Shown here: one piece after another, positions 1-64,000 of the stretch | Position numbering within the stretch: position 1 is the stretch's first letter | Layout: each line of letters begins with the position of its first letter | NCBI RefSeq assembly: GCF_028618695.1 | Contig: NZ_JAQIVI010000034.1 | Coordinates: 1 to 64,000, forward strand | Length of the DNA: 64,000 nt | DNA from: Natrinema soli | GTDB taxonomy: Archaea; Halobacteriota; Halobacteria; Halobacteriales; Natrialbaceae | Direction of reading: 5' to 3' | Position numbers and translations under genes: made by a program | Notes under the pieces: model-generated | Seen by the model: only the letters and a program-made list of their open reading frames with translations | The model's database searches: none | Told to the model about the DNA's origin: nothing

Positions 1-1
1 C

Positions 2-58
2 ACACAGCGACCGCACCAGTCACTCAACAAACAACCGCCAGCGGAGGTGCTAAACTAG
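2..58 (+). pseudogene. 3' end of IS6-family transposase (runs off the left edge)
   Basis: Only the last 18 codons are visible. They read TQRPHQSLNKQPPAEVLN and then a stop. The IS6-like transposase at 39424-40098 ends almost identically (TQRPHQSLNRQMPAEVLN). The right terminal repeat, ending CTAGACAGTGCC, follows at once and stops at base 66. Whether the rest of the element outside the window is intact cannot be seen. Confidence 0.85.
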
Positions 59-66
59 ACAGTGCC
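48..66 (+). repeat. Right terminal inverted repeat of the IS6-type element
   Basis: The sequence TAAACTAGACAGTGCC matches the right end of the IS6 copy at 40091-40106. It also shares GGCACTGTCTAGTT (reverse complement) with the ends of the 232-bp MITEs at 7615 and 21647. It marks where the element stops and older sequence resumes. Confidence 0.8.
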
Positions 67-91
67 GTACTGTCGGTACTGATGATTAGAG

Positions 92-484
92 ACAACACTC
101 GACGAATCGGACCTCTCACTCGTCACGTTTGAGAACCAGATCACTGGAGACGGATCAGTTCCGGATGCCTCGATTCAAAGCTCGACGTCGCTGTGGTTCG
201 AGACCAAGACGGTCCCCAACAGCGTCGACCTCGAGCAGATTCGCAACCACCTGACTGGTCTCCAACAGACCGAAAGCGATACTCAGCGGTTGGTCGTCCT
301 TACACCGAAACATAGCCGGCCGGCGAAACTCGATCAGATCGAGGACAATCGTCTCGTCTGGACGAACTTCGATCAGCTCGTCGATGCTGCGGAGGCAATT
401 CTCGCACGTGATCATGGTAGTGCCGAAGATACTGCTAGATTGGGATCAAATCACCAGAGGAAAGCAGGGCAATTGGACCAGTGA
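92..484 (+). pseudogene. 5'-truncated gene, possible PD-(D/E)XK nuclease-like C-terminal part
   Basis: An open frame enters from the IS6 junction without a start codon and runs to TGA at 484. It contains SLWFETKTVPN followed by a helix-rich stretch (DLEQIRNHLTGL) and LVVLTPK. The E-x-K after a strand, then a strand ending in a hydrophobic run, resembles the core of restriction-endonuclease-like folds. That assignment is a guess from pattern only. The 5' part was probably removed by the IS6 element that ends at base 66. Confidence 0.4.
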
Positions 485-909
485 TAAAATGATAGATAGG
501 TAAGGGATCAGTCCATTCTGCCGAAAACGATCGCTTCGGCGATCTGCCGTTATTCACTCGTTGATACTACTGCAGCGACAGAGCAGGGATCGAACAAGAT
601 ACCCCGACGCTACCCATCAGTTTCTCCTCCAATCTAGCAGTGCCGAGAGAAGCAAATTATTCGGGAGTAAAAACAAACACGACTAAAATACAGCCTCAAT
701 CTCGTACTGGACTGTTGTCGAATGTGTCTTGGTCCCCGTCGATGACTATTAGTTTCATCTGTGCTACCTATCTTGGTGGACCTATCGTTGGCACTTTTAT
801 TAGATATAAGTAATATTGTAGAGTCGTATTGAATACAAAGCATGTGTGCAGTACCAACTGGGTTCAATAATCCCACTACGATACTCGTTATGCCGGGAGG
901 GTGTCAAGG
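485..909. other. Intergenic, no gene supported
   Basis: AT-rich sequence between the truncated nuclease-like frame and a transposase remnant. Short ORFs here have atypical composition and no recognisable motif. Confidence 0.5.
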
Positions 910-1038
910 TTAGAGCGTTGCATTGTGAAGAGCAGCGAAAGCGGTAAGCCATGATCTGACTGAGTCAGTAGTACTATAGTAAGGAAATCGGTGCCAGAAG
1001 CGCTTGATTCGGTGTTTGTAGATACCGAACCCGGCTTC
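910..1038 (-). pseudogene. C-terminal fragment of a transposase
   Basis: On the minus strand an open frame reads IEAGFGIYKHRIKRFWHRFP, then a Tyr/Ser-rich stretch and WLTAFAALHN, before TAA at 910-912. This Glu plus K/R-rich helix followed by W-x-x-AF-x-x-x-N is typical of the C-terminal part of haloarchaeal DDE transposases. The rest of the element is missing. The exact IS family is not certain. Confidence 0.5.
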
Positions 1039-1132
1039 AATGAGTGATCGATTTCCCCTCCGCTTCAATCCAATCGTTCTGACAACTTATCCTGACGCCG
1101 TCAGCAGATTCAATAGAACCGCTAACATCAGA

Positions 1133-2656
1133 TCATGTGGAAGAGAGTCTCCCAAACAGTTCCCCAAGCGCTACGCGGTCGATCTTTCCTGTTGCCGTCC
1201 GAGGAATGTCGTCGACAAATTCGATTTGTTCCGGCACCTCGTGTTCCCTGAGACGGGCGGCACAAATCTCACGGATACGAGCCTCAGTGATGTCGCCGTC
1301 ACGCGTGACGATGGCCGTGATGACTGCCCCCTGGCGATCGTCAAGGGTGTCAATGATCACTGCCCTCGTGACGCCGTCGATATCGTAGAGGACCTCCTCG
1401 ATTTCGCGTGGGAAGACGTTTGCACAACCGACGGTGAACATGTCCTCACGACGACCGACGACGAAGAGGTGATCATTCTCGTCGAGATATCCGATGTCGC
1501 CCGAGCGGAGCCATCGATTTCCATCTCTTCCAACAAAGGACTTGGCTTCACGCTGTTGTCGCTCGAATCCCGGTGTCACCGTGTCGCCCCGCCAGAGCAG
1601 TTCACCGCGCTCCCCGCGGTTGACTGGCTGACCCGTTTCGATGTCTTCGATGCGCAGGTCGACGACTTCGCGAGCGGGTGGGCCAACACTACCCGGCTTT
1701 CGTACCGCCGTATCGGGCCGATTGAACGCCGCCAGCGGTGTCGTCTCGGTCATCCCATAACCCTCAAGAACCGTCGCGTCAAGCGTTGCCTCTGCATCGT
1801 CGAACTGTTCCGTTGGCATCGGTGCGCCACCGATGACAACCCGCTGCAGTGACGAGAGATCGTAGTCGTCGACATCCTCGTCAGCGATTAAGTCTCTCGT
1901 CATATTTGGTGTGAGGAAGGTATAGGTGATCTTACAATTTTCAATGGTCTCCGCTACGGAAACGGGATCCCAACTTGGCAAGAACCAGTTCTCCGCCTCG
2001 GCGAGGAGTAGTGGGGTCGTTGTGACGTTGAGACCGGTGACGTGGGAACATTTACTCACCGTCAGACCGACCTCGTCCCGCGTCAGGCGGTGGTAGGTAC
2101 GAATTCCCCGCGCGTTGGCAATGACGTTGCCGTGAGTGTGCCGGACACCTTTCGGCCGCCCAGTCGTACCGCTGCTGTAGACGACCGCTGCTGTCTCGTC
2201 ACTCCGTCGCGGATGCACAGTGTACGTGCCAGATACTTCCTCGAGTAGGATATGGAAGTTGGTACCGACACTCCCGTCGACGGTTAACGCTGTTTCTACT
2301 TCTGTTGCGACCGATTCGAACGCTTGGTCAGTCACGATCACCGAGATGTCACTGGTGTCGAGCACGTAGTGGATCTGCTCGTCGGTGAATCGCGTGTTGA
2401 CGGGAACGGGAACGGCCCCGAGCTTCATTGCGCCGAGGTACGCAGTCAGGAACGATACCTGATTCTGGAGGCAGATTGCGACACGGTCGTCGGACTCCAC
2501 ACCGCGCGCCGCGAAGATGTTCGCCGCCGCGTTGGATGCTGCCGACAGTTCAGCGTACGTTAACTGTCGCTCCGGGTCCCCTACTGCCCGCGTATCCGGA
2601 GTATTCCTTGCGATATGGTCGACGACGTTCCCGAAGTTCATGGGCAGACGAATCAC
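1133..2656 (-). CDS. AMP-dependent acyl-CoA synthetase/ligase
   Basis: Activates a carboxylic acid to its CoA thioester through an acyl-adenylate; the substrate cannot be read from the sequence. The P-loop signature YSSGTTGRPKG lies at about residues 160-170, the YGMTETT adenylate motif near 300, a RSGDIGYLDEN hinge near 390, and the C-terminal lysine motif RTATGKIDR near 490. The 507-aa length is normal. The longest frame starts at GTG 2656, and an ATG six codons in (2641) gives the conserved MNFGNVV start. It lies downstream of an IclR regulator on the same strand with about 200 bp between. A 17-bp palindrome-like site at 2775 in that gap suggests IclR control. Confidence 0.92.
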   Translation of the reverse strand: MIRLPMNFGNVVDHIARNTPDTRAVGDPERQLTYAELSAASNAAANIFAARGVESDDRVAICLQNQVSFLTAYLGAMKLGAVPVPVNTRFTDEQIHYVLDTSDISVIVTDQAFESVATEVETALTVDGSVGTNFHILLEEVSGTYTVHPRRSDETAAVVYSSGTTGRPKGVRHTHGNVIANARGIRTYHRLTRDEVGLTVSKCSHVTGLNVTTTPLLLAEAENWFLPSWDPVSVAETIENCKITYTFLTPNMTRDLIADEDVDDYDLSSLQRVVIGGAPMPTEQFDDAEATLDATVLEGYGMTETTPLAAFNRPDTAVRKPGSVGPPAREVVDLRIEDIETGQPVNRGERGELLWRGDTVTPGFERQQREAKSFVGRDGNRWLRSGDIGYLDENDHLFVVGRREDMFTVGCANVFPREIEEVLYDIDGVTRAVIIDTLDDRQGAVITAIVTRDGDITEARIREICAARLREHEVPEQIEFVDDIPRTATGKIDRVALGELFGRLSST

Positions 2657-2774
2657 CTACCGGAACATCCGAGTTTTTGAAAATCAAGATACATATCACA
2701 TTAATGTTAGAAGTAGTTGTAAGTTGTTACCTTCGAAATCTCGAGTCACGCGCTGGTTTGAGATCTCCGTATGT

Positions 2775-2791
2775 GTACCATATTGTGGAAC
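2775..2791. promoter_or_regulatory. Candidate IclR operator upstream of the acyl-CoA synthetase
   Basis: GTACCATATTGTGGAAC matches a second site at 3664-3680 (GTGCGACATTGTGGGAC) at 13 of 17 positions. Outer bases form GT...AC with inner C/G pairs. One site precedes the synthetase and the other precedes the iclR start, as expected for a local autoregulating regulator. Function is inferred. Confidence 0.45.
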
Positions 2792-2853
2792 GAAAGTGTG
2801 AGTGAGCTCCGTAATATAGACCGCGTGGCAGGACCCTCTGCGAGACAAAGCGC

Positions 2854-3630
2854 TTACTCGAGGCTATCGAAGACGATGTCTGCCTTGATGTCGTCCGCAG
2901 TTTCTTTGACGAGGCTGGGAAGCCCCTCGTCGAGTGCCTCCCGCATCTCGTTGCCAGCGCCGTACACAGCGGCTGCGCCATGAACAGTCTGTTTGGTCAC
3001 GATGGGAGCGGCGACACCGATCATCCCACTGAGAAGTTCTCCCTGATCGACGGCGTACCCCTGCTCTCGTATCGTCTCGAGTTCGGATCGAAGATCGTCC
3101 TCGTTCGTCATGGTCAGTTTCGTCCGAGGTGCCAAGCCCGTCTGATCGATCACCGCAGTAATCCGTTCAGACGGGAGGTGCGCAAGTAGCGCCTTGCCCA
3201 GTGCATTCGTGTGGAGGTGTGCACGCATCGGATACGCTTGTTGAGCGGGTCGAGCTCCCTCGTCGGGAACCCACTGCGTGGACTGGATGACTACCGTCTC
3301 TCCGTTTTCCTCGACGGCGAGTTGGCAGTATCTGCCGGACTGCTCTGCGAGCGCCTTGATGGCGTCGCGACCGTGCTGGAATACCGCTCGCGAGTTCCGC
3401 GACTTCTGCCCTAAGTGGAGATATCGAGCCCCGAGGCGGTACGTCCCTTCTTCTTCGACGAGGTAGCCCAGCGTCGCGAGCGTACGGAGGTGGTTGTGGA
3501 CGGTGCTCTTCGGAAGCCCCAGTGCGTCCGCGAGCTCGGTAGCCCCCGCTCGGTCACGGTCGCATATTTCGTCGACGATAGTATACGACCGTTTTATTGC
3601 GTTAATCGGGACTGATGGATCCTCGTCCAT
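2854..3630 (-). CDS. IclR-family transcriptional regulator
   Basis: A 258-aa regulator with an N-terminal winged helix (about residues 15-75, including LADALGLPKSTVHNHLRTL) and a C-terminal effector-binding domain with the family pattern HTNALGKALLAHLP. The ATG at 3628-3630 gives the standard IclR start and length. It lies upstream of the acyl-CoA synthetase on the same strand, so it probably controls that gene in response to its substrate or a related acid. A candidate operator sits 34 bp before its start and another lies between the two genes. Confidence 0.93.
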   Translation of the reverse strand: MDEDPSVPINAIKRSYTIVDEICDRDRAGATELADALGLPKSTVHNHLRTLATLGYLVEEEGTYRLGARYLHLGQKSRNSRAVFQHGRDAIKALAEQSGRYCQLAVEENGETVVIQSTQWVPDEGARPAQQAYPMRAHLHTNALGKALLAHLPSERITAVIDQTGLAPRTKLTMTNEDDLRSELETIREQGYAVDQGELLSGMIGVAAPIVTKQTVHGAAAVYGAGNEMREALDEGLPSLVKETADDIKADIVFDSLE

Positions 3631-3663
3631 GTACCCTCATGGGTGTCGACTTCCCTTGAAAGT

Positions 3664-3680
3664 GTGCGACATTGTGGGAC
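3664..3680. promoter_or_regulatory. Candidate IclR operator upstream of iclR
   Basis: GTGCGACATTGTGGGAC, the partner of the site at 2775-2791. It shares the core ATTGTGG-A/G-AC and lies 34 bp upstream of the regulator's ATG, a position suited to autorepression. Confidence 0.45.
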
Positions 3681-3966
3681 GGAATCGTCTCAACCACACG
3701 CATTCGATATTATATAAATCAGTAAATATCAAATTTTCATTGTCACCACGAAGCGAGAATTCGCAATTCAATAAAACGGGTGGATATACAACTATAGTCT
3801 CTATGAGGTCGTATAGACACGTTATATAAGGTGCATCTACGATAGTGTGACTCTATAATAATGTAGTTTATATCAGTTGCATAGATTTATACGCGATATT
3901 CTGGTTCACTTGTGATGGAGTCACACAGTAACTGATCAATAGTTGCTGACGTGGCCAGGACACATC

Positions 3967-5109
3967 ATGCAAGAGAACGATAGAAGCCAGATAGGCCGAC
4001 GGGGAGTCGTGAAGGGCATCGGCGGACTTGCAGCGCTGTCCATGTCGAACGCGACCTTCGCAACTGCCCAGGCAGCGATGGATTCGCCACTGCAGAGTGA
4101 CCCGCATACCGCGGACACGTACCGATCGATCGTCGACGCGATTGTGCCACGGACACCACAGCTCGAGGACGAACTCGGGCCAGAGCACGTTCCGGGCGGT
4201 ATCGACGTCGAGTTGGAGAAGTTCCTCATCTGGGACTTCAACCACTTTCAGGAGATCCGTGCCGAGATGGTGACCGAAAAGGATTTCCTCCTAGATAATA
4301 CTCTCTCAGGCGATTCGGGACCAGAGATGCCACGGAGCCTATTCGAGGTGACGGTCGATACGACGGGGCTCGGCTCCGATCTGGATGCACTACTGGACCT
4401 CGCGGATATCAGTCTCCTAGACCTCGATCTGGACGGCAAAGCGCTTGAGGAACATCTCACGTTTGGACCGATCGAACGCTTCGAAATCGGGTTCGCTGAC
4501 CTCGACGATGCAACCAAGGGGGCGGCCGAGTTCGAACTGCTAGTCGAGACGGGCAACGAGACTGTCCATCGCGTCCTCCAGAACTACCCTTACGCGGCGC
4601 TCTTCACGCTCGTGTTCGATCTCGCGGCCGCGGAGTTCGTCGCGCTCGGAAAGAACGAAGGTCCCGTTTCACCGAACGAGCAGTTCCCAGGCGGCGGGAC
4701 GTTCACCAGGCTTTCTCGAGAGGACCGACTGCGGTGCCTATGGACCATCATCGACGGGGGCGCCATCGACACGCTCGACGATCTCCTGTCGCCGCTCGTG
4801 CCCGACGCCGGCATCCTGAAGTACGTCGTCATGGCGGTCAACGGCCTCCACGGCTTCGGGTACTACACCGAGTGGTCGGGATACGGGAACACGAAGATGA
4901 ACACGCCCAACGAGCGCGAGATGCAGACGGAGCCGGGAGAGGTCCAGAGCCACCAGCAGAGCGGCTATCCGGGGCCGGTACCGGGGCACGCGGCCGACTG
5001 GCGTCACGCCGTTCCGGGCGGGTTCGCGGATCCGAAAGCCAAGAATCTGAACCTTCCGGACGATCTGACTGGCGACGATGTCATCGACGGTATCGGAGGT
5101 GACACCTGA
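3967..5109 (+). CDS. Gluconate 2-dehydrogenase subunit 3-like protein, Tat-exported
   Basis: About 380 aa with a twin-arginine signal (RRGVVKGIGGLAALSM near residues 11-26). The frame is open from 3943, but ATG 3967 puts the RR close to the N-terminus. The body has the helical pattern of the subunit-3 family (TYRSIVDAIVPRTP near the N-terminus) and conserved WSGYGNTKMNTPNERE near the end. Its stop overlaps the ATG of the GMC oxidoreductase, so the two are translationally coupled. In this family the small subunit carries the Tat signal and the flavoprotein is presumably co-exported. The dehydrogenase would act outside the membrane on a sugar or alcohol of unknown identity. Confidence 0.82.
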   Translation: MQENDRSQIGRRGVVKGIGGLAALSMSNATFATAQAAMDSPLQSDPHTADTYRSIVDAIVPRTPQLEDELGPEHVPGGIDVELEKFLIWDFNHFQEIRAEMVTEKDFLLDNTLSGDSGPEMPRSLFEVTVDTTGLGSDLDALLDLADISLLDLDLDGKALEEHLTFGPIERFEIGFADLDDATKGAAEFELLVETGNETVHRVLQNYPYAALFTLVFDLAAAEFVALGKNEGPVSPNEQFPGGGTFTRLSREDRLRCLWTIIDGGAIDTLDDLLSPLVPDAGILKYVVMAVNGLHGFGYYTEWSGYGNTKMNTPNEREMQTEPGEVQSHQQSGYPGPVPGHAADWRHAVPGGFADPKAKNLNLPDDLTGDDVIDGIGGDT

Positions 5110-6863
5110 TGAACGATCCCGATGTCGTAGTGATCGGTTCCGGTGCAGACGGTCCTGCTGCTGCGTCACGACTTGCCCGCGAGCACGACCTCGACGTTCT
5201 CATCCTCGAGGGAGGCCCGTGGCACGGCAACGACCAGTGGCCCGAGCCACACGCCGATGCCGGTGGGACAGTGAGCACGGATCCCGACGACCTCGATGGG
5301 AAGTTACTGGACGATCAGTTCACCCACCGGGAAGCCGACGCGAACGACCCCACCCACGGGTACCTCCGTGTAGGGCCGGCGGACCACTCGCGAGCGCCGT
5401 GGTTCCGAAATCTTCACCAGAACGCGTTTATCTGGCAAGTCGGCGCGGTCGGTGGCACCTCGCTCCACTACTTTGCGAACCACCCTCGAGCATATCCCCA
5501 CGCCATCGACGAGCAGAACCATTGGCCCATCTCCTACGAGGAACTTGTCCCGTACTACCAGCTCAATGAAGAAGTGACGAGCACCCAGCAAGCGCCGATG
5601 ACGGCAAAGGAGGAGATATTCATCGAGGGGGCGACGAATGCCGGCTACCCACGGATCGACACGAAAAACGTCACGGAGACGGGCTGGCGACCCCAGGCGA
5701 ACGCCGTCTCGGACCCTGGAGAGGAGACGCCGACCAACCAGCCGCTCGACGCCGACTACGAGGGGTCGTTCAGCTACGACGACGGGTTCCGCGGCGATAC
5801 GCTCGTCGGTGACCACTTCCAGGGTGCGTCGACACCCGTCGACGCACCGATACGCGAAAAAGCTCGGAAGTCCGCCAACGTGAGCTGGGTTCCGCGAGCG
5901 CTCGACACTAACGACAATTCTGACGTGGGGAACGTTGCGATTCGCCCGAACGCCTTCGTCACGAATATCGAGACGAATGAAGGGCTCGGGACGATAGAAG
6001 CGACCGGTGTCACGTTCCGCGACTCCTGGTCCGGCTCCTCGCAAACCGTTTCGACCGACGTCGTCGTCCTCGCTGCTGGCTGCATCGAGTCGCCACGACT
6101 CTGGCTCAACTCGGGACTGCCGAACGATGGCTGGGTCGGAAAGGGGCTCACGACCCACTGGTTCGACTGGGTCGTCGGCGTCTACGACGATGATACTGTC
6201 GCTGAGATTAACCCCGAGAACGAACACATGGACCCCTACGTGGGGCATAACTCTGCAGTTCGGTTCGACAAACCTGGCGTTGGTGGCCTGGAAGACATTG
6301 GCATGTCCCCTGGGCTCGTCTCTTACGCCGACTATCTCTTCACTGAAGCCGGGTACAGCTTCGACACCCCGGTCGACCCCGACGAGCCATGGGATACCCG
6401 CGGCTACGTCGTTGGTGAGGAACTCAAGCGCCGAATGTCGGATTACAGACAGACGAAGGCACTTCTGATTCTTACTGACGACCTCCCGCGCCAGAATAAC
6501 GGCGTCTCGCTGGACAATACTTTCAGCGACGAGCATGGACCGGTCCCGAAGGTCAAGTACGAACCGCATCCGGACGACGACGCGAAGCGTGACGAACTTG
6601 CGCGTATCGCCGCGCACATCCATCGAGAGGCCGGCGCCGAGCACGTCCACCGCAGTGAGTGGCCACCCTTGCTGCTTCACATGCAGTCCACGATGCGAAT
6701 GGGGAAGGTTCTCGACGAGAATGCCGAGGCGAAGAACGTCTCGAGACTGTTCGTCGCGGATCACTCTGCGATGGCGAATGGGCTGGGTGGACCGAACCCG
6801 ACCAACACCGGGCAGGCGCTCGCACTGCGAACCGCCGATCGCATCGGCAACCTCTACTTCTAA
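5109..6863 (+). CDS. GMC-family FAD-dependent oxidoreductase
   Basis: 584 aa, the flavoprotein subunit of a probable membrane-associated dehydrogenase. The FAD-binding glycine motif GSGADGPAAA lies at residues 10-19 and VLILEGG at the end of the second strand. The C-terminal signature HMQSTMRMG and MANGLGGPNPTNTGQALALR are typical GMC C-terminal elements. The start is the ATG overlapping the TGA of the upstream gene (TGATGA). The protein has no signal of its own, consistent with piggy-back Tat export with subunit 3. The substrate is not recognisable. Confidence 0.9.
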   Translation: MNDPDVVVIGSGADGPAAASRLAREHDLDVLILEGGPWHGNDQWPEPHADAGGTVSTDPDDLDGKLLDDQFTHREADANDPTHGYLRVGPADHSRAPWFRNLHQNAFIWQVGAVGGTSLHYFANHPRAYPHAIDEQNHWPISYEELVPYYQLNEEVTSTQQAPMTAKEEIFIEGATNAGYPRIDTKNVTETGWRPQANAVSDPGEETPTNQPLDADYEGSFSYDDGFRGDTLVGDHFQGASTPVDAPIREKARKSANVSWVPRALDTNDNSDVGNVAIRPNAFVTNIETNEGLGTIEATGVTFRDSWSGSSQTVSTDVVVLAAGCIESPRLWLNSGLPNDGWVGKGLTTHWFDWVVGVYDDDTVAEINPENEHMDPYVGHNSAVRFDKPGVGGLEDIGMSPGLVSYADYLFTEAGYSFDTPVDPDEPWDTRGYVVGEELKRRMSDYRQTKALLILTDDLPRQNNGVSLDNTFSDEHGPVPKVKYEPHPDDDAKRDELARIAAHIHREAGAEHVHRSEWPPLLLHMQSTMRMGKVLDENAEAKNVSRLFVADHSAMANGLGGPNPTNTGQALALRTADRIGNLYF

Positions 6864-6953
6864 CCTCAGCACCTCACAAAGTACCTATACAATATTACCG
6901 TAATATCGGATGTGTTTACTGTACTATCTCTTCCTGCGATTTGCCACACTTAT

Positions 6954-7241
6954 TCACTCAGCTTTGAACGTTGTATAGCTGCCAGTTGGATTGGAGAAAC
7001 GGGCGCGGGAATGGATTTTCTGCTCGATTCGAGCAATCAGCCGACCAGCGAATCAGTCATAACTGGAGAAGACTCACCGGCTTTGGCAGAGATCGTGACT
7101 CCAGTGGCGAGACGACTCACGTCCCGACGGTTCACGAATAGACGTTAGAACCGCCCTTCTACCCATTTCGTCCGCCCATTTGGAAGATGATCAACGTGCA
7201 AAGCTGAGTTATTCTACCCACTTCAACGTGCAAAGCTGAGT
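6954..7241. repeat. IS-end/MITE-like remnant with inverted and direct 18-bp repeats
   Basis: ACTCAGCTTTGAACGTTG at 6954-6971 is the inverted counterpart (17/18) of CAACGTGCAAAGCTGAGT, which occurs at 7192-7209 and again at 7224-7241. The first pair bounds about 256 bp, suggesting a deletion derivative of an IS with these ends, plus one extra orphan right end. No intact transposase frame lies inside. The rest of the 6864-7280 gap has nothing else to report. Confidence 0.6.
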
Positions 7242-7280
7242 AATAAGAGATCGGATTTTAGCCCCGGGGCAGAGAGCGGG

Positions 7281-7574
7281 TCACACTGCAGTTTTCTCAG
7301 GGTCGAGGGCCGCGACACGATTCTCGAGATCGACGTCGCCTGTACTATCGACAGTCACTGTGTAGCCGTTGTAGACGAATTCGATTGTGGACAGATTCCT
7401 CTCGGAGTCGCATGCGTCATAGAGTGAGTCAAGTGCGCCCGTGTTGATCGCGTTGTGGATCGGTGGGTTGAGCTCTTCGGGTGGGACTCCTTCACGTTCG
7501 GCGACTTTGTCTACGATCTTCAGACTGAGTGATTGAGTGGGTTGCACAACCTCCGTTGTCAGGAACCAATACAT
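7281..7574 (-). CDS. HalOD1 output-domain protein
   Basis: 97 aa matching the small haloarchaeal output domain: a leading helix (SLKIVDKVAEREGV), PEELNPPIHNAINTGALDSL, and a C-terminal beta part (IEFVYNGYTVTVDSTGDV). Such proteins usually act as signalling outputs or stand-alone adaptors; no partner is encoded next to it. It lies 40 bp from the inverted MITE. A second HalOD1 protein is at 18726-19031 and a broken one at 29257-29513. Confidence 0.8.
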   Translation of the reverse strand: MYWFLTTEVVQPTQSLSLKIVDKVAEREGVPPEELNPPIHNAINTGALDSLYDACDSERNLSTIEFVYNGYTVTVDSTGDVDLENRVAALDPEKTAV

Positions 7575-7614
7575 AAAACCAGACGTTCCTCTAATGACGC
7601 ACGTCAGACAACGG

Positions 7615-7846
7615 GGTACTGTCTAGATAAGGGAAACCGCAAGACAGGACGACAATGAAGTGACGGTATCGGTTGTGAAATTACCATCTATGATTTAACA
7701 TAAAGAGACCCTGTTCCACGAGCAGCGAAAATTCGGCTGCTTCAGCAAACGTCCCATAAACAGTAATGGTCCCAGATCCCATCGGTGTTGCTTCGACAGA
7801 CGCTGAAACGGCGTTTGACGTTAGAATCGCTTAACTAGACAGTGCC
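7615..7846 (+). mobile_element. 232-bp MITE with IS6-type ends, copy 1
   Basis: Begins GGTACTGTCTAGATAAGGG and ends TTAACTAGACAGTGCC, imperfect inverted repeats related to the IS6 ends at 66 and 40106. The whole 232 bp is identical, in inverse orientation, to 21647-21878. There is no coding capacity. The left 8-bp flank is GACAACGG and the right is ATCCAGGA. They differ from each other, but each is found reverse-complemented beside copy 2, which indicates inversion of the interval between the copies. Confidence 0.93.
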
Positions 7847-7869
7847 ATCCAGGAGATAGTGATAAGTAG

Positions 7870-8025
7870 ATGCCCGAATGCCAGAATTGTGGGACACACG
7901 TCACAGACCAATATGCTCGTGTGTTCACACCAGACGGTGTTGAGAACCCTCGAGTCTGCCCACAGTGTCCAGATAAACTGCGGGATGGTGCTAAAATTCG
8001 AGAAGCAAAATCACAGCGACGATGA
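7870..8025 (+). CDS. Small zinc-finger protein
   Basis: 51 aa with two CxxC pairs (CQNCG near residue 4 and CPQC near residue 30) separated by VTDQYARVFTPDG, so probably a treble-clef or ribbon zinc finger. It is a clear paralogue of the 53-aa protein at 29106-29267 (MPECSNCGAHVTEQYKRVF). It lies 23 bp right of MITE copy 1 and is probably leaderless. The role is unknown. Confidence 0.7.
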   Translation: MPECQNCGTHVTDQYARVFTPDGVENPRVCPQCPDKLRDGAKIREAKSQRR

Positions 8026-8131
8026 GAATACTCATTCATTCACAATAGAATATATATGAAAGGGGAATGTCAAAATATTTCCGTACCTCTAACCAATATC
8101 GGTATCCAGCGTCAGCTTGTCTCTAGGAGCA

Positions 8132-8580
8132 ATGCCAGATCTAGCAATCACCGAGTACGATGAGTATGAGACCTTTGCCCAAGATCGCAAGATGATGGGA
8201 AAGCCGATGAGACGGAAACCCAATTGTCTTGGCAGCTGCTTGGCCAGCTCGATGACAACGAACTCCTGATCCAACTCCCAGAATGGCTCGCAGAAGAGAA
8301 AATCGGTTTCGTTGATGGCAAAACGCCAACTGAGTTCGTCGGCCAGATCGATCGCCAAACAGAGTCGGCTATCCACTTCACTAATTCAGCAGTTGCACCC
8401 CCACTCAAGCGACTGGTCCACCGCATCCAGCATCTTGAAAAAGGCATCGAGAACCCCGGTGACGATGAAACCTGCTCTGAATGGCTAGAAAACCAGTTGC
8501 GAGAGGAACGTCACGCATTCGACCACCGAACAGAGATCACAGGATTATCCGAGGAATGGATACCAAAGAGTCAAGTGTAG
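8132..8580 (+). pseudogene. Frameshifted hypothetical gene
   Basis: The first frame from ATG 8132 reads MPDLAITEYDEYETFAQDR. The natural continuation (DDGKADETETQLSWQLL and onward to the stop at 8580) is in another frame from about 8191. The second half is a Glu-rich helical protein ending EEWIPKSQV. A one-base indel near 8185-8192 explains both parts. No family is recognised. The downstream frame alone (8224-8580) could still be expressed. Confidence 0.5.
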
Positions 8581-8666
8581 CGTGCTGTTCGCCGCAAGAA
8601 GCCACCTTATGAGAGCCACTCGACGAAGTGAACTGCGTACAATGAAACACAACCTCGATCTGACAG

Positions 8667-9020
8667 TTATTCGCCGCTATTGATAGAGATATCAGACACT
8701 GTGATGCCGACATTCTCGAGAGTGATATCGACCTGGCAAATATCATAGGATCGGCCATTATACTCGAGTGTCACACCATCAGCGTGCAGTGAGAAAGAGT
8801 TGATCGAGTATGTGCGCTCGTCGATCTCGACTGTCGGGAGCGCCTGACTCGAGATTTCAATCTCATCAATGGAGGCGTGCTTATCTTCGAGCGAAACGTC
8901 GATACTACCTAGCTGCTTGGAGTTCGTCTCAGCGCCGTCTGCAGCCGCAACCGTGGCGAAACCGGTTACACTGACCATCAGGACGAGGCATATTGCGAGC
9001 CGCTGTGTCATTGAGCGCAT
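8667..9020 (-). CDS. Small secreted protein, unknown function
   Basis: 117 aa with a classical signal peptide (MTQRLAICLVLMVSVTGFA, then AAA before the mature part). The mature region is beta-rich and acidic (GSIDVSLEDKHASIDEIEIS). ATG 9020 and ATG 9011 are both possible; 9011 puts the hydrophobic core nearer the start. It is presumably exported by Sec. No family is recognised and no partner gene is adjacent. Confidence 0.65.
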   Translation of the reverse strand: MRSMTQRLAICLVLMVSVTGFATVAAADGAETNSKQLGSIDVSLEDKHASIDEIEISSQALPTVEIDERTYSINSFSLHADGVTLEYNGRSYDICQVDITLENVGITVSDISINSGE

Positions 9021-9056
9021 ATTCCGAAATACGAACCCAAAGCATATAACTTGATT

Positions 9057-9314
9057 TTAATTATTATTCAGTTCTATAGACTTGATTAATGTACAGTGCA
9101 AGTCAGAATAGCTGGTACTGGTACCAGAGTACGTGGCGCCCAGTTCATTCAGTCTGAAATTCTTGTGCAAGGCTGAACGTAGTGAGGTCCTCGATACGAT
9201 TTTGTCGTCTCTTTCCTCAGGTAGTACCACGGCTTCGGTGGGATCGTCACATCGTCCATACCAGAGTTCCGCTGTAACGCCGTTTTCCTCGAGTCCGATC
9301 ATCCACTGGTTCAT
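9057..9314 (-). CDS. Hypothetical small protein
   Basis: 85 aa starting MNQWMIGLEENGVTAELWYGR. An AGGAGGG ribosome site sits seven bases before the ATG, which supports real translation. The first 45 residues are acidic and haloarchaeal in character; the last part is Ser/Asn-rich and may be a shifted or truncated tail. No motif is recognised. Confidence 0.45.
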   Translation of the reverse strand: MNQWMIGLEENGVTAELWYGRCDDPTEAVVLPEERDDKIVSRTSLRSALHKNFRLNELGATYSGTSTSYSDLHCTLIKSIELNNN

Positions 9315-9489
9315 TTCGCCCTCCTGTGGGGGTTCGATCGGTTCGACCGTGGGTTCGATTATTCCAGCGTCCCAGTGGAAAATGGGGGAGGGCTCTCGCG
9401 TTTGTTACGCGTCATCATGACCAACCTATTTCAACTGGAGCTGATGGAAAGTCGCCGACAGCGGTACGTCTGACGTGTGGCAGACGTGT

Positions 9490-9687
9490 TAGTCGGAGGT
9501 ATCGACAAGCCCGCGCTCGACCGAATACAGCTCGACGTTACGCTTATCAAGAGCGAGCAGTAGTCGGATCCGATCGTTCTGATCCCGCGAGAGCCGTGAC
9601 AAGTCTCGAACTACGACAACCGAGACGGCGCCCTCGCTAACGTGACGTCGGAACTCGTCGTACTTCTCTCGACTCCCGTCAAACCCA
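9490..9687 (-). pseudogene. Serine recombinase (resolvase) fragment
   Basis: The minus-strand frame reads EKYDEFRRHVSEGAVSVVVV, then RDLSRLSRDQNDRIRLLLAL and VELYSVERGLVDTSD before TAA at 9490-9492. VVVVRDLSRLSRD is the resolvase catalytic-domain strand and helix that carries conserved Arg residues. The N-terminal serine region is missing. It is fused head-on to a PadR fragment at about 9688. Confidence 0.65.
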
Positions 9688-9888
9688 CTCGAGCAGTACT
9701 ACGAAGGCGAGATCCACCACGGACGGCTCTATCCAAATCTCGATACGATCGTCGACAAGGGCCTCGTCGAGAAAGGAGAAACTGATCAACGGACGAATAT
9801 TTATACGCTCACGGCCCGCGGTCGCCGCGAGATCGAGGCACGTCGGGACTGGGAAGACCAGTACGGGGGCGAGCTACTATCAGAGTAG
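9688..9888 (+). pseudogene. PadR-family regulator, C-terminal fragment
   Basis: 67 codons (LEQYYEGEIHHGRLYPNL onward to ELLSE and TAG) nearly identical to the last two thirds of the intact PadR at 20362-20649. The N-terminal part is missing. The similarity continues past the stop to 9995, including the last codons of the antisense Orc1 remnant, so a roughly 308-bp direct duplication of the padR-orc1 junction is preserved here. Confidence 0.8.
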
Positions 9889-9995
9889 TAGACGATCGAC
9901 ACAATGGGCCAACAGACGGCTCCTAACCCGCGTCTATACCATAATTCCGAGTTCTTTCAACGCGATCTCCCGAATCTCGTAGACAGGTTTGTACT
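9688..9995 (+). repeat. 308-bp direct repeat (copy 1) of 20449-20756
   Basis: Covers the 3' part of padR, the 50-bp spacer and the 3' end of the convergent orc1 remnant. It is about 94 percent identical by eye and co-linear without gaps. It shows that the padR/orc1 pair existed twice and that this copy was cut on both sides. Confidence 0.8.
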
Positions 9996-10349
9996 TAATG
10001 GAATGGGACAACGTCTAGGGAAAGGTAAACGGCTGGTGGGGGAGACGACCGTGACCTCTTGTCACTAGCAGGGAACACAGGTGGGCGCTGTTTAACAAAT
10101 CCTTGCGCTCCTACAGCGAGTCCCGTTATCAATAAACAATAGGCAACCGGCAACGGATTTCCGACTAAGAGGACAGGGATCCTCGAGAGGAATCTATCGT
10201 GTCGAAAGGGCAGGTGGGGTGACGGCAGGGGGGTGCAGACAACGCGTCGGGCGCATGCCATTTAGTGTGATGGATCCCTGCCGTATTACCATTCATTACC
10301 CTCATTGGTGATAAAATTATACCCTAACGAGTCAGGTGTAGGCAGAACG

Positions 10350-10670
10350 GGGTTCCCCAAGTCGTCGATAGCACTGAAAAGCTACGTCAGGGCAGGGGTA
10401 ACCGACATAGCTCAATCCTCCTTGCTGGGGGTTGAACCGGGGATGTCCACCTGCCCCTGCATATAGACCATGTTACTGTGCCACAATAAGTCCTCAGGTG
10501 AGTGTCGCGCTCAAGTGGGTCGCTATTCGCGGGATACGGAGCCTGTATCCCGCTCTCATGGGGCAATAATGATCTACTTTCATCAATCGCCCACTCTTTG
10601 CGTGGCCTATCTGGTTGTATTTACCAAATCTACTGAAGTGATAGAAAGGTTTTGGCCCTACATAGGTTTA
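10350..10670 (+). ncRNA. Candidate structured non-coding element, copy A
   Basis: Sequence similarity to 22625-22955 is strong over about 320 bp although no reading frame is shared. Near the 5' side AGCTA...TAGCT encloses an internal loop. Next comes a second stem (CCTCC/GGGGG here, perfect CCCCCTGCAGGGGG in copy B), with the wobble pairs expected of conserved RNA structure. A block CCTGCATAT-GA-CATG-TACTGTG-CACAAT follows. Strand and function are not known; it could also be a DNA element. The remainder of 9996-10822 holds no supported gene. Confidence 0.4.
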
Positions 10671-10822
10671 CTGCAGATATTGAACTGAGTGTATGCAGAG
10701 TTGAGTTCGGTGACCGAGATAATCGGTATCCTTGAATAAGAAAGTGCAACCAAAATACGGCAATGTACTGAGACCGCAAAATATTCAATAGATTATGAAA
10801 TCAACATCATATGTACACTATA

Positions 10823-11190
10823 ATGTCGGTATTATTCAACAGAGGTGCGACCAGCGAAAGTGAGACAACCGAAGTCATCGATGCTGGGGAGTTCGCATTC
10901 AATGAAGCTGGCCTCAAGACACCAGCTGAGTTCATCGGATACGAAGAAAGTCTCGAGAGATCATACGACCAGCTGAGCGATTTGACCTCTTCCGACTATA
11001 TCTTGAGCCCGACTTGGGCTTCTCTTCAGATGAACGGAGTATGGTTAGATATTCTGTACTTGCTATCGCCGCGAGTGCGAGTCTGATTAGTGCCTCTGTG
11101 CTTGGGCTACTTCCGATCTCTGACTTGGCACTCAGCACGCCCATTCTCACTCTCTTCAGTCTCGTGCTGTACATCCCCAAACTCAGCACA
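10823..11190 (+). pseudogene. Frameshifted membrane protein interrupted by an ISH3 end
   Basis: The frame from ATG 10823 gives MSVLFNRGATSESETTEV and an acidic soluble part to about 11010. A second frame then encodes a hydrophobic region (RYSVLAIAASASLISASVLG, then LFSLVLYIPKL). Joining the two with one indel near 11000 gives a small protein with two membrane spans. The second frame runs into the ISH3 left end at 11190. No family is recognised. Confidence 0.5.
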
Positions 11191-11526
11191 TCACAAAGCC
11201 GGTTAGTTGAGACATCTGCTTGCTGCGAATGTACCTAGCAAACAGCAGCAAGCAGACAATGAAATCTATGAGAAGCACTCCTTAACTTTCTCGTCAAGTG
11301 AATTGACGAGGAAATTCTCTTGATTTCAGCGATAATGCTGAAATCGATGCTGAAGATATCTACGAGGTCCTTGTTGGCGCATGCGACGATGGGACCTCGG
11401 TCTCTAAGCTCTGTGAGAACAGCACAGACTCACCTCATGAAAACATGGTTCTGTACCACCTCCGCGAGAAATTTGGCCGTGAGTCAGTTGAACGAGTCGG
11501 GAATGCGCTTCTCCAGAGAAGACTGA
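11190..11526 (+). mobile_element. Left end of an ISH3-family element with decayed transposase N-terminus
   Basis: Starts with CACAAAGCCGGTTAGTTGAG and a 13-bp inverted repeat (GTCTGCTTGCTGC ... GCAGCAAGCAGAC), then a decayed frame reading LNFLVK, stop, IDEEILLISADNAEIDAED and IYEVLVGACDDGTSVSKLCE. These match the N-terminus of ISH3-type transposases. The frame ends near 11526, so only the 5' third remains. The same left end recurs at 13025-13150. Confidence 0.7.
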
Positions 11527-11533
11527 TCCGCAG

Positions 11534-12943
11534 TTATCGAAGCCCGGTTAGCGTCGTGTACGCGTAGAAGTTCGAAGTTGAGCTTCGATCACGCGCCCAA
11601 ATGCCTTCGACCACCTGAAACTCTCCACTGTCATACGGCCACTCGGGACCCTCGTTGAAGGATCCGCGATCGTACGTCTCATCAGCAGAGACGAGGATTA
11701 TATATTCCTCACTGGCCTCGAGGTCATGCTCGATCTGGAAGGTATCTTCGGGACCGAGGTCGGAGACATCTTTCGTCGCGAGCGTGTTGCCGAGTCCGTC
11801 AGCAATCTCCGCCGTATCGACTCCGGTCGTCTGCTCGGAAAGCGTCAACTCGAGTCCCGCGAGGTCTTCTTGGACCACGATCCGAACGCCGCTCGGTCCC
11901 GTCTGATCCTCGGAGACTCGCGTATCGGCAGACCGGTCCACAGTTCCGCTTTCATCACCATCATCATCGTCCGAGAGTGCGGTGATCGTGGTGTACGCGT
12001 AGAAGCTTGAGCTTGAGCTTCGATCACGCGCCCAGATGCCTTCGAGAACTTGGAAGGAGCCACCGTCATACGGCCAGTCGGGATCTCGATTGTAGGAACC
12101 ACGGTCATAGGTCCCATCAGCGCGAATGAGGACGATATACTCATCGCCGGCTCTGAGATCGTGCTCGATCTGGAAGGAGTCACCAGAACCGAAGTCAGAG
12201 AGGTCTTTTGTCGCAAGTGTCTCACCGCGTCCGTCGGCGATTTCAGCGGTGTCCGCTCCGGTGGTGTTTTCGGAAATTGTCAGCTCGAGCCCTGACAGAT
12301 CTTGTTGGACCGTGATACGTACCCCACTCGGCGTCGTCGTGTCCGGGGTCGTTCGCGTGTCAGCAGGTCGATCAACAGTTCCCTCGCCATCATCGCCGTC
12401 ACCGTTGCCGTCACCCTCGAGAAGCGCAGTGATTGTGGTGAAGGAGTAGAAGTTTCCAGTGGAGCTGCGGTCGCGGGCCCAGATCCCTTCGACGACCTGG
12501 AACTCGCCACCATCGTACGGCCAATCGGGGTTCTGATCGTAACCGCCGCGATCGTACGAGTCCTCGGCGTGGACAAGGACAATGTACTCTTCGTCAGCGT
12601 AAAGGTCGTGCTCGATCTGGAAGGTGTCTTCGGGACTGAGGTCGGAAACGTCTTTCGTCGAGAGTGTGTTGCCGAGTTCGTCAGCAATCTCCGCTGTATC
12701 GACTCCAGCCGTCTGCTCGGAGAGCGTCAATTCGAGTCCCGTGAGGTCTTCTTGGACCATGATCCGGACACCACTCGGCCCCGTCTGATCCTCGGTGACC
12801 CGTGTGTCGGCGGGTCGGTTTACAGTCCCACCTTTTCTGGTTTCGTCTACAGTTTGGGAAGTCCCTGAGACGGACGAAGCAAGCCCACTTGTTGCAAACG
12901 CCACACCCGTTGCCAGCACAGATCGCCGTTTCCATTGCGTCAT
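11534..12943 (-). CDS. Tat-exported protein with three tandem copies of a beta-rich domain
   Basis: 469 aa. The N-terminus MTQWKRRSVLATGVAFATSG is a twin-arginine signal. Three repeats of about 140 residues follow (near 43-170, 190-320 and 340-469). Each opens with RPADTR or RSADTR, contains GVRI-VQ-DL-GLELT-SE, DTAEIAD, DTFQIEHDL, EYI-LV and SYDRG, and ends with WPYDGGEFQVVEGIWARDRS. Repeats 1 and 3 are the closest pair, and acidic linkers separate the units. It is probably an extracellular or surface binding protein; the domain has no function I can name. It lies between two ISH3 left ends in the same orientation 1.84 kb apart. Confidence 0.85.
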   Translation of the reverse strand: MTQWKRRSVLATGVAFATSGLASSVSGTSQTVDETRKGGTVNRPADTRVTEDQTGPSGVRIMVQEDLTGLELTLSEQTAGVDTAEIADELGNTLSTKDVSDLSPEDTFQIEHDLYADEEYIVLVHAEDSYDRGGYDQNPDWPYDGGEFQVVEGIWARDRSSTGNFYSFTTITALLEGDGNGDGDDGEGTVDRPADTRTTPDTTTPSGVRITVQQDLSGLELTISENTTGADTAEIADGRGETLATKDLSDFGSGDSFQIEHDLRAGDEYIVLIRADGTYDRGSYNRDPDWPYDGGSFQVLEGIWARDRSSSSSFYAYTTITALSDDDDGDESGTVDRSADTRVSEDQTGPSGVRIVVQEDLAGLELTLSEQTTGVDTAEIADGLGNTLATKDVSDLGPEDTFQIEHDLEASEEYIILVSADETYDRGSFNEGPEWPYDSGEFQVVEGIWARDRSSTSNFYAYTTLTGLR

Positions 12944-13024
12944 CTATCCCAACAATACCTTTCATCTCATAAATGATTTCTGATCAGAGAGTATGATAGA
13001 GATATATAGTCCTATCACCGGTAC

Positions 13025-13150
13025 CCCACAAAGCTGGTTAGTTGAGACGTCTGCTTGCTGCGAATGTGCCTAGCAAACAGCAGCAAGCAGACAATAAAAT
13101 CCACGAGGATCATCTCCTCGTATAAAAATTTCTCAGGTTGATCTATCCGC
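13025..13150 (+). mobile_element. ISH3-family left-end remnant, second copy
   Basis: CACAAAGCTGGTTAGTTGAG plus the same 13-bp inverted repeat as at 11190 (about 75 of 81 bases match). It is followed by IHEDHLLV and a stop, the very start of an ISH3-like transposase. The remainder of the element is gone. From 13151 to about 13324 nothing is recognisable. Confidence 0.65.
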
Positions 13151-13324
13151 CGTTGGGGTGATAAGTGTTCGAGTGAGTGAAACTCACCTGTAAGTAGTGG
13201 AGGAAATCACCAGTCAGCAGTCTACTACACCTGAGTATAACCCGGCAGGCGGGAGATATCTTCTGCGGTAGCTGTGCGTCGAGGCGAACACCGATCATCA
13301 ACCTCGTAGATATTTGTTTCGCGC

Positions 13325-13853
13325 TTTAGCTACTCACCTCGGGAGGATCAAATGGTTCGTTCCGTGTGAGCATATAGAATATCCATACCAGCATCTTGCG
13401 AGCTGTTGCAACGATCACAATCTGATCGTTCTTTTTCCGTTTCAGTCGTGTATAGAAATTCCCGAAGTACCCTCACACCGAACCGCGATCCGTGCCGACT
13501 GCACGAGGGCCCAGCGCAACGCGTCTGGGGCCTCTTTGCTGATGCTCCCATGGAGTTCCATTTTTTCCCGATTGGTACACCACGGGATCCAATCCACCAT
13601 AACCCATCACCTCCTTGTTAGTATCGAACCGCTTGATCTCACCCAACTTCACCACGATCACTGCAGCCGTCGTCTGCTCAACCCCTGGAATCGTCAGCAG
13701 CAGCTGCGCTGATGGCGATTCCAACACCCGCTGTTCTATCTTCTCCTCCAGCATTTCGATTTGTTCATCTACTTCATCGATCACCGCCAGATGAGCCTCG
13801 ATAATCGCCTGGTCCGGACTGCTCAAAGAGAGTTCCGTCAGGAATTCCGACAT
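13325..13853 (-). pseudogene. IS110-family transposase, C-terminal half, frameshifted
   Basis: The minus frame 13473-13853 contains LLLTIPGVEQTTAAVIVVKL and FDTNKEVMGYGGLDPVVYQS, the transposase_20 signature of IS110 enzymes. After GTPWE the frame slips; the true tail (DALRWALVQSARIAVR, then KRKKNDQIVIVATARKMLVW) continues in other frames to about 13325. The N-terminal DEDD catalytic half is absent. Confidence 0.8.
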
Positions 13854-13908
13854 CGATCCCAGTTAGTTAAAATGAATTGGTCAGGCCCTAACTACGAGAT
13901 CAATCCCG

Positions 13909-14967
13909 TTAGTCGTCAGTTGGATCCGATGAGTCGAAGTCATCCGTCGACCGGGTGTGTGACTCCTCGCTAAGTCCGGAAACACTCCGTCGTGCACTGG
14001 CCATCCAGTCTTCGATATTCTCCGCAACGTAATCCTTGCTTCCCCAGCCAACGCCGATGGCAACCGCCAGTGCCAGCGCCACTCCGAGCGCGCCGAAGAA
14101 CGCTGCCACTGCCGCTGTGAAGAGCGTTGTCAACACGGTTGTGCTGAAGCCGATCGTATCCAGTGCGATCGTGATCGTGATATAGTAGACGAACAGTTTT
14201 ACGCCGAGTCCAGCCAGTGTCGTCAGCCGGGTTGCGTCAACATTGGCGACGATATCCTCGAGAGCATCTGCCACGAAGACGCCAATGACTAGCACGAGCA
14301 GACCACCGATTAGGGCTGGAACGAAGGCCGCAAAGTCGTTCAAAAGTTGTGAGAGGGCCGTGATACCAAGTGCATCCGCTGCAGTCAACAACGTGAAGAA
14401 GTAAACAGCGTACTCAACGAGTTTCCCAGTAGCGGTTCCGATGCCGCCAACGGAGGTGGTTACATCTTCTAATGGTGTCCCCCGAATATGGGTGCGAAGC
14501 CCGAAGCCTCTGACGATTCCTGCGACGATGTCACCAAGTCGTTGACCAATAATGAAACCAATAACGAGGATGATCGCGGCCGAGAAGATGACCGGGAGGA
14601 ACGCGCCAATCTCTGAAAGCGATTCCGAGAGAATTTCGATTCCGAGTACGTCAGCCGCAGCGAGTGCAGCGTAGAAATACACGATATATGCAACGAGCGT
14701 GCCGATTGCGCTGGCGATACCACCGTCGGTATCAGTATCGCTTTCGAGCGGTGTGCCCCGAGTATGTTCTGAGAGGCCGATACCCTCAAGGATTCGGGTA
14801 GTAACACCCCCGATAATTCGGCCGAGGATCCAGCCGATCAAGAGGATAATAACGGCACCGAAGATCGCGGGAATAAATGCGATGATGTTTGCGATGGTTT
14901 CCTCAAGGAAACCAGGAACCTGTGCTTGGAGTATGGTATGACCGCTAGGTACTGTTTGTGAGGACAT
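13909..14967 (-). CDS. Multi-helix membrane protein with TM_helix repeats (mechanosensitive-channel-like)
   Basis: 352 aa from ATG 14967 (the longer frame to 15249 adds an unconvincing N-terminus). Three similar units each pair hydrophobic helices with a short basic/Gly loop: FGAVIILLIGWILGRIIGG, FSAAIILVIGFIIGQRLGDI and GGLLVLVIGVFVADALEDI. The first two end in the same turn (HTRGTPLE, HIRGTPLE). This repeat is the conserved TM helix found in CmpX/MscS-related proteins. The C-terminal tail is acidic and Ser-rich. The likely role is a membrane tension or small-solute channel; there is no MscS beta domain. Confidence 0.75.
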   Translation of the reverse strand: MSSQTVPSGHTILQAQVPGFLEETIANIIAFIPAIFGAVIILLIGWILGRIIGGVTTRILEGIGLSEHTRGTPLESDTDTDGGIASAIGTLVAYIVYFYAALAAADVLGIEILSESLSEIGAFLPVIFSAAIILVIGFIIGQRLGDIVAGIVRGFGLRTHIRGTPLEDVTTSVGGIGTATGKLVEYAVYFFTLLTAADALGITALSQLLNDFAAFVPALIGGLLVLVIGVFVADALEDIVANVDATRLTTLAGLGVKLFVYYITITIALDTIGFSTTVLTTLFTAAVAAFFGALGVALALAVAIGVGWGSKDYVAENIEDWMASARRSVSGLSEESHTRSTDDFDSSDPTDD

Positions 14968-15906
14968 TGGTATTGTTTCTCGCCATATCCAGAGACAATC
15001 ACTGCCACTGGATGCACTTCCAATATTTAACGTTAGGAAGGTAAATATATCGGATCGGGTTGGAATAAATATGTGAACTATCTGTCCGCTACGGTGGGAG
15101 ATATCCGGAACAGCATGAATTATGATAATACAGTCCCATGTTGGGGCAAGCGGTTCACGCGGCATGCGTAGAGGACGATACCAACACGCTCGAGCCATGG
15201 CTGTGTTCGAGGCGAATCCAGCTGGCAACCAACATGATCCGGTGTTCACAAGCCGCTACGTCCTTGCCGAGCTCGTGACTGTGCTCCTCTATCGCGAGAA
15301 ACGCGTGCGCGAACAAGCACAATTGATCCAGCCGTTCGATTGCTGTTTGCCCTCGTGAGTTTCCTATTGCGGAATCTGTAGCTGATCGTCCGGTGGGGCG
15401 TGCTCGCCTCGACGCGGCGGGCGAGCACTGCCCGTCTGGTTCCGCTTCGAGGTGTTCCGTGAGTGGATCGATCACGCTCTCGACAAAACACTGCTGCGGA
15501 AGTGGAAGGCACCGACCAACGGTGTCGGGATTCCGTCGATGTATGATAGGCTGGACGCGGGCTGAACAGGCCCGCGTCCAGCAATCGCCTTTCTCATGAG
15601 CGACCGCTCTGACTCTTCCTGTTGAGACCGGCGCTCTCACCAGCAAATGGTCTCTCTTGGAAAAAGAAACTTCCCAACTTTGCTCTCAAAATTAGGAACG
15701 ATGGGAACTACCGACTTTGAATGGGAAGGTCATAATTGACCCACATTCTCCAAACGGTGAATCTGAACTCTCGCTCTCGATGTTTCGGGACGGGGGAGAA
15801 CAGTATGCAAGGAGTGTCACGAACCGATCGCGTTCCGGACGGGGTCGAATAGGACCGCGAAAAGTCGAACGGGAGGGGAAAGGCCGTTCGGCGGCCGAGA
15901 CCGGGG
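14968..15906. other. Intergenic region, no gene supported
   Basis: About 940 bp. Overlapping ORFs on both strands between 15120 and 15650 have the Arg/Ser/His-rich composition of shadow frames. The sequence looks like coding DNA that has lost its frame, but I could not assign it. A GC-rich inverted repeat (CTGGACGCGGGC ... GCCCGCGTCCAG) at about 15550-15581 may be a terminator or IS end. Confidence 0.45.
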
Positions 15907-17064
15907 TTAGATTTCGAATACGTCCTCGTCCGGGGTTGGTTCTTCGTAGGTTGTAACCTGCTCTTTCGCGTACTTGCGGGGCCCTTTTCGGGGCTGGAAC
16001 GTGGGCATCACCTTCTCGGCGAACCACTCAAGCGACTGATCCCATTTGTATCGGGGAAGCCCCCAATCATGATGGTTAATCACTAGGTTCCCGAACGGGC
16101 CGATTTCGTCGTAGAGAGCCTCAATCTGCTCGATACAGTCCTCGGGTGAGCCGATGATAAATGGAAAGTTCTCAATCATCCACTCAACGGTCAACTCGTC
16201 TCTCGACTGTTCCTCGTCGGTCTTCACCAAATCGGTGAGACCGATATCGAACAGGTACTGGTAGTAGTTCTCAGCACCCTCTTTAATATCCTTGACCGCC
16301 TGTTCTTTGCTCTCGGCGACGTAAATCTCTCGGGCGATACACCAGTCCTCGCGAACATCGTCGGGGTCGCGGCCGGTGTCTTCTGCCGCCTCGTCGATCG
16401 CCTCGCCCATCTCCTTGAGACTCACCGCAGCGGGGTTATCGGGGGCGTACATCGGGGAGAAGCTGATACTGATCGGCCGGTGGCCGCCCTTCACCGCGTT
16501 GTAATACGTACTCTGCGACGTCAGTCCGGCGACCGAAGAAACTGGATCGTCCTGTAACGTCGGGAACTGGATCATCCGATCCTCGTACGAGTAATACTCG
16601 CCGTCGTAATCCGTCGGCTCCTCGGCCTCGAGGTACGTCTCTATCACGTCGACCGCCTCCCACATCCGCGGTTTTTGATCGTCACCGTCGGCGTTGAACA
16701 TGATCATATCGCTCATAAGTGCACCGGCACCGTACCCGAGTATAAGCCGCCCGTGACACAACTGATCGAGGAAGGCCGCTCGTTCGGCGACCGCAAACGG
16801 ATCGTGGATATCGTACGGCAGGTTCACCGTCGCGGGCATCAGCTTAATTGTGTCCGTCGCCTCCGCCATTCGAGCGAGCATGAGCTCCGGCAGGGGAACC
16901 GTCTCGTGGCCGCCGCTGTGATGTTCTCCGACCCAATACTCATCGAACCCTAGCCGGTCTGCCAGTGCCGCTTCCTCGACCAAGCGATCGAGGCCGAGTG
17001 TCCAGTTGAAATTTGGGCGCCACGCTGGCTGGGCAAATATGCTAAAATCTAGCTTGATGGGCAT
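15907..17064 (-). CDS. LLM-class flavin-dependent oxidoreductase (luciferase-like monooxygenase)
   Basis: 385 aa TIM-barrel flavoenzyme. Typical elements are LDFSIFAQPAW at the first strand, EEAALADRLGFDEYWVGEHH near residues 30-50, LMPATVNLPYDIHDPFAVAE, and GRLILGYGAGAL binding the reduced flavin phosphate. C-terminal FIIGSPEDCIEQIEAL is the usual late helix. It would oxidise an organic substrate with FMNH2 or F420H2; the substrate is not evident. It stands alone with AT-rich sequence on its promoter side. Confidence 0.9.
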   Translation of the reverse strand: MPIKLDFSIFAQPAWRPNFNWTLGLDRLVEEAALADRLGFDEYWVGEHHSGGHETVPLPELMLARMAEATDTIKLMPATVNLPYDIHDPFAVAERAAFLDQLCHGRLILGYGAGALMSDMIMFNADGDDQKPRMWEAVDVIETYLEAEEPTDYDGEYYSYEDRMIQFPTLQDDPVSSVAGLTSQSTYYNAVKGGHRPISISFSPMYAPDNPAAVSLKEMGEAIDEAAEDTGRDPDDVREDWCIAREIYVAESKEQAVKDIKEGAENYYQYLFDIGLTDLVKTDEEQSRDELTVEWMIENFPFIIGSPEDCIEQIEALYDEIGPFGNLVINHHDWGLPRYKWDQSLEWFAEKVMPTFQPRKGPRKYAKEQVTTYEEPTPDEDVFEI

Positions 17065-17601
17065 TCTCTAGCACCGAACCTAGGTATAGTATATCTGTAT
17101 AAAAGCTTATGGCCATATTTCTGCTATTTGTGTCTACTCTTTCGGTACGTGTTTATCCCCAATACGACGATATTTACTAGATCATCTTGGTGAAAGCTAC
17201 TAGGCTGTGAGGGATAATGATTGTAGATTTTAGTATATCATTGTTAGCAAGAATAGTTTATAAGGTAACTCTAGATACGACGTAAATCGTCCGTCCCACT
17301 GTCTAGCGTTTTATTTCCCTGAGATTAGACAGGGTTTCTAATATCTCTATCTCGTGAAAATTGGTTGAAACGGGTGATTTATCGCGTTCTGAGCTGAAGG
17401 GGGCTAAACACATATGATCGATATATTTCGAGTGTAGAGCACAACCACTTCTCTCCTCAAGGCACTAAATGAGGGTATAGAATCATCGCTCTTGTGAAGG
17501 AGATTGTTGGTAACCGCGATTAGCGGTCAGGGCCGATCGTAAAACCACCCTCATAGCTGCTCAGATCGATAACTTGATCGGCGCTCGATGAACTCCGTGC
17601 T
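17065..17601. other. Intergenic region
   Basis: About 540 bp of AT-rich sequence between the LLM gene and a short hypothetical gene. I see no repeat, RNA gene or convincing ORF. Confidence 0.5.
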
Positions 17602-17952
17602 GTGTCGAAACCACCAGATGGCCCTCCACCAACAAGGTGCTTCAGAAGAGCGAAGGAGATAGTAGCCTCCGCCTCGCAGGTGAGCGACGGAACACTTTCG
17701 AACAGTTCCACTACGATTGCGGTTTGTGACCAACCAATCGCTGCACTGCTAGCAGCACTCGATGAAAGTGACGGGGAGATGGACGGGGTCAGCCATGCGC
17801 TCGAGGAATCCCTCGGGCGTGAGTTGTCCGATGGATTCGACCGGAGCGAAATTGCTCGGCTAGCGTTCCGTGTTGGTATTGAAACGACAGCGCCAGAGAA
17901 GATGGGAAAGTTGAGTGACGCTATCGGCAAACACGCTCAGCAGAACATCTAA
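17602..17952 (+). CDS. Hypothetical acidic protein
   Basis: 116 aa from GTG 17602. The second half has strong haloarchaeal codon use and an acidic helical composition (DESDGEMDGVSHALEESLGR, then RSEIARLAFRVGIET). The N-terminal 30 residues are less convincing, so the true start may be internal. No family is recognised. The antisense ORF is a shadow. Confidence 0.5.
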   Translation: MSKPPDGPPPTRCFRRAKEIVASASQVSDGTLSNSSTTIAVCDQPIAALLAALDESDGEMDGVSHALEESLGRELSDGFDRSEIARLAFRVGIETTAPEKMGKLSDAIGKHAQQNI

Positions 17953-18028
17953 CGCAACCGTTTGCGTTTATATTTGTGTTTACGCGTTCGTGTTCGTTTT
18001 ATTGTTGGTCTCTAAAACTGTTAATTAC

Positions 18029-18630
18029 CGTGACGGTCGGCCTCGCAGGGGGCAACAAAGCAACCTCCGAGCGACCGGCAGACGCGACGGCCAGCGCTGT
18101 CTTTCGACTAGCGCTCTAAAGCCGTTGTGGTGACTAGCGTCGATTCCAAGACTTGAAATTATAATAACATTGGTATTGGTCCAGGAGAACACATTTCATG
18201 CCGCGTATACCCACACGCGACGCGAATCGATAGGCACCCGCCTACCACCAATTGCCCCGACTTCTCAACCCTGTCCGCGGTAGGATTCCCCTCCCGCCGT
18301 CGGACCTCCCGCTGGTTGAGTTTCCCTACTAACCACCCACCAATTTCTGTTGGCGGTGAACTCAACAGGATCGAGATCGTTAATTCACTTGTCGCGTCTC
18401 ATCCCGTCGCGACACGCCCACCGAAACCCTACCATCTACTCGCGGGCGTTTTCGAGACACTCGAGTTCCGAGTGACAGTCGCCGGGCCATGAAGTACTTA
18501 CCGTAGGTCGTGATAGGCCCAACTGTCGCGTCCGCTACACGCGCGACAATTACGATCATCCCGTCCGCCGTCAGTCGTTGCCCACGCTACGCCGGGCTCG
18601 TCGCTTTCCAGTTTTGGGAGACACCCCTCA
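18029..18630 (+). repeat. Conserved hairpin-rich non-coding block, copy A (inverted copy at 62725-63115)
   Basis: Reverse-complement similarity to 62725-63115 runs in order through four sub-blocks: CCGTGACGGTCGG to GCCGTTGTGGTG (18029-18130), CAATTTCTGTTGGCGGTGAA (from about 18341), GTCGCG-tctcatccc-(G)TCGCGAC (about 18393) and CATCCCGTCCGCCGTCAGTC to CTACGCCGGGC (about 18560-18600). Copy A has about 200 bp extra at 18131-18338. Stems GTCGCG/CGCGAC occur twice and are kept in both copies while the loops differ. There is no shared ORF. The other copy borders parA, so a replication or partition role is possible. Confidence 0.6.
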
Positions 18631-18725
18631 GTAGAGACTCAGATGCCGCAATGAACTAAGCAACGAGGTTGGTATCGAACAAAAGGGGCAGATCAGCTTC
18701 TCTCGCAGTTTTCTAAGAGTGCTTA

Positions 18726-19031
18726 TTAGGCTTGGTGAATCGACTGGACCTCAACCTCGCCAGTCCCTCGCACCACCACATCGTGCCCGGCATATTGGAA
18801 CTCCACTTTCCCCACAGAAGATTCAGAGCGTGACGTAAACAGGTCATTCAGTGCTTCCGGGTCAATAGCCTCGTATAGCGGTGGCAGTTCAGCGGGGTCG
18901 ACCTCCTCTGCATCGACAACCGCCGAAACGACGGCAAACACTGGTGTATTCTTCGAACCCTGCCCCCATTCGGGAGTGATCGAGTCTTCTGAAAATTCTA
19001 CCGTGTTATCCTGCGCACTTATCTCTGACAT
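18726..19031 (-). CDS. HalOD1 output-domain protein
   Basis: 101 aa with an N-terminal acidic extension, then PVFAVVSAVVDAEEVDPAEL, PPLYEAIDPEALNDLF and VEFQYAGHDVVVRGTGEVEV, which is the complete HalOD1 pattern. It is probably a cytoplasmic signalling adaptor. It lies opposite the PadR gene at 19212 with a divergent 180-bp gap. Confidence 0.85.
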   Translation of the reverse strand: MSEISAQDNTVEFSEDSITPEWGQGSKNTPVFAVVSAVVDAEEVDPAELPPLYEAIDPEALNDLFTSRSESSVGKVEFQYAGHDVVVRGTGEVEVQSIHQA

Positions 19032-19211
19032 TGTCCGTTCGACTATGATCTGCTATAAAAGGCTTGCCAAACTATCTTGATATCCATTGGGAATTGTCAG
19101 AGATTGTTGGACAGCCGTCTGGTGAATCTGGCGGTTTCATACATTATAATTCCCTAGGAATACGAGACTGGTACTCCTATTATTAAGCCGCTGACAGCCA
19201 CGAGGTTTAAT

Positions 19212-19583
19212 ATGTACGATCTCACCGGATTCCAGCGCGACTTGCTGTACGTTGCGGCAGGACTCGAGGAGCCACACGGCCTTGCGATCAAGGACGAACT
19301 CGAGAACTACTACGAGAAGGAGATCAATCACGGCCAGCTGTATCCAAATCTGGATACACTCGCCGACAATGGCCTCATCGAGAAGGTGCAGGCCGATCGC
19401 CGCACCAACGTCTATTCCGTAACCCGGCGTGGAGAACGGGAAATGGAGGCTCGCCGTGACTGGGAACAACAGTACGTGGACGACCTACCTCTGCATAGAC
19501 TCAGTACTTCACAAAGACGGTTAGTTGAGTCGTCTACTTGCTTCTTGGAGTGCACATCCTCAGCAAGCAGACGTTCTAACTGA
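19212..19583 (+). CDS. PadR-family transcriptional regulator with MITE-altered C-terminus
   Basis: 123 aa. Residues 1-93 match the compact haloarchaeal PadR winged helix (MYDLTGFQRDLLYVAAGLEE, LAIKDELENYYEKEI, YPNLDTLADNGLIEK, TNVYSVTRRGEREMEARRDW). The normal end, about 95 aa, is replaced by 30 Ser/Arg-rich residues encoded by a MITE inserted at 19501. The DNA-binding part is intact, so it may still function. It is a paralogue of 20362-20649. Confidence 0.8.
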   Translation: MYDLTGFQRDLLYVAAGLEEPHGLAIKDELENYYEKEINHGQLYPNLDTLADNGLIEKVQADRRTNVYSVTRRGEREMEARRDWEQQYVDDLPLHRLSTSQRRLVESSTCFLECTSSASRRSN

Positions 19584-19599
19584 CTTTGTGAGGTACTGA
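19501..19599 (+). mobile_element. About 99-bp MITE with ISH3-like terminal repeats
   Basis: Left end CAGTACTTCACAAAG (19502-19516) and right end CTTTGTGAGGTACTG (19584-19598) are inverted repeats matching 14/15, extending inward to GGTTAG/CTAAC. The inner sequence keeps the GTCTACTTGCT and AGCAAGCAGAC arms seen at the ISH3 left ends at 11190 and 13025. It is inserted into the 3' end of padR. Confidence 0.75.
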
Positions 19600-19622
19600 A
19601 TCTAGCAGTATCTCATTTTTAT

Positions 19623-19967
19623 CTATATCAACTCCTCTAGGCGTAGGTCGGAAAGTTCGTAGTTTAGATACACGGAGTCCTTCTCTTGGGAATATTCCAG
19701 GACATTCACTTCTACCATCTTAGGAATATGAGAATGATAGAGATCCAAATAGATCTCTTTCACATCTTCTCCTGAAACTTGAAGAAACGTATCAACATCG
19801 TATTCTAACCGTGCTACTTCGTCGGCTAGGTCGGCGAGTGCCATCGGAGTTTGATATCTCTCAAGGCAATACAGGGCAAATCGCCGCCGTTCATGTGACA
19901 GGATATTAAATAGAACATCATTGGTTAACTGACCATCTTCATCGTCATGGGAAATATCATCAAGCAT
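19623..19967 (-). CDS. Winged-helix protein of the DUF7344 type
   Basis: 114 aa. LTNDVLFNILSHERRRFALY followed by LADLADEVARLEYD is the typical start of these haloarchaeal HTH proteins. DLYHSHIPKMVEVNVLEYSQ gives the second helix and wing, ending in an acidic tail (YELSDLRLEELI). It is probably a cytoplasmic DNA-binding regulator of unknown target. Its N-terminus slightly overlaps the frame of the divergent gene on the plus strand. Confidence 0.75.
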   Translation of the reverse strand: MLDDISHDDEDGQLTNDVLFNILSHERRRFALYCLERYQTPMALADLADEVARLEYDVDTFLQVSGEDVKEIYLDLYHSHIPKMVEVNVLEYSQEKDSVYLNYELSDLRLEELI

Positions 19968-20018
19968 GTAAGCGTTGCCATGATGGGGGCTATTATAATA
20001 TTACCGGGTTATATAATG

Positions 20019-20273
20019 GAGTGTCGTGGGAAGCGGATAGAGGATAAAACGAGAGACATCACCTACACTGAACTAATGACGAGTGGCAAACCTGACACAC
20101 TGTCGATCCTGGCAGATCTCACTGGGTATCCTCGAGAGCGATTTGAATACACGGGCAAGATACGCGACCGCTCGGGGATGGAACCAACGCCGATCGTCGA
20201 CTGGGAACAGGAGGGTGCGTGGGACGATCTCGACGCGAGTGAGCTAGAAGACGACCCAGACGATGCAGACTGA
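20019..20273 (+). CDS. Hypothetical acidic protein
   Basis: About 84 aa if started at ATG 20019 (MECRGKRIEDKTRDITYTEL). The frame is open from 19947, but that leader is hydrophobic and overlaps the divergent HTH gene. ATG 20076 (MTSGKPDTLSILADLTGYPR) is also possible. It ends in a run of Asp/Glu typical of haloarchaea. It is followed by the PadR gene on the same strand with an 88-bp gap. No family is recognised. Confidence 0.55.
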   Translation, partial: ECRGKRIEDKTRDITYTELMTSGKPDTLSILADLTGYPRERFEYTGKIRDRSGMEPTPIVDWEQEGAWDDLDASELEDDPDDAD

Positions 20274-20361
20274 CAAATCCGGTATCGTCTAAATCTCCTA
20301 CCATGGCCGTTCCCCGTGCTGTTTTCGACACTATTATATCCTGATAGAACACCGAACAAAT

Positions 20362-20649
20362 ATGTACGATTTAACGGGCTTCCAGCGTGACCTGCTGTAC
20401 ACGATCGCCGGCCAGGACGAACCACACGGCCTCGCGATCAAGGACGAACTCGAGCAGTACTACGAGAAGGAGATCCATCACGGCCGACTCTACCCGAATC
20501 TGGATACACTCGTCGACAAGGGCCTCGTCGAGAAAGGTACGGCTGACCGACGGACGAACGTCTATACGCTCACGGCTCGTGGCCGCCGTGAGATCGAGGC
20601 ACGTCGCGAGTGGGAAGACCAGTACGGGGGCGAGCTACTATCAGAGTAG
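20362..20649 (+). CDS. PadR-family transcriptional regulator
   Basis: 95 aa, complete. MYDLTGFQRDLLYTIAGQDE, then LAIKDELEQYYEKEIHHGRL, YPNLDTLVDKGLVEKGTADR, TNVYTLTARGRREIEARREW make a winged helix with a C-terminal dimer helix, the short PadR form. It is convergent with the orc1 remnant. A truncated duplicate of this gene is at 9688-9888 and a full paralogue is at 19212. Confidence 0.88.
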   Translation: MYDLTGFQRDLLYTIAGQDEPHGLAIKDELEQYYEKEIHHGRLYPNLDTLVDKGLVEKGTADRRTNVYTLTARGRREIEARREWEDQYGGELLSE

Positions 20650-20756
20650 CAGACGATCGGCACAATGGGCCAACAGACGGCTCCTAACCCGCATCTATAC
20701 CACAATTCCGAGTTCTTTCAACGCGATCTCCCGAACTTCGTAGACGGGTTCGTACT
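20449..20756 (+). repeat. 308-bp direct repeat (copy 2) of 9688-9995
   Basis: The source-like copy: here the repeat lies inside an intact padR and runs into the orc1 remnant. See 9688-9995. Confidence 0.8.
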
Positions 20757-21130
20757 CCGGCCCGGATTTCACCATCAACTCATAGCGCTCGAGTTTCGGG
20801 AGCCACCCACGCAGCGTTCGATCGTAGACTTGGTTGGCCGCGCGCTCACAATACGCTTCATACACTCCACCGGTTGTCGCCGGATGGACATCCACCATGA
20901 CCTCGAGTACGAGTCGCTGGTCACGAGATAAATCCGAGAGTCGGGAGCGAGCCACGGCTTGGTCCGTGTCGGGTTTCGAGTCGTCGATCACAGCCCACGT
21001 GACTCGGTCGGCCGAGGCGTTTGCGGTATTCCGGACGCTGTGAGAGAGCAACGCGATCGCGTCGCAAGCATCTGAATCCGAACACCGGGCGATGTACTCG
21101 AGCTTGCCGCCACCGATCATGCCGGGTTCG
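20695..21130 (-). pseudogene. Orc1/Cdc6-like replication protein, C-terminal remnant
   Basis: The minus-strand frame has a lid-like helix (DACDAIALLSHSVRNTANAS), then DLSRDQRLVLEVMVDVHP, GGVYEAYCERAANQVYDRTL, RGWLPKLERYELMVKSG and an end at VREIALKELGIVV. This is the helical lid plus C-terminal winged helix of Orc1/Cdc6 origin-binding proteins. The AAA+ ATPase half is absent; the open frame upstream (to 21516) has unrelated composition. It is probably a relic of a former replication initiator. Assignment is by pattern, not alignment. Confidence 0.55.
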
Positions 21131-21149
21131 ACGCCGACACTCGCGGGTT

Positions 21150-21335
21150 TCTCGAGAATCGGGCGATCGAACACGCGGGGAAAGCGACGCTCACGCCTCG
21201 AGAGGATCGAAATCGAGACTATCTCGAGGAACTGACGGTGTTGATCGACGGCGTAGCCGGCGGCGGGATTCGGCTTTCGGAGCGGGATATCGTCGTTTCG
21301 GCGGATGCGGCGCGGAGTCTGGGGACGGTTCGATA
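21150..21335 (+). pseudogene. C-terminal fragment of an unidentified plus-strand gene
   Basis: An open frame without its start reads RAIEHAGKATLTPREDRNRD, then YLEELTVLIDGVAGGGIRLS and ERDIVVSADAARSLGTVR before TAG. The codon use and helices look genuine, but the N-terminus is lost at the junction with the orc1 remnant. No family is assigned. Confidence 0.35.
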
Positions 21336-21646
21336 GTAGGTGGTGTTTTTTGCGCGCGTGGTCTATAGGCCCGTCTATCGATCTGTTCTCGAGGCGGCAC
21401 GACGGCTGGTACTGTTTCGTCGTCTCCCGACATGGACAATCAGGTTGCACAATCCTACGTGACAAAATGGTCCGCTCGAGCGAGTTCCCACTGCTCCGGT
21501 GGTGCGATGGCGGCAATCACCGCGGGACCAAGCAACCGAAAATATCGATTGGCACTATCTGCTGAATAAGTGATTCTCTTCCACCGTAATCACTCATTTC
21601 CCTCCTCCTCAGAATATGTCATGAAAACTGATCATAAGCCGTTGTC

Positions 21647-21878
21647 GGCACTGTCTAGTTAAGCGATTCTAACGTCAAACGCCGTTTCAGCGTCTGTCGA
21701 AGCAACACCGATGGGATCTGGGACCATTACTGTTTATGGGACGTTTGCTGAAGCAGCCGAATTTTCGCTGCTCGTGGAACAGGGTCTCTTTATGTTAAAT
21801 CATAGATGGTAATTTCACAACCGATACCGTCACTTCATTGTCGTCCTGTCTTGCGGTTTCCCTTATCTAGACAGTACC
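21647..21878 (-). mobile_element. 232-bp MITE with IS6-type ends, copy 2 (inverted)
   Basis: It starts GGCACTGTCTAGTTAAGCG and ends TTATCTAGACAGTACC; it is the exact reverse complement of copy 1. Its left flank CCGTTGTC and right flank TCCTGGAT are the reverse complements of copy 1's left flank GACAACGG and right flank ATCCAGGA. The target duplications have therefore been exchanged between copies. The rest of 21336-22122 has no supported gene. Confidence 0.93.
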
Positions 21879-22122
21879 TCCTGGATTATGTTGTCTCTCT
21901 CGTTGTATTCCAACAGTTATTGAACCTTGGTACTTGTTGATAATAGCCTTCACGCTTTATTCCATAAGTCGGAAACGAATCAACTACACCCCCGTATTGA
22001 CCAGGCTATTAGGCGTCTCCCTCAACAAATATTGTACTTCAGAAGGTATTTAGTACCGATTTCATATAGAATATTACAGGCGACCCGAAGCAACCGGGAA
22101 AGAGGATCAATACAAGGTATGG

Positions 22123-22410
22123 ATGATCGATGATGAACTCGACGAGTTACGGTGGGCCGCTGCAAACCATCGCGACGATCTCTCAGTACGCAATAGACTG
22201 TTCTATCCCGTCCTCTGTGGCGTGGTGACCGGCGAGCCGGCACGAGAGCGCCTCGAGGCCGGGATGGATCGACTTCTCGAAGAAGGACTGGACTGTCGCT
22301 GCGTCGCGGACGACCCCTAGGTGGCCGTCGCCGAATCACGCCAACTCGTTGTCACGCTGGCCGCGGTCAGTCGGACGGAACGCGCCCGCGAGGTCCTCGA
22401 GGGTGGGTAA
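22123..22410 (+). pseudogene. Hypothetical gene with one in-frame amber codon
   Basis: MIDDELDELRWAAANHRDDL, then SVRNRLFYPVLCGVVTGEPA, RERLEAGMDRLLEEGLDCRC, VADDP, TAG (22318-22320), VAVAESRQLVVTLAAVSRTE and RAREVLEGG. Both sides of the TAG keep strong haloarchaeal coding character in one frame, so a single nonsense mutation explains the break. The protein would be 95 aa, acidic and helical, of unknown role. Confidence 0.6.
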
Positions 22411-22624
22411 AGGCCGGGAGAACCGGGTTGCTCAAGATTCTCCAAAGGATGTATAAATGAGGATAGGATTTATGCTATGTTGTATGTTAGCATCTAGCTG
22501 GCCTGCTTACAATGAGGCAGGTCACCTCAGCACCCGCGGCCTGTCAAAGTATCAGAAATCTCGGTACCACAGACCGTCGAAGACTGTAATTGGTCGAGAA
22601 TATCCTTTTTGACCGTGTTCAAGC

Positions 22625-22955
22625 AAAGAGAACCAGGTTTCTCGAGTCGTCAGCGCTGAAAAGCTACGTCGGAAGGGGAAACCGAGGTAGCTTAAATCCC
22701 CCTGCAGGGGGTTGAACAGGCAATGTCGACGTCCCCCCTGCATATGGATCATGGTACTGTGTCACAATGAAACCATATGCGAGTCGCGATCAAGTGGGTC
22801 CTATGGTTCGGGAGTGGATCTGTTCTCTCAGACCGTGGTCTCATAGTATCCAAACTCGTGGTATCACAACTCCAAATCACCCACTGTTTCCATGCTTTCT
22901 CTGGTTGTATTTTCTTTATCTACTAGATTGGCAGAGAGGTTTCACCCTGGTCAGT
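22625..22955 (+). ncRNA. Candidate structured non-coding element, copy B
   Basis: Homologous to 10350-10670. Stem 1 is AGCTAC...GTAGCT with inner CGG/CCG; stem 2 is the perfect CCCCCTGCAGGGGG. Conserved boxes (CTGCATATGGATCATGGTACT, GTGTCACAATGAA, CAAGTGGGTC, CTGGTTGTATTTTC) continue downstream. It overlaps the 3' end of the minus-strand C2H2 gene at its far end, so it may be the 3' UTR or an antisense RNA of that gene. Confidence 0.4.
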
Positions 22956-23257
22956 CTTTGTCCCACACCCACCAGCGGAGTCTCGTCATCAATGGAGCTT
23001 TTCTGTAGGATTTCTCGTCTTCGACGTACCAACGAGCGACCGATCGTTTCTCGGTATTCTTCGTCGGTCTTGTTGTCATTCTCCTCGTCACGATCGCGGC
23101 GCGACTGTCGGCCGGTTGCGGTATCAGACCAGTCGTCGCGCTGGTACTCACCAGCGTGCTCAGTGTGGATGTGTTCGGTTAGCTCGGGAATCGCGCCGAA
23201 CGTCCTCGAGCAATCGGGAAACGGACACTCATGTGTCTTGGCAGAGTTATCGCTCAT
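22916..23257 (-). CDS. C2H2 zinc-finger protein
   Basis: 113 aa from ATG 23257 (an in-frame ATG at 23272 is also possible). A single finger near the N-terminus, HECPFPDCSRTFGAIPELTE followed by HIHTEHAG, has two Cys, the conserved aromatic and Leu, and the paired His. The remainder is a charged Arg/Glu/Asp-rich tail. Small C2H2 proteins of this type are common on haloarchaeal plasmids; DNA or RNA binding is likely but unproven. Confidence 0.8.
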   Translation of the reverse strand: MSDNSAKTHECPFPDCSRTFGAIPELTEHIHTEHAGEYQRDDWSDTATGRQSRRDRDEENDNKTDEEYRETIGRSLVRRRREILQKSSIDDETPLVGVGQRLTRVKPLCQSSR

Positions 23258-23415
23258 GGAGCGATCTATCAATCGACTCGGGAAAGTCCTTGCTGGTCCT
23301 AGTGGACCATCCAGTAAGTTCCTACCCAGCTACGTAGCGAGTCTCACGGTAGACACGAGGAGGGGAGCACTCCGCTGCCAAGAGTCGCCCCCATCTATCA
23401 GTTCCCTAACTGGGT

Positions 23416-23538
23416 ATGGATTTACTGGCTCGTCCACTAGGTGCGACAGCCGTGGGACAGACGGTCTGGTCACGACGGGGGCTTGCGACAAAGCCACGAT
23501 CCGAAACGTCGACCTCGTTCTGTTCGGACTGTGAGTGA
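23416..23538 (+). CDS. Possible 40-aa peptide
   Basis: MDLLARPLGATAVGQTVWSR, then an Arg/Ser-rich part ending SFCSDCE. A CxxC pair sits at the end. There is no leader and no clear ribosome site, so this is only a possible gene. Nothing else is supported between 23258 and 23602. Confidence 0.25.
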   Translation: MDLLARPLGATAVGQTVWSRRGLATKPRSETSTSFCSDCE

Positions 23539-23602
23539 GACCAGCGACACGGTTCATGGCCAATTGACGAGCAGGAACTACACACCAATGCATCCGCCCG
23601 GT

Positions 23603-23643
23603 GGTGTTGTTCGCCCCTCTAAGAGGGGTAGAGGGTTTGAAAG
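23603..23643 (+). promoter_or_regulatory. Hairpin-SD leader 1
   Basis: GGTGTTGTT, a perfect hairpin CCCCTCT-A-AGAGGGG, and the ribosome site GTAGAGGG ending 8 bases before ATG 23644. First of twelve related leaders, all on the plus strand. Confidence 0.8.
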
Positions 23644-24111
23644 ATGTCGAGACAGGAATCGGTCAGTCGACTGGCGACCGCACAGGCACTCGAGACGTCG
23701 GTAAGCATTGAGGAGCGATTCCCGGCATGGGATTGTGAGCAGGGGAACGTCCGTCCGTGGGCGCTGGGCCGACAGCAGTGTGTCCTCTCGTTGGTTCGGT
23801 TCATTGTCGAGGAGATCGACGAGGCGACGTTCTCGACGCCGATGGAGGTGACGATCGCACCGACACCGGTGTACCAGCCATCGGCGAGCTGGCACGACCG
23901 CTTCGGCGGCACGTACCAAGTGGCCGTCTACCCAAACATGAATCCAGACTGGGGATCGATCGAAACTGAAGTCCCAACGCTCGAGGACGCACTCGAGGTC
24001 GCAGAAACCGTCTGCAGTGACCTCGAGGAGCAATACGATCTGCTGACGGACGATGAGCGAGTGAACGGCGAGGTCGCCCTCTCGTCGCGGGGACCGAAGC
24101 CAATCCACTGA
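23644..24111 (+). CDS. Island protein 1, unknown function
   Basis: 155 aa, acidic. Residues 1-30 carry SRLATAQALETSVSIEER, the middle has RFIVEEIDEATFSTPMEVTI and PVYQPSASWHDRFGG, and the end has a helix VPTLEDALEVAETVCSDLEE. It has no membrane segment, signal or cysteine motif. The start is fixed by leader 1. It is the first gene of the leader-bearing island, and all neighbours to 33.8 kb are on the same strand. Not a family I recognise. Confidence 0.75.
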   Translation: MSRQESVSRLATAQALETSVSIEERFPAWDCEQGNVRPWALGRQQCVLSLVRFIVEEIDEATFSTPMEVTIAPTPVYQPSASWHDRFGGTYQVAVYPNMNPDWGSIETEVPTLEDALEVAETVCSDLEEQYDLLTDDERVNGEVALSSRGPKPIH

Positions 24112-24143
24112 GTCGAAAGCTTCGCAACGAACGCACAGCCGGT

Positions 24144-24185
24144 GGCATTGTTCACCCCTTTGAGAGGGGTTGGAGGAGATCACAG
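24144..24185 (+). promoter_or_regulatory. Hairpin-SD leader 2
   Basis: GGCATTGTT, the arms CCCCT/AGGGG around TTGAG, then TTGGAGGAG and ATG at 24186. The ribosome site here is the canonical GGAGG. Confidence 0.75.
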
Positions 24186-24431
24186 ATGGACAAAGAACAT
24201 ATTCCCGGATACCTGCTGTGGGACGCGTGGAGCTGTTTCAGAAGCATCGACGAGGATCAGTTGAGCGAGAAAGATCGAGAGAGAAACGTTGATGGAGTGG
24301 CACTCCTTGAAGACGTATCGCTCTTGGAGAGTGGAGGACGCTCAGAATCCCTAGGGTCCAGCACGGCCGGGCGATTGGCCAGCCAAGCAATTGGCCCCGC
24401 CCGCCCGATACCCTTTTGGGTATGGATATGA
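24186..24431 (+). CDS. Island protein 2, unknown function
   Basis: 81 aa starting MDKEHIPGYLLWDAWSCFRS directly after leader 2. The first 55 residues are acidic and plausible. The last 25 (Ala/Pro/Trp-rich) overlap the mazEF operator palindrome and may be non-native sequence brought by a frameshift or fusion. Function unknown. Confidence 0.5.
   Translation: MDKEHIPGYLLWDAWSCFRSIDEDQLSEKDRERNVDGVALLEDVSLLESGGRSESLGSSTAGRLASQAIGPARPIPFWVWI
24408..24423. promoter_or_regulatory. Palindromic operator of the mazEF-like pair
   Basis: ATACCCTTTTGGGTAT is a perfect inverted repeat 20 bp before the antitoxin ATG, overlapping the expected TATA position (GGTATGGATATGATATG follows). Antitoxins of this fold normally repress their own promoter through such a site. 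Binding itself is inferred. Confidence 0.55.
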
Positions 24432-24442
24432 TATGAATATGT

Positions 24443-24712
24443 ATGGGCGAGGTAAAGAAACGACGTGTTGGCGACCGCGGGCAGATCACTCTCCCGAAGG
24501 AACTGCGCGAAGAATTTGACATTGGCGGCGGTGACGAGATAGAAATCCGAAAAGAGTCGGGGAAAATTGTTATCGAGAAACCGATCACTCGGGACGATCT
24601 AGCAGCCGGGTATCGTGCGCGGGCCGATCAGCTTCGAGACCTCCATGAGGAGATGGATGGCGTTTCGCAAGAGGCTGACGAGTATCTCGGCGACGTCCCG
24701 GACTGGGAATAA
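24443..24712 (+). CDS. AbrB/MazE-type antitoxin
   Basis: 89 aa. The N-terminal swapped-hairpin fold is clear: VKKRRVGDRGQITLPKELRE, then EFDIGGGDEIEIRKESGKIV, followed by a C-terminal acidic helix (RADQLRDLHEEMDGVSQEAD) that would block the toxin. Its TAA is directly followed by the toxin's ATG (24713), so the two are co-translated. A 16-bp palindrome lies upstream. It probably stabilises the replicon as a toxin-antitoxin pair. Confidence 0.88.
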   Translation: MGEVKKRRVGDRGQITLPKELREEFDIGGGDEIEIRKESGKIVIEKPITRDDLAAGYRARADQLRDLHEEMDGVSQEADEYLGDVPDWE

Positions 24713-25069
24713 ATGGAGGTACGCCGGGGAGACATCGTGATCGTTGAGCTCAACCCGACGAAAGGATCGGAGCAGCGGGGGACGCGACCATGTCTTGTCG
24801 TCCAGAATAACGTCGGGAACGAAAACGCACCCACAACGATCATCGTCCCGTTTACGACGTCGTTTGATGACGAGTTGTATCCGTTCGAAGTGCTCATAAC
24901 GGCCGATGAAAGCCACCTTCGCGAGGACTCCGTCGCGATGTGCAGTCAGATCCGAACTGTGTCGATCGAACACCGGATCAAAAACGTCGTCGGATCCGTC
25001 CCAGATGAGCGGATGAATGAGGTTGATAGCGCACTCGAGTATAGTCTCGGGTTGCGCGGCTCGTGGTAG
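24713..25069 (+). CDS. mazF: MazF/PemK-type endoribonuclease toxin
   Basis: 118 aa. VRRGDIVIVELNPTKGSEQR, GTRPCLVVQNNVGN, TTIIVPFTTSF and SVAMCSQIRTVSIEHRI show the complete MazF barrel with the RGDI, R-P and Q-I-R-T motifs of the active site. It starts immediately after the antitoxin stop. The family cleaves mRNA at short sequence motifs and is held inactive by the antitoxin. Confidence 0.93.
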   Translation: MEVRRGDIVIVELNPTKGSEQRGTRPCLVVQNNVGNENAPTTIIVPFTTSFDDELYPFEVLITADESHLREDSVAMCSQIRTVSIEHRIKNVVGSVPDERMNEVDSALEYSLGLRGSW

Positions 25070-25313
25070 TTTTCCGGACAACTAACACACCCGAGCAGGC
25101 CCTTCCCTCTCGTCTTTTGCGTGGGTGGCTGTTCTGGTGCGTCGTTTCTAGCCCACTCCACCCAACCCACCGTTTCCCACCCACCTCCAGGTCCCGGACT
25201 GCTCACTGCGCTCACTTCGCTCCCATCGGTCGCTGCGTTCGCTCGTTGTGCTGCCGGGCTTTCCTTGTTGGTTCTCGTTCACGCTTTGGACGTCCGCTCT
25301 CTGAACAGCCGGT

Positions 25314-25355
25314 GGCGTTGTTCGCTCCCTGAAAGGGGTAGAGGGATCAAAGACG
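25314..25355 (+). promoter_or_regulatory. Hairpin-SD leader 3
   Basis: GGCGTTGTTCGC, the arms TCCC/GGGG around TGAAA, then GTAGAGGG and ATG at 25356. The 25070-25313 gap before it is non-coding, with C-rich and GCTC-rich runs. Confidence 0.75.
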
Positions 25356-25577
25356 ATGCAAACTGCCAGCCGGATCACGAACCCACTCGCCGTTGAGTTC
25401 ACTACCGAAACCGATTCGACCGTCGAGCATTCCCGCTTCGGCGTATTCGACGCCCCTGAGCACACTAACACGAGCTGTGACTACTGTGGGAAGTTCGGGC
25501 TTGTTCCGACCCAGAGCTGTGAAACTGCCTGTGACCTCGGCGTTCAACTCATCTGCTCCGACTACGAGAGCGCGTAA
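25356..25577 (+). CDS. Island protein 3, small Cys-containing protein
   Basis: 73 aa. An acidic first half (NPLAVEFTTETDSTVEHSRF) is followed by a CDYCGKFG knuckle and two more cysteines (SCETACDLGVQLIC), so a zinc-binding fold is likely. Leader 3 fixes the start. It is followed 42 bp later by the SWIM protein gene. Role unknown. Confidence 0.7.
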   Translation: MQTASRITNPLAVEFTTETDSTVEHSRFGVFDAPEHTNTSCDYCGKFGLVPTQSCETACDLGVQLICSDYESA

Positions 25578-25619
25578 CTCGACACGATCGACCAGTCTAC
25601 CGGTAGTTACACCTGGCCC

Positions 25620-25967
25620 ATGTCTACATTATCATCAACACATCCGCTCGAGCGACTTGAACCGACCCAGCGGACGCTCCGACGTGCCCAGTACGAAGCC
25701 TTCGAGTTCGAACTTGTCGCGCAGGGCGTCCTCGTTCGCAACGCCAGTCACGCAAATCCCGAGGATCACGAGTATCTGGTCACGATCGAGGACGGCTTGC
25801 CGCACAGCTGTCCGTGTCCAGCAGACGAACACTACCAAGGTGCATGCAAACATCGGGTTGCAGTCGCGATCCGAACGTCCGTTCTCGAGGCTGCACGCAA
25901 CGCACAGCGGATTCGCGAACTCGAGGCTTGCGGGGTGCAGGCCACAGCGAATCCACCAGCGCCGTGA
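25620..25967 (+). CDS. SWIM zinc-finger protein
   Basis: 115 aa. The SWIM signature CPCP-x8-CKHRVAV lies near residues 63-80, preceded by EYLVTIEDGLPHS as in other haloarchaeal SWIM proteins. The first 25 residues are a charged helix (LERLEPTQRTLRRAQYEAFE). SWIM domains bind nucleic acid or protein partners. Such stand-alone SWIM genes are common on haloarchaeal plasmids; the target is unknown. Confidence 0.85.
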   Translation: MSTLSSTHPLERLEPTQRTLRRAQYEAFEFELVAQGVLVRNASHANPEDHEYLVTIEDGLPHSCPCPADEHYQGACKHRVAVAIRTSVLEAARNAQRIRELEACGVQATANPPAP

Positions 25968-26123
25968 GTTACCCCACGAGAGGGAGACAAAGAACGATCC
26001 GCATGATGTTCTTTTCACCCAACCTGGAGCGAACTATCTGTTCCCTACACTTGCGTATCTATCGGAGGTTCAAATGATTATTTCACCAAAAGCCGTTAGT
26101 ATAGATACGATGTGAGATTTAAT

Positions 26124-26678
26124 ATGAGACGTCGAAGTTATGTTGCCACGCTCGGAGCGGGTATGACGTCGCTTATCGGCTTCGTGGCAGTTGCAAAGCC
26201 TAACTGGCTTCTGGAGTTGGGGAAGGGGAAGAGAGGAAAGGAAGAGCAAGTGTCGGTGGAAAAAACGATCACTGACGACGCAATAACATACCTTGAAAAG
26301 TCGGATGAAGTACGGTATCCTATCGTGTATGCTGGGGGAGAACCACAGGAGTACACTACAAATAAATTCAAACACTGGGCGAAACGTAAATCTGCATTTG
26401 TTGGTTCAACAGCAGTGCTATCGGCTATTGAAGAGCGTTTGACTATCCCTGTCGACGGAATAGGGAAAAGTGTTGGAAGCCGATTATTTCACACAGTAAT
26501 TTTTGTCGAGTACATAACCCCACGTGAGGCAAACAATTATCCGCCAGAATTGACTTTTCAGAAGGTTGTTGATGTAACTCCACGGTCGGTAGAGGCAACA
26601 GTAGTCTTAGCAGGGGAGAAATATACGAGGTCCGTTCCAGTAATTGTTCGAAAGAGTAACGACGGACAGCCCGATTGA
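26124..26678 (+). CDS. Hypothetical protein with possible Tat-like N-terminus
   Basis: 184 aa from ATG 26124. MRRRSYVATLGAGMTSLIGF VAV is an Arg-Arg start plus hydrophobic stretch, resembling a short Tat signal. The body is Lys-rich and lower in GC than its neighbours (many AAA, ATT and TTT codons), suggesting separate acquisition. There is no leader hairpin before it. The product might be exported; the function is not recognised. The gap 26679-27010 is non-coding. Confidence 0.6.
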   Translation: MRRRSYVATLGAGMTSLIGFVAVAKPNWLLELGKGKRGKEEQVSVEKTITDDAITYLEKSDEVRYPIVYAGGEPQEYTTNKFKHWAKRKSAFVGSTAVLSAIEERLTIPVDGIGKSVGSRLFHTVIFVEYITPREANNYPPELTFQKVVDVTPRSVEATVVLAGEKYTRSVPVIVRKSNDGQPD

Positions 26679-27010
26679 TAGTCGCTTTCCCTGTACTAAA
26701 CGGCAACTACGTGTGCATACGTACCTTTTTGCTGCGGGTCCTCGCTCCTTCGGTCGCTCGAACCGCTTGCAAAAATCTACGTTAAAAAGGCCGCCTTCGC
26801 AGGCTTCGCCCGCTCCGGCGGTGAACCGCTCGCTTCGCTCGCGGATGCTGGAAGCGGTAACTCCTTGGCCTGTACTTGCCGTTTGTCGGGTAGTTACAGA
26901 GAAAGGGTATGGGAACTTTTCTATGACACCCTGCCACGAGGTAAAATGACACTAAATCGTGGGGTAACTTCGCCCGAGTCGACCAGCATCCGCACGAACG
27001 TACCGCACGT

Positions 27011-27050
27011 GGTGTTGTTGCTCCCTCGAGAGGGGTGGAGGGTATCACAG
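27011..27050 (+). promoter_or_regulatory. Hairpin-SD leader 4
   Basis: GGTGTTGTTG, the hairpin CTCCCTCGAGAGGGG, then TGGAGGG and ATG at 27051. This decides the start of the following gene against the longer open frame from 26865. Confidence 0.8.
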
Positions 27051-27695
27051 ATGTCACGAGCAGACGAGACGGCAGCACAGCCAACGGAGACACCTGATGA
27101 AGCACAGTCCATCGGTGAGACAACGCCACTTCCACGACGGTTCCTCGCAACTGCTAGCGGGCCGGTCGACCGGATCACTGACTACGGTGACGAGACGACC
27201 GAGCGTGTTCACGCCGACATCTCAATCGAGTACTCGATCGAGACGCTCGAAGAGTTCGCCACGTTCTGGAGCTTCCGCGATTACCGCAGCTGGAAGCGAG
27301 CGGCTCTCGAGGCTCTCCTCGAGAGACAGGAACCCGACGCTGTGACGTACGCCGTTGACGAGGATGACCTCGAAAAGTGGGACGTCACGGTCGATGGACG
27401 TGTTGAGGCATTTGCGGGACTCGTCGAGACGATGGCTGACTACACAGGACGAGATCCTTCTTGTCGAGATGCACTCCCTCATCAGATTGCAGCTCGGATT
27501 AACGCGCTCACCGATGGTCGCCAAACGACTGACGACGTTCTCACGGAGTTCGCTGATGAGTTGCACCATGCAGAGCTGTGGGGGCTTGGAGCGCATCTTG
27601 CGCTCCTGAACGTCAGACATGCCCACCACGAGCCGATTGAACAGCAGGCCGCAACGCTTGCTCGCACTCTCAGTGACGACGGGGGTGAGGAATGA
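27051..27695 (+). CDS. Island protein 4, unknown function
   Basis: 214 aa, acidic and largely helical. MSRADETAAQPTETPDEAQS is a disordered start; the core contains IEYSIETLEEFATFWSFRDY and RSWKRAALEALLERQEPDAV, and a C-terminal part (TEFADELHHAELWGLGAHLA). It has no catalytic motif I know. The stop overlaps the next gene's ATG (AATGATGATGA), so the two form an operon. Confidence 0.75.
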   Translation: MSRADETAAQPTETPDEAQSIGETTPLPRRFLATASGPVDRITDYGDETTERVHADISIEYSIETLEEFATFWSFRDYRSWKRAALEALLERQEPDAVTYAVDEDDLEKWDVTVDGRVEAFAGLVETMADYTGRDPSCRDALPHQIAARINALTDGRQTTDDVLTEFADELHHAELWGLGAHLALLNVRHAHHEPIEQQAATLARTLSDDGGEE

Positions 27696-28159
27696 TGATC
27701 GAGCAATCGATCAAACTTGGTGACGTCTGTTTGGATCTCGCACAGGGGCGACCAGTACACGTAGTCACCGATACTGGCCAGACCGTAGCTGAGTGATCCG
27801 AGGCAAACAACTACAATCTGCTCGATAATTACGGGAACTCACGATTCGACGCAACCAACAACGATCGCGTGTTCGATGTCGTCTACTGTTCGAGCCTGAA
27901 GTCCACACCTTCGAAAACCTATGCGTATCCGGAGTCGCGGCTTGGCCGCACCGAGAGCGAGGCAGCCGATGCTGGCCGTCAGGTCGCCGATCGAGTGGTC
28001 GTCGCTGTCCTTGAGAAGCTGTTCGAACGAGCAGCCACGGACGACGATGGAGCCGTGACTGTCCTCGAGCGCTATGCCACCGACGTGGGATATCAGGACG
28101 AGGCCGCTGAAGCGCGTGAACTGGCTGAGGTCGACCGGATCATCGGAGGTGAGGCGTGA
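27692..28159 (+). pseudogene. Island gene 5 with one in-frame opal codon
   Basis: MMIEQSIKLGDVCLDLAQGR, PVHVVTDTGQTVAE, TGA (27794-27796), SEANNYNLLDNYGNSRFDAT, DRVFDVVYCSSLKSTPSKTY, AYPESRLGRTESEAADAGRQ and onward to EVDRIIGGEA. The frame is the same on both sides, and a TGG to TGA change would explain it. The product would be about 155 aa. Downstream translation from an internal GTG (27869) is possible. It overlaps the genes before and after. Confidence 0.65.
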
Positions 28160-28503
28160 TGGTGGCAGATCTGCTGACGTACGTCGACGAGATTGACGCA
28201 CCCGAGGACACGCTCACCGAATCGCAAGTGTGGGCGCTTCGCCAGGGCGTGCAGGCGGCGATCGATCGCGGTGACGAGAGTCTCTCACTTCCATCAAGAG
28301 CACTCTCGGCTGACCGATGGCATCATTGGGGGATTGGCGTCTCCGTCTGGCTCCACGACAGCGGTGTCGTCGTCCTCCAGAAGGATAGGAACACGATTGT
28401 GGCCGATATCTCGATGCTCGAGCACGTTTCGCTGGTTCTGGCTGGCGCCCACGGAAAGGTCGGCCAAATCACACGTGTGGATCCGAGTAAAGGCGAGACG
28501 TGA
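28159..28503 (+). CDS. Island protein 6, unknown function
   Basis: 114 aa from ATG 28159 (GTG 28156 also possible). It begins MVADLLTYVDEIDAPEDTLT, the middle is ALRQGVQAAIDRGDESLSLP, and a beta-rich part follows (GIGVSVWLHDSGVVVLQKDR). It overlaps the previous gene by one base. Not a family I recognise. Confidence 0.7.
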   Translation: MVADLLTYVDEIDAPEDTLTESQVWALRQGVQAAIDRGDESLSLPSRALSADRWHHWGIGVSVWLHDSGVVVLQKDRNTIVADISMLEHVSLVLAGAHGKVGQITRVDPSKGET

Positions 28504-28569
28504 GGTTCGGTTCCTTGGACTCCCTCCATCGCAGGCTCCACAGCGACCGATTCGACCGTGACAGCACGT

Positions 28570-28610
28570 AGTGTTGTTCCACCCTTGAGAGGGGTGGAGG
28601 GTTTGAACCG
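28570..28610 (+). promoter_or_regulatory. Hairpin-SD leader 5
   Basis: AGTGTTGTTCC, the arms ACCCTT/AGGGGT around GAG, then GGAGGG and ATG at 28611. Confidence 0.8.
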
Positions 28611-28931
28611 ATGAACCAGTTCAGAACCATCGATCGAGTGGTACAGCGATCCGAATACGACGAAACTGACACGGGCCGAAAACTGCGCTTGCGTGCGGAA
28701 GCCGAGGTGATTGCTCGTACAGAGTGGTTGGTTCCCGACGGCGGGACCGTAGCCGAGGCTACTCAGAGTGAGTCCGAGAAACCGACGTACACGCGGCATG
28801 TCGAACCGCCGGAACAGGGTGGGAAGGCGTACATCCGATGTACGTACTGCGAACGCGAGCTGCTGGTCGAACTCGGTGGACAGGACAATCTGTCGCATGC
28901 TCCCGGCTGCCCGGAGCGTGAGTCGCGATGA
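28611..28931 (+). CDS. Island protein 7, zinc-ribbon protein
   Basis: 106 aa. The N-terminal half is charged helix (MNQFRTIDRVVQRSEYDETD). The C-terminal half holds IRCTYCERELLVELGGQD and HAPGCPERES, a CxxC plus His/Cys pair suggesting one zinc site. It overlaps the next ORF by four bases (ATGA). The start follows leader 5. Role unknown. Confidence 0.75.
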   Translation: MNQFRTIDRVVQRSEYDETDTGRKLRLRAEAEVIARTEWLVPDGGTVAEATQSESEKPTYTRHVEPPEQGGKAYIRCTYCERELLVELGGQDNLSHAPGCPERESR

Positions 28932-29113
28932 GCGAGTCCACCGACAGTTGGTCTGACGAGAGGATGCAAGCCGAACTCGAAGCAGTGCTGACCGATCTGC
29001 AAACGCTCGAGGAGCACCTAGCCGACCCGTTGACTCTCTCAGGTGCGATCACTGAACTCGAGACGACGATCACCATGTACGAGCAGACGGACATGGGGCC
29101 TGATGATGCCTGA
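28928..29113 (+). CDS. Island protein 8, small acidic helical protein
   Basis: 61 aa: MSESTDSWSDERMQAELEAV, LTDLQTLEEHLADPLTLSGA, then ITELETTITMYEQTD. Predicted two-helix coiled hairpin. It is coupled to genes on both sides by ATGA-type overlaps. Function unknown. Confidence 0.7.
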   Translation: MSESTDSWSDERMQAELEAVLTDLQTLEEHLADPLTLSGAITELETTITMYEQTDMGPDDA

Positions 29114-29267
29114 GTGTTCGAACTGTGGCGCGCACGTCACAGAACAGTACAAGCGGGTATTTGCGGACAACACCGGAACGCTCCACGCTTGTCCGAACTG
29201 TCGATCCCAGTGCGAGCGATATCATGGAGCAGGGGCTGGCCTAGCGGAGGTGGATAATGGCAACTAA
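29106..29267 (+). CDS. Island protein 9, small zinc-finger protein
   Basis: 53 aa with CSNCG and CPNC pairs around VTEQYKRVFADNTGTLHA. Paralogue of the 51-aa protein at 7870-8025. It overlaps the preceding gene, and its own stop overlaps the start of a broken HalOD1 gene. Probably a zinc-stabilised adaptor or nucleic-acid binder; role unknown. Confidence 0.75.
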   Translation: MPECSNCGAHVTEQYKRVFADNTGTLHACPNCRSQCERYHGAGAGLAEVDNGN

Positions 29268-29513
29268 GCAACTTGAATACGAGTAGTCGGAAACGCCGCC
29301 GAGCATTGCAATTATCGAAGCGATCGCGAGTCTCGAAAACTGCCCGTCAACAGAGCTGGGACCAACCCACGGGATCGTCCTGTCCGACACAATCGACACT
29401 GAGGCGCTCGATCGACTCGTCACAACCGGCGAATCGGTGTCGGTCGCGTTCTCGGTCGGTGAGTATGACATCAAACTCACCGAGAAGATGCTGCTCGTTC
29501 GCGCCACCTGAGA
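29257..29513 (+). pseudogene. HalOD1-domain gene with one in-frame amber codon
   Basis: MATKQLEYE, TAG (29284-29286), then SETPPSIAIIEAIASLENCP, STELGPTHGIVLSDTIDTEA, LDRLVTTGESVSVAFSVGEY and DIKLTEKMLLVRAT. The helix, Pro-loop, EALDRL and two beta strands fit HalOD1. The nonsense codon lies before the domain, so a restart is possible but no good start codon is close. Confidence 0.65.
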
Positions 29514-29627
29514 CACGAACGCTCGATCAGCAGTGCAGTGAGTCGTGCGAACTGTAGACTCTGTCTTAGTCTCGATTGTACCATTTGGGTTCTCTGTAGC
29601 CCTCTGCGTTTCCGACGCGATCGACGT

Positions 29628-29689
29628 GGTGTTGCTTACCCCCTCAGAGGGGTGGAGGGCGCGTTACAAGCTCTCCAAGACTGATCATC
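29628..29689 (+). promoter_or_regulatory. Hairpin-SD leader 6 (long form)
   Basis: GGTGTTGCTTA, the hairpin CCCCCTCAGAGGGG, then TGGAGGG, followed by about 30 extra bases before ATG 29690. The same long spacing occurs before both ArdC-like genes and after leader 10. Confidence 0.7.
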
Positions 29690-30038
29690 ATGCCACTCCT
29701 AGACGTATACGAACACACATTTGACGAAGACGTCCCCCTCTCTCGACAACCACCCGTCGGAGACGGGGACAGCGAGGAACAGATACTGCCCTACGACCGC
29801 CACAACGCAGACAGCAACGCCGGGGAAGGCCGATCCTCACCATTATGACGAACGGCTCGGCTGGCACGAACAGACGATGTCTCGGCAGGACGTCCGTGAT
29901 GAACTGATTAACCGGCTCGCACGACCTGCATCACTGACGACGAATCAGAGTCATGCTGTTCCTATTGAGAAACTTGATACGTTCAGGGTGAAGCCAACGC
30001 GGGAACTACGAACAGGTCGTCGGACCGGCGAGAGGTAA
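29690..30038 (+). pseudogene. Frameshifted island gene 11
   Basis: From ATG 29690 the frame gives MPLLDVYEHTFDEDVPLSRQ, an acidic stretch to DSNAGE, and then a stop at 29848. The natural continuation (ADPHHYDERLGWHEQTMSRQ, DVRDELINRLARPASLTTNQ) is in the frame open to 30038, so one indel near 29820-29830 separates them. Unknown family. Confidence 0.55.
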
Positions 30039-30109
30039 CTGCCAGTCGTCGGTACTCCAGTTTGTTGGTGAGCACTGATGTCAAAATAGCCGGCGGTAGT
30101 CTGAAGTAC

Positions 30110-30832
30110 ATGGACTTCGAACAAACGACTATGACTGCTGATGATCGAATTCGTCCTGATGGCGGGATCGATGCGTTAGATCCCCCACCGACAGACATCA
30201 TGGATGAAGAGACGCTCGATCCGGCAGCGCTTGCCCAGAACGCGCCGAAGCTCGAGACGGTCGTGCAGCTACTTAATCAGCCAGCGCTCGCTCGTGTGTA
30301 CGTCTACGTCTGCTATTGGGGGCCCGTTTCGCCACCGGAGATTATGGACGGTCTCGAGCTATCGAAATCGACGACCTATGAGTACGTCGACCAGCTCGTC
30401 GACCTCGGTCTCGTCGATCGAGATGACTCGACACGTCCCCAGCAGCTGACGGCCGATCCGATCATCATCATCGAGCAGTACGTCCCCATCGTCATCACGC
30501 CGACGGTCCTGCACGCACTTGCACTCCAGGAAGTTGACGAGGACGTCGAGTATTTCATGGACCGCTACGGTGCTGGCAAACTCGTCGCTGCGCTGCGAGG
30601 TGCAGGGCTGCACTTTGCTGGGAAGACCACCCAACGAATGGTCGCGACCGATATCGACGTTCGCGACACCGAAGCGATGATGATCATCTACGCGCTCGAG
30701 CCAGCGCTAACTGTTGGCCGAACGCATGATCCGTTCTTCGAGCATCTATTTCCGGACGTCCATGATCAGATGGATCTTCCTTCCCTTGATGAGGTAGACG
30801 GTGCCCCGACAGAGTCGGACTCCCCCGAATGA
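30110..30832 (+). CDS. HTH transcriptional regulator (DUF7437-like)
   Basis: About 240 aa from ATG 30110; ATG 30131 is an alternative. A winged helix covers about residues 45-130 (LETVVQLLNQPALARVYVYV, PPEIMDGLELSKSTTYEYVD, QLVDLGLVDRDDS), followed by an acidic C-terminal domain (VDEDVEYFMDRYGAGKLVAA). The next gene, 9 bp downstream, encodes a PIN protein. This regulator-PIN pair is common on haloarchaeal plasmids and probably works as a toxin-antitoxin-like or RNA-control unit. Confidence 0.78.
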   Translation: MDFEQTTMTADDRIRPDGGIDALDPPPTDIMDEETLDPAALAQNAPKLETVVQLLNQPALARVYVYVCYWGPVSPPEIMDGLELSKSTTYEYVDQLVDLGLVDRDDSTRPQQLTADPIIIIEQYVPIVITPTVLHALALQEVDEDVEYFMDRYGAGKLVAALRGAGLHFAGKTTQRMVATDIDVRDTEAMMIIYALEPALTVGRTHDPFFEHLFPDVHDQMDLPSLDEVDGAPTESDSPE

Positions 30833-30841
30833 GGTCGTTGA

Positions 30842-31372
30842 ATGAGCCGAGGTAATCCACTCTCTTCCGAACAGGACGTCTTCGTCGATGCAAACATCTT
30901 CTTTGCCATCGGACACCCATCAAACCCGAGATACACACGGTTTCGGAGCGCTGTCCGGAACGCTGATGCCGTGTGCAAACTCCCCCGACGCGTTATTGGA
31001 GAGCTTGGCGGGTCAGAGACAGATCGTGTGCGGACGGCTCTTGATGAAGGATGGGCTGAAATCATCGATGCTCCCTCACCGACAGATGGTGATGCGGTCG
31101 CAGCAAGCGATATCGCCACGAGAACGATCGCGAACGAAACCGGCAAGCCTGAACACGAGGTCGAAAAGACGGATGCGATTCTCGCAGGGCTGGCTATCCA
31201 GTACGTCAGAGATCGCTCGACAGAGCGCGTGGTCGTACTGACCGATGATAAGCCAGCTCGAAAAGGGATCGAAAACGCGGTCACTGCACAGGACTATACT
31301 GATGTGATCTCCGTCTACGGATTGACAGACATCATCGGAGATGATTCCGGTGACTCGATGCGGTTAATCTGA
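30842..31372 (+). CDS. PIN-domain protein
   Basis: 176 aa. The PIN acidic residues are visible: DVFVDANIFFAIG near residue 12, CKLPRRVIGELGG, KTDAILAGLAIQYV and VVVLTDDKPARKGIENA near the C-terminus. PIN domains are Mg2+-dependent RNases. It is co-transcribed with the upstream HTH regulator and may be the toxic or RNA-cleaving half of the pair. Confidence 0.8.
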   Translation: MSRGNPLSSEQDVFVDANIFFAIGHPSNPRYTRFRSAVRNADAVCKLPRRVIGELGGSETDRVRTALDEGWAEIIDAPSPTDGDAVAASDIATRTIANETGKPEHEVEKTDAILAGLAIQYVRDRSTERVVVLTDDKPARKGIENAVTAQDYTDVISVYGLTDIIGDDSGDSMRLI

Positions 31373-31677
31373 GCAAAGTGAATAGATACGACTCTACTTA
31401 GGATTTGAACCGAATAGGGTTACTCGCTGCGTGGATCTCCTCAGTGCTGGTTGCTGTCTGCGAGTAAGCGTACCGCTGGGGTTCGATGTCTCGAGAAACG
31501 CCGGCCAGAGACCGATGTTAGAGCCCCACCCCTCACGTGGTGTGTCCATTGGGGAAGCTGTCTGAAATTTGGCAGCGATACTACGGACCCTCCTACTGGA
31601 CTCTGGAATCAACTAGTGGTGTTTATCGCCCCAGAAGCAGTGAAGGGGCTGATCAGTTGTCCTCTTCGGAGTTATCG
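31373..31677. other. Intergenic region before tfb
   Basis: About 300 bp with no supported gene. It presumably carries the tfb promoter. It has no GGTGTTGTT hairpin leader, unlike most island genes. Confidence 0.45.
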
Positions 31678-32607
31678 ATGGCAACGAGAGACATCTACAC
31701 GACTACGTGTGACGACGGCGTTCAGACGACTCCAACTACCTGTCCAGACTGTGGCGGCAACGTTCGAAGGACTGACCACGAGAGGATCTGTGAGGACTGT
31801 GGACGTATCCTCGAGGACACCCAACTAGATCGGGGACCAGACTGGGGTCGACATGACGAGCAGGGATCGAAGAAACGGACCGGCGCCCCGCTGACACCGA
31901 CACGCCACGATCGAGGCCTCTCCACCGAGATCGGGTACACGCAAGACGGACATGGAAATGCACTCTCGAGCACGAAGCGCCGACAATTGAACCGGCTGCG
32001 TCGCGAACAATCCCGTGCCCAGTGGCAGTCGAAAGCTGAACGGAACCTCGCCTATGGGCTCGGTGAAATCCGGCGAATCGTCGCACGTCTCGGCCTCGCA
32101 CAGAGTATCCGAGATCAGGCGTGTTCGCTATTCCGAACTGCCCAGTCTGAGCAGCTCTGTCGCGGACGATCGCTCGAGGCGGTGGCTGCAGCCAGTGTCT
32201 ACGCAACCACTCGGTGTAACGGACTCGGACGATCACGGGCAGAAGTCGCAGCCTGTGCGCGCTGTGATCAGACGGGACTCACCAACGCCTACACCGTGAT
32301 GAACGTCGAACTCGAGTTACCGACACAGCCGATTACAGCAACAGATCGAATTCCGAGGCTTGCGACAGAACTTGAGGTCCCAGATCAGGTTCGTCGACGA
32401 GCGCTCGAGCTCGCACAGACGGCACACGAACGCGGGCTGATGATCGGCTGCCGGCCGAGTGGCGTCGCAGCGGGCTGTCTCTATCTCGCTGCCCAGCGAG
32501 TCGGATTCTGTCTCTCTCAACAGCGGATCGCCGATATCGCAGGAACATCACCGAACACGCTCCGCAGTCGGCGAGACGAATTACTCGAGATTGAAGCCGA
32601 AGCCTGA
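31678..32607 (+). CDS. tfb: Transcription initiation factor IIB (TFB)
   Basis: 309 aa from ATG 31678. The N-terminal zinc ribbon is TCPDCGGNVRRTDHERICED followed by CGRILEDTQLDRGPDW. The B-finger/linker segment follows, then two cyclin-like repeats (from about 125 and 220; QSIRDQACSLFRTAQSEQLC, GRSLEAVAAASVYATTRCNG; PDQVRRRALELAQTAHERGL, RPSGVAAGCLYLAAQRVGFC). It recruits RNA polymerase to TBP-bound promoters. Haloarchaea carry several TFBs with different promoter preference. This one lies inside the leader island and is divergent at the B-finger, so it could be dedicated to island promoters (inference). Confidence 0.9.
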   Translation: MATRDIYTTTCDDGVQTTPTTCPDCGGNVRRTDHERICEDCGRILEDTQLDRGPDWGRHDEQGSKKRTGAPLTPTRHDRGLSTEIGYTQDGHGNALSSTKRRQLNRLRREQSRAQWQSKAERNLAYGLGEIRRIVARLGLAQSIRDQACSLFRTAQSEQLCRGRSLEAVAAASVYATTRCNGLGRSRAEVAACARCDQTGLTNAYTVMNVELELPTQPITATDRIPRLATELEVPDQVRRRALELAQTAHERGLMIGCRPSGVAAGCLYLAAQRVGFCLSQQRIADIAGTSPNTLRSRRDELLEIEAEA

Positions 32608-32662
32608 CCGTCGCAACCCGGATGAGACACTTGTAACGGAGCCGCTCGAGCGCTCCCCCGAG

Positions 32663-32726
32663 TGTGTTTTTCTTCCCCCAAAGGGGTGAGGGGCGTTCCA
32701 AGAAGGAGCGTCCGTCGTCAAGAACG
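32663..32726 (+). promoter_or_regulatory. Hairpin-SD leader 7 (long form)
   Basis: TGTGTTTTTCTT, the hairpin CCCCCAAAGGGG, then TGAGGGG, with about 27 further bases to ATG 32727 of the frameshifted ArdC-like gene. Confidence 0.7.
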
Positions 32727-33664
32727 ATGACTACGAGCGACTGTTCGCAGGTGTCCTTCGATGATTCGGACACCAGACGTGACGAGATGCACAGTACGAT
32801 GGAAACCTGGGTCAAAGACCTCGTTGACGAGGTTGATGATGCAGTCTCGAGCGAGCAGTTCCAGGAGTGGCTCGACGTTCAGAGTCACTTCCATGACTAC
32901 TCCTACCGGAATACGTTCTAATCACTCGCCAGTGTCCGAACGCGACTCACGTTGCCGGCTATCGGACCTGGCAAAACGAGTTCGATCGGCACGTGACGGA
33001 AGGCGAGAGCGCGATCTGGATCTGGGCACCGATCATCTCAAAGCAGTGCCCCGAGTGTGAGAACTCACCGTCGTACCACGATCAAAGCGACTGCGAATAC
33101 GACGAGACATCACCCGAGGAGTGGACGAAGGGACTCGTCGGCTTTCGACCAGCGCCGGTGTTCGATATTTCTCAGACAGAGGGAGAGCCACTTCCCGAAC
33201 TCGAGATGGAGGCGACCGGAGAAGCTGACGAACTGGTGTCAGCACTCCTCGAGGGAGCTTCGATGCTTGAAGTGGAAGTCGAGGTCGTTTCTCCAGTGGA
33301 ATGGACTCACGGAGATGCCAAAGGCGTGTGTCAGTACCGCTCTCCTGCAGAGCGGCCACTGATCGAGGTCCGCGATCGTGAGAACAGCGCCGACCTTGCC
33401 GTAACGACCGTCCACGAGTACGCCCATGCACGCTTGCACGGTGACGTCGACGACGAGACCGAACGCTCGAAACGTGAACTCGAGGCGGAAGCGGTCAGCT
33501 ACATCGTCGGTCGGTATTTCGGGCTGGACACGAGTGGGTCGGCGTTCTACCTCGCTGCATGGGAGGGCGAAGAGTCGGAGGCTATCCTCAATCGACTTGA
33601 GCGGATCAGTTCGACCGCTGCGGAGATTATCGATGACGTCGACAAGGTGATTACAGATGAGTGA
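32727..33664 (+). pseudogene. ArdC-like antirestriction/metallopeptidase gene, frameshifted
   Basis: From ATG 32727 the N-terminal domain (VKDLVDEVDDAVSSEQFQEW, LDVQSHFHDYSYRNTF) runs into a TAA. Comparison with the intact paralogue at 59283 shows one missing base near 32915 (LLIKHQYPRA region). The rest (EGESAIWIWAPIISKQCPEC, and HEYAHARLH with downstream Glu) stays in the other frame to 33664. The zinc-peptidase half alone may be made from GTG/ATG near 32993. The leader is the same as for the intact copy. Confidence 0.8.
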
Positions 33665-33800
33665 TCGGCACCTCCTCTTCGAAATCGTCGACGCGCTCGA
33701 AACGGAGGGACTTGGTCGTGACGAGTACCAACTGCAACGAGTGATCGACGTCGAAGCACTCAAGATCAAGGGCGCACTTCGTCAGCGGACAAAGGTGTAG
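33657..33800 (+). CDS. Short helical protein, possible HalOD1-related fragment
   Basis: 47 aa: MSDRHLLFEIVDALETEGLG, RDEYQLQRVIDVEALKIKGA, LRQRTKV. It overlaps the ArdC-like stop by eight bases. The helix, loop and VDVEAL pattern resembles the front of a HalOD1 domain, but the beta part is missing, so it may be truncated. Confidence 0.5.
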   Translation: MSDRHLLFEIVDALETEGLGRDEYQLQRVIDVEALKIKGALRQRTKV

Positions 33801-33869
33801 GAGAGGCGAGTATCGGGAGAATAAGACAGGCTGTTACTCCGATTCAACGCCAAGAAAGCCGTTTTCCCC

Positions 33870-34430
33870 GGCAAGAGAGGTTTGTCAGATTAGCTAGTCC
33901 AAGCAGTATGCGTAGCTCTGTAACCATGTTTCAACGGTTACTAGATCGATCTTTCTAAAACAGTTTTCAAACTGGGAGGTCGGCCGTCTTATCTTTTGGA
34001 AGCAACATTCGACAGCGTTCCGATTGCCATACTTTTCGTATCGAAATCGGAGCCAAGATGGTGGAGTGCAGCTTTGAGCCGCGGAGCCAAATCGCCGGGA
34101 AATACGACGTCGAAGACGCCGTGTTTCTTAATAAATTTGCGTGGAAATATCTTAGTAAGTGCGGTTATACGCATCGAATAGAGCTTAACATGGAGAAATC
34201 CGTTCGGGATCGATAGCAGCGGACAGCTAGTAGCGTTGATCGTTGAGTTGAATCACGGTTTCGTCGAGCACAACGTGATCTGGCTGTTTTCCCACTATTG
34301 GCTGTAGATCGTCTTTCTGCATCCAATTAATAACTGTCAATCTCGCCCGTTCGACACCGTACCTCTCCAAATCAGAAACAGTATTAGAAAATTATAGTTC
34401 TGATAAATAGAGCTGGATACTCAATCACAT
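33870..34430 (-). pseudogene. Decayed IS6-family transposase
   Basis: Several stops and shifts, but minus-strand fragments (LKAALHHLGSDF, KSMAIGTLSNV, TWLQSYAYCLD) and the DNA align closely with the IS6 remnant at 57500-58020. It forms the left border of the citrate-type catabolic cluster; another IS6 copy at 39424 forms the right border. The short stretch 34431-34528 is non-coding. Confidence 0.7.
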
Positions 34431-34528
34431 TAGCCTGCTCTCGACAGACTGAGAGGGACGGAAATGCCTCCACTACCTGAAGTAGTCCGAAGAAATATTA
34501 CCGATGTGGAAAGAACAGGTGTGCCTAA

Positions 34529-35923
34529 TCAGAACAGCGGAATCGCACCCGTAAGAACCGCGACGGCCAGCATGACCAGCGACACGGCCCACGCCCAGAG
34601 GAAAGTGAACTTGATATGTTCACCGAGGTCGACGTCAGCAAGTCCGATTAACAGGTACGTTGCGCCCGTCAATGGTGAGAGCGGGAAGCCAACCGTCATC
34701 TGACCGATGAGCGACGCGCGAACGACCGCCACTTCAGGGATCCCGTATGCCTGGGCCGTCTCCGCCAGCACCGGCAGCACACCGAAGTAGTACGCGTCAG
34801 GACTGAACACAAGACTCGCTGGCATTGCGATGAGTCCAACGACACCGGCCATGTACGATCCCATCCACTCAGGCATAATTGAGGCCAAGATACCCGCCAT
34901 CTCAGTGATCATCCCGGACTCGTTAAGAACGCCGAGAAGGACACCCGCAGCCAGGAGGATCCCTACATACGTCATTACGTCCGGGGAGTACGCCTCGAGG
35001 ATATTCTTCTGTGCCTCGTAGTCTCTAACATTAACCACGAGCGCAATCACGAGACCAGTCATGAAGACAATTGCCGGACTGGTAACGTCGAGCATCAGGA
35101 GCGCAATAATTGTGACCGTCACGAGCACATTAAAGTACCATCGCCAGTTCACCCCAGTATCAATTTCTACTCCACCATCGGTCCTGATATCGGAGTCATC
35201 TCCGGCGAGTGCTTCCGTAATGAGTTGTTCCTGTTCGCTCTCGGAAAGATCGATATTCGTGTCGATCCGCCGGCTAAAATAGTACGCGATTAGGAAGATT
35301 GCCACGAAGCCCGCGATCTGAGCCGGAATCAGCGGATTATAGACGTTGCTGACGGTGGCAGCGTCGACGGAACCGATCGCTCGGACCGTTACGCCGCCCC
35401 ATGGGACCAGATTCATTGTTCCGGCGCTTAACGCCGTCAGTGCGGCCAGAATCTTCGTATCCGCATCGAGTGCCATGTAAAGCGGCAGGAGCGCCGGAAT
35501 AGTGATAAGGAAAGTTGTTGCACCCGCACCGTCGAGATGCGTCGCGACCGCCAAGACCACTGTTCCAAAGGTGAGCAGTGCGGGCCGATCCAACACAATG
35601 TGGACTACACGTCTCACAAGCGGATCGAACAGCCCCCTATCCCGCATGATTGCGAAGTACCAGACAGCGAACGCAAACATGGCGGTAATCTCGACAATAC
35701 CCCCTAGTCCGGACGATACGAACTCACCCAGTTCTTCTGGCCCGAAGCCGGCGACCAGTGCTCCGATCACCGGGACAATTATCAGCGTTGGTACCACGTA
35801 CGTTATCTTGCCGATTATCAGCACCAGGATCAGTGCGATCACCAGATACCCGACGATCCCAAGCCCCGTTCCATCGAGCTGCAATGGCACTAATGGCACT
35901 GATTGTGTGATGTTAGCTAACAT
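34529..35923 (-). CDS. CitMHS-family (citrate/metal-type) transporter
   Basis: About 464 aa with 11-12 hydrophobic segments and hairpin loops typical of ion-transporter superfamily carriers: THLDGAGATTFLITIPALLP, ALSAGTMNLVPWGGVTVRAI, TYVGILLAAGVLLGVLNESG and FSPDAYYFGVLPVLAETAQA, then GFPLSPLTGATYLL. These Gly/Pro-rich re-entrant motifs match CitMHS. It would import citrate or a related di- or tricarboxylate with H+ or a metal ion. It is divergent from the citE-like pseudogene, with about 145 bp between. ATG 35923 is preferred over 35926. Confidence 0.88.
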   Translation of the reverse strand: MLANITQSVPLVPLQLDGTGLGIVGYLVIALILVLIIGKITYVVPTLIIVPVIGALVAGFGPEELGEFVSSGLGGIVEITAMFAFAVWYFAIMRDRGLFDPLVRRVVHIVLDRPALLTFGTVVLAVATHLDGAGATTFLITIPALLPLYMALDADTKILAALTALSAGTMNLVPWGGVTVRAIGSVDAATVSNVYNPLIPAQIAGFVAIFLIAYYFSRRIDTNIDLSESEQEQLITEALAGDDSDIRTDGGVEIDTGVNWRWYFNVLVTVTIIALLMLDVTSPAIVFMTGLVIALVVNVRDYEAQKNILEAYSPDVMTYVGILLAAGVLLGVLNESGMITEMAGILASIMPEWMGSYMAGVVGLIAMPASLVFSPDAYYFGVLPVLAETAQAYGIPEVAVVRASLIGQMTVGFPLSPLTGATYLLIGLADVDLGEHIKFTFLWAWAVSLVMLAVAVLTGAIPLF

Positions 35924-36069
35924 CATCTCATAGATGAGAGATAAACCTTAATAATGATTGTGGTGTATGTCAATAACTGTGATATTTTCGCTACGGTGAA
36001 GGGATTGAACGTCGGCTCTAGGCTGACCGAAGTACATATAACCTGACGAATGGATACTCCGACGGAAGT

Positions 36070-37018
36070 ATGAAACCGACACGCTCAGTGCTGTTTGTAC
36101 CTGGCAACCGGCCGAAGTGGATTACCGATGCAGCAACTCACGGAGCCGACCTCATTATTATCGACCTTGAGGACGCCGTCCTGTCGGACGAAACAGCCGC
36201 GGCCAGAGACAGTGTCGCGGACGCAATCCCGACGGTTCATGACAATGGACAACGAATCTTTATCCGCATCAACGGACATCCGAACTCATCAGCCGACCGT
36301 ACGCCAGGGACCTTGAGGCGATCGTTCCCCAAGAGCCGGATGGACTGGTCGTCCCAAAGGTCGAAACCGCCGCTGACATTGAGCGGCTTGAAACCGTCCT
36401 CACGCATATCGAGCGGCGCGACGAACTAACTATCGGCGGTACGGAACTCCTCGTGACGATTGAAACGGCACAGGCGATGAAACACGTCTACGAAATCTGT
36501 CTTGCATCCGAACGTGTTACGTCCATCATGTGTGGGCTTACGAAAGGGACGGACACGAACCGGGCGCTCCGGATTGAGTGGACAGGACCGGGTCGAAAGG
36601 GGCTCGAAACCCTTCACATGCGCCAGAAGGCGTTGCTCGATGCAAGGGCCGCGGGCATCGACTATCCACTCGCTGGTCCGTATGTCGATATCGACGATCA
36701 CGACGGCTTGACCGAGGACATGGAATTCACTCGCGAAATGGGCTATGAAGGATACGTCGTAATCCATCTCACATTGATCCCGCCAACGATTGCTTTACGC
36801 CCGATAACAAAACCATCGAGTACTGGATCGACCTCTACGGAGCACTGCGAGACGCGATTGATCGCGGTGAGAGTGTGATCCGCTACCGTGGAGAGATGAT
36901 TGATACAGCGAACCTCGAGACCGCCAAGGAGCACCTCTGGCGTGCGGCTGCGTTTTAGGACGAACTTGACGACGATGTCACGGCGCGACTGACTAACCTC
37001 GAGTACTCGATGGACTAA
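36070..37018 (+). pseudogene. HpcH/HpaI-CitE family lyase (citramalyl/malyl-CoA lyase-like), broken
   Basis: The start MKPTRSVLFVPGNRPKWITD, then GADLIIIDLEDAVLSDE and FIRING, is a textbook CitE N-terminus. One-base shifts near 36285 and 36770 and an in-frame TAG at 36955-36957 break it. The pieces ELISRPYARDLEAIVPQEPD, LVVPKVETAADIERLETVL, TELLVTIETAQAMKHVYEIC and HIDPANDCFTPDNKTIEYWI otherwise give a full-length lyase. The enzyme would split a 3-hydroxyacyl-CoA such as citramalyl-CoA to acetyl-CoA plus an oxo acid. Confidence 0.85.
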
Positions 37019-37085
37019 GCCTATCACCACTTCACAGGCAAGATAAATGAAGAAACTCGTTGCGGCCGAACAGCTGGCTCCTTCT

Positions 37086-38288
37086 CTACCGCTCCGGGTG
37101 GGACGTCTCCGGCGATCCGACGACGCCGCACTCAATCAGTTCAGCAACCTCCGCCTCGGTGTACCCCATCCGCTCGAGTGTCTCATACGTGTCTTCACCG
37201 ACGCGGGGAACGCCTCGCGTAATCCCCGTCGTATCGTCGGCGTACTTTACAGGGTGATCAACTACCGACAGCTCCTCGTCACCCAGCTGTATGCTGGATA
37301 ATAGCTCCCGATGGTTCACATGGTCGTCCTCCCAGACCTCTTTTGTGTCGTAAATCGGTCCGCTCGGGACGCCGTGATCGGACATCACGTCAAACCACTC
37401 GTCCGTTGACTGTGTGACTAGTTCGTCTTCCAGAATTGACTCGAGTTCGTCCCGGTTTTCGCGTCGCCGGTCGGCAGTCTGAAACCGGTCGTCCGTCGCG
37501 AGCTCGGGGCGACCGATAGCGGTACACAACTTTTCCCAGTGATGGTCCTGAACGACGACGATCGCGAGGTATGAATCTGCTGTTTCGAAGACACCGTAGG
37601 GGACAAACTCGTCCAATTTGTTCCCCATTCGCGGATACGGCTCATCCGTCGCGAAGGTATAACCAGCCCTGACGGTCAGCCAAGAGAGCATACAATCCAA
37701 CATTGAGACATCGACGTATTGTCCCTCTCCAGTGCGTTCACGTCGGAAGAGCGCACCGAGAATTCCCTGGACTGCATACATGGAACCGGCGATATCGGCG
37801 ATCGGAATCCCCGAGCGGTACGGTTTTGAGTCCGGCGGTCCTGTGATGCTCATGTTCCCCGACATCGCCTGCGCGATGATATCCAGCGCGGGATACTCAG
37901 CGTACGGCCCCTCCTGCCCGAATCCGCTGATTGAGCAGTAGATGATTTTTGGATTTCGGTCGGCGACCGCTTCGTAATCGATCCCGAACCGTTCCATCGC
38001 CCCCGGTCGAAAATTCTCGACAACTACATCGGCATCCTCAGCCAACTTGAGAAAGAGTTCCGCCCCTTCGTCGCTCTTGAGGTTCAAGGAAACGGATCGC
38101 TTGTTTCGATTGACGGACGCGAAGTAGGAGCTGAAATCATCCACGTAGGGCGGATTGTGGCGGCCCACGTCGCCGCCCGTCGGTCGTTCGATCTTCATGA
38201 CGTCAGCGCCCATATCGGCGAGCGTCATCGACGCGAACGATCCCGAGACGACCTGCGTTACGTCCAAAACAGTGACAGTGTCAAGCAT
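37086..38288 (-). CDS. CaiB/BaiF-type (class III) CoA-transferase
   Basis: About 400 aa from ATG 38288; the frame is open to 38330. It starts LDTVTVLDVTQVVSGSFASM, has LADMGADVMKIERPTGGD, RNKRSVSLNLKSDEG, VVVENFRPGAMERFGIDYEA and IIYCSISGFGQEGPYAEYPA. The catalytic Asp lies in YPALDIIAQAMSG. It moves CoA between carboxylates such as succinyl-CoA and a hydroxy- or unsaturated dicarboxylate. With the transporter and CitE-like lyase nearby, a citramalate, itaconate or mesaconate route is the likeliest (inference). Confidence 0.9.
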   Translation of the reverse strand: MLDTVTVLDVTQVVSGSFASMTLADMGADVMKIERPTGGDVGRHNPPYVDDFSSYFASVNRNKRSVSLNLKSDEGAELFLKLAEDADVVVENFRPGAMERFGIDYEAVADRNPKIIYCSISGFGQEGPYAEYPALDIIAQAMSGNMSITGPPDSKPYRSGIPIADIAGSMYAVQGILGALFRRERTGEGQYVDVSMLDCMLSWLTVRAGYTFATDEPYPRMGNKLDEFVPYGVFETADSYLAIVVVQDHHWEKLCTAIGRPELATDDRFQTADRRRENRDELESILEDELVTQSTDEWFDVMSDHGVPSGPIYDTKEVWEDDHVNHRELLSSIQLGDEELSVVDHPVKYADDTTGITRGVPRVGEDTYETLERMGYTEAEVAELIECGVVGSPETSHPER

Positions 38289-38436
38289 GGTTTTCGTACC
38301 CTCAGTAGTCGGGCTACGTGAACGTGGCATTGGAACCTTAATAAATGTTTATCCCATCAGGTTGTATCTCGACGGTAGCTCAGCCAACCTATCGGTTGTG
38401 CGCTCGGAATCTCTGTGACCGTTCGAAGAGTGGCTG

Positions 38437-38449
38437 TTCATATTGTGAA
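38437..38449. promoter_or_regulatory. Candidate IclR operator
   Basis: TTCATATTGTGAA is an inverted repeat (TTCA/TGAA) between the divergent CoA-transferase and iclR genes. Its core CATATTGTG is also in the putative operator at 2775. Function inferred. Confidence 0.35.
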
Positions 38450-38514
38450 TTCTATATCGAAATGATCAACTGTGAGTAACTGATAAATAGCTGGATACGG
38501 AATTCCAGAGTAAC

Positions 38515-39306
38515 ATGGGAAGGAAAAACTCGGGCAACGCTGACGACCTAGCCAGCGGAACCACAATCAAATCGGTCAATACATCGCTCTTGATCGTCAA
38601 AGCACTCAAGCAGGAACAGACGGCGAAAGTAAGTAAACTGGCCGAACTGACAGGATACTCAAAAGCGAACGTGTACAAGCATCTCAACACGCTCAAAACA
38701 CAGGGCTTCGTGGAGCAGGACGGTGACCAGTTCCGTCTTGGACTGGGGTATCTTGATCTCGGTGGTCGAGTCAGAGAGCAACTCGAAGGCCAGCACATCA
38801 TCAAACCGAAAATAGCCGAGATTGCTGAGAAGACCGAGGAAGTTGCCCAATACATGGTCGAGTCGAACGGCAAATCAGTTATTATCTTCAAGGAGGTTGG
38901 TCATCAGGGCGTGTCACTCCGAACGAGAGTAGGCGCGCATCTCCCGGTCCATCAGGTTGCATCGGGGAAGGCTATGCTTGCGTTCATGTCTGATTCACGC
39001 GTCAACGAGATTATTCAGTGTCATGGACTCCCGGCAGCGACGGAAAACACGATTACTGATCCGGATACACTCTCGGACGAACTAGCTAAAATACGAGAGC
39101 AGGGATATGCGACCAATCGCTCAGAGAGTACAAAAAAGTTATTCGCCGTCTCGGTTCCCGTTATGACCGCTCCGGAGGAGCTTATCGGTACATGTACCGT
39201 TTCTGGACCGACGCATCGTATGAAAGGCGAGGAGAAAACTTCCCAGGTGATCGAAATATTACGAAGTGTTACTAATGAAATCGAACTTAGCCTCGTTCAT
39301 TCTTGA
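38515..39306 (+). CDS. IclR-family transcriptional regulator
   Basis: 263 aa. The N-terminal winged helix is at about residues 20-85 (AKVSKLAELTGYSKANVYKH, LNTLKTQGFVEQDGDQFRLG) and the effector domain follows (VHQVASGKAMLAFMSDSRVN, REQGYATNRSES). It is divergent from the CoA-transferase and most likely controls the adjacent dicarboxylate genes. It has lower GC than the genes around it and ends 118 bp before an IS6 transposase. Confidence 0.92.
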   Translation: MGRKNSGNADDLASGTTIKSVNTSLLIVKALKQEQTAKVSKLAELTGYSKANVYKHLNTLKTQGFVEQDGDQFRLGLGYLDLGGRVREQLEGQHIIKPKIAEIAEKTEEVAQYMVESNGKSVIIFKEVGHQGVSLRTRVGAHLPVHQVASGKAMLAFMSDSRVNEIIQCHGLPAATENTITDPDTLSDELAKIREQGYATNRSESTKKLFAVSVPVMTAPEELIGTCTVSGPTHRMKGEEKTSQVIEILRSVTNEIELSLVHS

Positions 39307-39423
39307 AATCATCTTATTGTGAGTTTCTATATTGGAATATACTATCGTGAAAGTCATAACCATTGTTACCGATTAGATGTTTACAATTGTATGGTTGTAA
39401 ATGTCTGGATCGTAAGACGACTC

Positions 39424-40098
39424 ATGCAACTCGCAGACCTGCTCAGCGAGTGCTACGCAGCGAAATTTGAAATCTTGGGAGCAAAAGCGGACGGAGACGC
39501 CCGTCAGGTGTTCGCCGTCCAGCTCCACGCGACCGGTTGTTCGCTTCGAGAGATACAAGCGGTTCTTGGCTTACTCGGCGTTAAACGCTCTCACCAAGCG
39601 ATCTGGAACTGAATACATCAGCTGTCTGATAGCGTGCCAGACCCGCCGACGGCGAAGCCGTCGCGGGTCGCGGTTGACGAAACCGCTGTCAAGATTAACG
39701 GCGACCGATCTTGGATGTATGCTGCAATAGACCTTGACACAAAGTTCATCCTCGATGTCGCACTCTTTGGTCGGCGAGGCACCGATCCAGCTGCTGCGTT
39801 TCTGCATGGACTTGCCGAGAAACACGATCTCTCCGAGGCCGAGTTTCTCGTCGATGGTGCAGGCTATCTGACTGCACTCTCCCGATTAGGGTTGAGCGGT
39901 CACCTCGACTATGTCGATCGAAACCATATCGAAAAGTGGTTTCATACTCTCAAAATACGGGTTGACCGCTTCCATAACTCCTGGGTGAGCAGTCGGGCGA
40001 GCGTCAGAGAGTGGCTTGAACAGTTCGTACACTACTACAACACACAACGACCACATCAATCACTCAACAGACAGATGCCAGCAGAGGTGCTAAACTAG
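39424..40098 (+). pseudogene. IS6-family transposase with one in-frame opal codon
   Basis: MQLADLLSECYAAKFEILGA, VQLHATGCSLREIQAVLGLL, GVKRSHQAIWN, TGA (39610-39612), IHQLSDSVPDPPTAKPSRVA, VDETAVKINGDRSWMYAAID, FLVDGAGYLTALSRLGL and RNHIEKWFHTLKIRVDRFHN. Asp, Asp and Glu of the DDE triad are kept, so the enzyme is broken only by TGG to TGA at the conserved WNW. About 224 codons in total. Confidence 0.85.
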
Positions 40099-40106
40099 AC
40101 AGTGCC
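39424..40106 (+). mobile_element. IS6-family element lacking a recognisable left end
   Basis: The right end (CTAAACTAGACAGTGCC, to 40106) is clear. No matching left repeat exists upstream of the transposase start, so the left end was lost or replaced. It borders the dicarboxylate cluster on the right. Confidence 0.65.
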
Positions 40107-40202
40107 ACTTTCACCCCACTACCTGGAGATTAACTAGTTCAGAGATAAGAACAGCCACTGACGACACACCGAGGAGTCACACGACACCTATGAGCGACTA
40201 CG

Positions 40203-41213
40203 ATGATGATCGCTGGGAGTTCGCTCCCGAAGGAAGTATTGCCCCCGATGCGACCGACTCGAGAGCCGTCGACGACGGTAGCTACGAGACATGTCGACGA
40301 CTCGCTCGAGAACGGCCACGTAGGGTATCCAGACGCTCCTGAACCAGCATCTCACGAGGACGACTCCACCGCTGAGAATCGGTGCGAGTGTGGCGCAGCG
40401 ATCGCTCACGATCGAACAAAGTGCGACTGCTGCCTCACGAACAGCCTCGACTATGGTGATCTGGCGGTTGAACCCGACACCAAGCGCAAACTGACTGGGC
40501 TGGTTCACGTTCTCGTCGACGCGAAAACCGAGCAGAACGCCATTAGCAAAGCCAAGGCCGTTTTCAAAGGATTAACAGGTGGTCTCTTCACCATTTCTAT
40601 CGACGGTATCGACGAGTGCGAAGTGATCGCTGACCTCGAGGGCGAGCTTGTCACGCGCTTCACTCGTGAATGGGGCCAGTTGCCTGGTGCCGCTGCCGTC
40701 GAGACGACTGAAGGACAGCGCCAGCTCGATATCATCCGCCAGAACGCTGGCCACGACTACACTATAGCTGCTGAGGAGAGCACCGACAACACCGAGGAAA
40801 ACCGACCGACGCTCGAGCCAGTGCTGTTCGACGCTGAAGGCAAGCCGATCACTGACATCGAGGAGGTCGGCCAGCTGATCGCTGGCGGTACGCTCGAGCG
40901 AACTAGTCCCAACTGGGATATTGACGAATACCCACGACGGGACGAGCCAACACGCACCTGGATCGTTCCCGCGATCGCCCTCGAACACGTCTCCCCACCG
41001 GATCGCTCCGAGAACCCTCCTCGTGAAGGGCGAACCCGTCGGAATCTGGAGTGCAGGTCGTGCAGTGAGACGACACGACACACATTCGGTGGCTTCGATG
41101 AAGTGCCAGTTCCAGAGATTCCCGACTCACCGATCTGGGAATGTACCCGGTGTCAGTCACACCGGCACGGCCCGGATCCTGACAATCCAAGAGAGGACAC
41201 GCACCACCAGTGA
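40203..41213 (+). CDS. Island protein 15, multi-zinc-ribbon protein (probable N-terminal frameshift)
   Basis: 336 codons in the open frame. The frame from ATG 40190 gives an acidic, native-looking start (MSDYDDDRWEFAPEGSIAPD) but fails after about 34 codons, whereas the downstream frame begins with non-native Pro/Thr-rich residues. A one-base shift near 40290 therefore probably joins ...DDGSYET to HVDDSLENGHVGYPDAPEPA. The body has CECGAAIAHDRTKCDCC near the start, a central HVLVDAKTEQNAISKAKAVF region and C-terminal CRSCSETTRHTF and CTRCQSHRHG. It is therefore a protein with at least two zinc ribbons. Function unknown. Confidence 0.65.
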   Translation: MMIAGSSLPKEVLPPMRPTREPSTTVATRHVDDSLENGHVGYPDAPEPASHEDDSTAENRCECGAAIAHDRTKCDCCLTNSLDYGDLAVEPDTKRKLTGLVHVLVDAKTEQNAISKAKAVFKGLTGGLFTISIDGIDECEVIADLEGELVTRFTREWGQLPGAAAVETTEGQRQLDIIRQNAGHDYTIAAEESTDNTEENRPTLEPVLFDAEGKPITDIEEVGQLIAGGTLERTSPNWDIDEYPRRDEPTRTWIVPAIALEHVSPPDRSENPPREGRTRRNLECRSCSETTRHTFGGFDEVPVPEIPDSPIWECTRCQSHRHGPDPDNPREDTHHQ

Positions 41214-41283
41214 ACCAGGAACCCGGATGGCGAGACTCTCTCGCTGCTCCAAAATGACCGTCAGATCAGAGTCAACGTCTCGT

Positions 41284-41322
41284 GGTGTTGTTTCTCTCCT
41301 CGAGAGGTGAGAGGATCTCACG
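41284..41322 (+). promoter_or_regulatory. Hairpin-SD leader 8
   Basis: GGTGTTGTTTCT, the hairpin CTCCTCGAGAGG, then GAGAGGA and ATG at 41323. Confidence 0.75.
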
Positions 41323-41532
41323 ATGTCTGAAACTGATTGCACTGACGAGCCACTGACGCCAGCACAGCGCCTCGAGTCATCGAATCCCCGGCTCATTGAT
41401 GCGGGAATCGCGACAATCACCGACATGGAGACACTCCAGGCGTGTTTCGCCTATGAAAACCAGCACCAACAACGCCTTCCGATCCTCAAACTGCTAGCTC
41501 AGCGAGCTGAAGAGCTTCGCGAGGAGTCGTGA
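41323..41532 (+). CDS. Island protein 16, small acidic protein
   Basis: 69 aa: MSETDCTDEPLTPAQRLESS, NPRLIDAGIATITDMETLQA, CFAYENQHQQRLPILKLLAQ, RAEELREES. Predicted helical throughout. The start is fixed by leader 8. Unknown family. Confidence 0.7.
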   Translation: MSETDCTDEPLTPAQRLESSNPRLIDAGIATITDMETLQACFAYENQHQQRLPILKLLAQRAEELREES

Positions 41533-41568
41533 CTGGTCCACCAATCGCGACGCCTGCGAAGATTTGAG

Positions 41569-41609
41569 AGTGTTGTTTGCACCCTTGAGAGGGGTGGAGG
41601 GTTTTCCAG
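41569..41609 (+). promoter_or_regulatory. Hairpin-SD leader 9
   Basis: AGTGTTGTTTGC, the arms ACCCTT/AGGGGT, then GGAGGG and ATG at 41610. Its hairpin and ribosome site match leader 5 exactly over ACCCTTGAGAGGGGTGGAGG. Confidence 0.8.
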
Positions 41610-41939
41610 ATGACAGATCGTCCTGAGCTTACGATCCAACAGCAGACAGCGTTCACCGCTGACGGTGGACTCGAACCGATCGAAGAAAATGTTGCGACCT
41701 CGCTCGAGGATTTCGGTGCTGACATGAGTTATCGCGAAATTGAAACACGACTTGATCGCCCCGTAGGCAGCGAGTTCGCACAAAGCGTCGACGATCGCGT
41801 CGAAGTTCGATACTTGAAGGGCGACAATACCGACCAGACATCGCTGTTCGCGGAGACGGCTGACGACCAGCTGACGCTGACGGGCGACGACGCCAGCGCC
41901 CAGTTCCTCTTCGATTCGCCCGGTGAGCACAGTGACTGA
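41610..41939 (+). CDS. Island protein 17, unknown function
   Basis: 109 aa, acidic. TDRPELTIQQQTAFTADGGL, NVATSLEDFGADMSYREIET and FAETADDQLTLTGDDASAQF are its main stretches; it looks alpha/beta without cysteines. It overlaps the next gene by 17 bases. Function unknown. Confidence 0.7.
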   Translation: MTDRPELTIQQQTAFTADGGLEPIEENVATSLEDFGADMSYREIETRLDRPVGSEFAQSVDDRVEVRYLKGDNTDQTSLFAETADDQLTLTGDDASAQFLFDSPGEHSD

Positions 41940-42171
41940 TTCTTCCCAGGATGCCCCTCAGACTGACGAACGGAGAGTCACACAGACGAGCGCAAGAGCA
42001 CGCATACGCGCGTTGGTCGTCGCGACTCCCGATCCACCAGTCAAAGGCGGCTATACCCACGGTGATCCATGTCCCCGCTGTGAAGCAGCGGTGTTGACTG
42101 GACGATTCGACGAGAACCGAGAGCAATTTCTCGAGTGTGAGCGGTGCCTGTACCGTCCCACAAGCAGGTGA
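41923..42171 (+). CDS. Island protein 18, zinc-ribbon protein
   Basis: 82 aa from GTG 41923. The charged N-terminus (MSTVTDSSQDAPQTDERRVT) is followed by HGDPCPRCEAAVLTGRFD and ECERCLYRPTSR, two CxxC knuckles forming one ribbon. It is translationally coupled to the previous gene. Role unknown. Confidence 0.7.
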   Translation: MSTVTDSSQDAPQTDERRVTQTSARARIRALVVATPDPPVKGGYTHGDPCPRCEAAVLTGRFDENREQFLECERCLYRPTSR

Positions 42172-42200
42172 GACGCCGAATCCGCGTCACATCGTCCGGT

Positions 42201-42261
42201 GGTGTTGATCGCGCCCCAGAGGCATGGAGGCGCTCGAAACAGAGCGCTTTCGGTGAGATCG
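42201..42261 (+). promoter_or_regulatory. Hairpin-SD leader 10 (degenerate, long form)
   Basis: GGTGTTGATCGC, weakened arms GCCCC/GAGGC, then TGGAGGC and about 33 more bases (including GGTGA) before ATG 42262. Confidence 0.55.
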
Positions 42262-42339
42262 ATGTGTTACGAAACCGACTGCCCAGAGACGAATCGCCAC
42301 CAAACCGTCCTCGAAGCGCTCGAGGAGGAGCGATCCTAA
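42262..42339 (+). CDS. Possible 25-aa peptide
   Basis: MCYETDCPETNRHQTVLEAL then EEERS and TAA. It overlaps the next ATG by one base (TAATG), and a GGTGA ribosome site lies just upstream. It may be a small protein or a leader peptide for the downstream gene. Confidence 0.4.
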   Translation: MCYETDCPETNRHQTVLEALEEERS

Positions 42340-42689
42340 TGGGTGCCGTGACGTTCGAGACGCTCACGTTCGGGGAGACTGCCGACAAGGCGTTCAGCAA
42401 CGCCGTCGAGGACGCGAAGCATTTGCACGGCCACGGCGGCTATACGGGGACGATCGCCGAAAAGTCCTCGTTCGAAGTCATCCCCGAGCAAGAGCATCAC
42501 AGAAAGCAGAAACGTCGATACGCGCACCAGCTACTCGAGGATGGAGATGAGCGGATCCGAAGTAAGTGGGGTCCCGCCGGAGCGATCAACTGTTCGGGGA
42601 CGACGGGAGCCAAGCGTTATCGCGAACAGCACGGGCTAAAAGGCAAGCATGGCGACGGTTGGCTCTTCTTCGGCTGGGCTTCCCACTGA
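42339..42689 (+). CDS. Island protein 20, unknown function
   Basis: 116 aa from ATG 42339. MGAVTFETLTFGETADKAFS, NAVEDAKHLHGHGGYTGTIA, EKSSFEVIPEQEHHRKQKRR, then GPAGAINCSGTTGAKRYREQ and GDGWLFFGWASH. The pattern of an alpha/beta domain with HGHGGYTGTI and a Gly/Trp-rich end recurs on haloarchaeal plasmids, but I know no function. It is the last intact gene of the main island before an IS630 insertion. Confidence 0.65.
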   Translation: MGAVTFETLTFGETADKAFSNAVEDAKHLHGHGGYTGTIAEKSSFEVIPEQEHHRKQKRRYAHQLLEDGDERIRSKWGPAGAINCSGTTGAKRYREQHGLKGKHGDGWLFFGWASH

Positions 42690-42707
42690 TCCGACCCCTC
42701 GCATGCG

Positions 42708-42766
42708 GTTCTGTTGTTCCACCTCCCTTCAGGAGTGAGGAGACTCGTGTTTCAGGCGTCACCATC
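42708..42766 (+). promoter_or_regulatory. Hairpin-SD leader 11, cut off from its gene by IS630
   Basis: CTGTTGTTCC, the hairpin CTCCCTTCAGGAG, then TGAGGAG. No ORF follows; the IS630 end begins at 42767. The island therefore once continued to the right. Confidence 0.6.
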
Positions 42767-43826
42767 CTATAGTAGACGTTAGAAATAATTGCTCGTCTTT
42801 GGCACAGAAAGTTGCTCAAGAGCGGTATCGATCGCTGTTGTGAGTTCATCAAGCGAGTCGAGGAACCGATTACTAAGAGTCGTTTGCAGCTGTCGCCAGC
42901 ACTCTTCGACCGGATTTAGTTCTGGCGAATACGCCGGCAATGTGATGAATGCGAGGTCGTCACGGGCCGCCAAGTCCGTGACGGTCGACGCCTGAAAGTA
43001 CGGCGCTCCATCTCACACAACGAGCAGATCATCTTCGAATTCTTTACATAATTTGAGAATGGAATGTTTCGCGTAATCGGCAGTAACGTACTCTTCGAAT
43101 CGAGCGAAAAAGCGATCACCGAAAACGGTGATCGCGCCCAAAAGACACGTCCAGTCGCGTTGTCCGGATAATTCAACAGCTGGCCGCTTGCCGCGCGGAA
43201 ACCACGCGGCACGCGGCTTAACCTAGACTAATTTCTTGGTTTGATCGATACAGACTACGGTGGCGTCCATCTTCCGCCGCTTTTTTAAGTTTCTCGCGGA
43301 ACATTTGCTGTTCGTCAGCATCAGACTCGGCGGCTGTACGGCGTGGTTTTTGGTAACTCAACCCCGCTTCTTTGAGCAACCGCCGACAGCTCGGGATTGA
43401 GTACTCGACATCGTACGTCTTCTTCAGATACTGCTTGACAAGCGCCGGCGTCCACGCCGGCGCGTCAATCCCAACTTCCGCAGGAGATTGGTGGACAGTT
43501 TCTTCGAACGCCTTTTGCTCATCTACTGAGAGCTTTCGTTTTCTCCCAGATCGGTGAGTATCAGTCATGGCCTGTTCAATCGACTCGTCGGTGTCGAGTC
43601 GCTTGAGCCAGCTATAGATTGTCCGTCGCTGAACGCCGTACCACTCGGCTAGTTCAGTTTATGTAAGACCGTTTTTGTACGCTATTGCCGCTAATAGCCG
43701 TTGTGTCGGCTTCTTTCCCTCAGCATTGTCGAGAGCATCTTGCAATTCCTCGACAGAGATCTCATCAAGGTGATCCATTACATCCAACTACAGTTTCTGA
43801 GTAGAAAGTTCTAACGGGTACTATAG
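42767..43826 (-). mobile_element. IS630-family element
   Basis: The left end CTATAGTAGACGTTAGAA and right end TTCTAACGGGTACTATAG are inverted repeats that flank about 1.06 kb, the size expected for IS630, with TA at the tips as for this family's target. It inserted directly behind leader 11. Confidence 0.75.
42779..43778 (-). pseudogene. IS630-family transposase with several lesions
   Basis: The N-terminal HTH (MDHLDEISVEELQDALDNAE, ELAEWYGVQRRTIYSWLKRL) holds a TAA near 43660. The middle (ALVKQYLKKTYDVEYSIPSC) shifts frame near 43225. The catalytic half (DQTKKL, LLVV, stop, DGAPYFQ, and SPELNPVEECWRQLQT) contains a TGA near 43018. At least three lesions, so inactive. Confidence 0.8.
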
Positions 43827-43829
43827 TTC

Positions 43830-44040
43830 TCTCGTTTCGGACGGTTGAGTGCATTTGCCGTGTTATCGTAGTCAGCATTCGACCTATGTGCGTGCGGGTC
43901 GAAAACGTCGCGTAATCTGTCGACGAGGAGGTTGAATCCGAAGACAGTCGATTTGAGCAAGATGATCGGCCACAACCGGTACCAGATCGCATTACAGAGA
44001 TGGCCGCGGGCAACAGAGATCATGGACCTCCAGTCCGGCG
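43830..44040 (-). pseudogene. ABC-type peptide/nickel transporter permease, C-terminal fragment
   Basis: The minus frame reads GHLCNAIWYRLWPIILLKST, then VFGFNLLVDRLRDVFDPHAH. The FGFNLL-D-LRD--DP ending is the usual C-terminus of DppC/OppC permeases. Nothing upstream remains in frame. The rest, to 44756, is about 700 bp without a supported gene. Confidence 0.5.
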
Positions 44041-44756
44041 CTGGCGGTCGTAGTAATGCAAAAACTATTCAAAATAGATACGCGTGATCGCCCAACTATC
44101 CACCCGCGAATTGTGAGAACGGTCGATACGAATTTCAAGATCATGAGGCCATTTTAACATATTCTGTCCCGTATAGCTACTCCGATACCCAATTCCAATC
44201 GGGCGATAGAGGCCGGAATTCGGATTAATAAACGAGAAATCGGGCTCTTCGAGATTGTGCGTCTCCGTTGGTTAGTGCAGAAACGTAGCTACTGAATCGA
44301 TTCCATACCGACTACGCAACGCGCTGTTGAGGATCAACTTTGTCCCAGTACTATTGTAGTATATAATCAATATACTGTTAATCTTGACAGTGGTCTTATC
44401 ACCAGCGGCCCACGACGACTGTGCCGCCCTCAGGAAAATCAGATCTCTGAGATCTACACGAGAGCAAGGCTTTTGTGAACGTCAGCGGGCTGGAGCCACT
44501 GTCACCTAATCGGCATACTCGGCCCTAGACTGGCCCATGCGAGCGTTAGACGGCTAATTCAGCTACAATCATTGTTGTCTCGCGGAACGAACATTCGGAA
44601 CTTCCTCGGTAACCCGGTTCAAACCGACGCTTAGCTGAGTTGATCGACAGTGCTGTGATCGTCTCGATCGTGTGACGGGCGAGTAAGGTGAGAACGAAAG
44701 TGCGACTCGCCACGAATGCTATCTTAGAGCCGGAGACGTAACCCCCCAGAGCTTGC

Positions 44757-46493
44757 TCAGAAGAGTCCAGGGAAGATCACGTAGCTGAACACGGTCGCGA
44801 CGAGACCGACGCCGACTGCGTAGTAGATGAGCGGAATCAGGTTCAACCGCATGACTCGCCCCTCACTGCCGACGAGGCCGACGGTCGCCAGTGCGGCCAC
44901 GACGTTGTGGATCGCCACGAGGTTCCCGATGGCACCCCCGACGGCTTGTGCGCCGACCATGAGCTGGGTCGGCAGTCCGATTTGCGATGCGGCTTCGAAC
45001 TGGAATCCGCCGAACGTAATGTTCGACACCGTGTTCGAACCGGCCATTGCGGCACCGAGTGCACCGATGAGCGGAGCGATGAACGGGTATGCAGGGCCGA
45101 CGGCGTTGGCGGTCGCCTGCGCTAGTACGAAGATCATGCTTTCGGTGCCGTCGGCGTGAGCGCCGGACTGGAGCATCACTTGCACCATCGCGATAACGAA
45201 CAGGAGCGCGATCAGGGGAGCGACGAGTTTCTGCCCCGCCTCCGACCAAGCGGCTTTGATCTCCTCGCCGGACATGTTGTACAGCGGGATCGCTGCCAGC
45301 GCACAGACGAACAGCCAGAACCCGGGGACATACACCCAGTCAACACCGCCGCTGAGGCCCGTTCCGAGGATATCGTTCCACTGAGTACCGAACTGCTGGA
45401 GGACCGAGGGAAGTGGATCGACGACTCGAGTGACGACGAGCAGGCTAACAAGCAGAATGTACGGCGTCCAGGCGCGGAGAAGCGACATGCTCTCCGTCGT
45501 AACGCCGCCATCAGCGGCGGTCGCGTCGCCAGTGCCGCTTCCCACTCCGGGTGAATTGGCCTGTCCGGGCTCGATAGTTCCGACCCAGTGGGCGGGCCAT
45601 TCCTCGCGGTCCGGGAAATCCCACTCTTCGTCCGGCACGAAGTATCCAGCCTTCAGCGCGGTGACGACGATCGCACCACCGACCATCGCTCCGATTAGGC
45701 TGGGGAATTCGGCGCTGATCTGTGCCGACAACCAGTACGGGATGACGAACGAGATCCCAGAGAACAGACACAGCGGTGCGACCTCCCAAGCCGGTTCGAG
45801 GCTACGTTCCTCCGTATCGCCGAAGAAGTAGACGACCATCCCGACCGCGAACAGCGGCATAACGAATCCGATGAGCGTGTGGTAGGTCGCCGCCCAGACC
45901 GCGACCTCAAGTGAGTACTGTTCGACGGTGAATCCGCCCGCATTGATCGCCGTGCTGGTGGCCTGGGTGGACCCCAGCGGGTCTTGGATTCCGATAACAA
46001 TCGGAGTTCCAACCGCACCGTACGTGACGGCGAGAATGTGACCGACTAGTCCGGCGATCACGGCGGCAAGCGCCGGGAATCCGAGCGCCAACAGGAGCGG
46101 TGCAACGACCGCAGCGGGCGTTCCGAAGCCTGCTGCTCCCTCGATGAACGCTGCGAGGAAGAAGCCGAGCAGGATGATTTGGACGCGTCGGTCGTCGCTG
46201 ATCGTCGCGATCCCCTGGTTGATCCGATCGAACGCACCGGCCTGCATCAGCGTATAGAGGAGGAGTAACGCGCCGAAAACGATCCAGAGAATTTGGATTG
46301 CCGTCATTGCCCCGACCGCCGAAGCGGCAAAAAGGTACTCTCCGGGCATATCCCAGACGAAAAAACCGACGATCAATGCCGCAGCGTACGCGATCGGCAT
46401 CGCCCGTGTCGCCGGCCATAGCAGTCCGACGAGTAATATACCCGCGAGTAAGAGCGGCGTCGCGGCCAACAAGAGTTCGACGGCACTAGCCAT
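44757..46493 (-). CDS. lctP: L-lactate permease (LctP family)
   Basis: About 578 aa from ATG 46493 (frame open to 46520). Some 12-14 membrane spans with the family motifs GAAGFGTPAAVVAPLLLALG, TYGAVGTPIVIGIQ and the C-terminal GAAMAGSNTVSNITFGGFQF, ASQIGLPTQLMVGAQAVGGA, IGNLVAIHNVVAALATVGL. It imports lactate or glycolate with protons. The neighbouring D-lactate dehydrogenase remnant supports a former lactate-use cluster. The central acidic loop near residue 330 (TGDATAADGG) is a haloarchaeal insertion. Confidence 0.92.
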   Translation of the reverse strand: MASAVELLLAATPLLLAGILLVGLLWPATRAMPIAYAAALIVGFFVWDMPGEYLFAASAVGAMTAIQILWIVFGALLLLYTLMQAGAFDRINQGIATISDDRRVQIILLGFFLAAFIEGAAGFGTPAAVVAPLLLALGFPALAAVIAGLVGHILAVTYGAVGTPIVIGIQDPLGSTQATSTAINAGGFTVEQYSLEVAVWAATYHTLIGFVMPLFAVGMVVYFFGDTEERSLEPAWEVAPLCLFSGISFVIPYWLSAQISAEFPSLIGAMVGGAIVVTALKAGYFVPDEEWDFPDREEWPAHWVGTIEPGQANSPGVGSGTGDATAADGGVTTESMSLLRAWTPYILLVSLLVVTRVVDPLPSVLQQFGTQWNDILGTGLSGGVDWVYVPGFWLFVCALAAIPLYNMSGEEIKAAWSEAGQKLVAPLIALLFVIAMVQVMLQSGAHADGTESMIFVLAQATANAVGPAYPFIAPLIGALGAAMAGSNTVSNITFGGFQFEAASQIGLPTQLMVGAQAVGGAIGNLVAIHNVVAALATVGLVGSEGRVMRLNLIPLIYYAVGVGLVATVFSYVIFPGLF

Positions 46494-47117
46494 TCTGACC
46501 ACCCCCCTCGCGGCGTTCAATCGTCGGAAATGTGTACACTACCTCAGTGCCATAGTGGATCGAACTTGGCATAGGATGAAAACAATCATTTCGTATTTAT
46601 AATTGTCGACCGTTAACACACGTCGTTCGGTTATCGATGTCAAGGAGTCCTTCTCGCCGTAGAGAACATCATTTATTCGTATATAATAGTAAATATCGAG
46701 ATACACAACACATATGTTAGACTCTTCCGCACCTTTCCACGAATTATCAGATGCGTAGACGCTTATAATAGACGAATCGGATGGATAACGCAGCCAATGC
46801 TGTGTCCGATCGAGTTCGTGTCTAGACCGGAGCCGCAGTCGGGAGAATTCCAGGATCGATTGACCGCAGCACGACGGTTTGTACGGGGAATATACATGTA
46901 TAGATTGAGGTAGGTATTCACACTGGCTGTTCAATCGCAAGTCGGACGCCGGTCACGCAATATGGCATCGATGAGGGGAAACCGAAACCGATCGCGAGGT
47001 CATCAACTGCATACCACTATCGGTACGACGTGTGAACGAACAGTGGGATGGCCGGCTTCGAAGCATCGAACTACGTACTGGCACCGACTCGTGTAGGACC
47101 ACGAATCGCGGAGACAA
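46494..47117. other. Intergenic region
   Basis: About 620 bp, AT-rich near 46560-46740. No ORF with native composition and no repeat shared with other parts of the window. Confidence 0.5.
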
Positions 47118-47987
47118 CTACGAGGCCATGAGCAATTCGTTCACTTTCTCGATCGGATGTGGTGGCTGGTTGTTTCGGGTTTCGCGATCGTTGATCTGGC
47201 TTCGGCACGACGCACCGGGTGCGACCGGTGTCCCGTCGCTCGCGTCGAACTTCTCGAAGAGTCGCTCGGCAATCGACTTCGAGAGGTCATAGTGTTCGGC
47301 CTCGTAGCCGAACGAACCGGCCATGCCACAGCAGCTGGAGTCGATCGGATCAACCGTGTAGCCGGCGCGCCGGAGGACGCCGACCGCGTGGTGGTCCGTA
47401 TCGATTGCCTTCTGATGGCAGTGACCGTGGTAGGCAAGGGTTTCGTCCGTCTTCTCGAGAGGTAACTCTCCGACGAGCCGGTACGCGTCCATGTACTCGC
47501 TGATACCGTACGCGTGAGCGGCGACGGTTTCCGCCTCTGGCGTGTCCACGAGATCGCGGTACTCGTCTTGGAACACCACCGCGTCGGACGGTTCGACAGC
47601 GATAATCTCGTATCCGTCCTCGATGTACTCGGTGAAGAGATCGATGTTGTCCCGGGCGCGGGCATCAGCCTTGTCGAGCATCCCGACCGAGAATGCCGCA
47701 CGGCCGCTCGGAGCGACATTGTCTGGGATCTCGACATGGACGCCGGCCGACTCCAGGACACGCACGGCGGCCTTTCCGGGCCGGGTGTAGTTGTAGTTCG
47801 TGTAGGTGTCAGGGAACAGCAGCACCTTTCGGTTGGCCTCTTCAGGGTTCACCCGTGATCCGCTCTCGGCGAACCACTCTTGAAGCGATTCGCTCTCGAA
47901 CGAGGGCAGCGTCCGTTCGGGGGCGATACCGGCGACTCTCTCCATCACGCGGCGGCTTCCGGGAAGCGTCGGGCACTGACTGGTCAA
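47118..47987 (-). pseudogene. D-lactate dehydrogenase/FAD-FeS oxidase, C-terminal part (5' truncated)
   Basis: 289 codons covering the linker (LPGSRRVMERVAGIAPERTL) and the CCG-type cysteine-rich domains: LLFPDTYTNYNYTRPGKAAV, VEPSDAVVFQDEYRDLVDTP, LAYHGHCHQKAIDTDHHAVG and DSSCCGMAGSFGYEAEHYDL. A full enzyme would add an FAD_binding_4 domain and ferredoxin-like clusters, about 1000 aa in all. The 5' part ends at an IS66 remnant at about 48000. It probably once oxidised the lactate brought in by LctP. Confidence 0.85.
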
Positions 47988-48011
47988 TCACTTTTTCTAA
48001 CCCTCTGCGTC

Positions 48012-48990
48012 CTATCCGGTGATTTCTGCTCGCTCACGCTGCGACAGGTCGGTCTCCAGCCGAGTCTGGAGACCGACGTACAGCTGTTTGAGATCACGGT
48101 AGATCGGGACCGCCTCGTCCTGTTTTGTGGCCGCGTCTTCAGCTTCTCGGAGAATATGTGCCCAGCACCGCTGGAGATTGCTGCTGAAGGCCGGAAAGGC
48201 CGTCCATCCGTCACAAATGACCGTTCCCGCGAAGTCCTCGCCGAGGACTTCCGCGGGAATATCATTCCCACGACTTTCTCTCTCTGACCGTGTATAACGT
48301 GTTCTGGGCGGTCCTAAACGTCCAGATCCACGCTTGCTCACCGTCGCGTTTGACGCCTGTTTCGTCAATGTGGACCACGTCAGCATCTTGGATCTCTCGA
48401 CGGATTTGCTCATACTCACAGGGGCCGGCGCGCGCAGCGCGCTCGGTCGCGTGCCACGCGGACACGCCTGAGAGTTCCAGCCCGTGCAGTTTCTCGAAGC
48501 GATCAACCATCTTCCGGTAGGGAAGGCGGTGATTGTACCGAGAAAGTGCTGATTGATCGATGAGGTTCATCCCGAACTGCCCCTCATCGGGGCAGTCGGG
48601 GTGTGTAGCAACCGTCTCTGTACCGCAGGAGTGGCACTGGTAGCAGTGGCGGTTGTACTGGGTAACCTTGGAGGCTGCGGGTCCGGTATCTCCTCAACGG
48701 GCCGGTGGGCGTCAGCCCCCGACTCGTCGAAATGTTTACCACACTCAGGACAACAGTCACAAATGACCTCGACTTCTTCGTCGAGATTATCTGTAGAACG
48801 CCACTCTGGATCGTGACCGTCCTTTCGGCCGGGAGTGCCGCCGTCAGTTCGGATATCGCCGTCTTCGTCGTCCTGCGAGGTTGGGGACTTGTCGGACCCC
48901 GACCGTCGCTTACTTGGCGGCGTATGCGGATTTTCGTACTTGCGAAGCCGTGCTTCGAGTTCATATTATTTTTTGAATAGTATTCAAAAC
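48012..48990 (-). pseudogene. IS66-family transposase, frameshifted and truncated
   Basis: In minus-strand order: a Ser/Lys-rich start (LRKYENPHTPPSKRRSGSDK), the zf-IS66 knuckle (VICDCCPECGKHFDESGADA), a shift near 48675, then MNLIDQSALSRYNHRLPYRK, GVSAWHATERAARAGPCEYE, DADVVHIDETGVKRDGEQAW, a shift near 48275, and VICDGWTAFPAFSSNLQRCW, AHILREAEDAATKQDEA. It stops at about 48012 without the C-terminal domain. It lies where the lactate dehydrogenase was cut. Confidence 0.8.
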
Positions 48991-49261
48991 AGACTGATCG
49001 GCACGACCAATGGTATCTGTTGTTGGGATGTCACAACGATGTCGTTTCCTCGAGAACATGCTGCGGGTACCGCCGCTTCATCACGCTCGCCGAGCGAGTT
49101 TCCGAGCAGGTAAACCGACACCCACTCACTCATAGCTCACTTCTTAGGCCAGTCCGACTATCCGTTCTTTATGGGTCTTCTCATCTGCTGGTCCGTATTG
49201 AGACCATACTGCGTACCGTTCCCTAGAGAAGGAATTACACACGTATGTATGTAAGAACAAC
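48991..49261. other. Intergenic region
   Basis: About 270 bp at the boundary between the IS66 remnant and the proline-use cluster. Nothing is supported. Confidence 0.5.
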
Positions 49262-50038
49262 TCAGAATAGGTCCGCCTCGAGCGCGTCGATCTCGTCGCT
49301 CAGTAGTTGTGCGATCTCCTCGGTCGTTGCCTCGTCGACGGCCATGCGATAGGTTGGGCCGCCGATGGAGAACGCACCGATCACGTCGCCGTCGGGGCTC
49401 GTTACCGACGCGCCGATGGATCGGTAGCCATCGATCAGTTCCTCGTCGTTCGTCGCGTACCCGCGGTCACGGATTGCCTCGAGTTCGTCGAAGAGAGCCG
49501 ATTCCACAGTGATAGTGTGCTCGGTCGTGGCAGGAAGCCCCCATCGGTCGACGATGTCTCGAACGCGCGATTCGGGCATCGAGGCCAGCATGGCTTTTCC
49601 CGAGGCGCAGTTGTGCATGTGAAAGCGGTTACCCGCCCGGAACGGACTCGATTCTGGCAGCCCCCCGCGAGCGGACTCACCGATCGCGTACTCGAGGGAG
49701 TAGGCGCCGCCGTTCTCTTCGACGATGAAGTCAGCTTCGTTGCCCGTCTGTTCGGCGAGGGCATAGACGCGCCGTCGAGCCGTTGCGTACAACGGATTGC
49801 GGGTGCGCGCGTGCTCGCTGAACGGGAGAAACTGGAGCCCGATGTGGTAGGTATCGCCATCGCGGACGAGGAATCCCTCGTCGACCAGCGTGTGGAGGTG
49901 GTTGTGGACGGTGCTCTTTGCCATCTCGAGGCGATCCGCCAGCTCGCTCAGCGTCGCGCCGTCGCTGTCGTGGACCGCGCGAACGAGCGCGATCGACGCT
50001 TTCGTCGTCTTGACCGGGCGAGGGCCGTCGTCCGTCAT
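49262..50038 (-). CDS. IclR-family transcriptional regulator
   Basis: 258 aa: winged helix at about residues 10-75 (ASIALVRAVHDSDGATLSEL, ADRLEMAKSTVHNHLHTLVD) and effector domain (HNCASGKAMLASMPESRVRD). A 17-bp palindrome lies 33 bp before the ATG and two more copies lie between this gene and the aldehyde dehydrogenase start. It is adjacent to the proline-use genes and could govern them. Confidence 0.92.
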   Translation of the reverse strand: MTDDGPRPVKTTKASIALVRAVHDSDGATLSELADRLEMAKSTVHNHLHTLVDEGFLVRDGDTYHIGLQFLPFSEHARTRNPLYATARRRVYALAEQTGNEADFIVEENGGAYSLEYAIGESARGGLPESSPFRAGNRFHMHNCASGKAMLASMPESRVRDIVDRWGLPATTEHTITVESALFDELEAIRDRGYATNDEELIDGYRSIGASVTSPDGDVIGAFSIGGPTYRMAVDEATTEEIAQLLSDEIDALEADLF

Positions 50039-50070
50039 GATTTGAATCGTCGCCGTACCTACGCATAAGC

Positions 50071-50087
50071 GTTCGGAATGTGTGAAC
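50071..50087. promoter_or_regulatory. Candidate IclR operator, site 1
   Basis: GTTCGGAATGTGTGAAC, an inverted repeat GTTC-N9-GAAC, 33 bp upstream of the iclR start. Sites 2 and 3 differ from it by one and three bases. Confidence 0.6.
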
Positions 50088-50255
50088 AGGCTTGGACGGG
50101 TCGTGATGACGGTTGTCGTTTAGTAGTTCGTTTCACAGCCCGAGGAATATTACTGGATGAATTATTTTATATTTTATACTACTGGTCGTGTGTTGGCAAT
50201 ATTTCTGTCCGTCTATCACTAGTAATCGATCGTGCCGTCTCCCGGTCGACCCGCC

Positions 50256-50272
50256 GTTCGGAATGCGTGAAC
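50256..50272. promoter_or_regulatory. Candidate IclR operator, site 2
   Basis: GTTCGGAATGCGTGAAC, 16/17 identical to site 1, GTTC-N9-GAAC. Confidence 0.6.
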
Positions 50273-50347
50273 CAGTCGCGTCGTTCGGTAGTTGCAACTG
50301 TTACCCAGTGTGTGCCATACGGTGACGGACCACTCTTCAAACGGTTC

Positions 50348-50364
50348 GTTCACGTATTCGGAAC
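50348..50364. promoter_or_regulatory. Candidate IclR operator, site 3 (inverted)
   Basis: GTTCACGTATTCGGAAC; its reverse complement GTTCCGAATACGTGAAC matches site 2 at 15/17. Three copies in 300 bp make chance unlikely. The rest of 50039-50543 has no gene, apart from a short Cys-containing frame near 50480-50550 that I could not support. Confidence 0.55.
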
Positions 50365-50543
50365 GCCGATCCCGCGGCCGCTTCCGCGATCGGCCTACGA
50401 CGGTCGGTCCTACAGGCGGTTCGGCATCGATCGGATCGGTCGCCGATCGGCGCTAATCGGCACCGCAACGATCAGTCCGTCCGCACCGCTGGCACCACTC
50501 GCCCGAGACGCGGGCTCCTCGCCCGCAGAGGGGACAGGTCGTC

Positions 50544-52079
50544 TCAGTCATCGTCGATCGTGATATCAGCGGACAGCCCCTGTGCCATTTCGATGTCGTT
50601 CGAGTTATTCAGCGTCCACGCGGTCCGCTCGGTGACGGCCTCGATCACTTCGCGGCCGCTCGGATAGCCGTTGCCGGACTTCTTGACGCCGCCGAACGGC
50701 AGATGGACTTCCGCGCCGATACACGGCAGGTTGCCGTACGCGAGTCCGACCTCGGCGTTGTCGCGGTAGTAGTTGACCTCGCGGTAATCCTCGGAAATGA
50801 TCGCACCAGCGAGTCCGTACTCGGTGTCGTTGTGGATCTCGACGGCGTCCTCGATGTCGCCCGAGTACTCCATGAGCGCGACGTGGGGGCCGAAGACCTC
50901 CTCCTGCATACAGCGGAGGTCCGCCTCGTGGTCGGCTTCGTAGACGAACGGGCCGACCCAGTGGCCGTCCTCGTGACCCTCTGGAATCTCGTCGTCGGCC
51001 AGTTCGTCGCGGTCGACGAGCACGTTGACGTCCTCGCTGCGAGCGAGCTCGTTGTACTCGAGGACCTTCTCCTTGTGCTCGCCCTCGACGAGCGGGCCCA
51101 TGAAGGTGTCCTCGGCGAGCGGGTCGTCGACGGCGACGTTCGCGGCGATGTCGACGAAGCGCTCCTTGAACTCGTCGTAGACGTTCTCGTGGACGATCAG
51201 ACGCTCGGCGGAGACACAGCGCTGACCGGTCGTCTTGAACGAACTCATCACGGCCGAGTGGACGGCCGTGTCGAGGTCGGCTTCGTCGGTGACGACGACG
51301 GCGTTCTTGCCGCCCATCTCGCAGGCCGCGAGTTTGCCGGGCTGTTCGGCGACGGTCCGGCCGACCTGCTGGCCGACCTCCGCCGAGCCGGTAAAGAGGA
51401 CGGTGTCGACGCGCGAGTCCTCGACGATGGCTTCGCCGGCGTCGCCGAAGCCCTGAATCATGTTGAAGACGCCGTCCGGGATGCCGCTCTCCTCGAACAT
51501 TTCGGCGACGATCTGGGCGCACCACGGCGTCTGTTCGGCGGGCTTCCACACGACGGTGTTTCCCTCGACCAGCGAGACGGCCATGTGCCAGAACGGGATC
51601 GCGACGGGGAAGTTCCACGGCGTGATACAGCCGACGACGCCGCGGGGCTTGCGCCGCATGTACGCGTCCTTGCTTCCGATTTCGGACGGAACGACGTCCC
51701 CGTGCGGGTGACGGGCGTTCCCGGCTGCCCACTCGACCATGTGTGCGGCCTCGACGACGTCGGCTCGCCCTTCGGAGATCTCCTTACCACACTCCTTTGT
51801 GACGATTTCGCCGAGTTCGTCCGTCCGGTCACGGAGTTCCTGATAGATGTCCCAGAGGTACTCCGCACGGTCGATATGGGACAGTTCTTCCCACTCGTCT
51901 TGGACGCGTTCTGCGGACTCAAGGGCCGCGTCAACGTCGGCCTCGGTTCCGCGGTGGAAGGTCCGCAGCGTTTCGCCAGTTGCAGGGTTCTCGCTCTCGA
52001 ACGTCTCGTCGCCCTCGCCTTCGGTCCACTCGCCGTCGATGTAGTGACGGTTGGGCTGGGCTGTCGTCTGCTGGCTCAT
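50544..52079 (-). CDS. Aldehyde dehydrogenase, probably 1-pyrroline-5-carboxylate dehydrogenase
   Basis: 511 aa NAD(P)-dependent enzyme. Catalytic Cys288 is in FKTTGQRCVSAERL, general-base Glu254 in AACEMGGKNAVV, and the NAD fold motif FTGSAEVGQQVG near 229-240; Asn156 is in ITPWNFPVA. Context makes it the second step of proline breakdown (P5C to glutamate): proline dehydrogenase and PutP are encoded 1-4 kb away. From sequence alone other semialdehydes are possible. The ATG is at 52077-52079 and the gene is divergent from the HTH-10 regulator, sharing a 130-bp promoter region. Confidence 0.85.
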   Translation of the reverse strand: MSQQTTAQPNRHYIDGEWTEGEGDETFESENPATGETLRTFHRGTEADVDAALESAERVQDEWEELSHIDRAEYLWDIYQELRDRTDELGEIVTKECGKEISEGRADVVEAAHMVEWAAGNARHPHGDVVPSEIGSKDAYMRRKPRGVVGCITPWNFPVAIPFWHMAVSLVEGNTVVWKPAEQTPWCAQIVAEMFEESGIPDGVFNMIQGFGDAGEAIVEDSRVDTVLFTGSAEVGQQVGRTVAEQPGKLAACEMGGKNAVVVTDEADLDTAVHSAVMSSFKTTGQRCVSAERLIVHENVYDEFKERFVDIAANVAVDDPLAEDTFMGPLVEGEHKEKVLEYNELARSEDVNVLVDRDELADDEIPEGHEDGHWVGPFVYEADHEADLRCMQEEVFGPHVALMEYSGDIEDAVEIHNDTEYGLAGAIISEDYREVNYYRDNAEVGLAYGNLPCIGAEVHLPFGGVKKSGNGYPSGREVIEAVTERTAWTLNNSNDIEMAQGLSADITIDDD

Positions 52080-52212
52080 ACCGTATCAGTCACGGATCGT
52101 CAAGGAATAACCACGGCCTCCCATGGTCGGGACCGACTCGAGCGGGATCCACGGTGACCGTATTCAGTATGTTTATGTTGCTCACACCGAAACGGACGAG
52201 CAGAACCGACAC

Positions 52213-52941
52213 ATGAGCAGCACGAGTTCTACGGCGACGACGACGGGGGCAGACGGCACGCGACTCGCGCTCGAGATTTGGCATCCCGACTGCTGGGGGT
52301 TACAGGCGACCGAGGTGGTCGACGCCGGACTACTCGTCCACACCGTCCACCGAACCGTCGAGGAAACGGTCAAGGGCCACTTCACCGTCTACGCGGACAC
52401 GACGGCGCAACTCGACGAGTTCGTCGAATTCGCGAACGAGTCGCCGCTGACACACTCGACGGTCGAACTCGGCCAGCGCCCGACCAGTGCAGCACCGGAT
52501 CCCGGGAACGCGACCCGCGAACTCTTCGTCGAGTACGAGCCGGAACACAGTATCAGCGACACGCTCGTCTCGCACGGCTTTATTCACGACGCGTCGGTGC
52601 GCGTCGAACGCGGGCTCGAGCACTGGCCGGTCTTCGTCGCCGACGGTCGCCCCGAGATTCAGAGCCGACTCGAGAGCATCCGAGCCGAGACCGACGCAGA
52701 GATCTCGATCAGCAAAATCGCCTCGCCGGCGGGCGACTCGTCGGGAACGCCGGACCGGCTCGATCGGCTGACGCCCCGACAACGGGACGCGTTCGAACTC
52801 GCCTGCGAGCACAACTACTACGCGTGGCCGCGCGAGATCGACACGCGCGAACTCGCAGACGAACTCGGCGTCTCGAAGACGACGCTGCTCGAGCACCTCC
52901 GGAAAGCCGAAGCGAAACTGCTCAACCCGGACGAGTCCTGA
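52213..52941 (+). CDS. HTH-10 (bacterio-opsin-activator-like) regulator
   Basis: 242 aa from ATG 52213 (frame open from 52123). The N-terminal sensor part is beta-rich (LALEIWHPDCWGLQATEVVD, GHFTVYADTTAQLDEFVEFA), and the C-terminal HTH-10 domain is RLTPRQRDAFELACEHNYYA, then WPREIDTRELADELGVSKTT and LLEHLRKAEAKLL. It sits between the aldehyde dehydrogenase and proline dehydrogenase genes and is most likely their activator, analogous to other haloarchaeal put clusters. Confidence 0.85.
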   Translation: MSSTSSTATTTGADGTRLALEIWHPDCWGLQATEVVDAGLLVHTVHRTVEETVKGHFTVYADTTAQLDEFVEFANESPLTHSTVELGQRPTSAAPDPGNATRELFVEYEPEHSISDTLVSHGFIHDASVRVERGLEHWPVFVADGRPEIQSRLESIRAETDAEISISKIASPAGDSSGTPDRLDRLTPRQRDAFELACEHNYYAWPREIDTRELADELGVSKTTLLEHLRKAEAKLLNPDES

Positions 52942-53029
52942 TTGACTCCCCGATATTAATTCCTGACCGTGGCGGATGAATGTTTTGGTCGGGTATCGAT
53001 TTAGGGGGTTTGCGTGCCACCGACACGGT

Positions 53030-53869
53030 ATGATCCCCCCAATCACAAGCCGATTCGTCGCCGGAACGACCGTGCCCGGCACGCTGGATCACGTCTCCGA
53101 CTGTAACGAGTCGGGGATGGGTGGCATCGTCAACCTCCTCGGCGAACACTATCACGACCGCGAGCCCGCGGACGCGGACGCAGACGAGTACTGCCGTCTC
53201 GTTTCCGAACTGGGCGCTCGCGACCTGAACGGGTCCGTCTCAGTCAAACCGTCCCAGATCGGGATCGACGTCGGCCCCGAGGTCTTCACGGAGAACTTCG
53301 AACGGATCGTCGATGTCGCGGCCGAAGAAAACGTCTTCGTCTGGTGTGATATGGAAGACCACACGACGACCGACACGACCTTAGACGCCGTCGAATCGAC
53401 AGCCCAGAACCATCCCCACGGCGTCGGCGTCGCCATTCAGGCGAACCTCAAACGCACGGGCGACGACCTGCGCCGCCTCGCCGATGTTCCCGCGGCGGTC
53501 CGACTGGTTAAGGGCGCCTACGACGAGCCGTCCTCGGTCGCCTACGAGCGGAAAGAAGACGTCAACGAGGCGTATATCGAGCATCTCGAGTTCCTGTTCC
53601 AGGAGTTCGATCAGGGCATCGCGGTCGGAAGCCACGATCTGACGATGCTCGAGACTGCGATCAACCTTCACAAGGAGCACGACACCCCCTTCGAGATCCA
53701 GATGCTCATGGGCGTTCGCGAGGACGCCCAGCGCGACCTCGCCGCGGAGGGCTACGAAGTCAATCAGTACATCCCTTACGGCGACAAATGGATGCAGTAC
53801 TTCTACCGTCGGATCCGCGAGCGAAAGGAAAACGCCTTGTTCGCGCTTCGGGCCATCGTCGGAGTCTGA
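53030..53869 (+). CDS. Proline dehydrogenase
   Basis: 279 aa from ATG 53030 (frame open from 52976). A TIM-barrel flavoprotein with RLVKGAYDEPSSVAYERKED, VGSHDLTMLETAINLHKEHD, FEIQMLMGVREDAQRDLAAE and GYEVNQYIPYGDKWMQYFYR followed by RRIRERKENALF. The R-R-x(2)-E-R end binds proline's carboxylate in this family. It oxidises proline to P5C and passes electrons to quinone through FAD. It lies directly behind the HTH-10 regulator. Confidence 0.93.
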   Translation: MIPPITSRFVAGTTVPGTLDHVSDCNESGMGGIVNLLGEHYHDREPADADADEYCRLVSELGARDLNGSVSVKPSQIGIDVGPEVFTENFERIVDVAAEENVFVWCDMEDHTTTDTTLDAVESTAQNHPHGVGVAIQANLKRTGDDLRRLADVPAAVRLVKGAYDEPSSVAYERKEDVNEAYIEHLEFLFQEFDQGIAVGSHDLTMLETAINLHKEHDTPFEIQMLMGVREDAQRDLAAEGYEVNQYIPYGDKWMQYFYRRIRERKENALFALRAIVGV

Positions 53870-54101
53870 CTGACCCGTTTATCCATCGCGCGCGAGACGC
53901 GTTCTTCGGGTCCTACTCGAGACACGCTTCACGAGAGTTTCCCGACTCGACGGCAGCATCTCGTGGTACCCCACGGTCGACCGCTGACACCGAGTTCCCT
54001 GAGCGGCGACAGCGGCGCCACTCTCCTCGGGGCGACTAATCCACTATCAAAAAAGGGGCAAATTCGGTACGTTTATGTGTGGGTGGTAAGCACACACCTG
54101 T

Positions 54102-54248
54102 ATGCCTGAGAGTGGTTCGGTCGAATTGGTCTGGTTATTCGGACCGTTCGCCGTGTACCTAGTCATGCTCGGCGTGTACTACGTCTGGGAAGGGAAACGG
54201 GAGGAACAACTGCGGCAACGCTACGAGGAGGCAGAGCATGGCCAGTGA
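54102..54248 (+). CDS. Small membrane peptide preceding PutP
   Basis: 48 aa: MPESGSVELVWLFGPFAVYL, VMLGVYYVWEGKREEQLRQR, YEEAEHGQ. One membrane span with a charged cytoplasmic tail. Its stop lies 11 bases inside the PutP gene, so the two are translationally coupled. Small subunits of this kind accompany several SSS-family symporters; a structural or regulatory role is inferred. The upstream gap 53870-54101 holds nothing else. Confidence 0.75.
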   Translation: MPESGSVELVWLFGPFAVYLVMLGVYYVWEGKREEQLRQRYEEAEHGQ

Positions 54249-55926
54249 GGGACTGGCCGGCTCGGCCGGCGTCTGGGTGCTTGGGACCTTCGGGGTGTAT
54301 CTCCTCGTCCTCCTCGGAATCGGGCTGTACTCCTCGCAACTCATGGACTCCGTCGACGACTACGTCATCGGCGGGCGCAGCATCGGCCCGGTCGTCACCG
54401 GGTTTTCCGAACGCGCCTCCGAGATGAGCGGCTGGCTCACGCTCGGTGTCCCGAGCGATGCGTTCGGGACCGGCGTGATGGCGTTTTACAATGGGCTCGG
54501 GATGATCCCGGCCGACCTGTTCGCCTGGGCCGGGCTCGCAAAACGCCTCCGGAAGTACACGGAGATCGTGAAAGCGGTCACGTTACCGACCTTCTTCGAG
54601 ACGCGGCTGCAGGACGACACCGGCTACGTCAAAGGCGTCTCCGCGTTCGTCCTGATGATCTTCGAGGGCGGGTACGTGGGCGCACAGATCGTCGCCGCCG
54701 GGACGCTGCTCGAGGTCCTCACCGGCGTCTCGTCGGTGATCGGGATCCTCGTGGGCGGTGTCATCGTCGTCGGGTACACCATGCTCGGCGGTTACTTCGC
54801 CGTCGCGTGGTCGGACTACGTGCAGGGTGCGATCATCCTTGCCGCGTTCATCATCCTGCCAGTTATCGCGTTTACCAACTACGGGCTCCCGTTCAGCGAA
54901 CTCGCGTCCGTCGGGAGTTCCTACACCAGCGTTACGGCCGGCATGACCGGCTGGGCGGCCATCTTCGGCATCATCAGTTACGCAGCCATCGGGCTCGGTA
55001 TCCCCGGGAACCCACACGTGATGGTCCGATTCATGGGGATCAACGAGGTCAAGAACATTCGTCTCGCCGCCCTCGTCGCCCAGCTGTTCATGTTCATCGC
55101 CTACATCGGGGCTGGCTTCGTCGGGCTGTATGCACTGGTCGTCTTCGGCCAGAGCGGCATCGAGGACCCGAACAACGTCATGCCGTTGCTCACGCTCGAG
55201 TTCTTCCCCGGTGCGATCGCGGGGATCATCCTGGCGGCCGCACTCGCTGCGATGATGTCCAGTGCCGACTCGCAGCTGCTCGTCGCGACGAGCGCTATCG
55301 TCGAGGACGTCTACCACGGCTACGTTAACCCCGACGCGAGTCAGGACACGCTGGTTCGGTACTCCCAGTACGTCACGCTCGCGCTCGGTGCAGCGAGCGT
55401 CGCCTTCGCCTTCCTCGCACAGAACACGCCCATCTACACGCTCGTCCTCGACTACGCGTGGGGCGGTCTCGGGGCGGCCATCGGGCCGACGCTCATCGCC
55501 GCACTGTGGTGGAAACGGGTCACTGCGACGGGCTCCGTCGCGAGTATGATCGTCGGCACGACGACGATGATCCTGTGGACCCAGCTCTCGACCGTCCTCG
55601 AACTGCTCGGACTCATGGGTGCGATCGACGGCTCGCCGTTCCTCACGGGGCTGGTCGGTGTCTACGGGCTCTTCCCCGCGTTCATCCTCTCGACGGCGAC
55701 ACTCATCGTCGTCTCGCTGCTGACGAAGCCGCCAGAGGGCGTCGACGATCACTTCAAGTCGTTCAACAAGCCGCTCTCGGCGCTCTCGAGCAGCGGCGAT
55801 CCAACCGGGACGCCTGAGTACGTGACCGATGGCGGTCGCGATGTCGATCCGAAGGCCGTGACGGAAACGGACACCATTCGCGCCCACGTCGAAGAGAGCA
55901 ATTACTGGGACTCGGGTGAAGAATAA
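54238..55926 (+). CDS. putP: Sodium/proline symporter (SSS family)
   Basis: 562 aa with about 13 membrane spans. SSS motifs: DDYVIGGRSIGPVVTGFSER, ASEMSGWLTLGVPSDAFGTG, GYTMLGGYFAVAWSDYVQGA, GLGIPGNPHVMVRFMGINEV and AALAAMMSSADSQLLVATSA. The ASEMSGW and AAMMSSADSQLL segments hold the Na+-binding Ser/Thr residues. It imports proline for the adjacent dehydrogenases. The last 60 residues form an acidic cytoplasmic tail. It overlaps the small gene upstream and the hypothetical gene downstream. Confidence 0.93.
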   Translation: MASEGLAGSAGVWVLGTFGVYLLVLLGIGLYSSQLMDSVDDYVIGGRSIGPVVTGFSERASEMSGWLTLGVPSDAFGTGVMAFYNGLGMIPADLFAWAGLAKRLRKYTEIVKAVTLPTFFETRLQDDTGYVKGVSAFVLMIFEGGYVGAQIVAAGTLLEVLTGVSSVIGILVGGVIVVGYTMLGGYFAVAWSDYVQGAIILAAFIILPVIAFTNYGLPFSELASVGSSYTSVTAGMTGWAAIFGIISYAAIGLGIPGNPHVMVRFMGINEVKNIRLAALVAQLFMFIAYIGAGFVGLYALVVFGQSGIEDPNNVMPLLTLEFFPGAIAGIILAAALAAMMSSADSQLLVATSAIVEDVYHGYVNPDASQDTLVRYSQYVTLALGAASVAFAFLAQNTPIYTLVLDYAWGGLGAAIGPTLIAALWWKRVTATGSVASMIVGTTTMILWTQLSTVLELLGLMGAIDGSPFLTGLVGVYGLFPAFILSTATLIVVSLLTKPPEGVDDHFKSFNKPLSALSSSGDPTGTPEYVTDGGRDVDPKAVTETDTIRAHVEESNYWDSGEE

Positions 55927-56438
55927 TGAGCGAAACGCGTCGACAGCAGGCCGAGACCGCCGACATCACGGGGCAGACCCGGGAGCGTGCGAACCTGACC
56001 GTCATCGAGCCGACGGTAGCACGCGAGGACGTCGATTCGACCGGCCGTGTCGGTGCGGTCGCGTATCCATACCGCGTCTACGACGCGGTCGTGACGGTCA
56101 ACCGGCCGATAATCGCGGACCGGGACCTCGAGTACGTCGTCAGCGTCGACCGCGCTCGTCGACTCGCTGTGCGGGCCGACGTGGTCCCCGAGACCGTCTC
56201 GAGAACCGTCGATGACGTCCTCGTCGTTCCGTCCGAACTCACCGACGAGCAGGTCCGCGAGAAAGCCGAGAACGCGCTATTCAAGTGGACGCTCCGGAAG
56301 ATCGCCGTCGGTTCCGCGCCGGACGTGCAATTCGAGCAGTCGGTCAACGCTCACAAACTGTTCTGGATCGCGTCTCGGCCTGACGGCGACGTGATCGTCG
56401 ACAGCGTCCGCGGCACCGAGTCGCCGTTGGACAGCTGA
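55926..56438 (+). CDS. Conserved-looking protein in the put operon, unknown function
   Basis: 170 aa. Its ATG shares a base with the PutP stop (TAATG). VGAVAYPYRVYDAVVTVNRP, DLEYVVSVDRARRLAVRADV, VVPSELTDEQVREKAENALF and KWTLRKIAVGSAPDVQFEQS suggest an alpha/beta cytosolic domain without membrane segments. Coupling to PutP suggests an accessory role in transport or regulation. Family not recognised. Confidence 0.7.
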   Translation: MSETRRQQAETADITGQTRERANLTVIEPTVAREDVDSTGRVGAVAYPYRVYDAVVTVNRPIIADRDLEYVVSVDRARRLAVRADVVPETVSRTVDDVLVVPSELTDEQVREKAENALFKWTLRKIAVGSAPDVQFEQSVNAHKLFWIASRPDGDVIVDSVRGTESPLDS

Positions 56439-56649
56439 GAGAGCTCGGACGGCACTGGACGCTGTTCGACGTGATCGAAACCGGCCAGCCAAATCTTCGA
56501 TGTCGCCGTCGGAAGCACCGACCGCCGACTCGAGATACCCACTTCGACCGGCTGTCAGTGAATGACCTTCTCAAGGCGATTGCGTATCTACGTCCTACGA
56601 TACAGAAGTTACCAGTTTCCCACAGTGAGTGGTACGAACCGAGTCCTAC

Positions 56650-57075
56650 GGGACTTATCGCCAACTTCGGTCACGGGTTAGGACCCCCATCGGGGTCAAC
56701 GAGGACACGTATTTCCGGCGTAACTTGTACCACTTGCTCTCCGAGGATGCCATCGACGTCGGCGTCGTTGACATCGTACCCGCGGGGGGCATTCTGCGTA
56801 CAAAAGGTCTCGCTTCTATGGCCGCAGAGGCGGGTGTCTCGTTGTCTCACCATTGCGGCTTTGACCTCGGAGTGAAGACCACCGCAATGCTTCACACGGT
56901 TTCCTTGACGCCGGGTATCAACCTCCCGCCGGACACGGTCTACTATGCTTGGGATGACTACATCATCGAGAACCCGATAACGGTCGAGAACGGAGAAATT
57001 CCGGTCCCCGATGACCCCGGACTCGGCGTCACCGGCGACGAATCGAAAATCGAGAAGTACCAAATCGGCGCGTAG
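56650..57075 (+). pseudogene. Mandelate racemase/muconate lactonizing enzyme, C-terminal fragment
   Basis: The open frame RVRTPIGVNEDTYFRRNLYH, DVGVVDIVPAGGILRTKGLA, SMAAEAGVSLSHHCGFDLGV and KTTAMLHTVSLTPGINLPPD, then YYAWDDYIIENPITVENGEI is the last third of the enolase-superfamily barrel (TPI-x-x-NED, then the metal and His region). The N-terminal cap and first half are absent, so it is not functional. It is followed by IS debris. Confidence 0.75.
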
Positions 57076-57109
57076 AGTGATTTTCTCCGAATAAACAAGT
57101 CTCCACGCG

Positions 57110-57353
57110 AACGCCCTGACGGGTGTCGCGTCCGCCTCCACGAAACTGGGTGTTCGCTTCGACGACAACAACGATTCTCGCTGAATTAGGCGTGGAGCAC
57201 TCATATGAAGCAGTCTGGGACTGGGTACGTCGGCTGGCTAACAAAGGATGCAACCCACGACGGCGACGCCATTCGTGCGCGAAGCTGGTACCGAGAGTTC
57301 CGTGAAATCGTCCTAATGTGTGACGTCTATAATATCAAGTGTGCTGTGAGCTA
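57110..57353 (+). pseudogene. Composite of IS6 and IS5-like transposase fragments
   Basis: 57125-57240 reads PPRNWVFASTTTTILAELGV and EHSYEAVWDWVRRLA, an IS6-type N-terminus with shifts. From 57250 another frame reads KDATHDGDAIRARSWYREFR, EIVLMCDVYNIKCAVS and TAA, a typical IS5-like C-terminus. The two come from different elements joined end to end. Confidence 0.6.
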
Positions 57354-57499
57354 AGCAAATTTAACGCCGTATGGCGATTCACCGCGGCTAGTTAGAGAGA
57401 ACACGTACATTCGTATCGTTCAATTCAATAATTCAAGAGTTGATAGTCGATCAGGAAATTACAAGTTCCTTGATCGAATTGTAATTATCACAACTATTA

Positions 57500-58020
57500 A
57501 TACCGTAATTGTCCAGATTAGCTGATTCCAGCAGTATGCGTAGCTCTGCAACCATATTTCAGCGGTTGCTGGATCGGCGTTTCTGAAGCAATTTCCGAAC
57601 TGAGTAGTACGTTGTTTTATCTCTTTGAATAGACGTTCGACGGCATTCCGATTTCCATGTTTCTCGTATCGAAATCGGAGCCCAAGGTGATGGAGTGCAG
57701 CTTTAAGCCACGGAGCTGGATCGACGAGAAACACGGCGTCTTGGACATCGTGTTTCTCTCTCAGTTCACACAGAAACATCTCAGTAAGTTCGGTTGTACG
57801 CGTTAGATAGAGCTTGATATGGAGAAATTCGTTAGTTTCGGGATCGACAGCAGCATACAGCCAGTAGCGCTGGTCGTCGAGTTGGATCACAGCTTCGGCG
57901 AGCACAATGTGATCCGGCTGGCTTCCCGTTGTCGGCTGTAGATTGGCTTTCTGTACCCAATTATGGATCGTCGATATCGCCCGTTCGACAGCGAATCTCT
58001 CTAATTTAGAAACAGTATAT
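57500..58020 (-). pseudogene. IS6-family transposase remnant
   Basis: The minus frame (LERFAVERAISTIHNWVQKA, LQPTTGSQPDHIVLAEAVIQ, DDQRYWLYAAVDPETNEFLH, VFLVDPAPWLKAALHHLGLR, RNAVERLFKEIKQRTTQFGN) keeps most of the DDE domain, though one expected catalytic position reads AEAVI instead of DE-x-VI. The N-terminus is lost. It is nearly identical in layout to the more decayed copy at 33870. 58021-58210 is non-coding. Confidence 0.75.
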
Positions 58021-58210
58021 AAAATTGATATTTACGACAAATGGAGCTGGACACTCAATCACATCAGCTCGCACGGTGTCGCCTCTCGCTCCACAAAATC
58101 TAATTGAACGCCGCTACTAGAGCCATTGAGGCGGCTGAATTCGGGCATAGATACCTAGAATTCTGACCGCCTCGCTTTTCAGACCTTATCTGAACAGCGC
58201 CCCCCTTGAC

Positions 58211-58921
58211 TTACAAGAGATGCCGTTCACGGCGGATCTCTCCCTTCTCGACAGTAATGGTTTTGACGCTTGGCTCAAGATCGCTAGTCAGTTGTTCTAT
58301 CGCCCCACCACAAAACGCGGAGCAGCCATTCAATTTCTTCTCAGCGTTCGTATGAAGATGGCCGAGAGCAAGCCCGTCCATCGAAATCGTGCTCTCTTCG
58401 AGAATCTCCTGCAGGTGACAATCTGGATTCGGATTTCCGGTGAGCGGTGCGACCGATTGATGCATACAGAGGAGAGTCGCGACCCCGCTTGGTGGACGTT
58501 CAAAACCCAGCTGACCGTGATCCCACGATTTCTGATAGTCGATCCCATAGAGTGCGACGGCATCACCGATCACGACGGGGCGGGAGCAAAGATGGGGAGC
58601 CAACCCTGCACCACAGAACTGTTCGAGACAGACCAGTCCCTTCTTCTGTGCATGGTTGCCGTAGATGAAGTAGAACGGATTCTCGGCGTTCGCCAGTTCA
58701 GTGATACCATCATGGCACGCTTCTTCGATCGAATCCGGAATCCCGTTCATAGCATCGTTGTGGAAGATATCGCCAGTGTGAACAACGGCGTCGACACCCT
58801 GCTCGATGGCAAGGTCAATTGCAGCGTTGAATCCAGCGACAGTGTCGATCTTCCAGGAATTTTTCTTGTAACCGCCTGTTTGCTTCCCCAGATGAGTATC
58901 AGTAAGGTAGAGTAGTTTCAC
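58211..58921 (-). CDS. Calcineurin-like metallophosphoesterase (Mre11/SbcD-like)
   Basis: 236 aa with all five metallophosphoesterase motifs: LYLTDTHLG (Asp8, His10), VVHTGDIFHND, FIYGNHAQKKG, LLCMHQSV and GLALGHLHTN. It lacks the capping domain of full Mre11, so it is a minimal exo- or endonuclease-like enzyme or a phosphodiesterase. It is transcribed away from the Zn-finger/ArdC genes on its right. On a plasmid it might process DNA ends; this is inference. Confidence 0.8.
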   Translation of the reverse strand: MKLLYLTDTHLGKQTGGYKKNSWKIDTVAGFNAAIDLAIEQGVDAVVHTGDIFHNDAMNGIPDSIEEACHDGITELANAENPFYFIYGNHAQKKGLVCLEQFCGAGLAPHLCSRPVVIGDAVALYGIDYQKSWDHGQLGFERPPSGVATLLCMHQSVAPLTGNPNPDCHLQEILEESTISMDGLALGHLHTNAEKKLNGCSAFCGGAIEQLTSDLEPSVKTITVEKGEIRRERHLL

Positions 58922-58948
58922 TCGGCGGCTGACCGGGCGAACGCCTTT

Positions 58949-59173
58949 GTGTTCGATCTCGAGTACGAGGGACCAACGCCGAGCGACCTCTCAAGTGCGG
59001 CGTGTGCAGCCTGTGGAGCGAACGTCTGGATAACCAATCGTGGCCCGTTCGTAGCCGAGTACGATACTGGTGAGATCTACGGGTACTGCTCGTACGACTG
59101 TTACTTCGAGCACCGGACGCAGAATCGACTCGAGGAGATCGTCGATGAGCGGAGCGTCTTCATGCCGCCGTGA
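58949..59173 (+). CDS. Small zinc-finger protein
   Basis: 74 aa from GTG 58949. SAACAACGANVWITNRGPFV and YCSYDCYFEHRTQN contain a CxxC and a second C-x3-C, one likely zinc site. It lies 28 bp from the divergent phosphoesterase and just upstream of leader 12. It resembles the other cysteine-knuckle island proteins in style, not in sequence. Confidence 0.6.
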   Translation: MFDLEYEGPTPSDLSSAACAACGANVWITNRGPFVAEYDTGEIYGYCSYDCYFEHRTQNRLEEIVDERSVFMPP

Positions 59174-59211
59174 GCCGATTTTTCACTCGAAGTCTGGTGT
59201 GCGATGAATGT

Positions 59212-59282
59212 GGTGTTGGTCGTCCCCCTGAGAGGGGTGAGGCGCTTTCGAACAGGTGAGAGCGTCAACACGAGTGATTCCA
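59212..59282 (+). promoter_or_regulatory. Hairpin-SD leader 12 (long form)
   Basis: GGTGTTGGTCGT, the hairpin CCCCCTGAGAGGGG, then TGAGGCG, with about 30 more bases to ATG 59283. Its long spacing matches leader 7, which precedes the other ArdC-like gene. Confidence 0.75.
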
Positions 59283-60212
59283 ATGTCTGTAACAGAGCGA
59301 CCAGCTTCGTTCACCGAGACCGAGACGCGCAGCGACGAGATGAATGAGACGATCAAAACCTGGGTTGACGACCTTGTCGATCTCGTCGACGAGGCGGCGG
59401 CCAGTGAGGAGTTCAAAGCCTGGCTCGATGTGCAGAGCCACTTCCACGACTACTCCTACCGGAACACGCTCCTGATCAAGCACCAGTATCCCCGCGCAAC
59501 CCGGGTTGCGGGGTACAACACGTGGCGCACCGAGTTCGACCGGCACGTTCAGGAAGGCGAGAGCGCGATCTGGATCTGGGCTCCGATCATCACGAAACAG
59601 TGCCCTGAGTGCGGAAACTCCCCGAGTTACCACGAGAACAGTTCCTGTGAGTACGACGAGACACCACCCGAGAAGTGGTCGAAAGGACTCGTCGGGTTCA
59701 AACCGACCGCTGTCTTCGATGTCTCGCAGACCGACGGAAAGCCGCTTCCTGATCTCGAAACCGAAGCATATGGTGATGCTAGTAATCTGGTGCCAGCCCT
59801 CCTTGAGAGTGCAGAGCAGCTGGATGTCGACGCACAGATTGTCTCCCCTGACGAGTGGAACTACGGGGAAGCGAAGGGAGTCTGCAAGCAACGCTGTCCG
59901 ATGACCATGCGCCCGCGAGTCGAAGTAAAAGATCGAGACAACCAAGCGGATCTCGCTGGGACACTCATCCACGAGTTCGCCCACGCCTTGTTGCACTTTG
60001 ATATTGAGGATCGTGATGAGCGGTCAAAACGCGAGCTGGAAGCCGAAGCCGTTGCGTACGTTGTGGGGCGCTACTTCGAGCTGGATATGAGTGGATCAGC
60101 GTTCTACCTTGCGGCGTGGAACGGTGACGATTCCGAGGCGATCTCTGACCGGCTTGGCCGGATTAGCAACACGGCCCAAGAGCTAATCGACACGTTCGAA
60201 CGACTCTGTTGA
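59283..60212 (+). CDS. ArdC-like antirestriction protein with zinc metallopeptidase domain
   Basis: 309 aa. The N-terminal domain (about 15-130) matches the ArdC ssDNA-binding region: LDVQSHFHDYSYRNTLLIKH, YPRATRVAGYNTWRTEFDRH, EGESAIWIWAPIITKQCPEC. The C-terminal domain has the zincin motif HEFAHALLH at 230-238, with Glu in KRELEAEAVAYVVGRYF as third ligand. ArdC proteins of conjugative plasmids protect incoming DNA from restriction. Intact paralogue of the frameshifted gene at 32727. The frame is open from 59256, but the leader favours ATG 59283. Confidence 0.87.
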   Translation: MSVTERPASFTETETRSDEMNETIKTWVDDLVDLVDEAAASEEFKAWLDVQSHFHDYSYRNTLLIKHQYPRATRVAGYNTWRTEFDRHVQEGESAIWIWAPIITKQCPECGNSPSYHENSSCEYDETPPEKWSKGLVGFKPTAVFDVSQTDGKPLPDLETEAYGDASNLVPALLESAEQLDVDAQIVSPDEWNYGEAKGVCKQRCPMTMRPRVEVKDRDNQADLAGTLIHEFAHALLHFDIEDRDERSKRELEAEAVAYVVGRYFELDMSGSAFYLAAWNGDDSEAISDRLGRISNTAQELIDTFERLC

Positions 60213-60401
60213 AATCCTATTCTTCAGATATATTTTAGCGTGAAACACACGCACACTACAGATGCAAACGTTACGATTCCGCTGAACCGAGTTTGCACGA
60301 CTCACATCAACTATTGAGACAGTAACAGCACAGACCGGTGCTGGATATTGGACGTACTACAGTGTTTCTATTTTACGTAGTGTTACCCCGTATCGAGGGA
60401 T

Positions 60402-61412
60402 ATGAGTGCCAGCATGGTCATCGATGACTCCACTCGGGTCGCAATAGCATGTCAGGGCGGGGGCAGCCACACCGCTTACACCGCAGGGGTACTCAAACGA
60501 CTCCTCGACGAACACGACGATCGATCATACGAACTCATCGGGTTGAGCGGAACCTCCGGCGGGGCGGTCTGCGCGACCGCCGCTTGGTACGGGTTTCTCG
60601 CCGGCGGAGCGGACCGTGCTATCGAGATGCTCGAGGGAATCTGGCGGGACTTTTCGGCTCAGTCTCCGTTCGACAGGATCGCCAACGAATGGGCCGTCAG
60701 ACTGGCGCAGTTCGCCGCACGTGGAGGGCCGCTGATAATGGTCAGCCCGTATGAATTGCCGTTCACCTCAGACGGACGTGACCGGTTTCTCAGCACTCTC
60801 GAAGCGCACGTCGAGTTCGATCGGGTTCCCGAACTCGCGGACGGTGCCGAGGTTGATCTGATCATCGGGGCGGCTGACGTGACGGAGGGCGAGTTCGACA
60901 CCTTCCGAAACGAAGAAGTGACGGCCGAGGCGGTCCTCGCCTCGGCGGCAATCCCGACGTTATTTGAGGCGGTCGAAATTGGTGGCCACTGGTATTGGGA
61001 CGGGTTGTTCTCACAGAATCCACCGATCCGCGACTTCTTGACGATTCCTGACGAACCGAGAGAGAAACCGGACGAGATTTGGATCATCCAGATCAATCCC
61101 AAACGCCGCAAGAAGGTCCCGAAGTCGGTCGAGGACATCAGCGATCGCCGTAACGAACTGGCTGGGAATCTCTCGCTGTATCAGGAAATATATTTTATTG
61201 AACGGATCAATCAGTTGATTGAGCGAGGGAGTCTCCCTGCCGAGTACAAGCGTGTCGAGGTCAGAAAACTTGCCCTCGGCGGAGATCTATCGGCACCCTC
61301 AAAACTCGACCGAAATCCAGAATTCATCAATACCCTCATTCGTCGGGGCGAACGACGCGCCGAGCAGTTCCTCGAGGAGTGGAGTCGAGATACGAGTTCG
61401 AAAGCGGGATAG
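60402..61412 (+). CDS. Patatin-like phospholipase/esterase
   Basis: 336 aa. The oxyanion loop ACQGGGSHTAYTAGV is at about 17-30, the nucleophile elbow GLSGTSGGAV has Ser52 in G-T-S-G-G, and the Asp-Gly dyad is WDGLFSQNPP (Asp200). It is therefore a complete Ser-Asp patatin hydrolase. Possible substrates are lipids or storage polyester granules. No membrane segment and no neighbouring nucleotidyltransferase, so a defence (CBASS) role is not supported. It starts at ATG 60402 after an AT-rich promoter (TTCTATTTTACG). Confidence 0.88.
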   Translation: MSASMVIDDSTRVAIACQGGGSHTAYTAGVLKRLLDEHDDRSYELIGLSGTSGGAVCATAAWYGFLAGGADRAIEMLEGIWRDFSAQSPFDRIANEWAVRLAQFAARGGPLIMVSPYELPFTSDGRDRFLSTLEAHVEFDRVPELADGAEVDLIIGAADVTEGEFDTFRNEEVTAEAVLASAAIPTLFEAVEIGGHWYWDGLFSQNPPIRDFLTIPDEPREKPDEIWIIQINPKRRKKVPKSVEDISDRRNELAGNLSLYQEIYFIERINQLIERGSLPAEYKRVEVRKLALGGDLSAPSKLDRNPEFINTLIRRGERRAEQFLEEWSRDTSSKAG

Positions 61413-61574
61413 TTGTGACGGTCCGTTATGGATCAATGAAACCGACAGTCCATCCGGTAACTCCTTCACCTGTACTTATCGATCCCTCTCAAAATTGTTA
61501 GCCACTGATGATGAGGGGATCGCCATTACACATATATCGGTCTAGATAAGAACCCCAGAAGAGGGAAATTACAT

Positions 61575-61682
61575 ATGGTAACACGAAAGCGAATACAGTA
61601 CTGGGCGCGCCAACGCGATATCTTCGACTGGCGAGGAAAGTGCTCACAGACGACCAGGGAGCGTGATGATCGATGTCGCTGA
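61575..61682 (+). CDS. Possible 35-aa basic peptide
   Basis: MVTRKRIQYWARQRDIFDWR then GKCSQTTRERDDRCR; it overlaps the PH-domain gene by ten bases. The basic composition is unlike haloarchaeal proteins, so it may be only a chance frame. The rest of 61413-61672 is non-coding. Confidence 0.25.
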   Translation: MVTRKRIQYWARQRDIFDWRGKCSQTTRERDDRCR

Positions 61683-62239
61683 AAGCCGCCCTGAGGCCCC
61701 GAGAAAACGTCGAAGACGCAGACTGGCTTCACTTGACAGAGGGTGAAGAAGTGCAGTGGTCTGGGCGGCCGTCGCGATTCACGATCCTGTTCTCGATCAT
61801 CGGTGGCCTCTTATTCGTGCTCGGCGGGATCGTTGGCACAGTGGTCCTTCAGTCAGTGCTTGCCGGGCAAGCGCTGCTGGCGTGGGTTGGATTCCTCCCG
61901 CTTGTCCTCACTGTGGTCGGCGTGATGATCGTCGGGAAGACGTATTTGGAGTGGCTGCGGCTGCTGTACGTGATTACCGACGAAGAGATTTACGTCAAAT
62001 ATGGGCTCATCTCCCGAGACGTTACCCAGATCCGTCTCGATCGCGTCCAGAACACTGGCTACGAGCAAACGATCCTCGAGCGGATACTCTCGTTTGGCGA
62101 TGTACGCGTATACACCGCCGGGACGAGCACCGAGGACCTTACATTCCGAAATGTGCCGGATCCCGAGCGGATCAAATCGACGCTGACACAACTGCTCAGC
62201 GAACAGAGCAGGGCAGATACTACCACACAACCGACTTAG
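61673..62239 (+). CDS. PH domain-containing membrane protein
   Basis: 188 aa. Two membrane spans near residues 35-90 (FTILFSIIGGLLFVLGGIVG, LLAWVGFLPLVLTVVGVMIV) precede a bacterial-type PH domain (LEWLRLLYVITDEEIYVKYG, LISRDVTQIRLDRVQNTGYE, QTILERILSFGDVRVYTAGT, DLTFRNVPDPERIKSTL). It begins at ATG 61673 (SLKAALRPRENVEDADWLHL). The family is associated with membrane organisation; the role here is unknown. Confidence 0.85.
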   Translation: MSLKAALRPRENVEDADWLHLTEGEEVQWSGRPSRFTILFSIIGGLLFVLGGIVGTVVLQSVLAGQALLAWVGFLPLVLTVVGVMIVGKTYLEWLRLLYVITDEEIYVKYGLISRDVTQIRLDRVQNTGYEQTILERILSFGDVRVYTAGTSTEDLTFRNVPDPERIKSTLTQLLSEQSRADTTTQPT

Positions 62240-62724
62240 CTCTTCTCTGTTGTTTCGCTTCTCAGACCGATGATATAGCGTTCGCGGCCGCGGTCGACGA
62301 GGAAGGCGGCGGCTCGCATCGTTTTGGACATATTGCGTTTCCTATTGGAAACCCTATAGACCCAAACGCACGTCACACACAGAATTGCCCATAGTTATTC
62401 TGATCTACTGGCTGTAGCTATTCCTATAGGATATACTATTGCTGAAGAACCCGGGCGATTTCGGCGATCACGACGAGCAAATCCGATCGGCAAACAAGAT
62501 TCGAAACAGTGCCGATAAGCCTACCGCGACTTCCCGATTTTGCTGACAGGGAAACCTAATCCTATAACAGATACAACGGATTACTCGATTCAGAGACGAT
62601 CTCTGACTATATGCAACTCGCACAGGAATTCTATGAGAGGCGATCTTATCCCATCGAGTTACACACTGACCAATAGCCCGGACGGATCTCGCACGGGCTC
62701 AAGGACTACTTATCACTCGGCAGC

Positions 62725-63115
62725 TCAAACTCCCAAATTGAACAACGGAGCGCCCGGCGTAGCGTGGGCAACGACTGACGCCGGACGGGATGAGCAGACG
62801 TCGCGCATGGCCACGCGACAGTTGGGACTATCACGACCACTGATAAGGACTCTATGGCCCGATATCGGGGGCCTTGAAAAAGCCCGCCGATAGATGACTG
62901 GGGGGAGTTGGCGGGACACGTCGCGATGGGATGAGACGCGACAGATGTACAGAGGGTCGCAACCGGGTTGAGTTCACTGCCAACAGAAATTGGTTCGTGA
63001 CGGTTGCCACCACAACGGCTATGCCTCGCTAGTCGAAAGCCAGCGCTGGCCGTCACGTCTGCCGGTCGCTCGAAGGTTGCTTTGTTGCCCCCTGTCGAGA
63101 CCGACCGTCACGGTG
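62725..63115 (-). repeat. Conserved hairpin-rich non-coding block, copy B
   Basis: Inverse copy of 18029-18630 without its 200-bp extra segment. Both GTCGCG/CGCGAC stems, the CAATTTCTGTTGGCAGTGAA box and GGTCGGTCTCGACAGGGGG box are present (minus strand). It ends about 215 bp before parA. Confidence 0.6.
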
Positions 63116-63214
63116 GCGGCTTTTGAAGCGGCGAATAGTACCGTATTACTCGAGGATAGACTATCTTACTCGTAAGTAATACTGTATTACCGGAGCAAAC
63201 CACAAGACGGCACC

Positions 63215-63275
63215 GTTACAGACGACTGTAACAGATACTTGGAACAGACGACTGTGCCAGAAGTGTGTACCAGAG
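63215..63275. promoter_or_regulatory. Palindromic sites upstream of parA (candidate operator or centromere)
   Basis: GTTACAGACGACTGTAAC (63215-63232) is a perfect 7-bp inverted repeat with a 4-bp spacer. GGAACAGACGACTGTGCC (63241-63258) repeats its core ACAGACGACTGT, and GTACCAG occurs twice at 63266-63286. Clusters like this often bind the partition protein. ParB-type binding here is inferred. Confidence 0.5.
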
Positions 63276-63331
63276 AATTGTACCAGTTGCCTGAAACAGA
63301 TTTATGTATGTATTGACTGTACCGTCTGTTG

Positions 63332-64000
63332 ATGATATCTGTAGTCGTCTACTCGGAATCGGGCGGGACGTTCAAAACCACCACCACGGCGAACCTTGCG
63401 GTCAGCCTCGAGCGGATGGGGCTCGACGCCTGCGTGATCGACTTAGATCCACAGGAGGGCAACTTGACGAGTCTGTTCGACGTGGGCGAGAATCGTAGCG
63501 ATTCAGACGCCGACAACCTCGTGAGACACATCCTCGAAATGCCGGACGGCGACTTCGAGGACCTTATCGAGACCTCTGAGGAAGGCGTCGACGTGATTCC
63601 GAGCCATGACATGCTCGGTGACTTCACGTCGAACCTCGAGCAAAAGATCGCCTACGAGACGGGCATGAAGGACATGACTCGCGACGAGTTCCCGCGCTTC
63701 GAACTGCTGTATGATCTGCTGTGGAACGAACAGCAGCTACAGGATCAGTACGACGCGGTACTCATCGACCCGAACGCTCGTGCCGAGGACTTGCTGTACA
63801 ACGCGATCTACGCGCTGCGAACGCTCGTCGCGCCGGTCAAGCCCGCGGGAAAAGGAAATCTCAGTCTCGACGGACTCGAGGAAATGGTTGAGAACATGAG
63901 CGACCAACTGGATATCGAAGTCGGCCTGTCGTGTGTCGTGCCGACGGCGATCGGCCAGACGAACGCTCACACGCAGTACACCAAACAGTTCGAAAACAAC
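63332..64000 (+). CDS. parA: ParA/Soj-family partition ATPase (3' end outside the window)
   Basis: 223 codons from ATG 63332 to the right edge. The deviant Walker A box is VYSESGTFKTTTTANLAVSL (Lys-Thr after the Gly). Walker B-like strands are CVIDLDPQEGNLTSLFDV and YDAVLIDPNARAEDLLYNAI; the switch region and LVAPVKPAGKGNLSLDGLEE follow. It would segregate the replicon by ATP-dependent polymerisation or gradient on the nucleoid. The C-terminus is not visible. Confidence 0.88.
   Translation, partial: MISVVVYSESGGTFKTTTTANLAVSLERMGLDACVIDLDPQEGNLTSLFDVGENRSDSDADNLVRHILEMPDGDFEDLIETSEEGVDVIPSHDMLGDFTSNLEQKIAYETGMKDMTRDEFPRFELLYDLLWNEQQLQDQYDAVLIDPNARAEDLLYNAIYALRTLVAPVKPAGKGNLSLDGLEEMVENMSDQLDIEVGLSCVVPTAIGQTNAHTQYTKQFENN

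What the first reader, a model, noticed from the sequence alone, without database searches (positions are those of the whole stretch)
23603..59282. Twelve copies of a stereotyped hairpin-plus-Shine-Dalgarno leader in front of island genes
A module GGTGTTGTT - N2-4 - CCCC(T)/GGGG hairpin - (T)GGAGGG - N6-9 (or about 30) - ATG occurs at 23603, 24144, 25314, 27011, 28570, 29628, 32663, 41284, 41569, 42201, 42708 and 59212, always on the plus strand and mostly directly before a small ORF of unknown function. Haloarchaeal mRNAs are often leaderless (established), so a conserved structured 5' UTR with a strong ribosome site repeated across many genes is unusual. The 5' arm (CCCCTC) could pair with either the GAGGGG arm or the ribosome site, which allows a translational switch. 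The downstream proteins are unrelated, so the leader, not the genes, is what is shared.
Basis: partly seen in the sequence, partly recalled or inferred. Interest (0 to 1): 0.92.

Follow-up and report, generated by a model that had tools for sequence, protein, structure and literature searches.

The report
Repeated hairpin leaders before plasmid genes
A short repeated sequence with a hairpin sits in front of many different genes on salt-loving archaeal plasmids, pointing the same way within each cluster and lying near DNA-transfer-like and anti-restriction genes, so it may mark genes a plasmid needs when it enters a new cell.

Summary
The repeated leader is real: 11 of the 12 sites stand (10 strong, 1 weak); 42708 does not. 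A model built from ten window sites (R1) finds the module in islands on Natrialbaceae plasmids. In 32 fetched stretches with two or more top hits, none mixes strands. The module ends at a start codon in 96 of 148 cases, against 3.1% of random positions.

A similar leader (T-rich element, stem-loop) precedes many genes of six other haloarchaeal ArdC regions. Its stems differ between genes yet stay complementary; 12 of 18 R1 hits there fall on it.

A model of that type (R2) scores in 135 of 292 genomes, but in the fetched examples this is nearly one stem-loop (40 of 44), so it tracks a conserved plasmid backbone: VirB4-like gene, leaders, ArdC-like gene, mostly on one strand.

I read the island as the establishment (anti-defence) region of transfer-type plasmids, its genes tagged by a shared structured leader, probably acting as RNA. 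The proposed Shine-Dalgarno switch is not supported: the purine block is equally SD-like where it lies about 30-40 nt from the start. RNA against single-stranded DNA is undecided.

The parts
23599..23646 (+). leader module, class A; start codon 23644 of a 155-aa ORF (family F7)
   Evidence: R1 61.5 bits, E 2.7e-12; family has 8 members
24140..24188 (+). leader module, class A; start codon 24186 (81-aa ORF, F9)
   Evidence: R1 49.9 bits
25310..25358 (+). leader module, class A; start codon 25356 (73-aa ORF, F1)
   Evidence: R1 46.9 bits; family of 16 ORFs taken from behind leaders
27007..27053 (+). leader module, class A; start codon 27051 (214-aa ORF, F3)
   Evidence: R1 58.7 bits; 13 family members
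28566..28613 (+). leader module, class A; start codon 28611 (106-aa ORF, F0)
   Evidence: R1 57.7 bits; 19 family members
29624..29692 (+). leader module, class B, with a second hairpin; start codon 29690 (52-aa ORF, F4)
   Evidence: R1 48.4 bits; fold
32659..32705 (+). weak leader module before broken ArdC-like pieces (32787-33664)
   Evidence: R1 22.1 bits, E 0.002; similar weak hits L009 34838 and L011 29759; Peptidase_M78 match below cut-off in the piece 32993-33661
41280..41325 (+). leader module, class A; start codon 41323 (69-aa ORF, F5)
   Evidence: R1 46.5 bits
41565..41612 (+). leader module, class A; start codon 41610 (109-aa ORF, F6)
   Evidence: R1 55.0 bits
42197..42243 (+). leader module, class B; start of the downstream gene uncertain (GTG 42264 or ATG 42339, stop 42689)
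   Evidence: R1 40.3 bits; fold z -2.8; ORF starts
59208..59285 (+). leader module, class B, with a second hairpin; start codon 59283 of the ArdC-like gene
   Evidence: R1 51.5 bits; fold
59283..60212 (+). ArdC-like protein (309 aa): ArdcN plus Peptidase_M78; last leader gene seen in the window
   Evidence: Pfam E 3.6e-4 and 5.7e-4, both just under the curated cut-offs; tblastn to plasmid genes annotated ArdC-like
24443..25069 (+). MazE/MazF-type toxin-antitoxin pair inside the island
   Evidence: Pfam
31537..32607 (+). TFIIB-family transcription factor inside the island
   Evidence: Pfam E 6.7e-33
   Evidence: no R1 match at E<=1; core absent

Best explanation
The island is the establishment (anti-defence) region of a transfer-type haloarchaeal plasmid. 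Many of its genes carry the same kind of 5' leader: a U-rich GGUGUUGUU/GUUUUUC element, a stem-loop with a G-rich loop, and a purine block or SD before the start codon. The most likely working is at the RNA level: in long same-strand transcripts, each leader lets its gene be translated independently of its neighbour and places these genes under one shared post-transcriptional control, so that they can be switched together when the plasmid enters a cell. Shown: module, placement, co-orientation within islands, stems that differ between genes yet pair, a conserved backbone with VirB4-like gene, leaders and ArdC. Inferred: that the folded strand is RNA, that a shared factor reads it, that expression is tied to plasmid entry.
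For: Placement: ATG plus ORF of 30 aa or more at the module's end in 96 of 148 modules against 3.1% of 4000 random positions; SD energy -8.6 (n=97) against -2.8 kcal/mol at random ATGs. Orientation: 0 of 32 stretches with two or more top-150 hits (136 hits) mixes strands (some stretches overlap or share a plasmid). Same leader before unrelated proteins: 139 ORFs in 31 BLAST groups. No AT-rich peak from -110 to 0 in 74 modules with dissimilar upstream DNA, while much of the module reaches 1-2 bits per position. Pairing kept through change in the pNG600-type leaders: 48 both-side-change cells against 14.5 +/- 2.7, score 0.42 against 0.09 shuffled and at most 0.10 slid; 14 different stem-loops in seven loci. 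R1 hits these leaders: 18 hits at E<=1 in six loci, 17 on the ArdC strand, 12 overlapping R2 hits. Context: ArdC within 50 kb for 60 of 69 R2 hits, 60 of 60 same strand, 59 of 60 downstream; VirB4-like gene within 80 kb for 18 of 37, 17 same strand, 15 also upstream; in R1 plasmids the 9 close VirB4 homologues on replicons with modules share the module strand. Anti-restriction-type genes behind leaders: ArdC-like, C5-methylase, Mom-like below cut-off. Parallel: pLS20 EGeRS1 (PMC8708921).
Against: No transcript data: nothing shows that the hairpin is in the RNA. G-U and A-C cells do not differ in the stems (46 and 44; 5 and 3), so the folded strand is not identified. In the window family covariation is weak. 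In one search two measures show little: pairs with a change on both sides 5 against 4.6 (303 of 500 shuffles reach it), further pair types 14 against 11.0 (17 of 500); and A7 was fitted to the structure. The class-wide synteny is mostly one orthologous leader of a conserved backbone (40 of 44 hits in L111-L140 have the same stem-loop), so 60/60 is not 60 independent cases, and R2 was itself built from ArdC-selected regions. No trans-acting factor was found. No relaxase or oriT was identified or searched for; PLSDB calls all 87 matched plasmids non-mobilizable, with MPF_T genes in 5 of 6 R1 records and 3 of 6 pNG600-type records. Most leader genes have no known function. Natrinema SYSU A 869 plasmid unnamed2 and Natronococcus AD-5 carry islands on both strands, the latter without a VirB4 hit.
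Confidence: 0.42

Rival explanations
1. Single-strand DNA promoter: the hairpin forms in the entering single DNA strand and recruits RNA polymerase there, as Frpo does on the F plasmid, so the leader genes are expressed before the second strand is made.
For: Hairpin with changing stem and conserved loop and flank; no upstream AT-rich peak; transfer-like and anti-restriction context; Frpo precedent in leading regions (PMC11541004, passages).
Against: By eye the stems hold no TATA/BRE-like sequence and vary between genes, whereas Frpo stems carry promoter elements. Often one leader per gene rather than per operon. With order VirB4 - leaders - ArdC on one strand, the simplest transfer direction (transfer genes last) makes the entering strand the sense strand, which cannot be the template; PMC8708921 used the strand argument against ssDNA promoters for pLS20.
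Confidence: 0.2
2. Plain autonomous ribosome-entry cassette: the leader only gives shuffled cassette genes their own translation start inside long transcripts, without shared regulation.
For: SD-like block at suitable spacing in class A; haloarchaeal distal operon genes normally overlap and may couple (PMC3986360, passages), which shuffled genes cannot do.
Against: Does not explain the near-invariant 12-mer or the stem-loop kept in leaders with a separate SD. In Haloferax an SD in a 5'-UTR was dispensable (PMC3986360).
Confidence: 0.22
3. Double-stranded DNA element: promoter or operator palindrome read by an element-encoded factor (TFB, TBP and HTH genes occur in the islands).
For: TFB in the window, TBP annotated in L014; EGeRS2 of p576 works through a repressor (PMC8708921).
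Against: Stem sequences differ between genes while staying complementary, unlike conserved half-sites. A TATA role for the T-rich element would put the start downstream of the SD in class A (inference from usual archaeal spacing, recalled). TFB is not annotated in the stretches L010 and L012.
Confidence: 0.11
4. Priming sites for second-strand synthesis by the element's own primase.
For: A DNA_primase_S-like gene (below cut-off) beside the transfer-like genes; pRN1 primase starts at GTG and its replicon needs a stem-loop (PMC4234260, passages).
Against: Placement tied to start codons; many copies per plasmid; GTTTTTC-type leaders lack the GTG repeat.
Confidence: 0.05

Closest known systems
EGeRS1 establishment gene regulatory sequences of Bacillus plasmid pLS20 (PMC8708921; abstract, section 3 parts 1-2 of 3 and section 4.1 read)
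   Same: Repeated, hairpin-rich sequence directly upstream of the RBS of ardC and of other, variable establishment genes; no constitutive promoter found; present on several plasmid families.
   Different: EGeRS1 is 420-750 bp, bacterial, five copies on pLS20, each before an operon; this leader is about 40-80 nt, archaeal, often one per gene. No sequence relation was tested.
Frpo/ssi single-strand promoters in plasmid leading regions (PMC11541004, passages)
   Same: Hairpins before anti-defence genes in a leading-type region, co-oriented.
   Different: No promoter elements seen in the stem; template strand not known and geometry argues against it; the word 'archaea' has 0 occurrences in that paper's main text.
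Haloarchaeal leaderless and SD-coupled gene starts (PMC3986360, abstract and passages)
   Same: Same host group.
   Different: Class A leader genes are GC-rich at -34 to -22 from the start (AT 0.39) instead of carrying a TATA box there, and the leader itself separates them from the gene upstream.

Membership tests
EGeRS-type establishment regulon | same sequence repeated upstream of ardC and other genes on one plasmid | tested here: met
   window 59208 (ArdC-like) plus ten other sites; other plasmids
EGeRS-type establishment regulon | located immediately upstream of the RBS | tested here: met
   (R1, 96 of 148 end at a start codon); R2 leaders lie 7-74 nt before a start
EGeRS-type establishment regulon | sequence relation to EGeRS1 | not tested
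   EGeRS1 not fetched; length and host differ
EGeRS-type establishment regulon | transient expression after transfer | not testable with these tools
   needs RNA from a mating
Frpo/ssi single-strand promoter | promoter elements formed by the folded strand | tested here: inconclusive
   no TATA-like sequence in stems or at a fixed place upstream, by inspection and composition; archaeal requirements on ssDNA unknown
Frpo/ssi single-strand promoter | transferred strand is the template | not testable with these tools
   no oriT or relaxase known
Rfam family | match at the gathering score | tested here: not met
   0 matches in the window and in L105 and L109
   equally SD-like in class A and class B; the 3' arm of R2 leaders is less SD-like (-5.1, n=37)
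   own arms beat swapped arms slightly for both blocks, p=0.013 and 0.0004; relatedness of modules not controlled

The most novel reading that the evidence does not exclude
An archaeal establishment regulon: haloarchaeal transfer-type plasmids carry a conserved order of transfer ATPase, array of structured leaders, ArdC, in which one folding leader (as RNA, or as entering single-stranded DNA) switches on many unrelated anti-defence genes at plasmid entry.
Probability: 0.42. Interest if true: 0.87.

Novelty: new variant of a known kind. Interest (0 to 1): 0.72.

Why it matters
How haloarchaeal plasmids move and survive entry is, to my knowledge, little understood. The leader gives a searchable tag for candidate establishment and anti-defence genes, most of them of unknown function, and the backbone that carries one such leader occurs in nearly half of the sampled haloarchaeal genomes (135 of 292). 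It also offers a testable exception to the rule that haloarchaeal genes are leaderless or overlap their neighbour. Finding the factor, or the strand, that reads it would show whether archaea have their own counterpart of bacterial establishment control.

Tried and rejected
Site 42708 and the extra hit 31614: rejected.

Viral origin: no phage match for 22.5-43.5 kb (near mode) and no exact pattern match in IMG/VR for either leader type (exact patterns only).

Strand of folding from G-U against A-C: no signal.

My own argument that the SD block is kept only where it sits at SD distance failed: class B keeps it too.

R2 as proof of many independent class-wide cases: weakened, where 40 of 44 hits in L111-L140 share one stem-loop.

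A fixed upstream promoter: none. Divergent gene pairs were uninformative, because the TATA-like stretch in L105 fits the opposite gene as well.

Single-site folding z-scores are weak. RNAalifold on the window-type alignment A5 gives only three pairs. R2 does not find the window modules at E<=3 or E<=1, so kinship of the two leader types rests on R1 hitting R2 sites (12 of 18 overlap, 10 within 4 nt; L105 and L107 are near-copies), four weak coinciding R2 hits in L014, L054 and L075 (E 0.14-0.93) and the shared GGTGTTGTT.

Papers: searches listed no paper whose title or abstract start describes such leaders in haloarchaeal plasmids; subscription papers and preprints are not covered.
Full report
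WHAT IS THERE. Eleven of the twelve sites share a form of CGGTGGTGTTGnTC, a pyrimidine arm, AGAGGGGT, a purine block (GGAGGG, AGAGG, GTGAGG) and then either a start codon at 8-10 nt (class A, seven sites) or a second hairpin and a start about 30-40 nt further on, more for the weak site (class B). 42708 fails. The window has no held genome. Its closest plasmid records are from Natrialbaceae, best Natrinema zhouii plasmid unnamed3, 45% of the queried 21 kb covered at 90% identity.

SAME MODULE ELSEWHERE. R1, built from ten window sites, gives 77 matches at E<=1 in 334 kb of eleven related loci and 202 at E<=0.1 in 48 sources including the window. I worked on with the best 150 (alignment A4; the other 52 were dropped from later counts). 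Genome-wide the module is rare: 12 of 121 genomes drawn from the family of G001 reach E<=1e-4, 9 of 391 of its class reach E<=1e-5; both include genomes already known to be positive, and the scans use strict filters that lose weak copies. Hits cluster in islands. Of 46 fetched stretches with a top-150 hit, 32 have two or more and none mixes strands (a few stretches overlap or come from one plasmid).

PLACEMENT. In 148 distinct modules, 96 have an ATG with an ORF of 30 aa or more at index 42-47, against 3.1% of 4000 random positions. Of 150, 91 start at index 43-46, 26 at 72-77, 22 elsewhere, 11 have no ORF. Upstream DNA shows little conservation and no AT-rich peak from -110 to about -9 in 74 modules whose upstream DNA differs. 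The 139 downstream ORFs fall into 31 BLAST groups, many singletons short and perhaps spurious; some groups share similar first ten residues (by eye). Groups include ArdC-like proteins (14), one Mom-like protein (E 0.0067, below the curated cut-off) and a C5-methyltransferase (E 3.9e-12); most of those scanned have no Pfam match above cut-off.

A WIDER DESIGN. ArdC orthologues occur on many other haloarchaeal plasmids at about 70% identity. Six such regions (pNG600, PHS1, pJ7-1 and three more) have, before many of the co-oriented genes, GTTTTTC or GGTGTTGTT followed by a stem of 5-8 bp around a G-rich loop, for example GAGCCTCC-AGTGGGT-GGAGGCTC or CGTCCCGC-AAGGGGT-GCGGGACG. R2, built from seven of these, gives 46 hits at E<=3 in eight sources, 45 on the + strand, none in the window (six of these loci are oriented by ArdC). 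On the 37 distinct rows, 93.8% of cells pair (shuffled 70.6%), 48 cells changed on both sides (14.5 +/- 2.7) and the covariation score is 0.42 (0.09 shuffled; slid at most 0.10); but pairs with a both-side change are 5 against 4.6 and further pair types 14 against 11.0. That alignment was fitted to the structure, so these numbers lean towards it; the different yet complementary stems in raw sequence (14 distinct stem-loops in L010 and L105-L110) do not depend on it. R1 hits 18 places in the six loci at E<=1, 17 on the ArdC strand; 12 of the 18 overlap R2 hits, 10 starting within 4 nt (L105 and L107 are near-copies).

CONSERVED ORDER. R2 matches 135 of 292 sampled genomes of the class (E<=0.01). 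In the 30 loci fetched from that search, 40 of 44 hits have one identical stem-loop, so this distribution mostly follows one or two orthologous leaders of a conserved plasmid backbone. For 30 R2-positive genomes chosen from that (truncated) listing, ArdC is present in 29. Of their 69 listed R2 hits, 60 have ArdC within 50 kb: 60 of 60 on the same strand, 59 of 60 downstream, median 12.8 kb; nine have none. For 37 of these hits (about one per array) in 24 of those genomes, 18 have a VirB4-like gene within 80 kb: 17 on the same strand, 15 of them upstream (identity to the query 25-45% in all but name only distant kinship). These are counts of a shared backbone, not independent events. The query gene on pHTUR03 matches DUF87 and, just under the cut-off, TraG P-loop; beside it lie a coupling-protein-like gene (TrwB_AAD_bind) and a DNA_primase_S-like gene below cut-off. 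In R1 plasmids the nine close VirB4 homologues that share a replicon with modules are all on the module strand; three of the nine are from one strain. The island follows within about 60 kb downstream in five (W02, W05, W06, G001 C41, G098 C4); in the other four (W01, G003 C38, G092 C44, G116 C3) it lies farther off or on the other side of a contig whose circle I could not close. Exceptions: Natrinema SYSU A 869 plasmid unnamed2 has hits on both strands, Natronococcus AD-5 has islands on both strands and no VirB4 hit. pHTUR03 carries both leader types on one strand.

WHICH STRAND FOLDS. A dsDNA operator is unlikely, because stems vary while staying complementary. RNA and ssDNA cannot be told apart: G-U and A-C cells are about equally common (46 and 44; 5 and 3). 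For the window family, own arms pair slightly better than swapped arms (block 1 p=0.013, SD block p=0.0004), with the relatedness of modules uncontrolled; a simpler stem score shows little and RNAalifold finds three pairs.

HOW IT WORKS, LIKELY. The closest working parallel is EGeRS1 of pLS20: repeated hairpin-rich sequences right before the RBS of ardC and variable establishment genes, without a constitutive promoter of their own, one of which blocks read-through in its native orientation (PMC8708921, section 3 parts 1-2 and section 4.1 read). The leader here resembles that in position, gene company and lack of promoter signature; it is not shown to be related, and it is much shorter. The order VirB4 - leaders - ArdC suggests, if transfer genes enter last, that the entering strand is the sense strand, which would exclude a single-strand promoter; this rests on an unmapped oriT. 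An SD switch is not supported (PMC3986360). My working model is an RNA leader that gives each gene independent translation and shared control. The first half follows from anatomy, the second is inference.

LIMITS. 

Noticed in passing
window 25967-25977 and 26959-26969; L011 18668/18702, L012 20723/20756, L014 16949/16982, others: A second repeated element: inverted repeat AGTTACCCCAC...GTGGGGTAACT, arms often 33-35 nt apart and about 45 nt upstream of a leader; in the window and L010 the arms are 1-2 kb apart with genes between, as if something inserted in the loop.
   Followed up: partly
window 32787-33664: Broken second ArdC-like gene behind the weak leader at 32659.
   Followed up: partly
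L009 about 19860 and 26005, L010 about 22265, L012 about 25085: TCTGTACTTACCG-like stretch recurs 100-200 nt upstream of leaders next to divergent or distant genes; may be an insertion end.
   Followed up: no
window 34500-40000 and 43200-58900: Cargo between leader genes: a symporter and CoA-transferase stretch at about 34.5-38.4 kb; 43-59 kb looks metabolic by eye from predicted ORFs, not searched.
   Followed up: no
L068:16882, L075:12866: Leaders precede a C5-methyltransferase and a weakly Mom-like protein; candidate anti-restriction genes.
   Followed up: partly
L105 24431, L106 21662, L107 23638, L110 25329: Another repeated start-region motif, TTAACCAACA...TGTTGGTTAA, before one conserved small gene of the pNG600-type plasmids.
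   Followed up: no
window 31537-32607; L014 21045-21587: Element-borne general transcription factors (TFB; TBP by annotation) within the islands.
   Followed up: no
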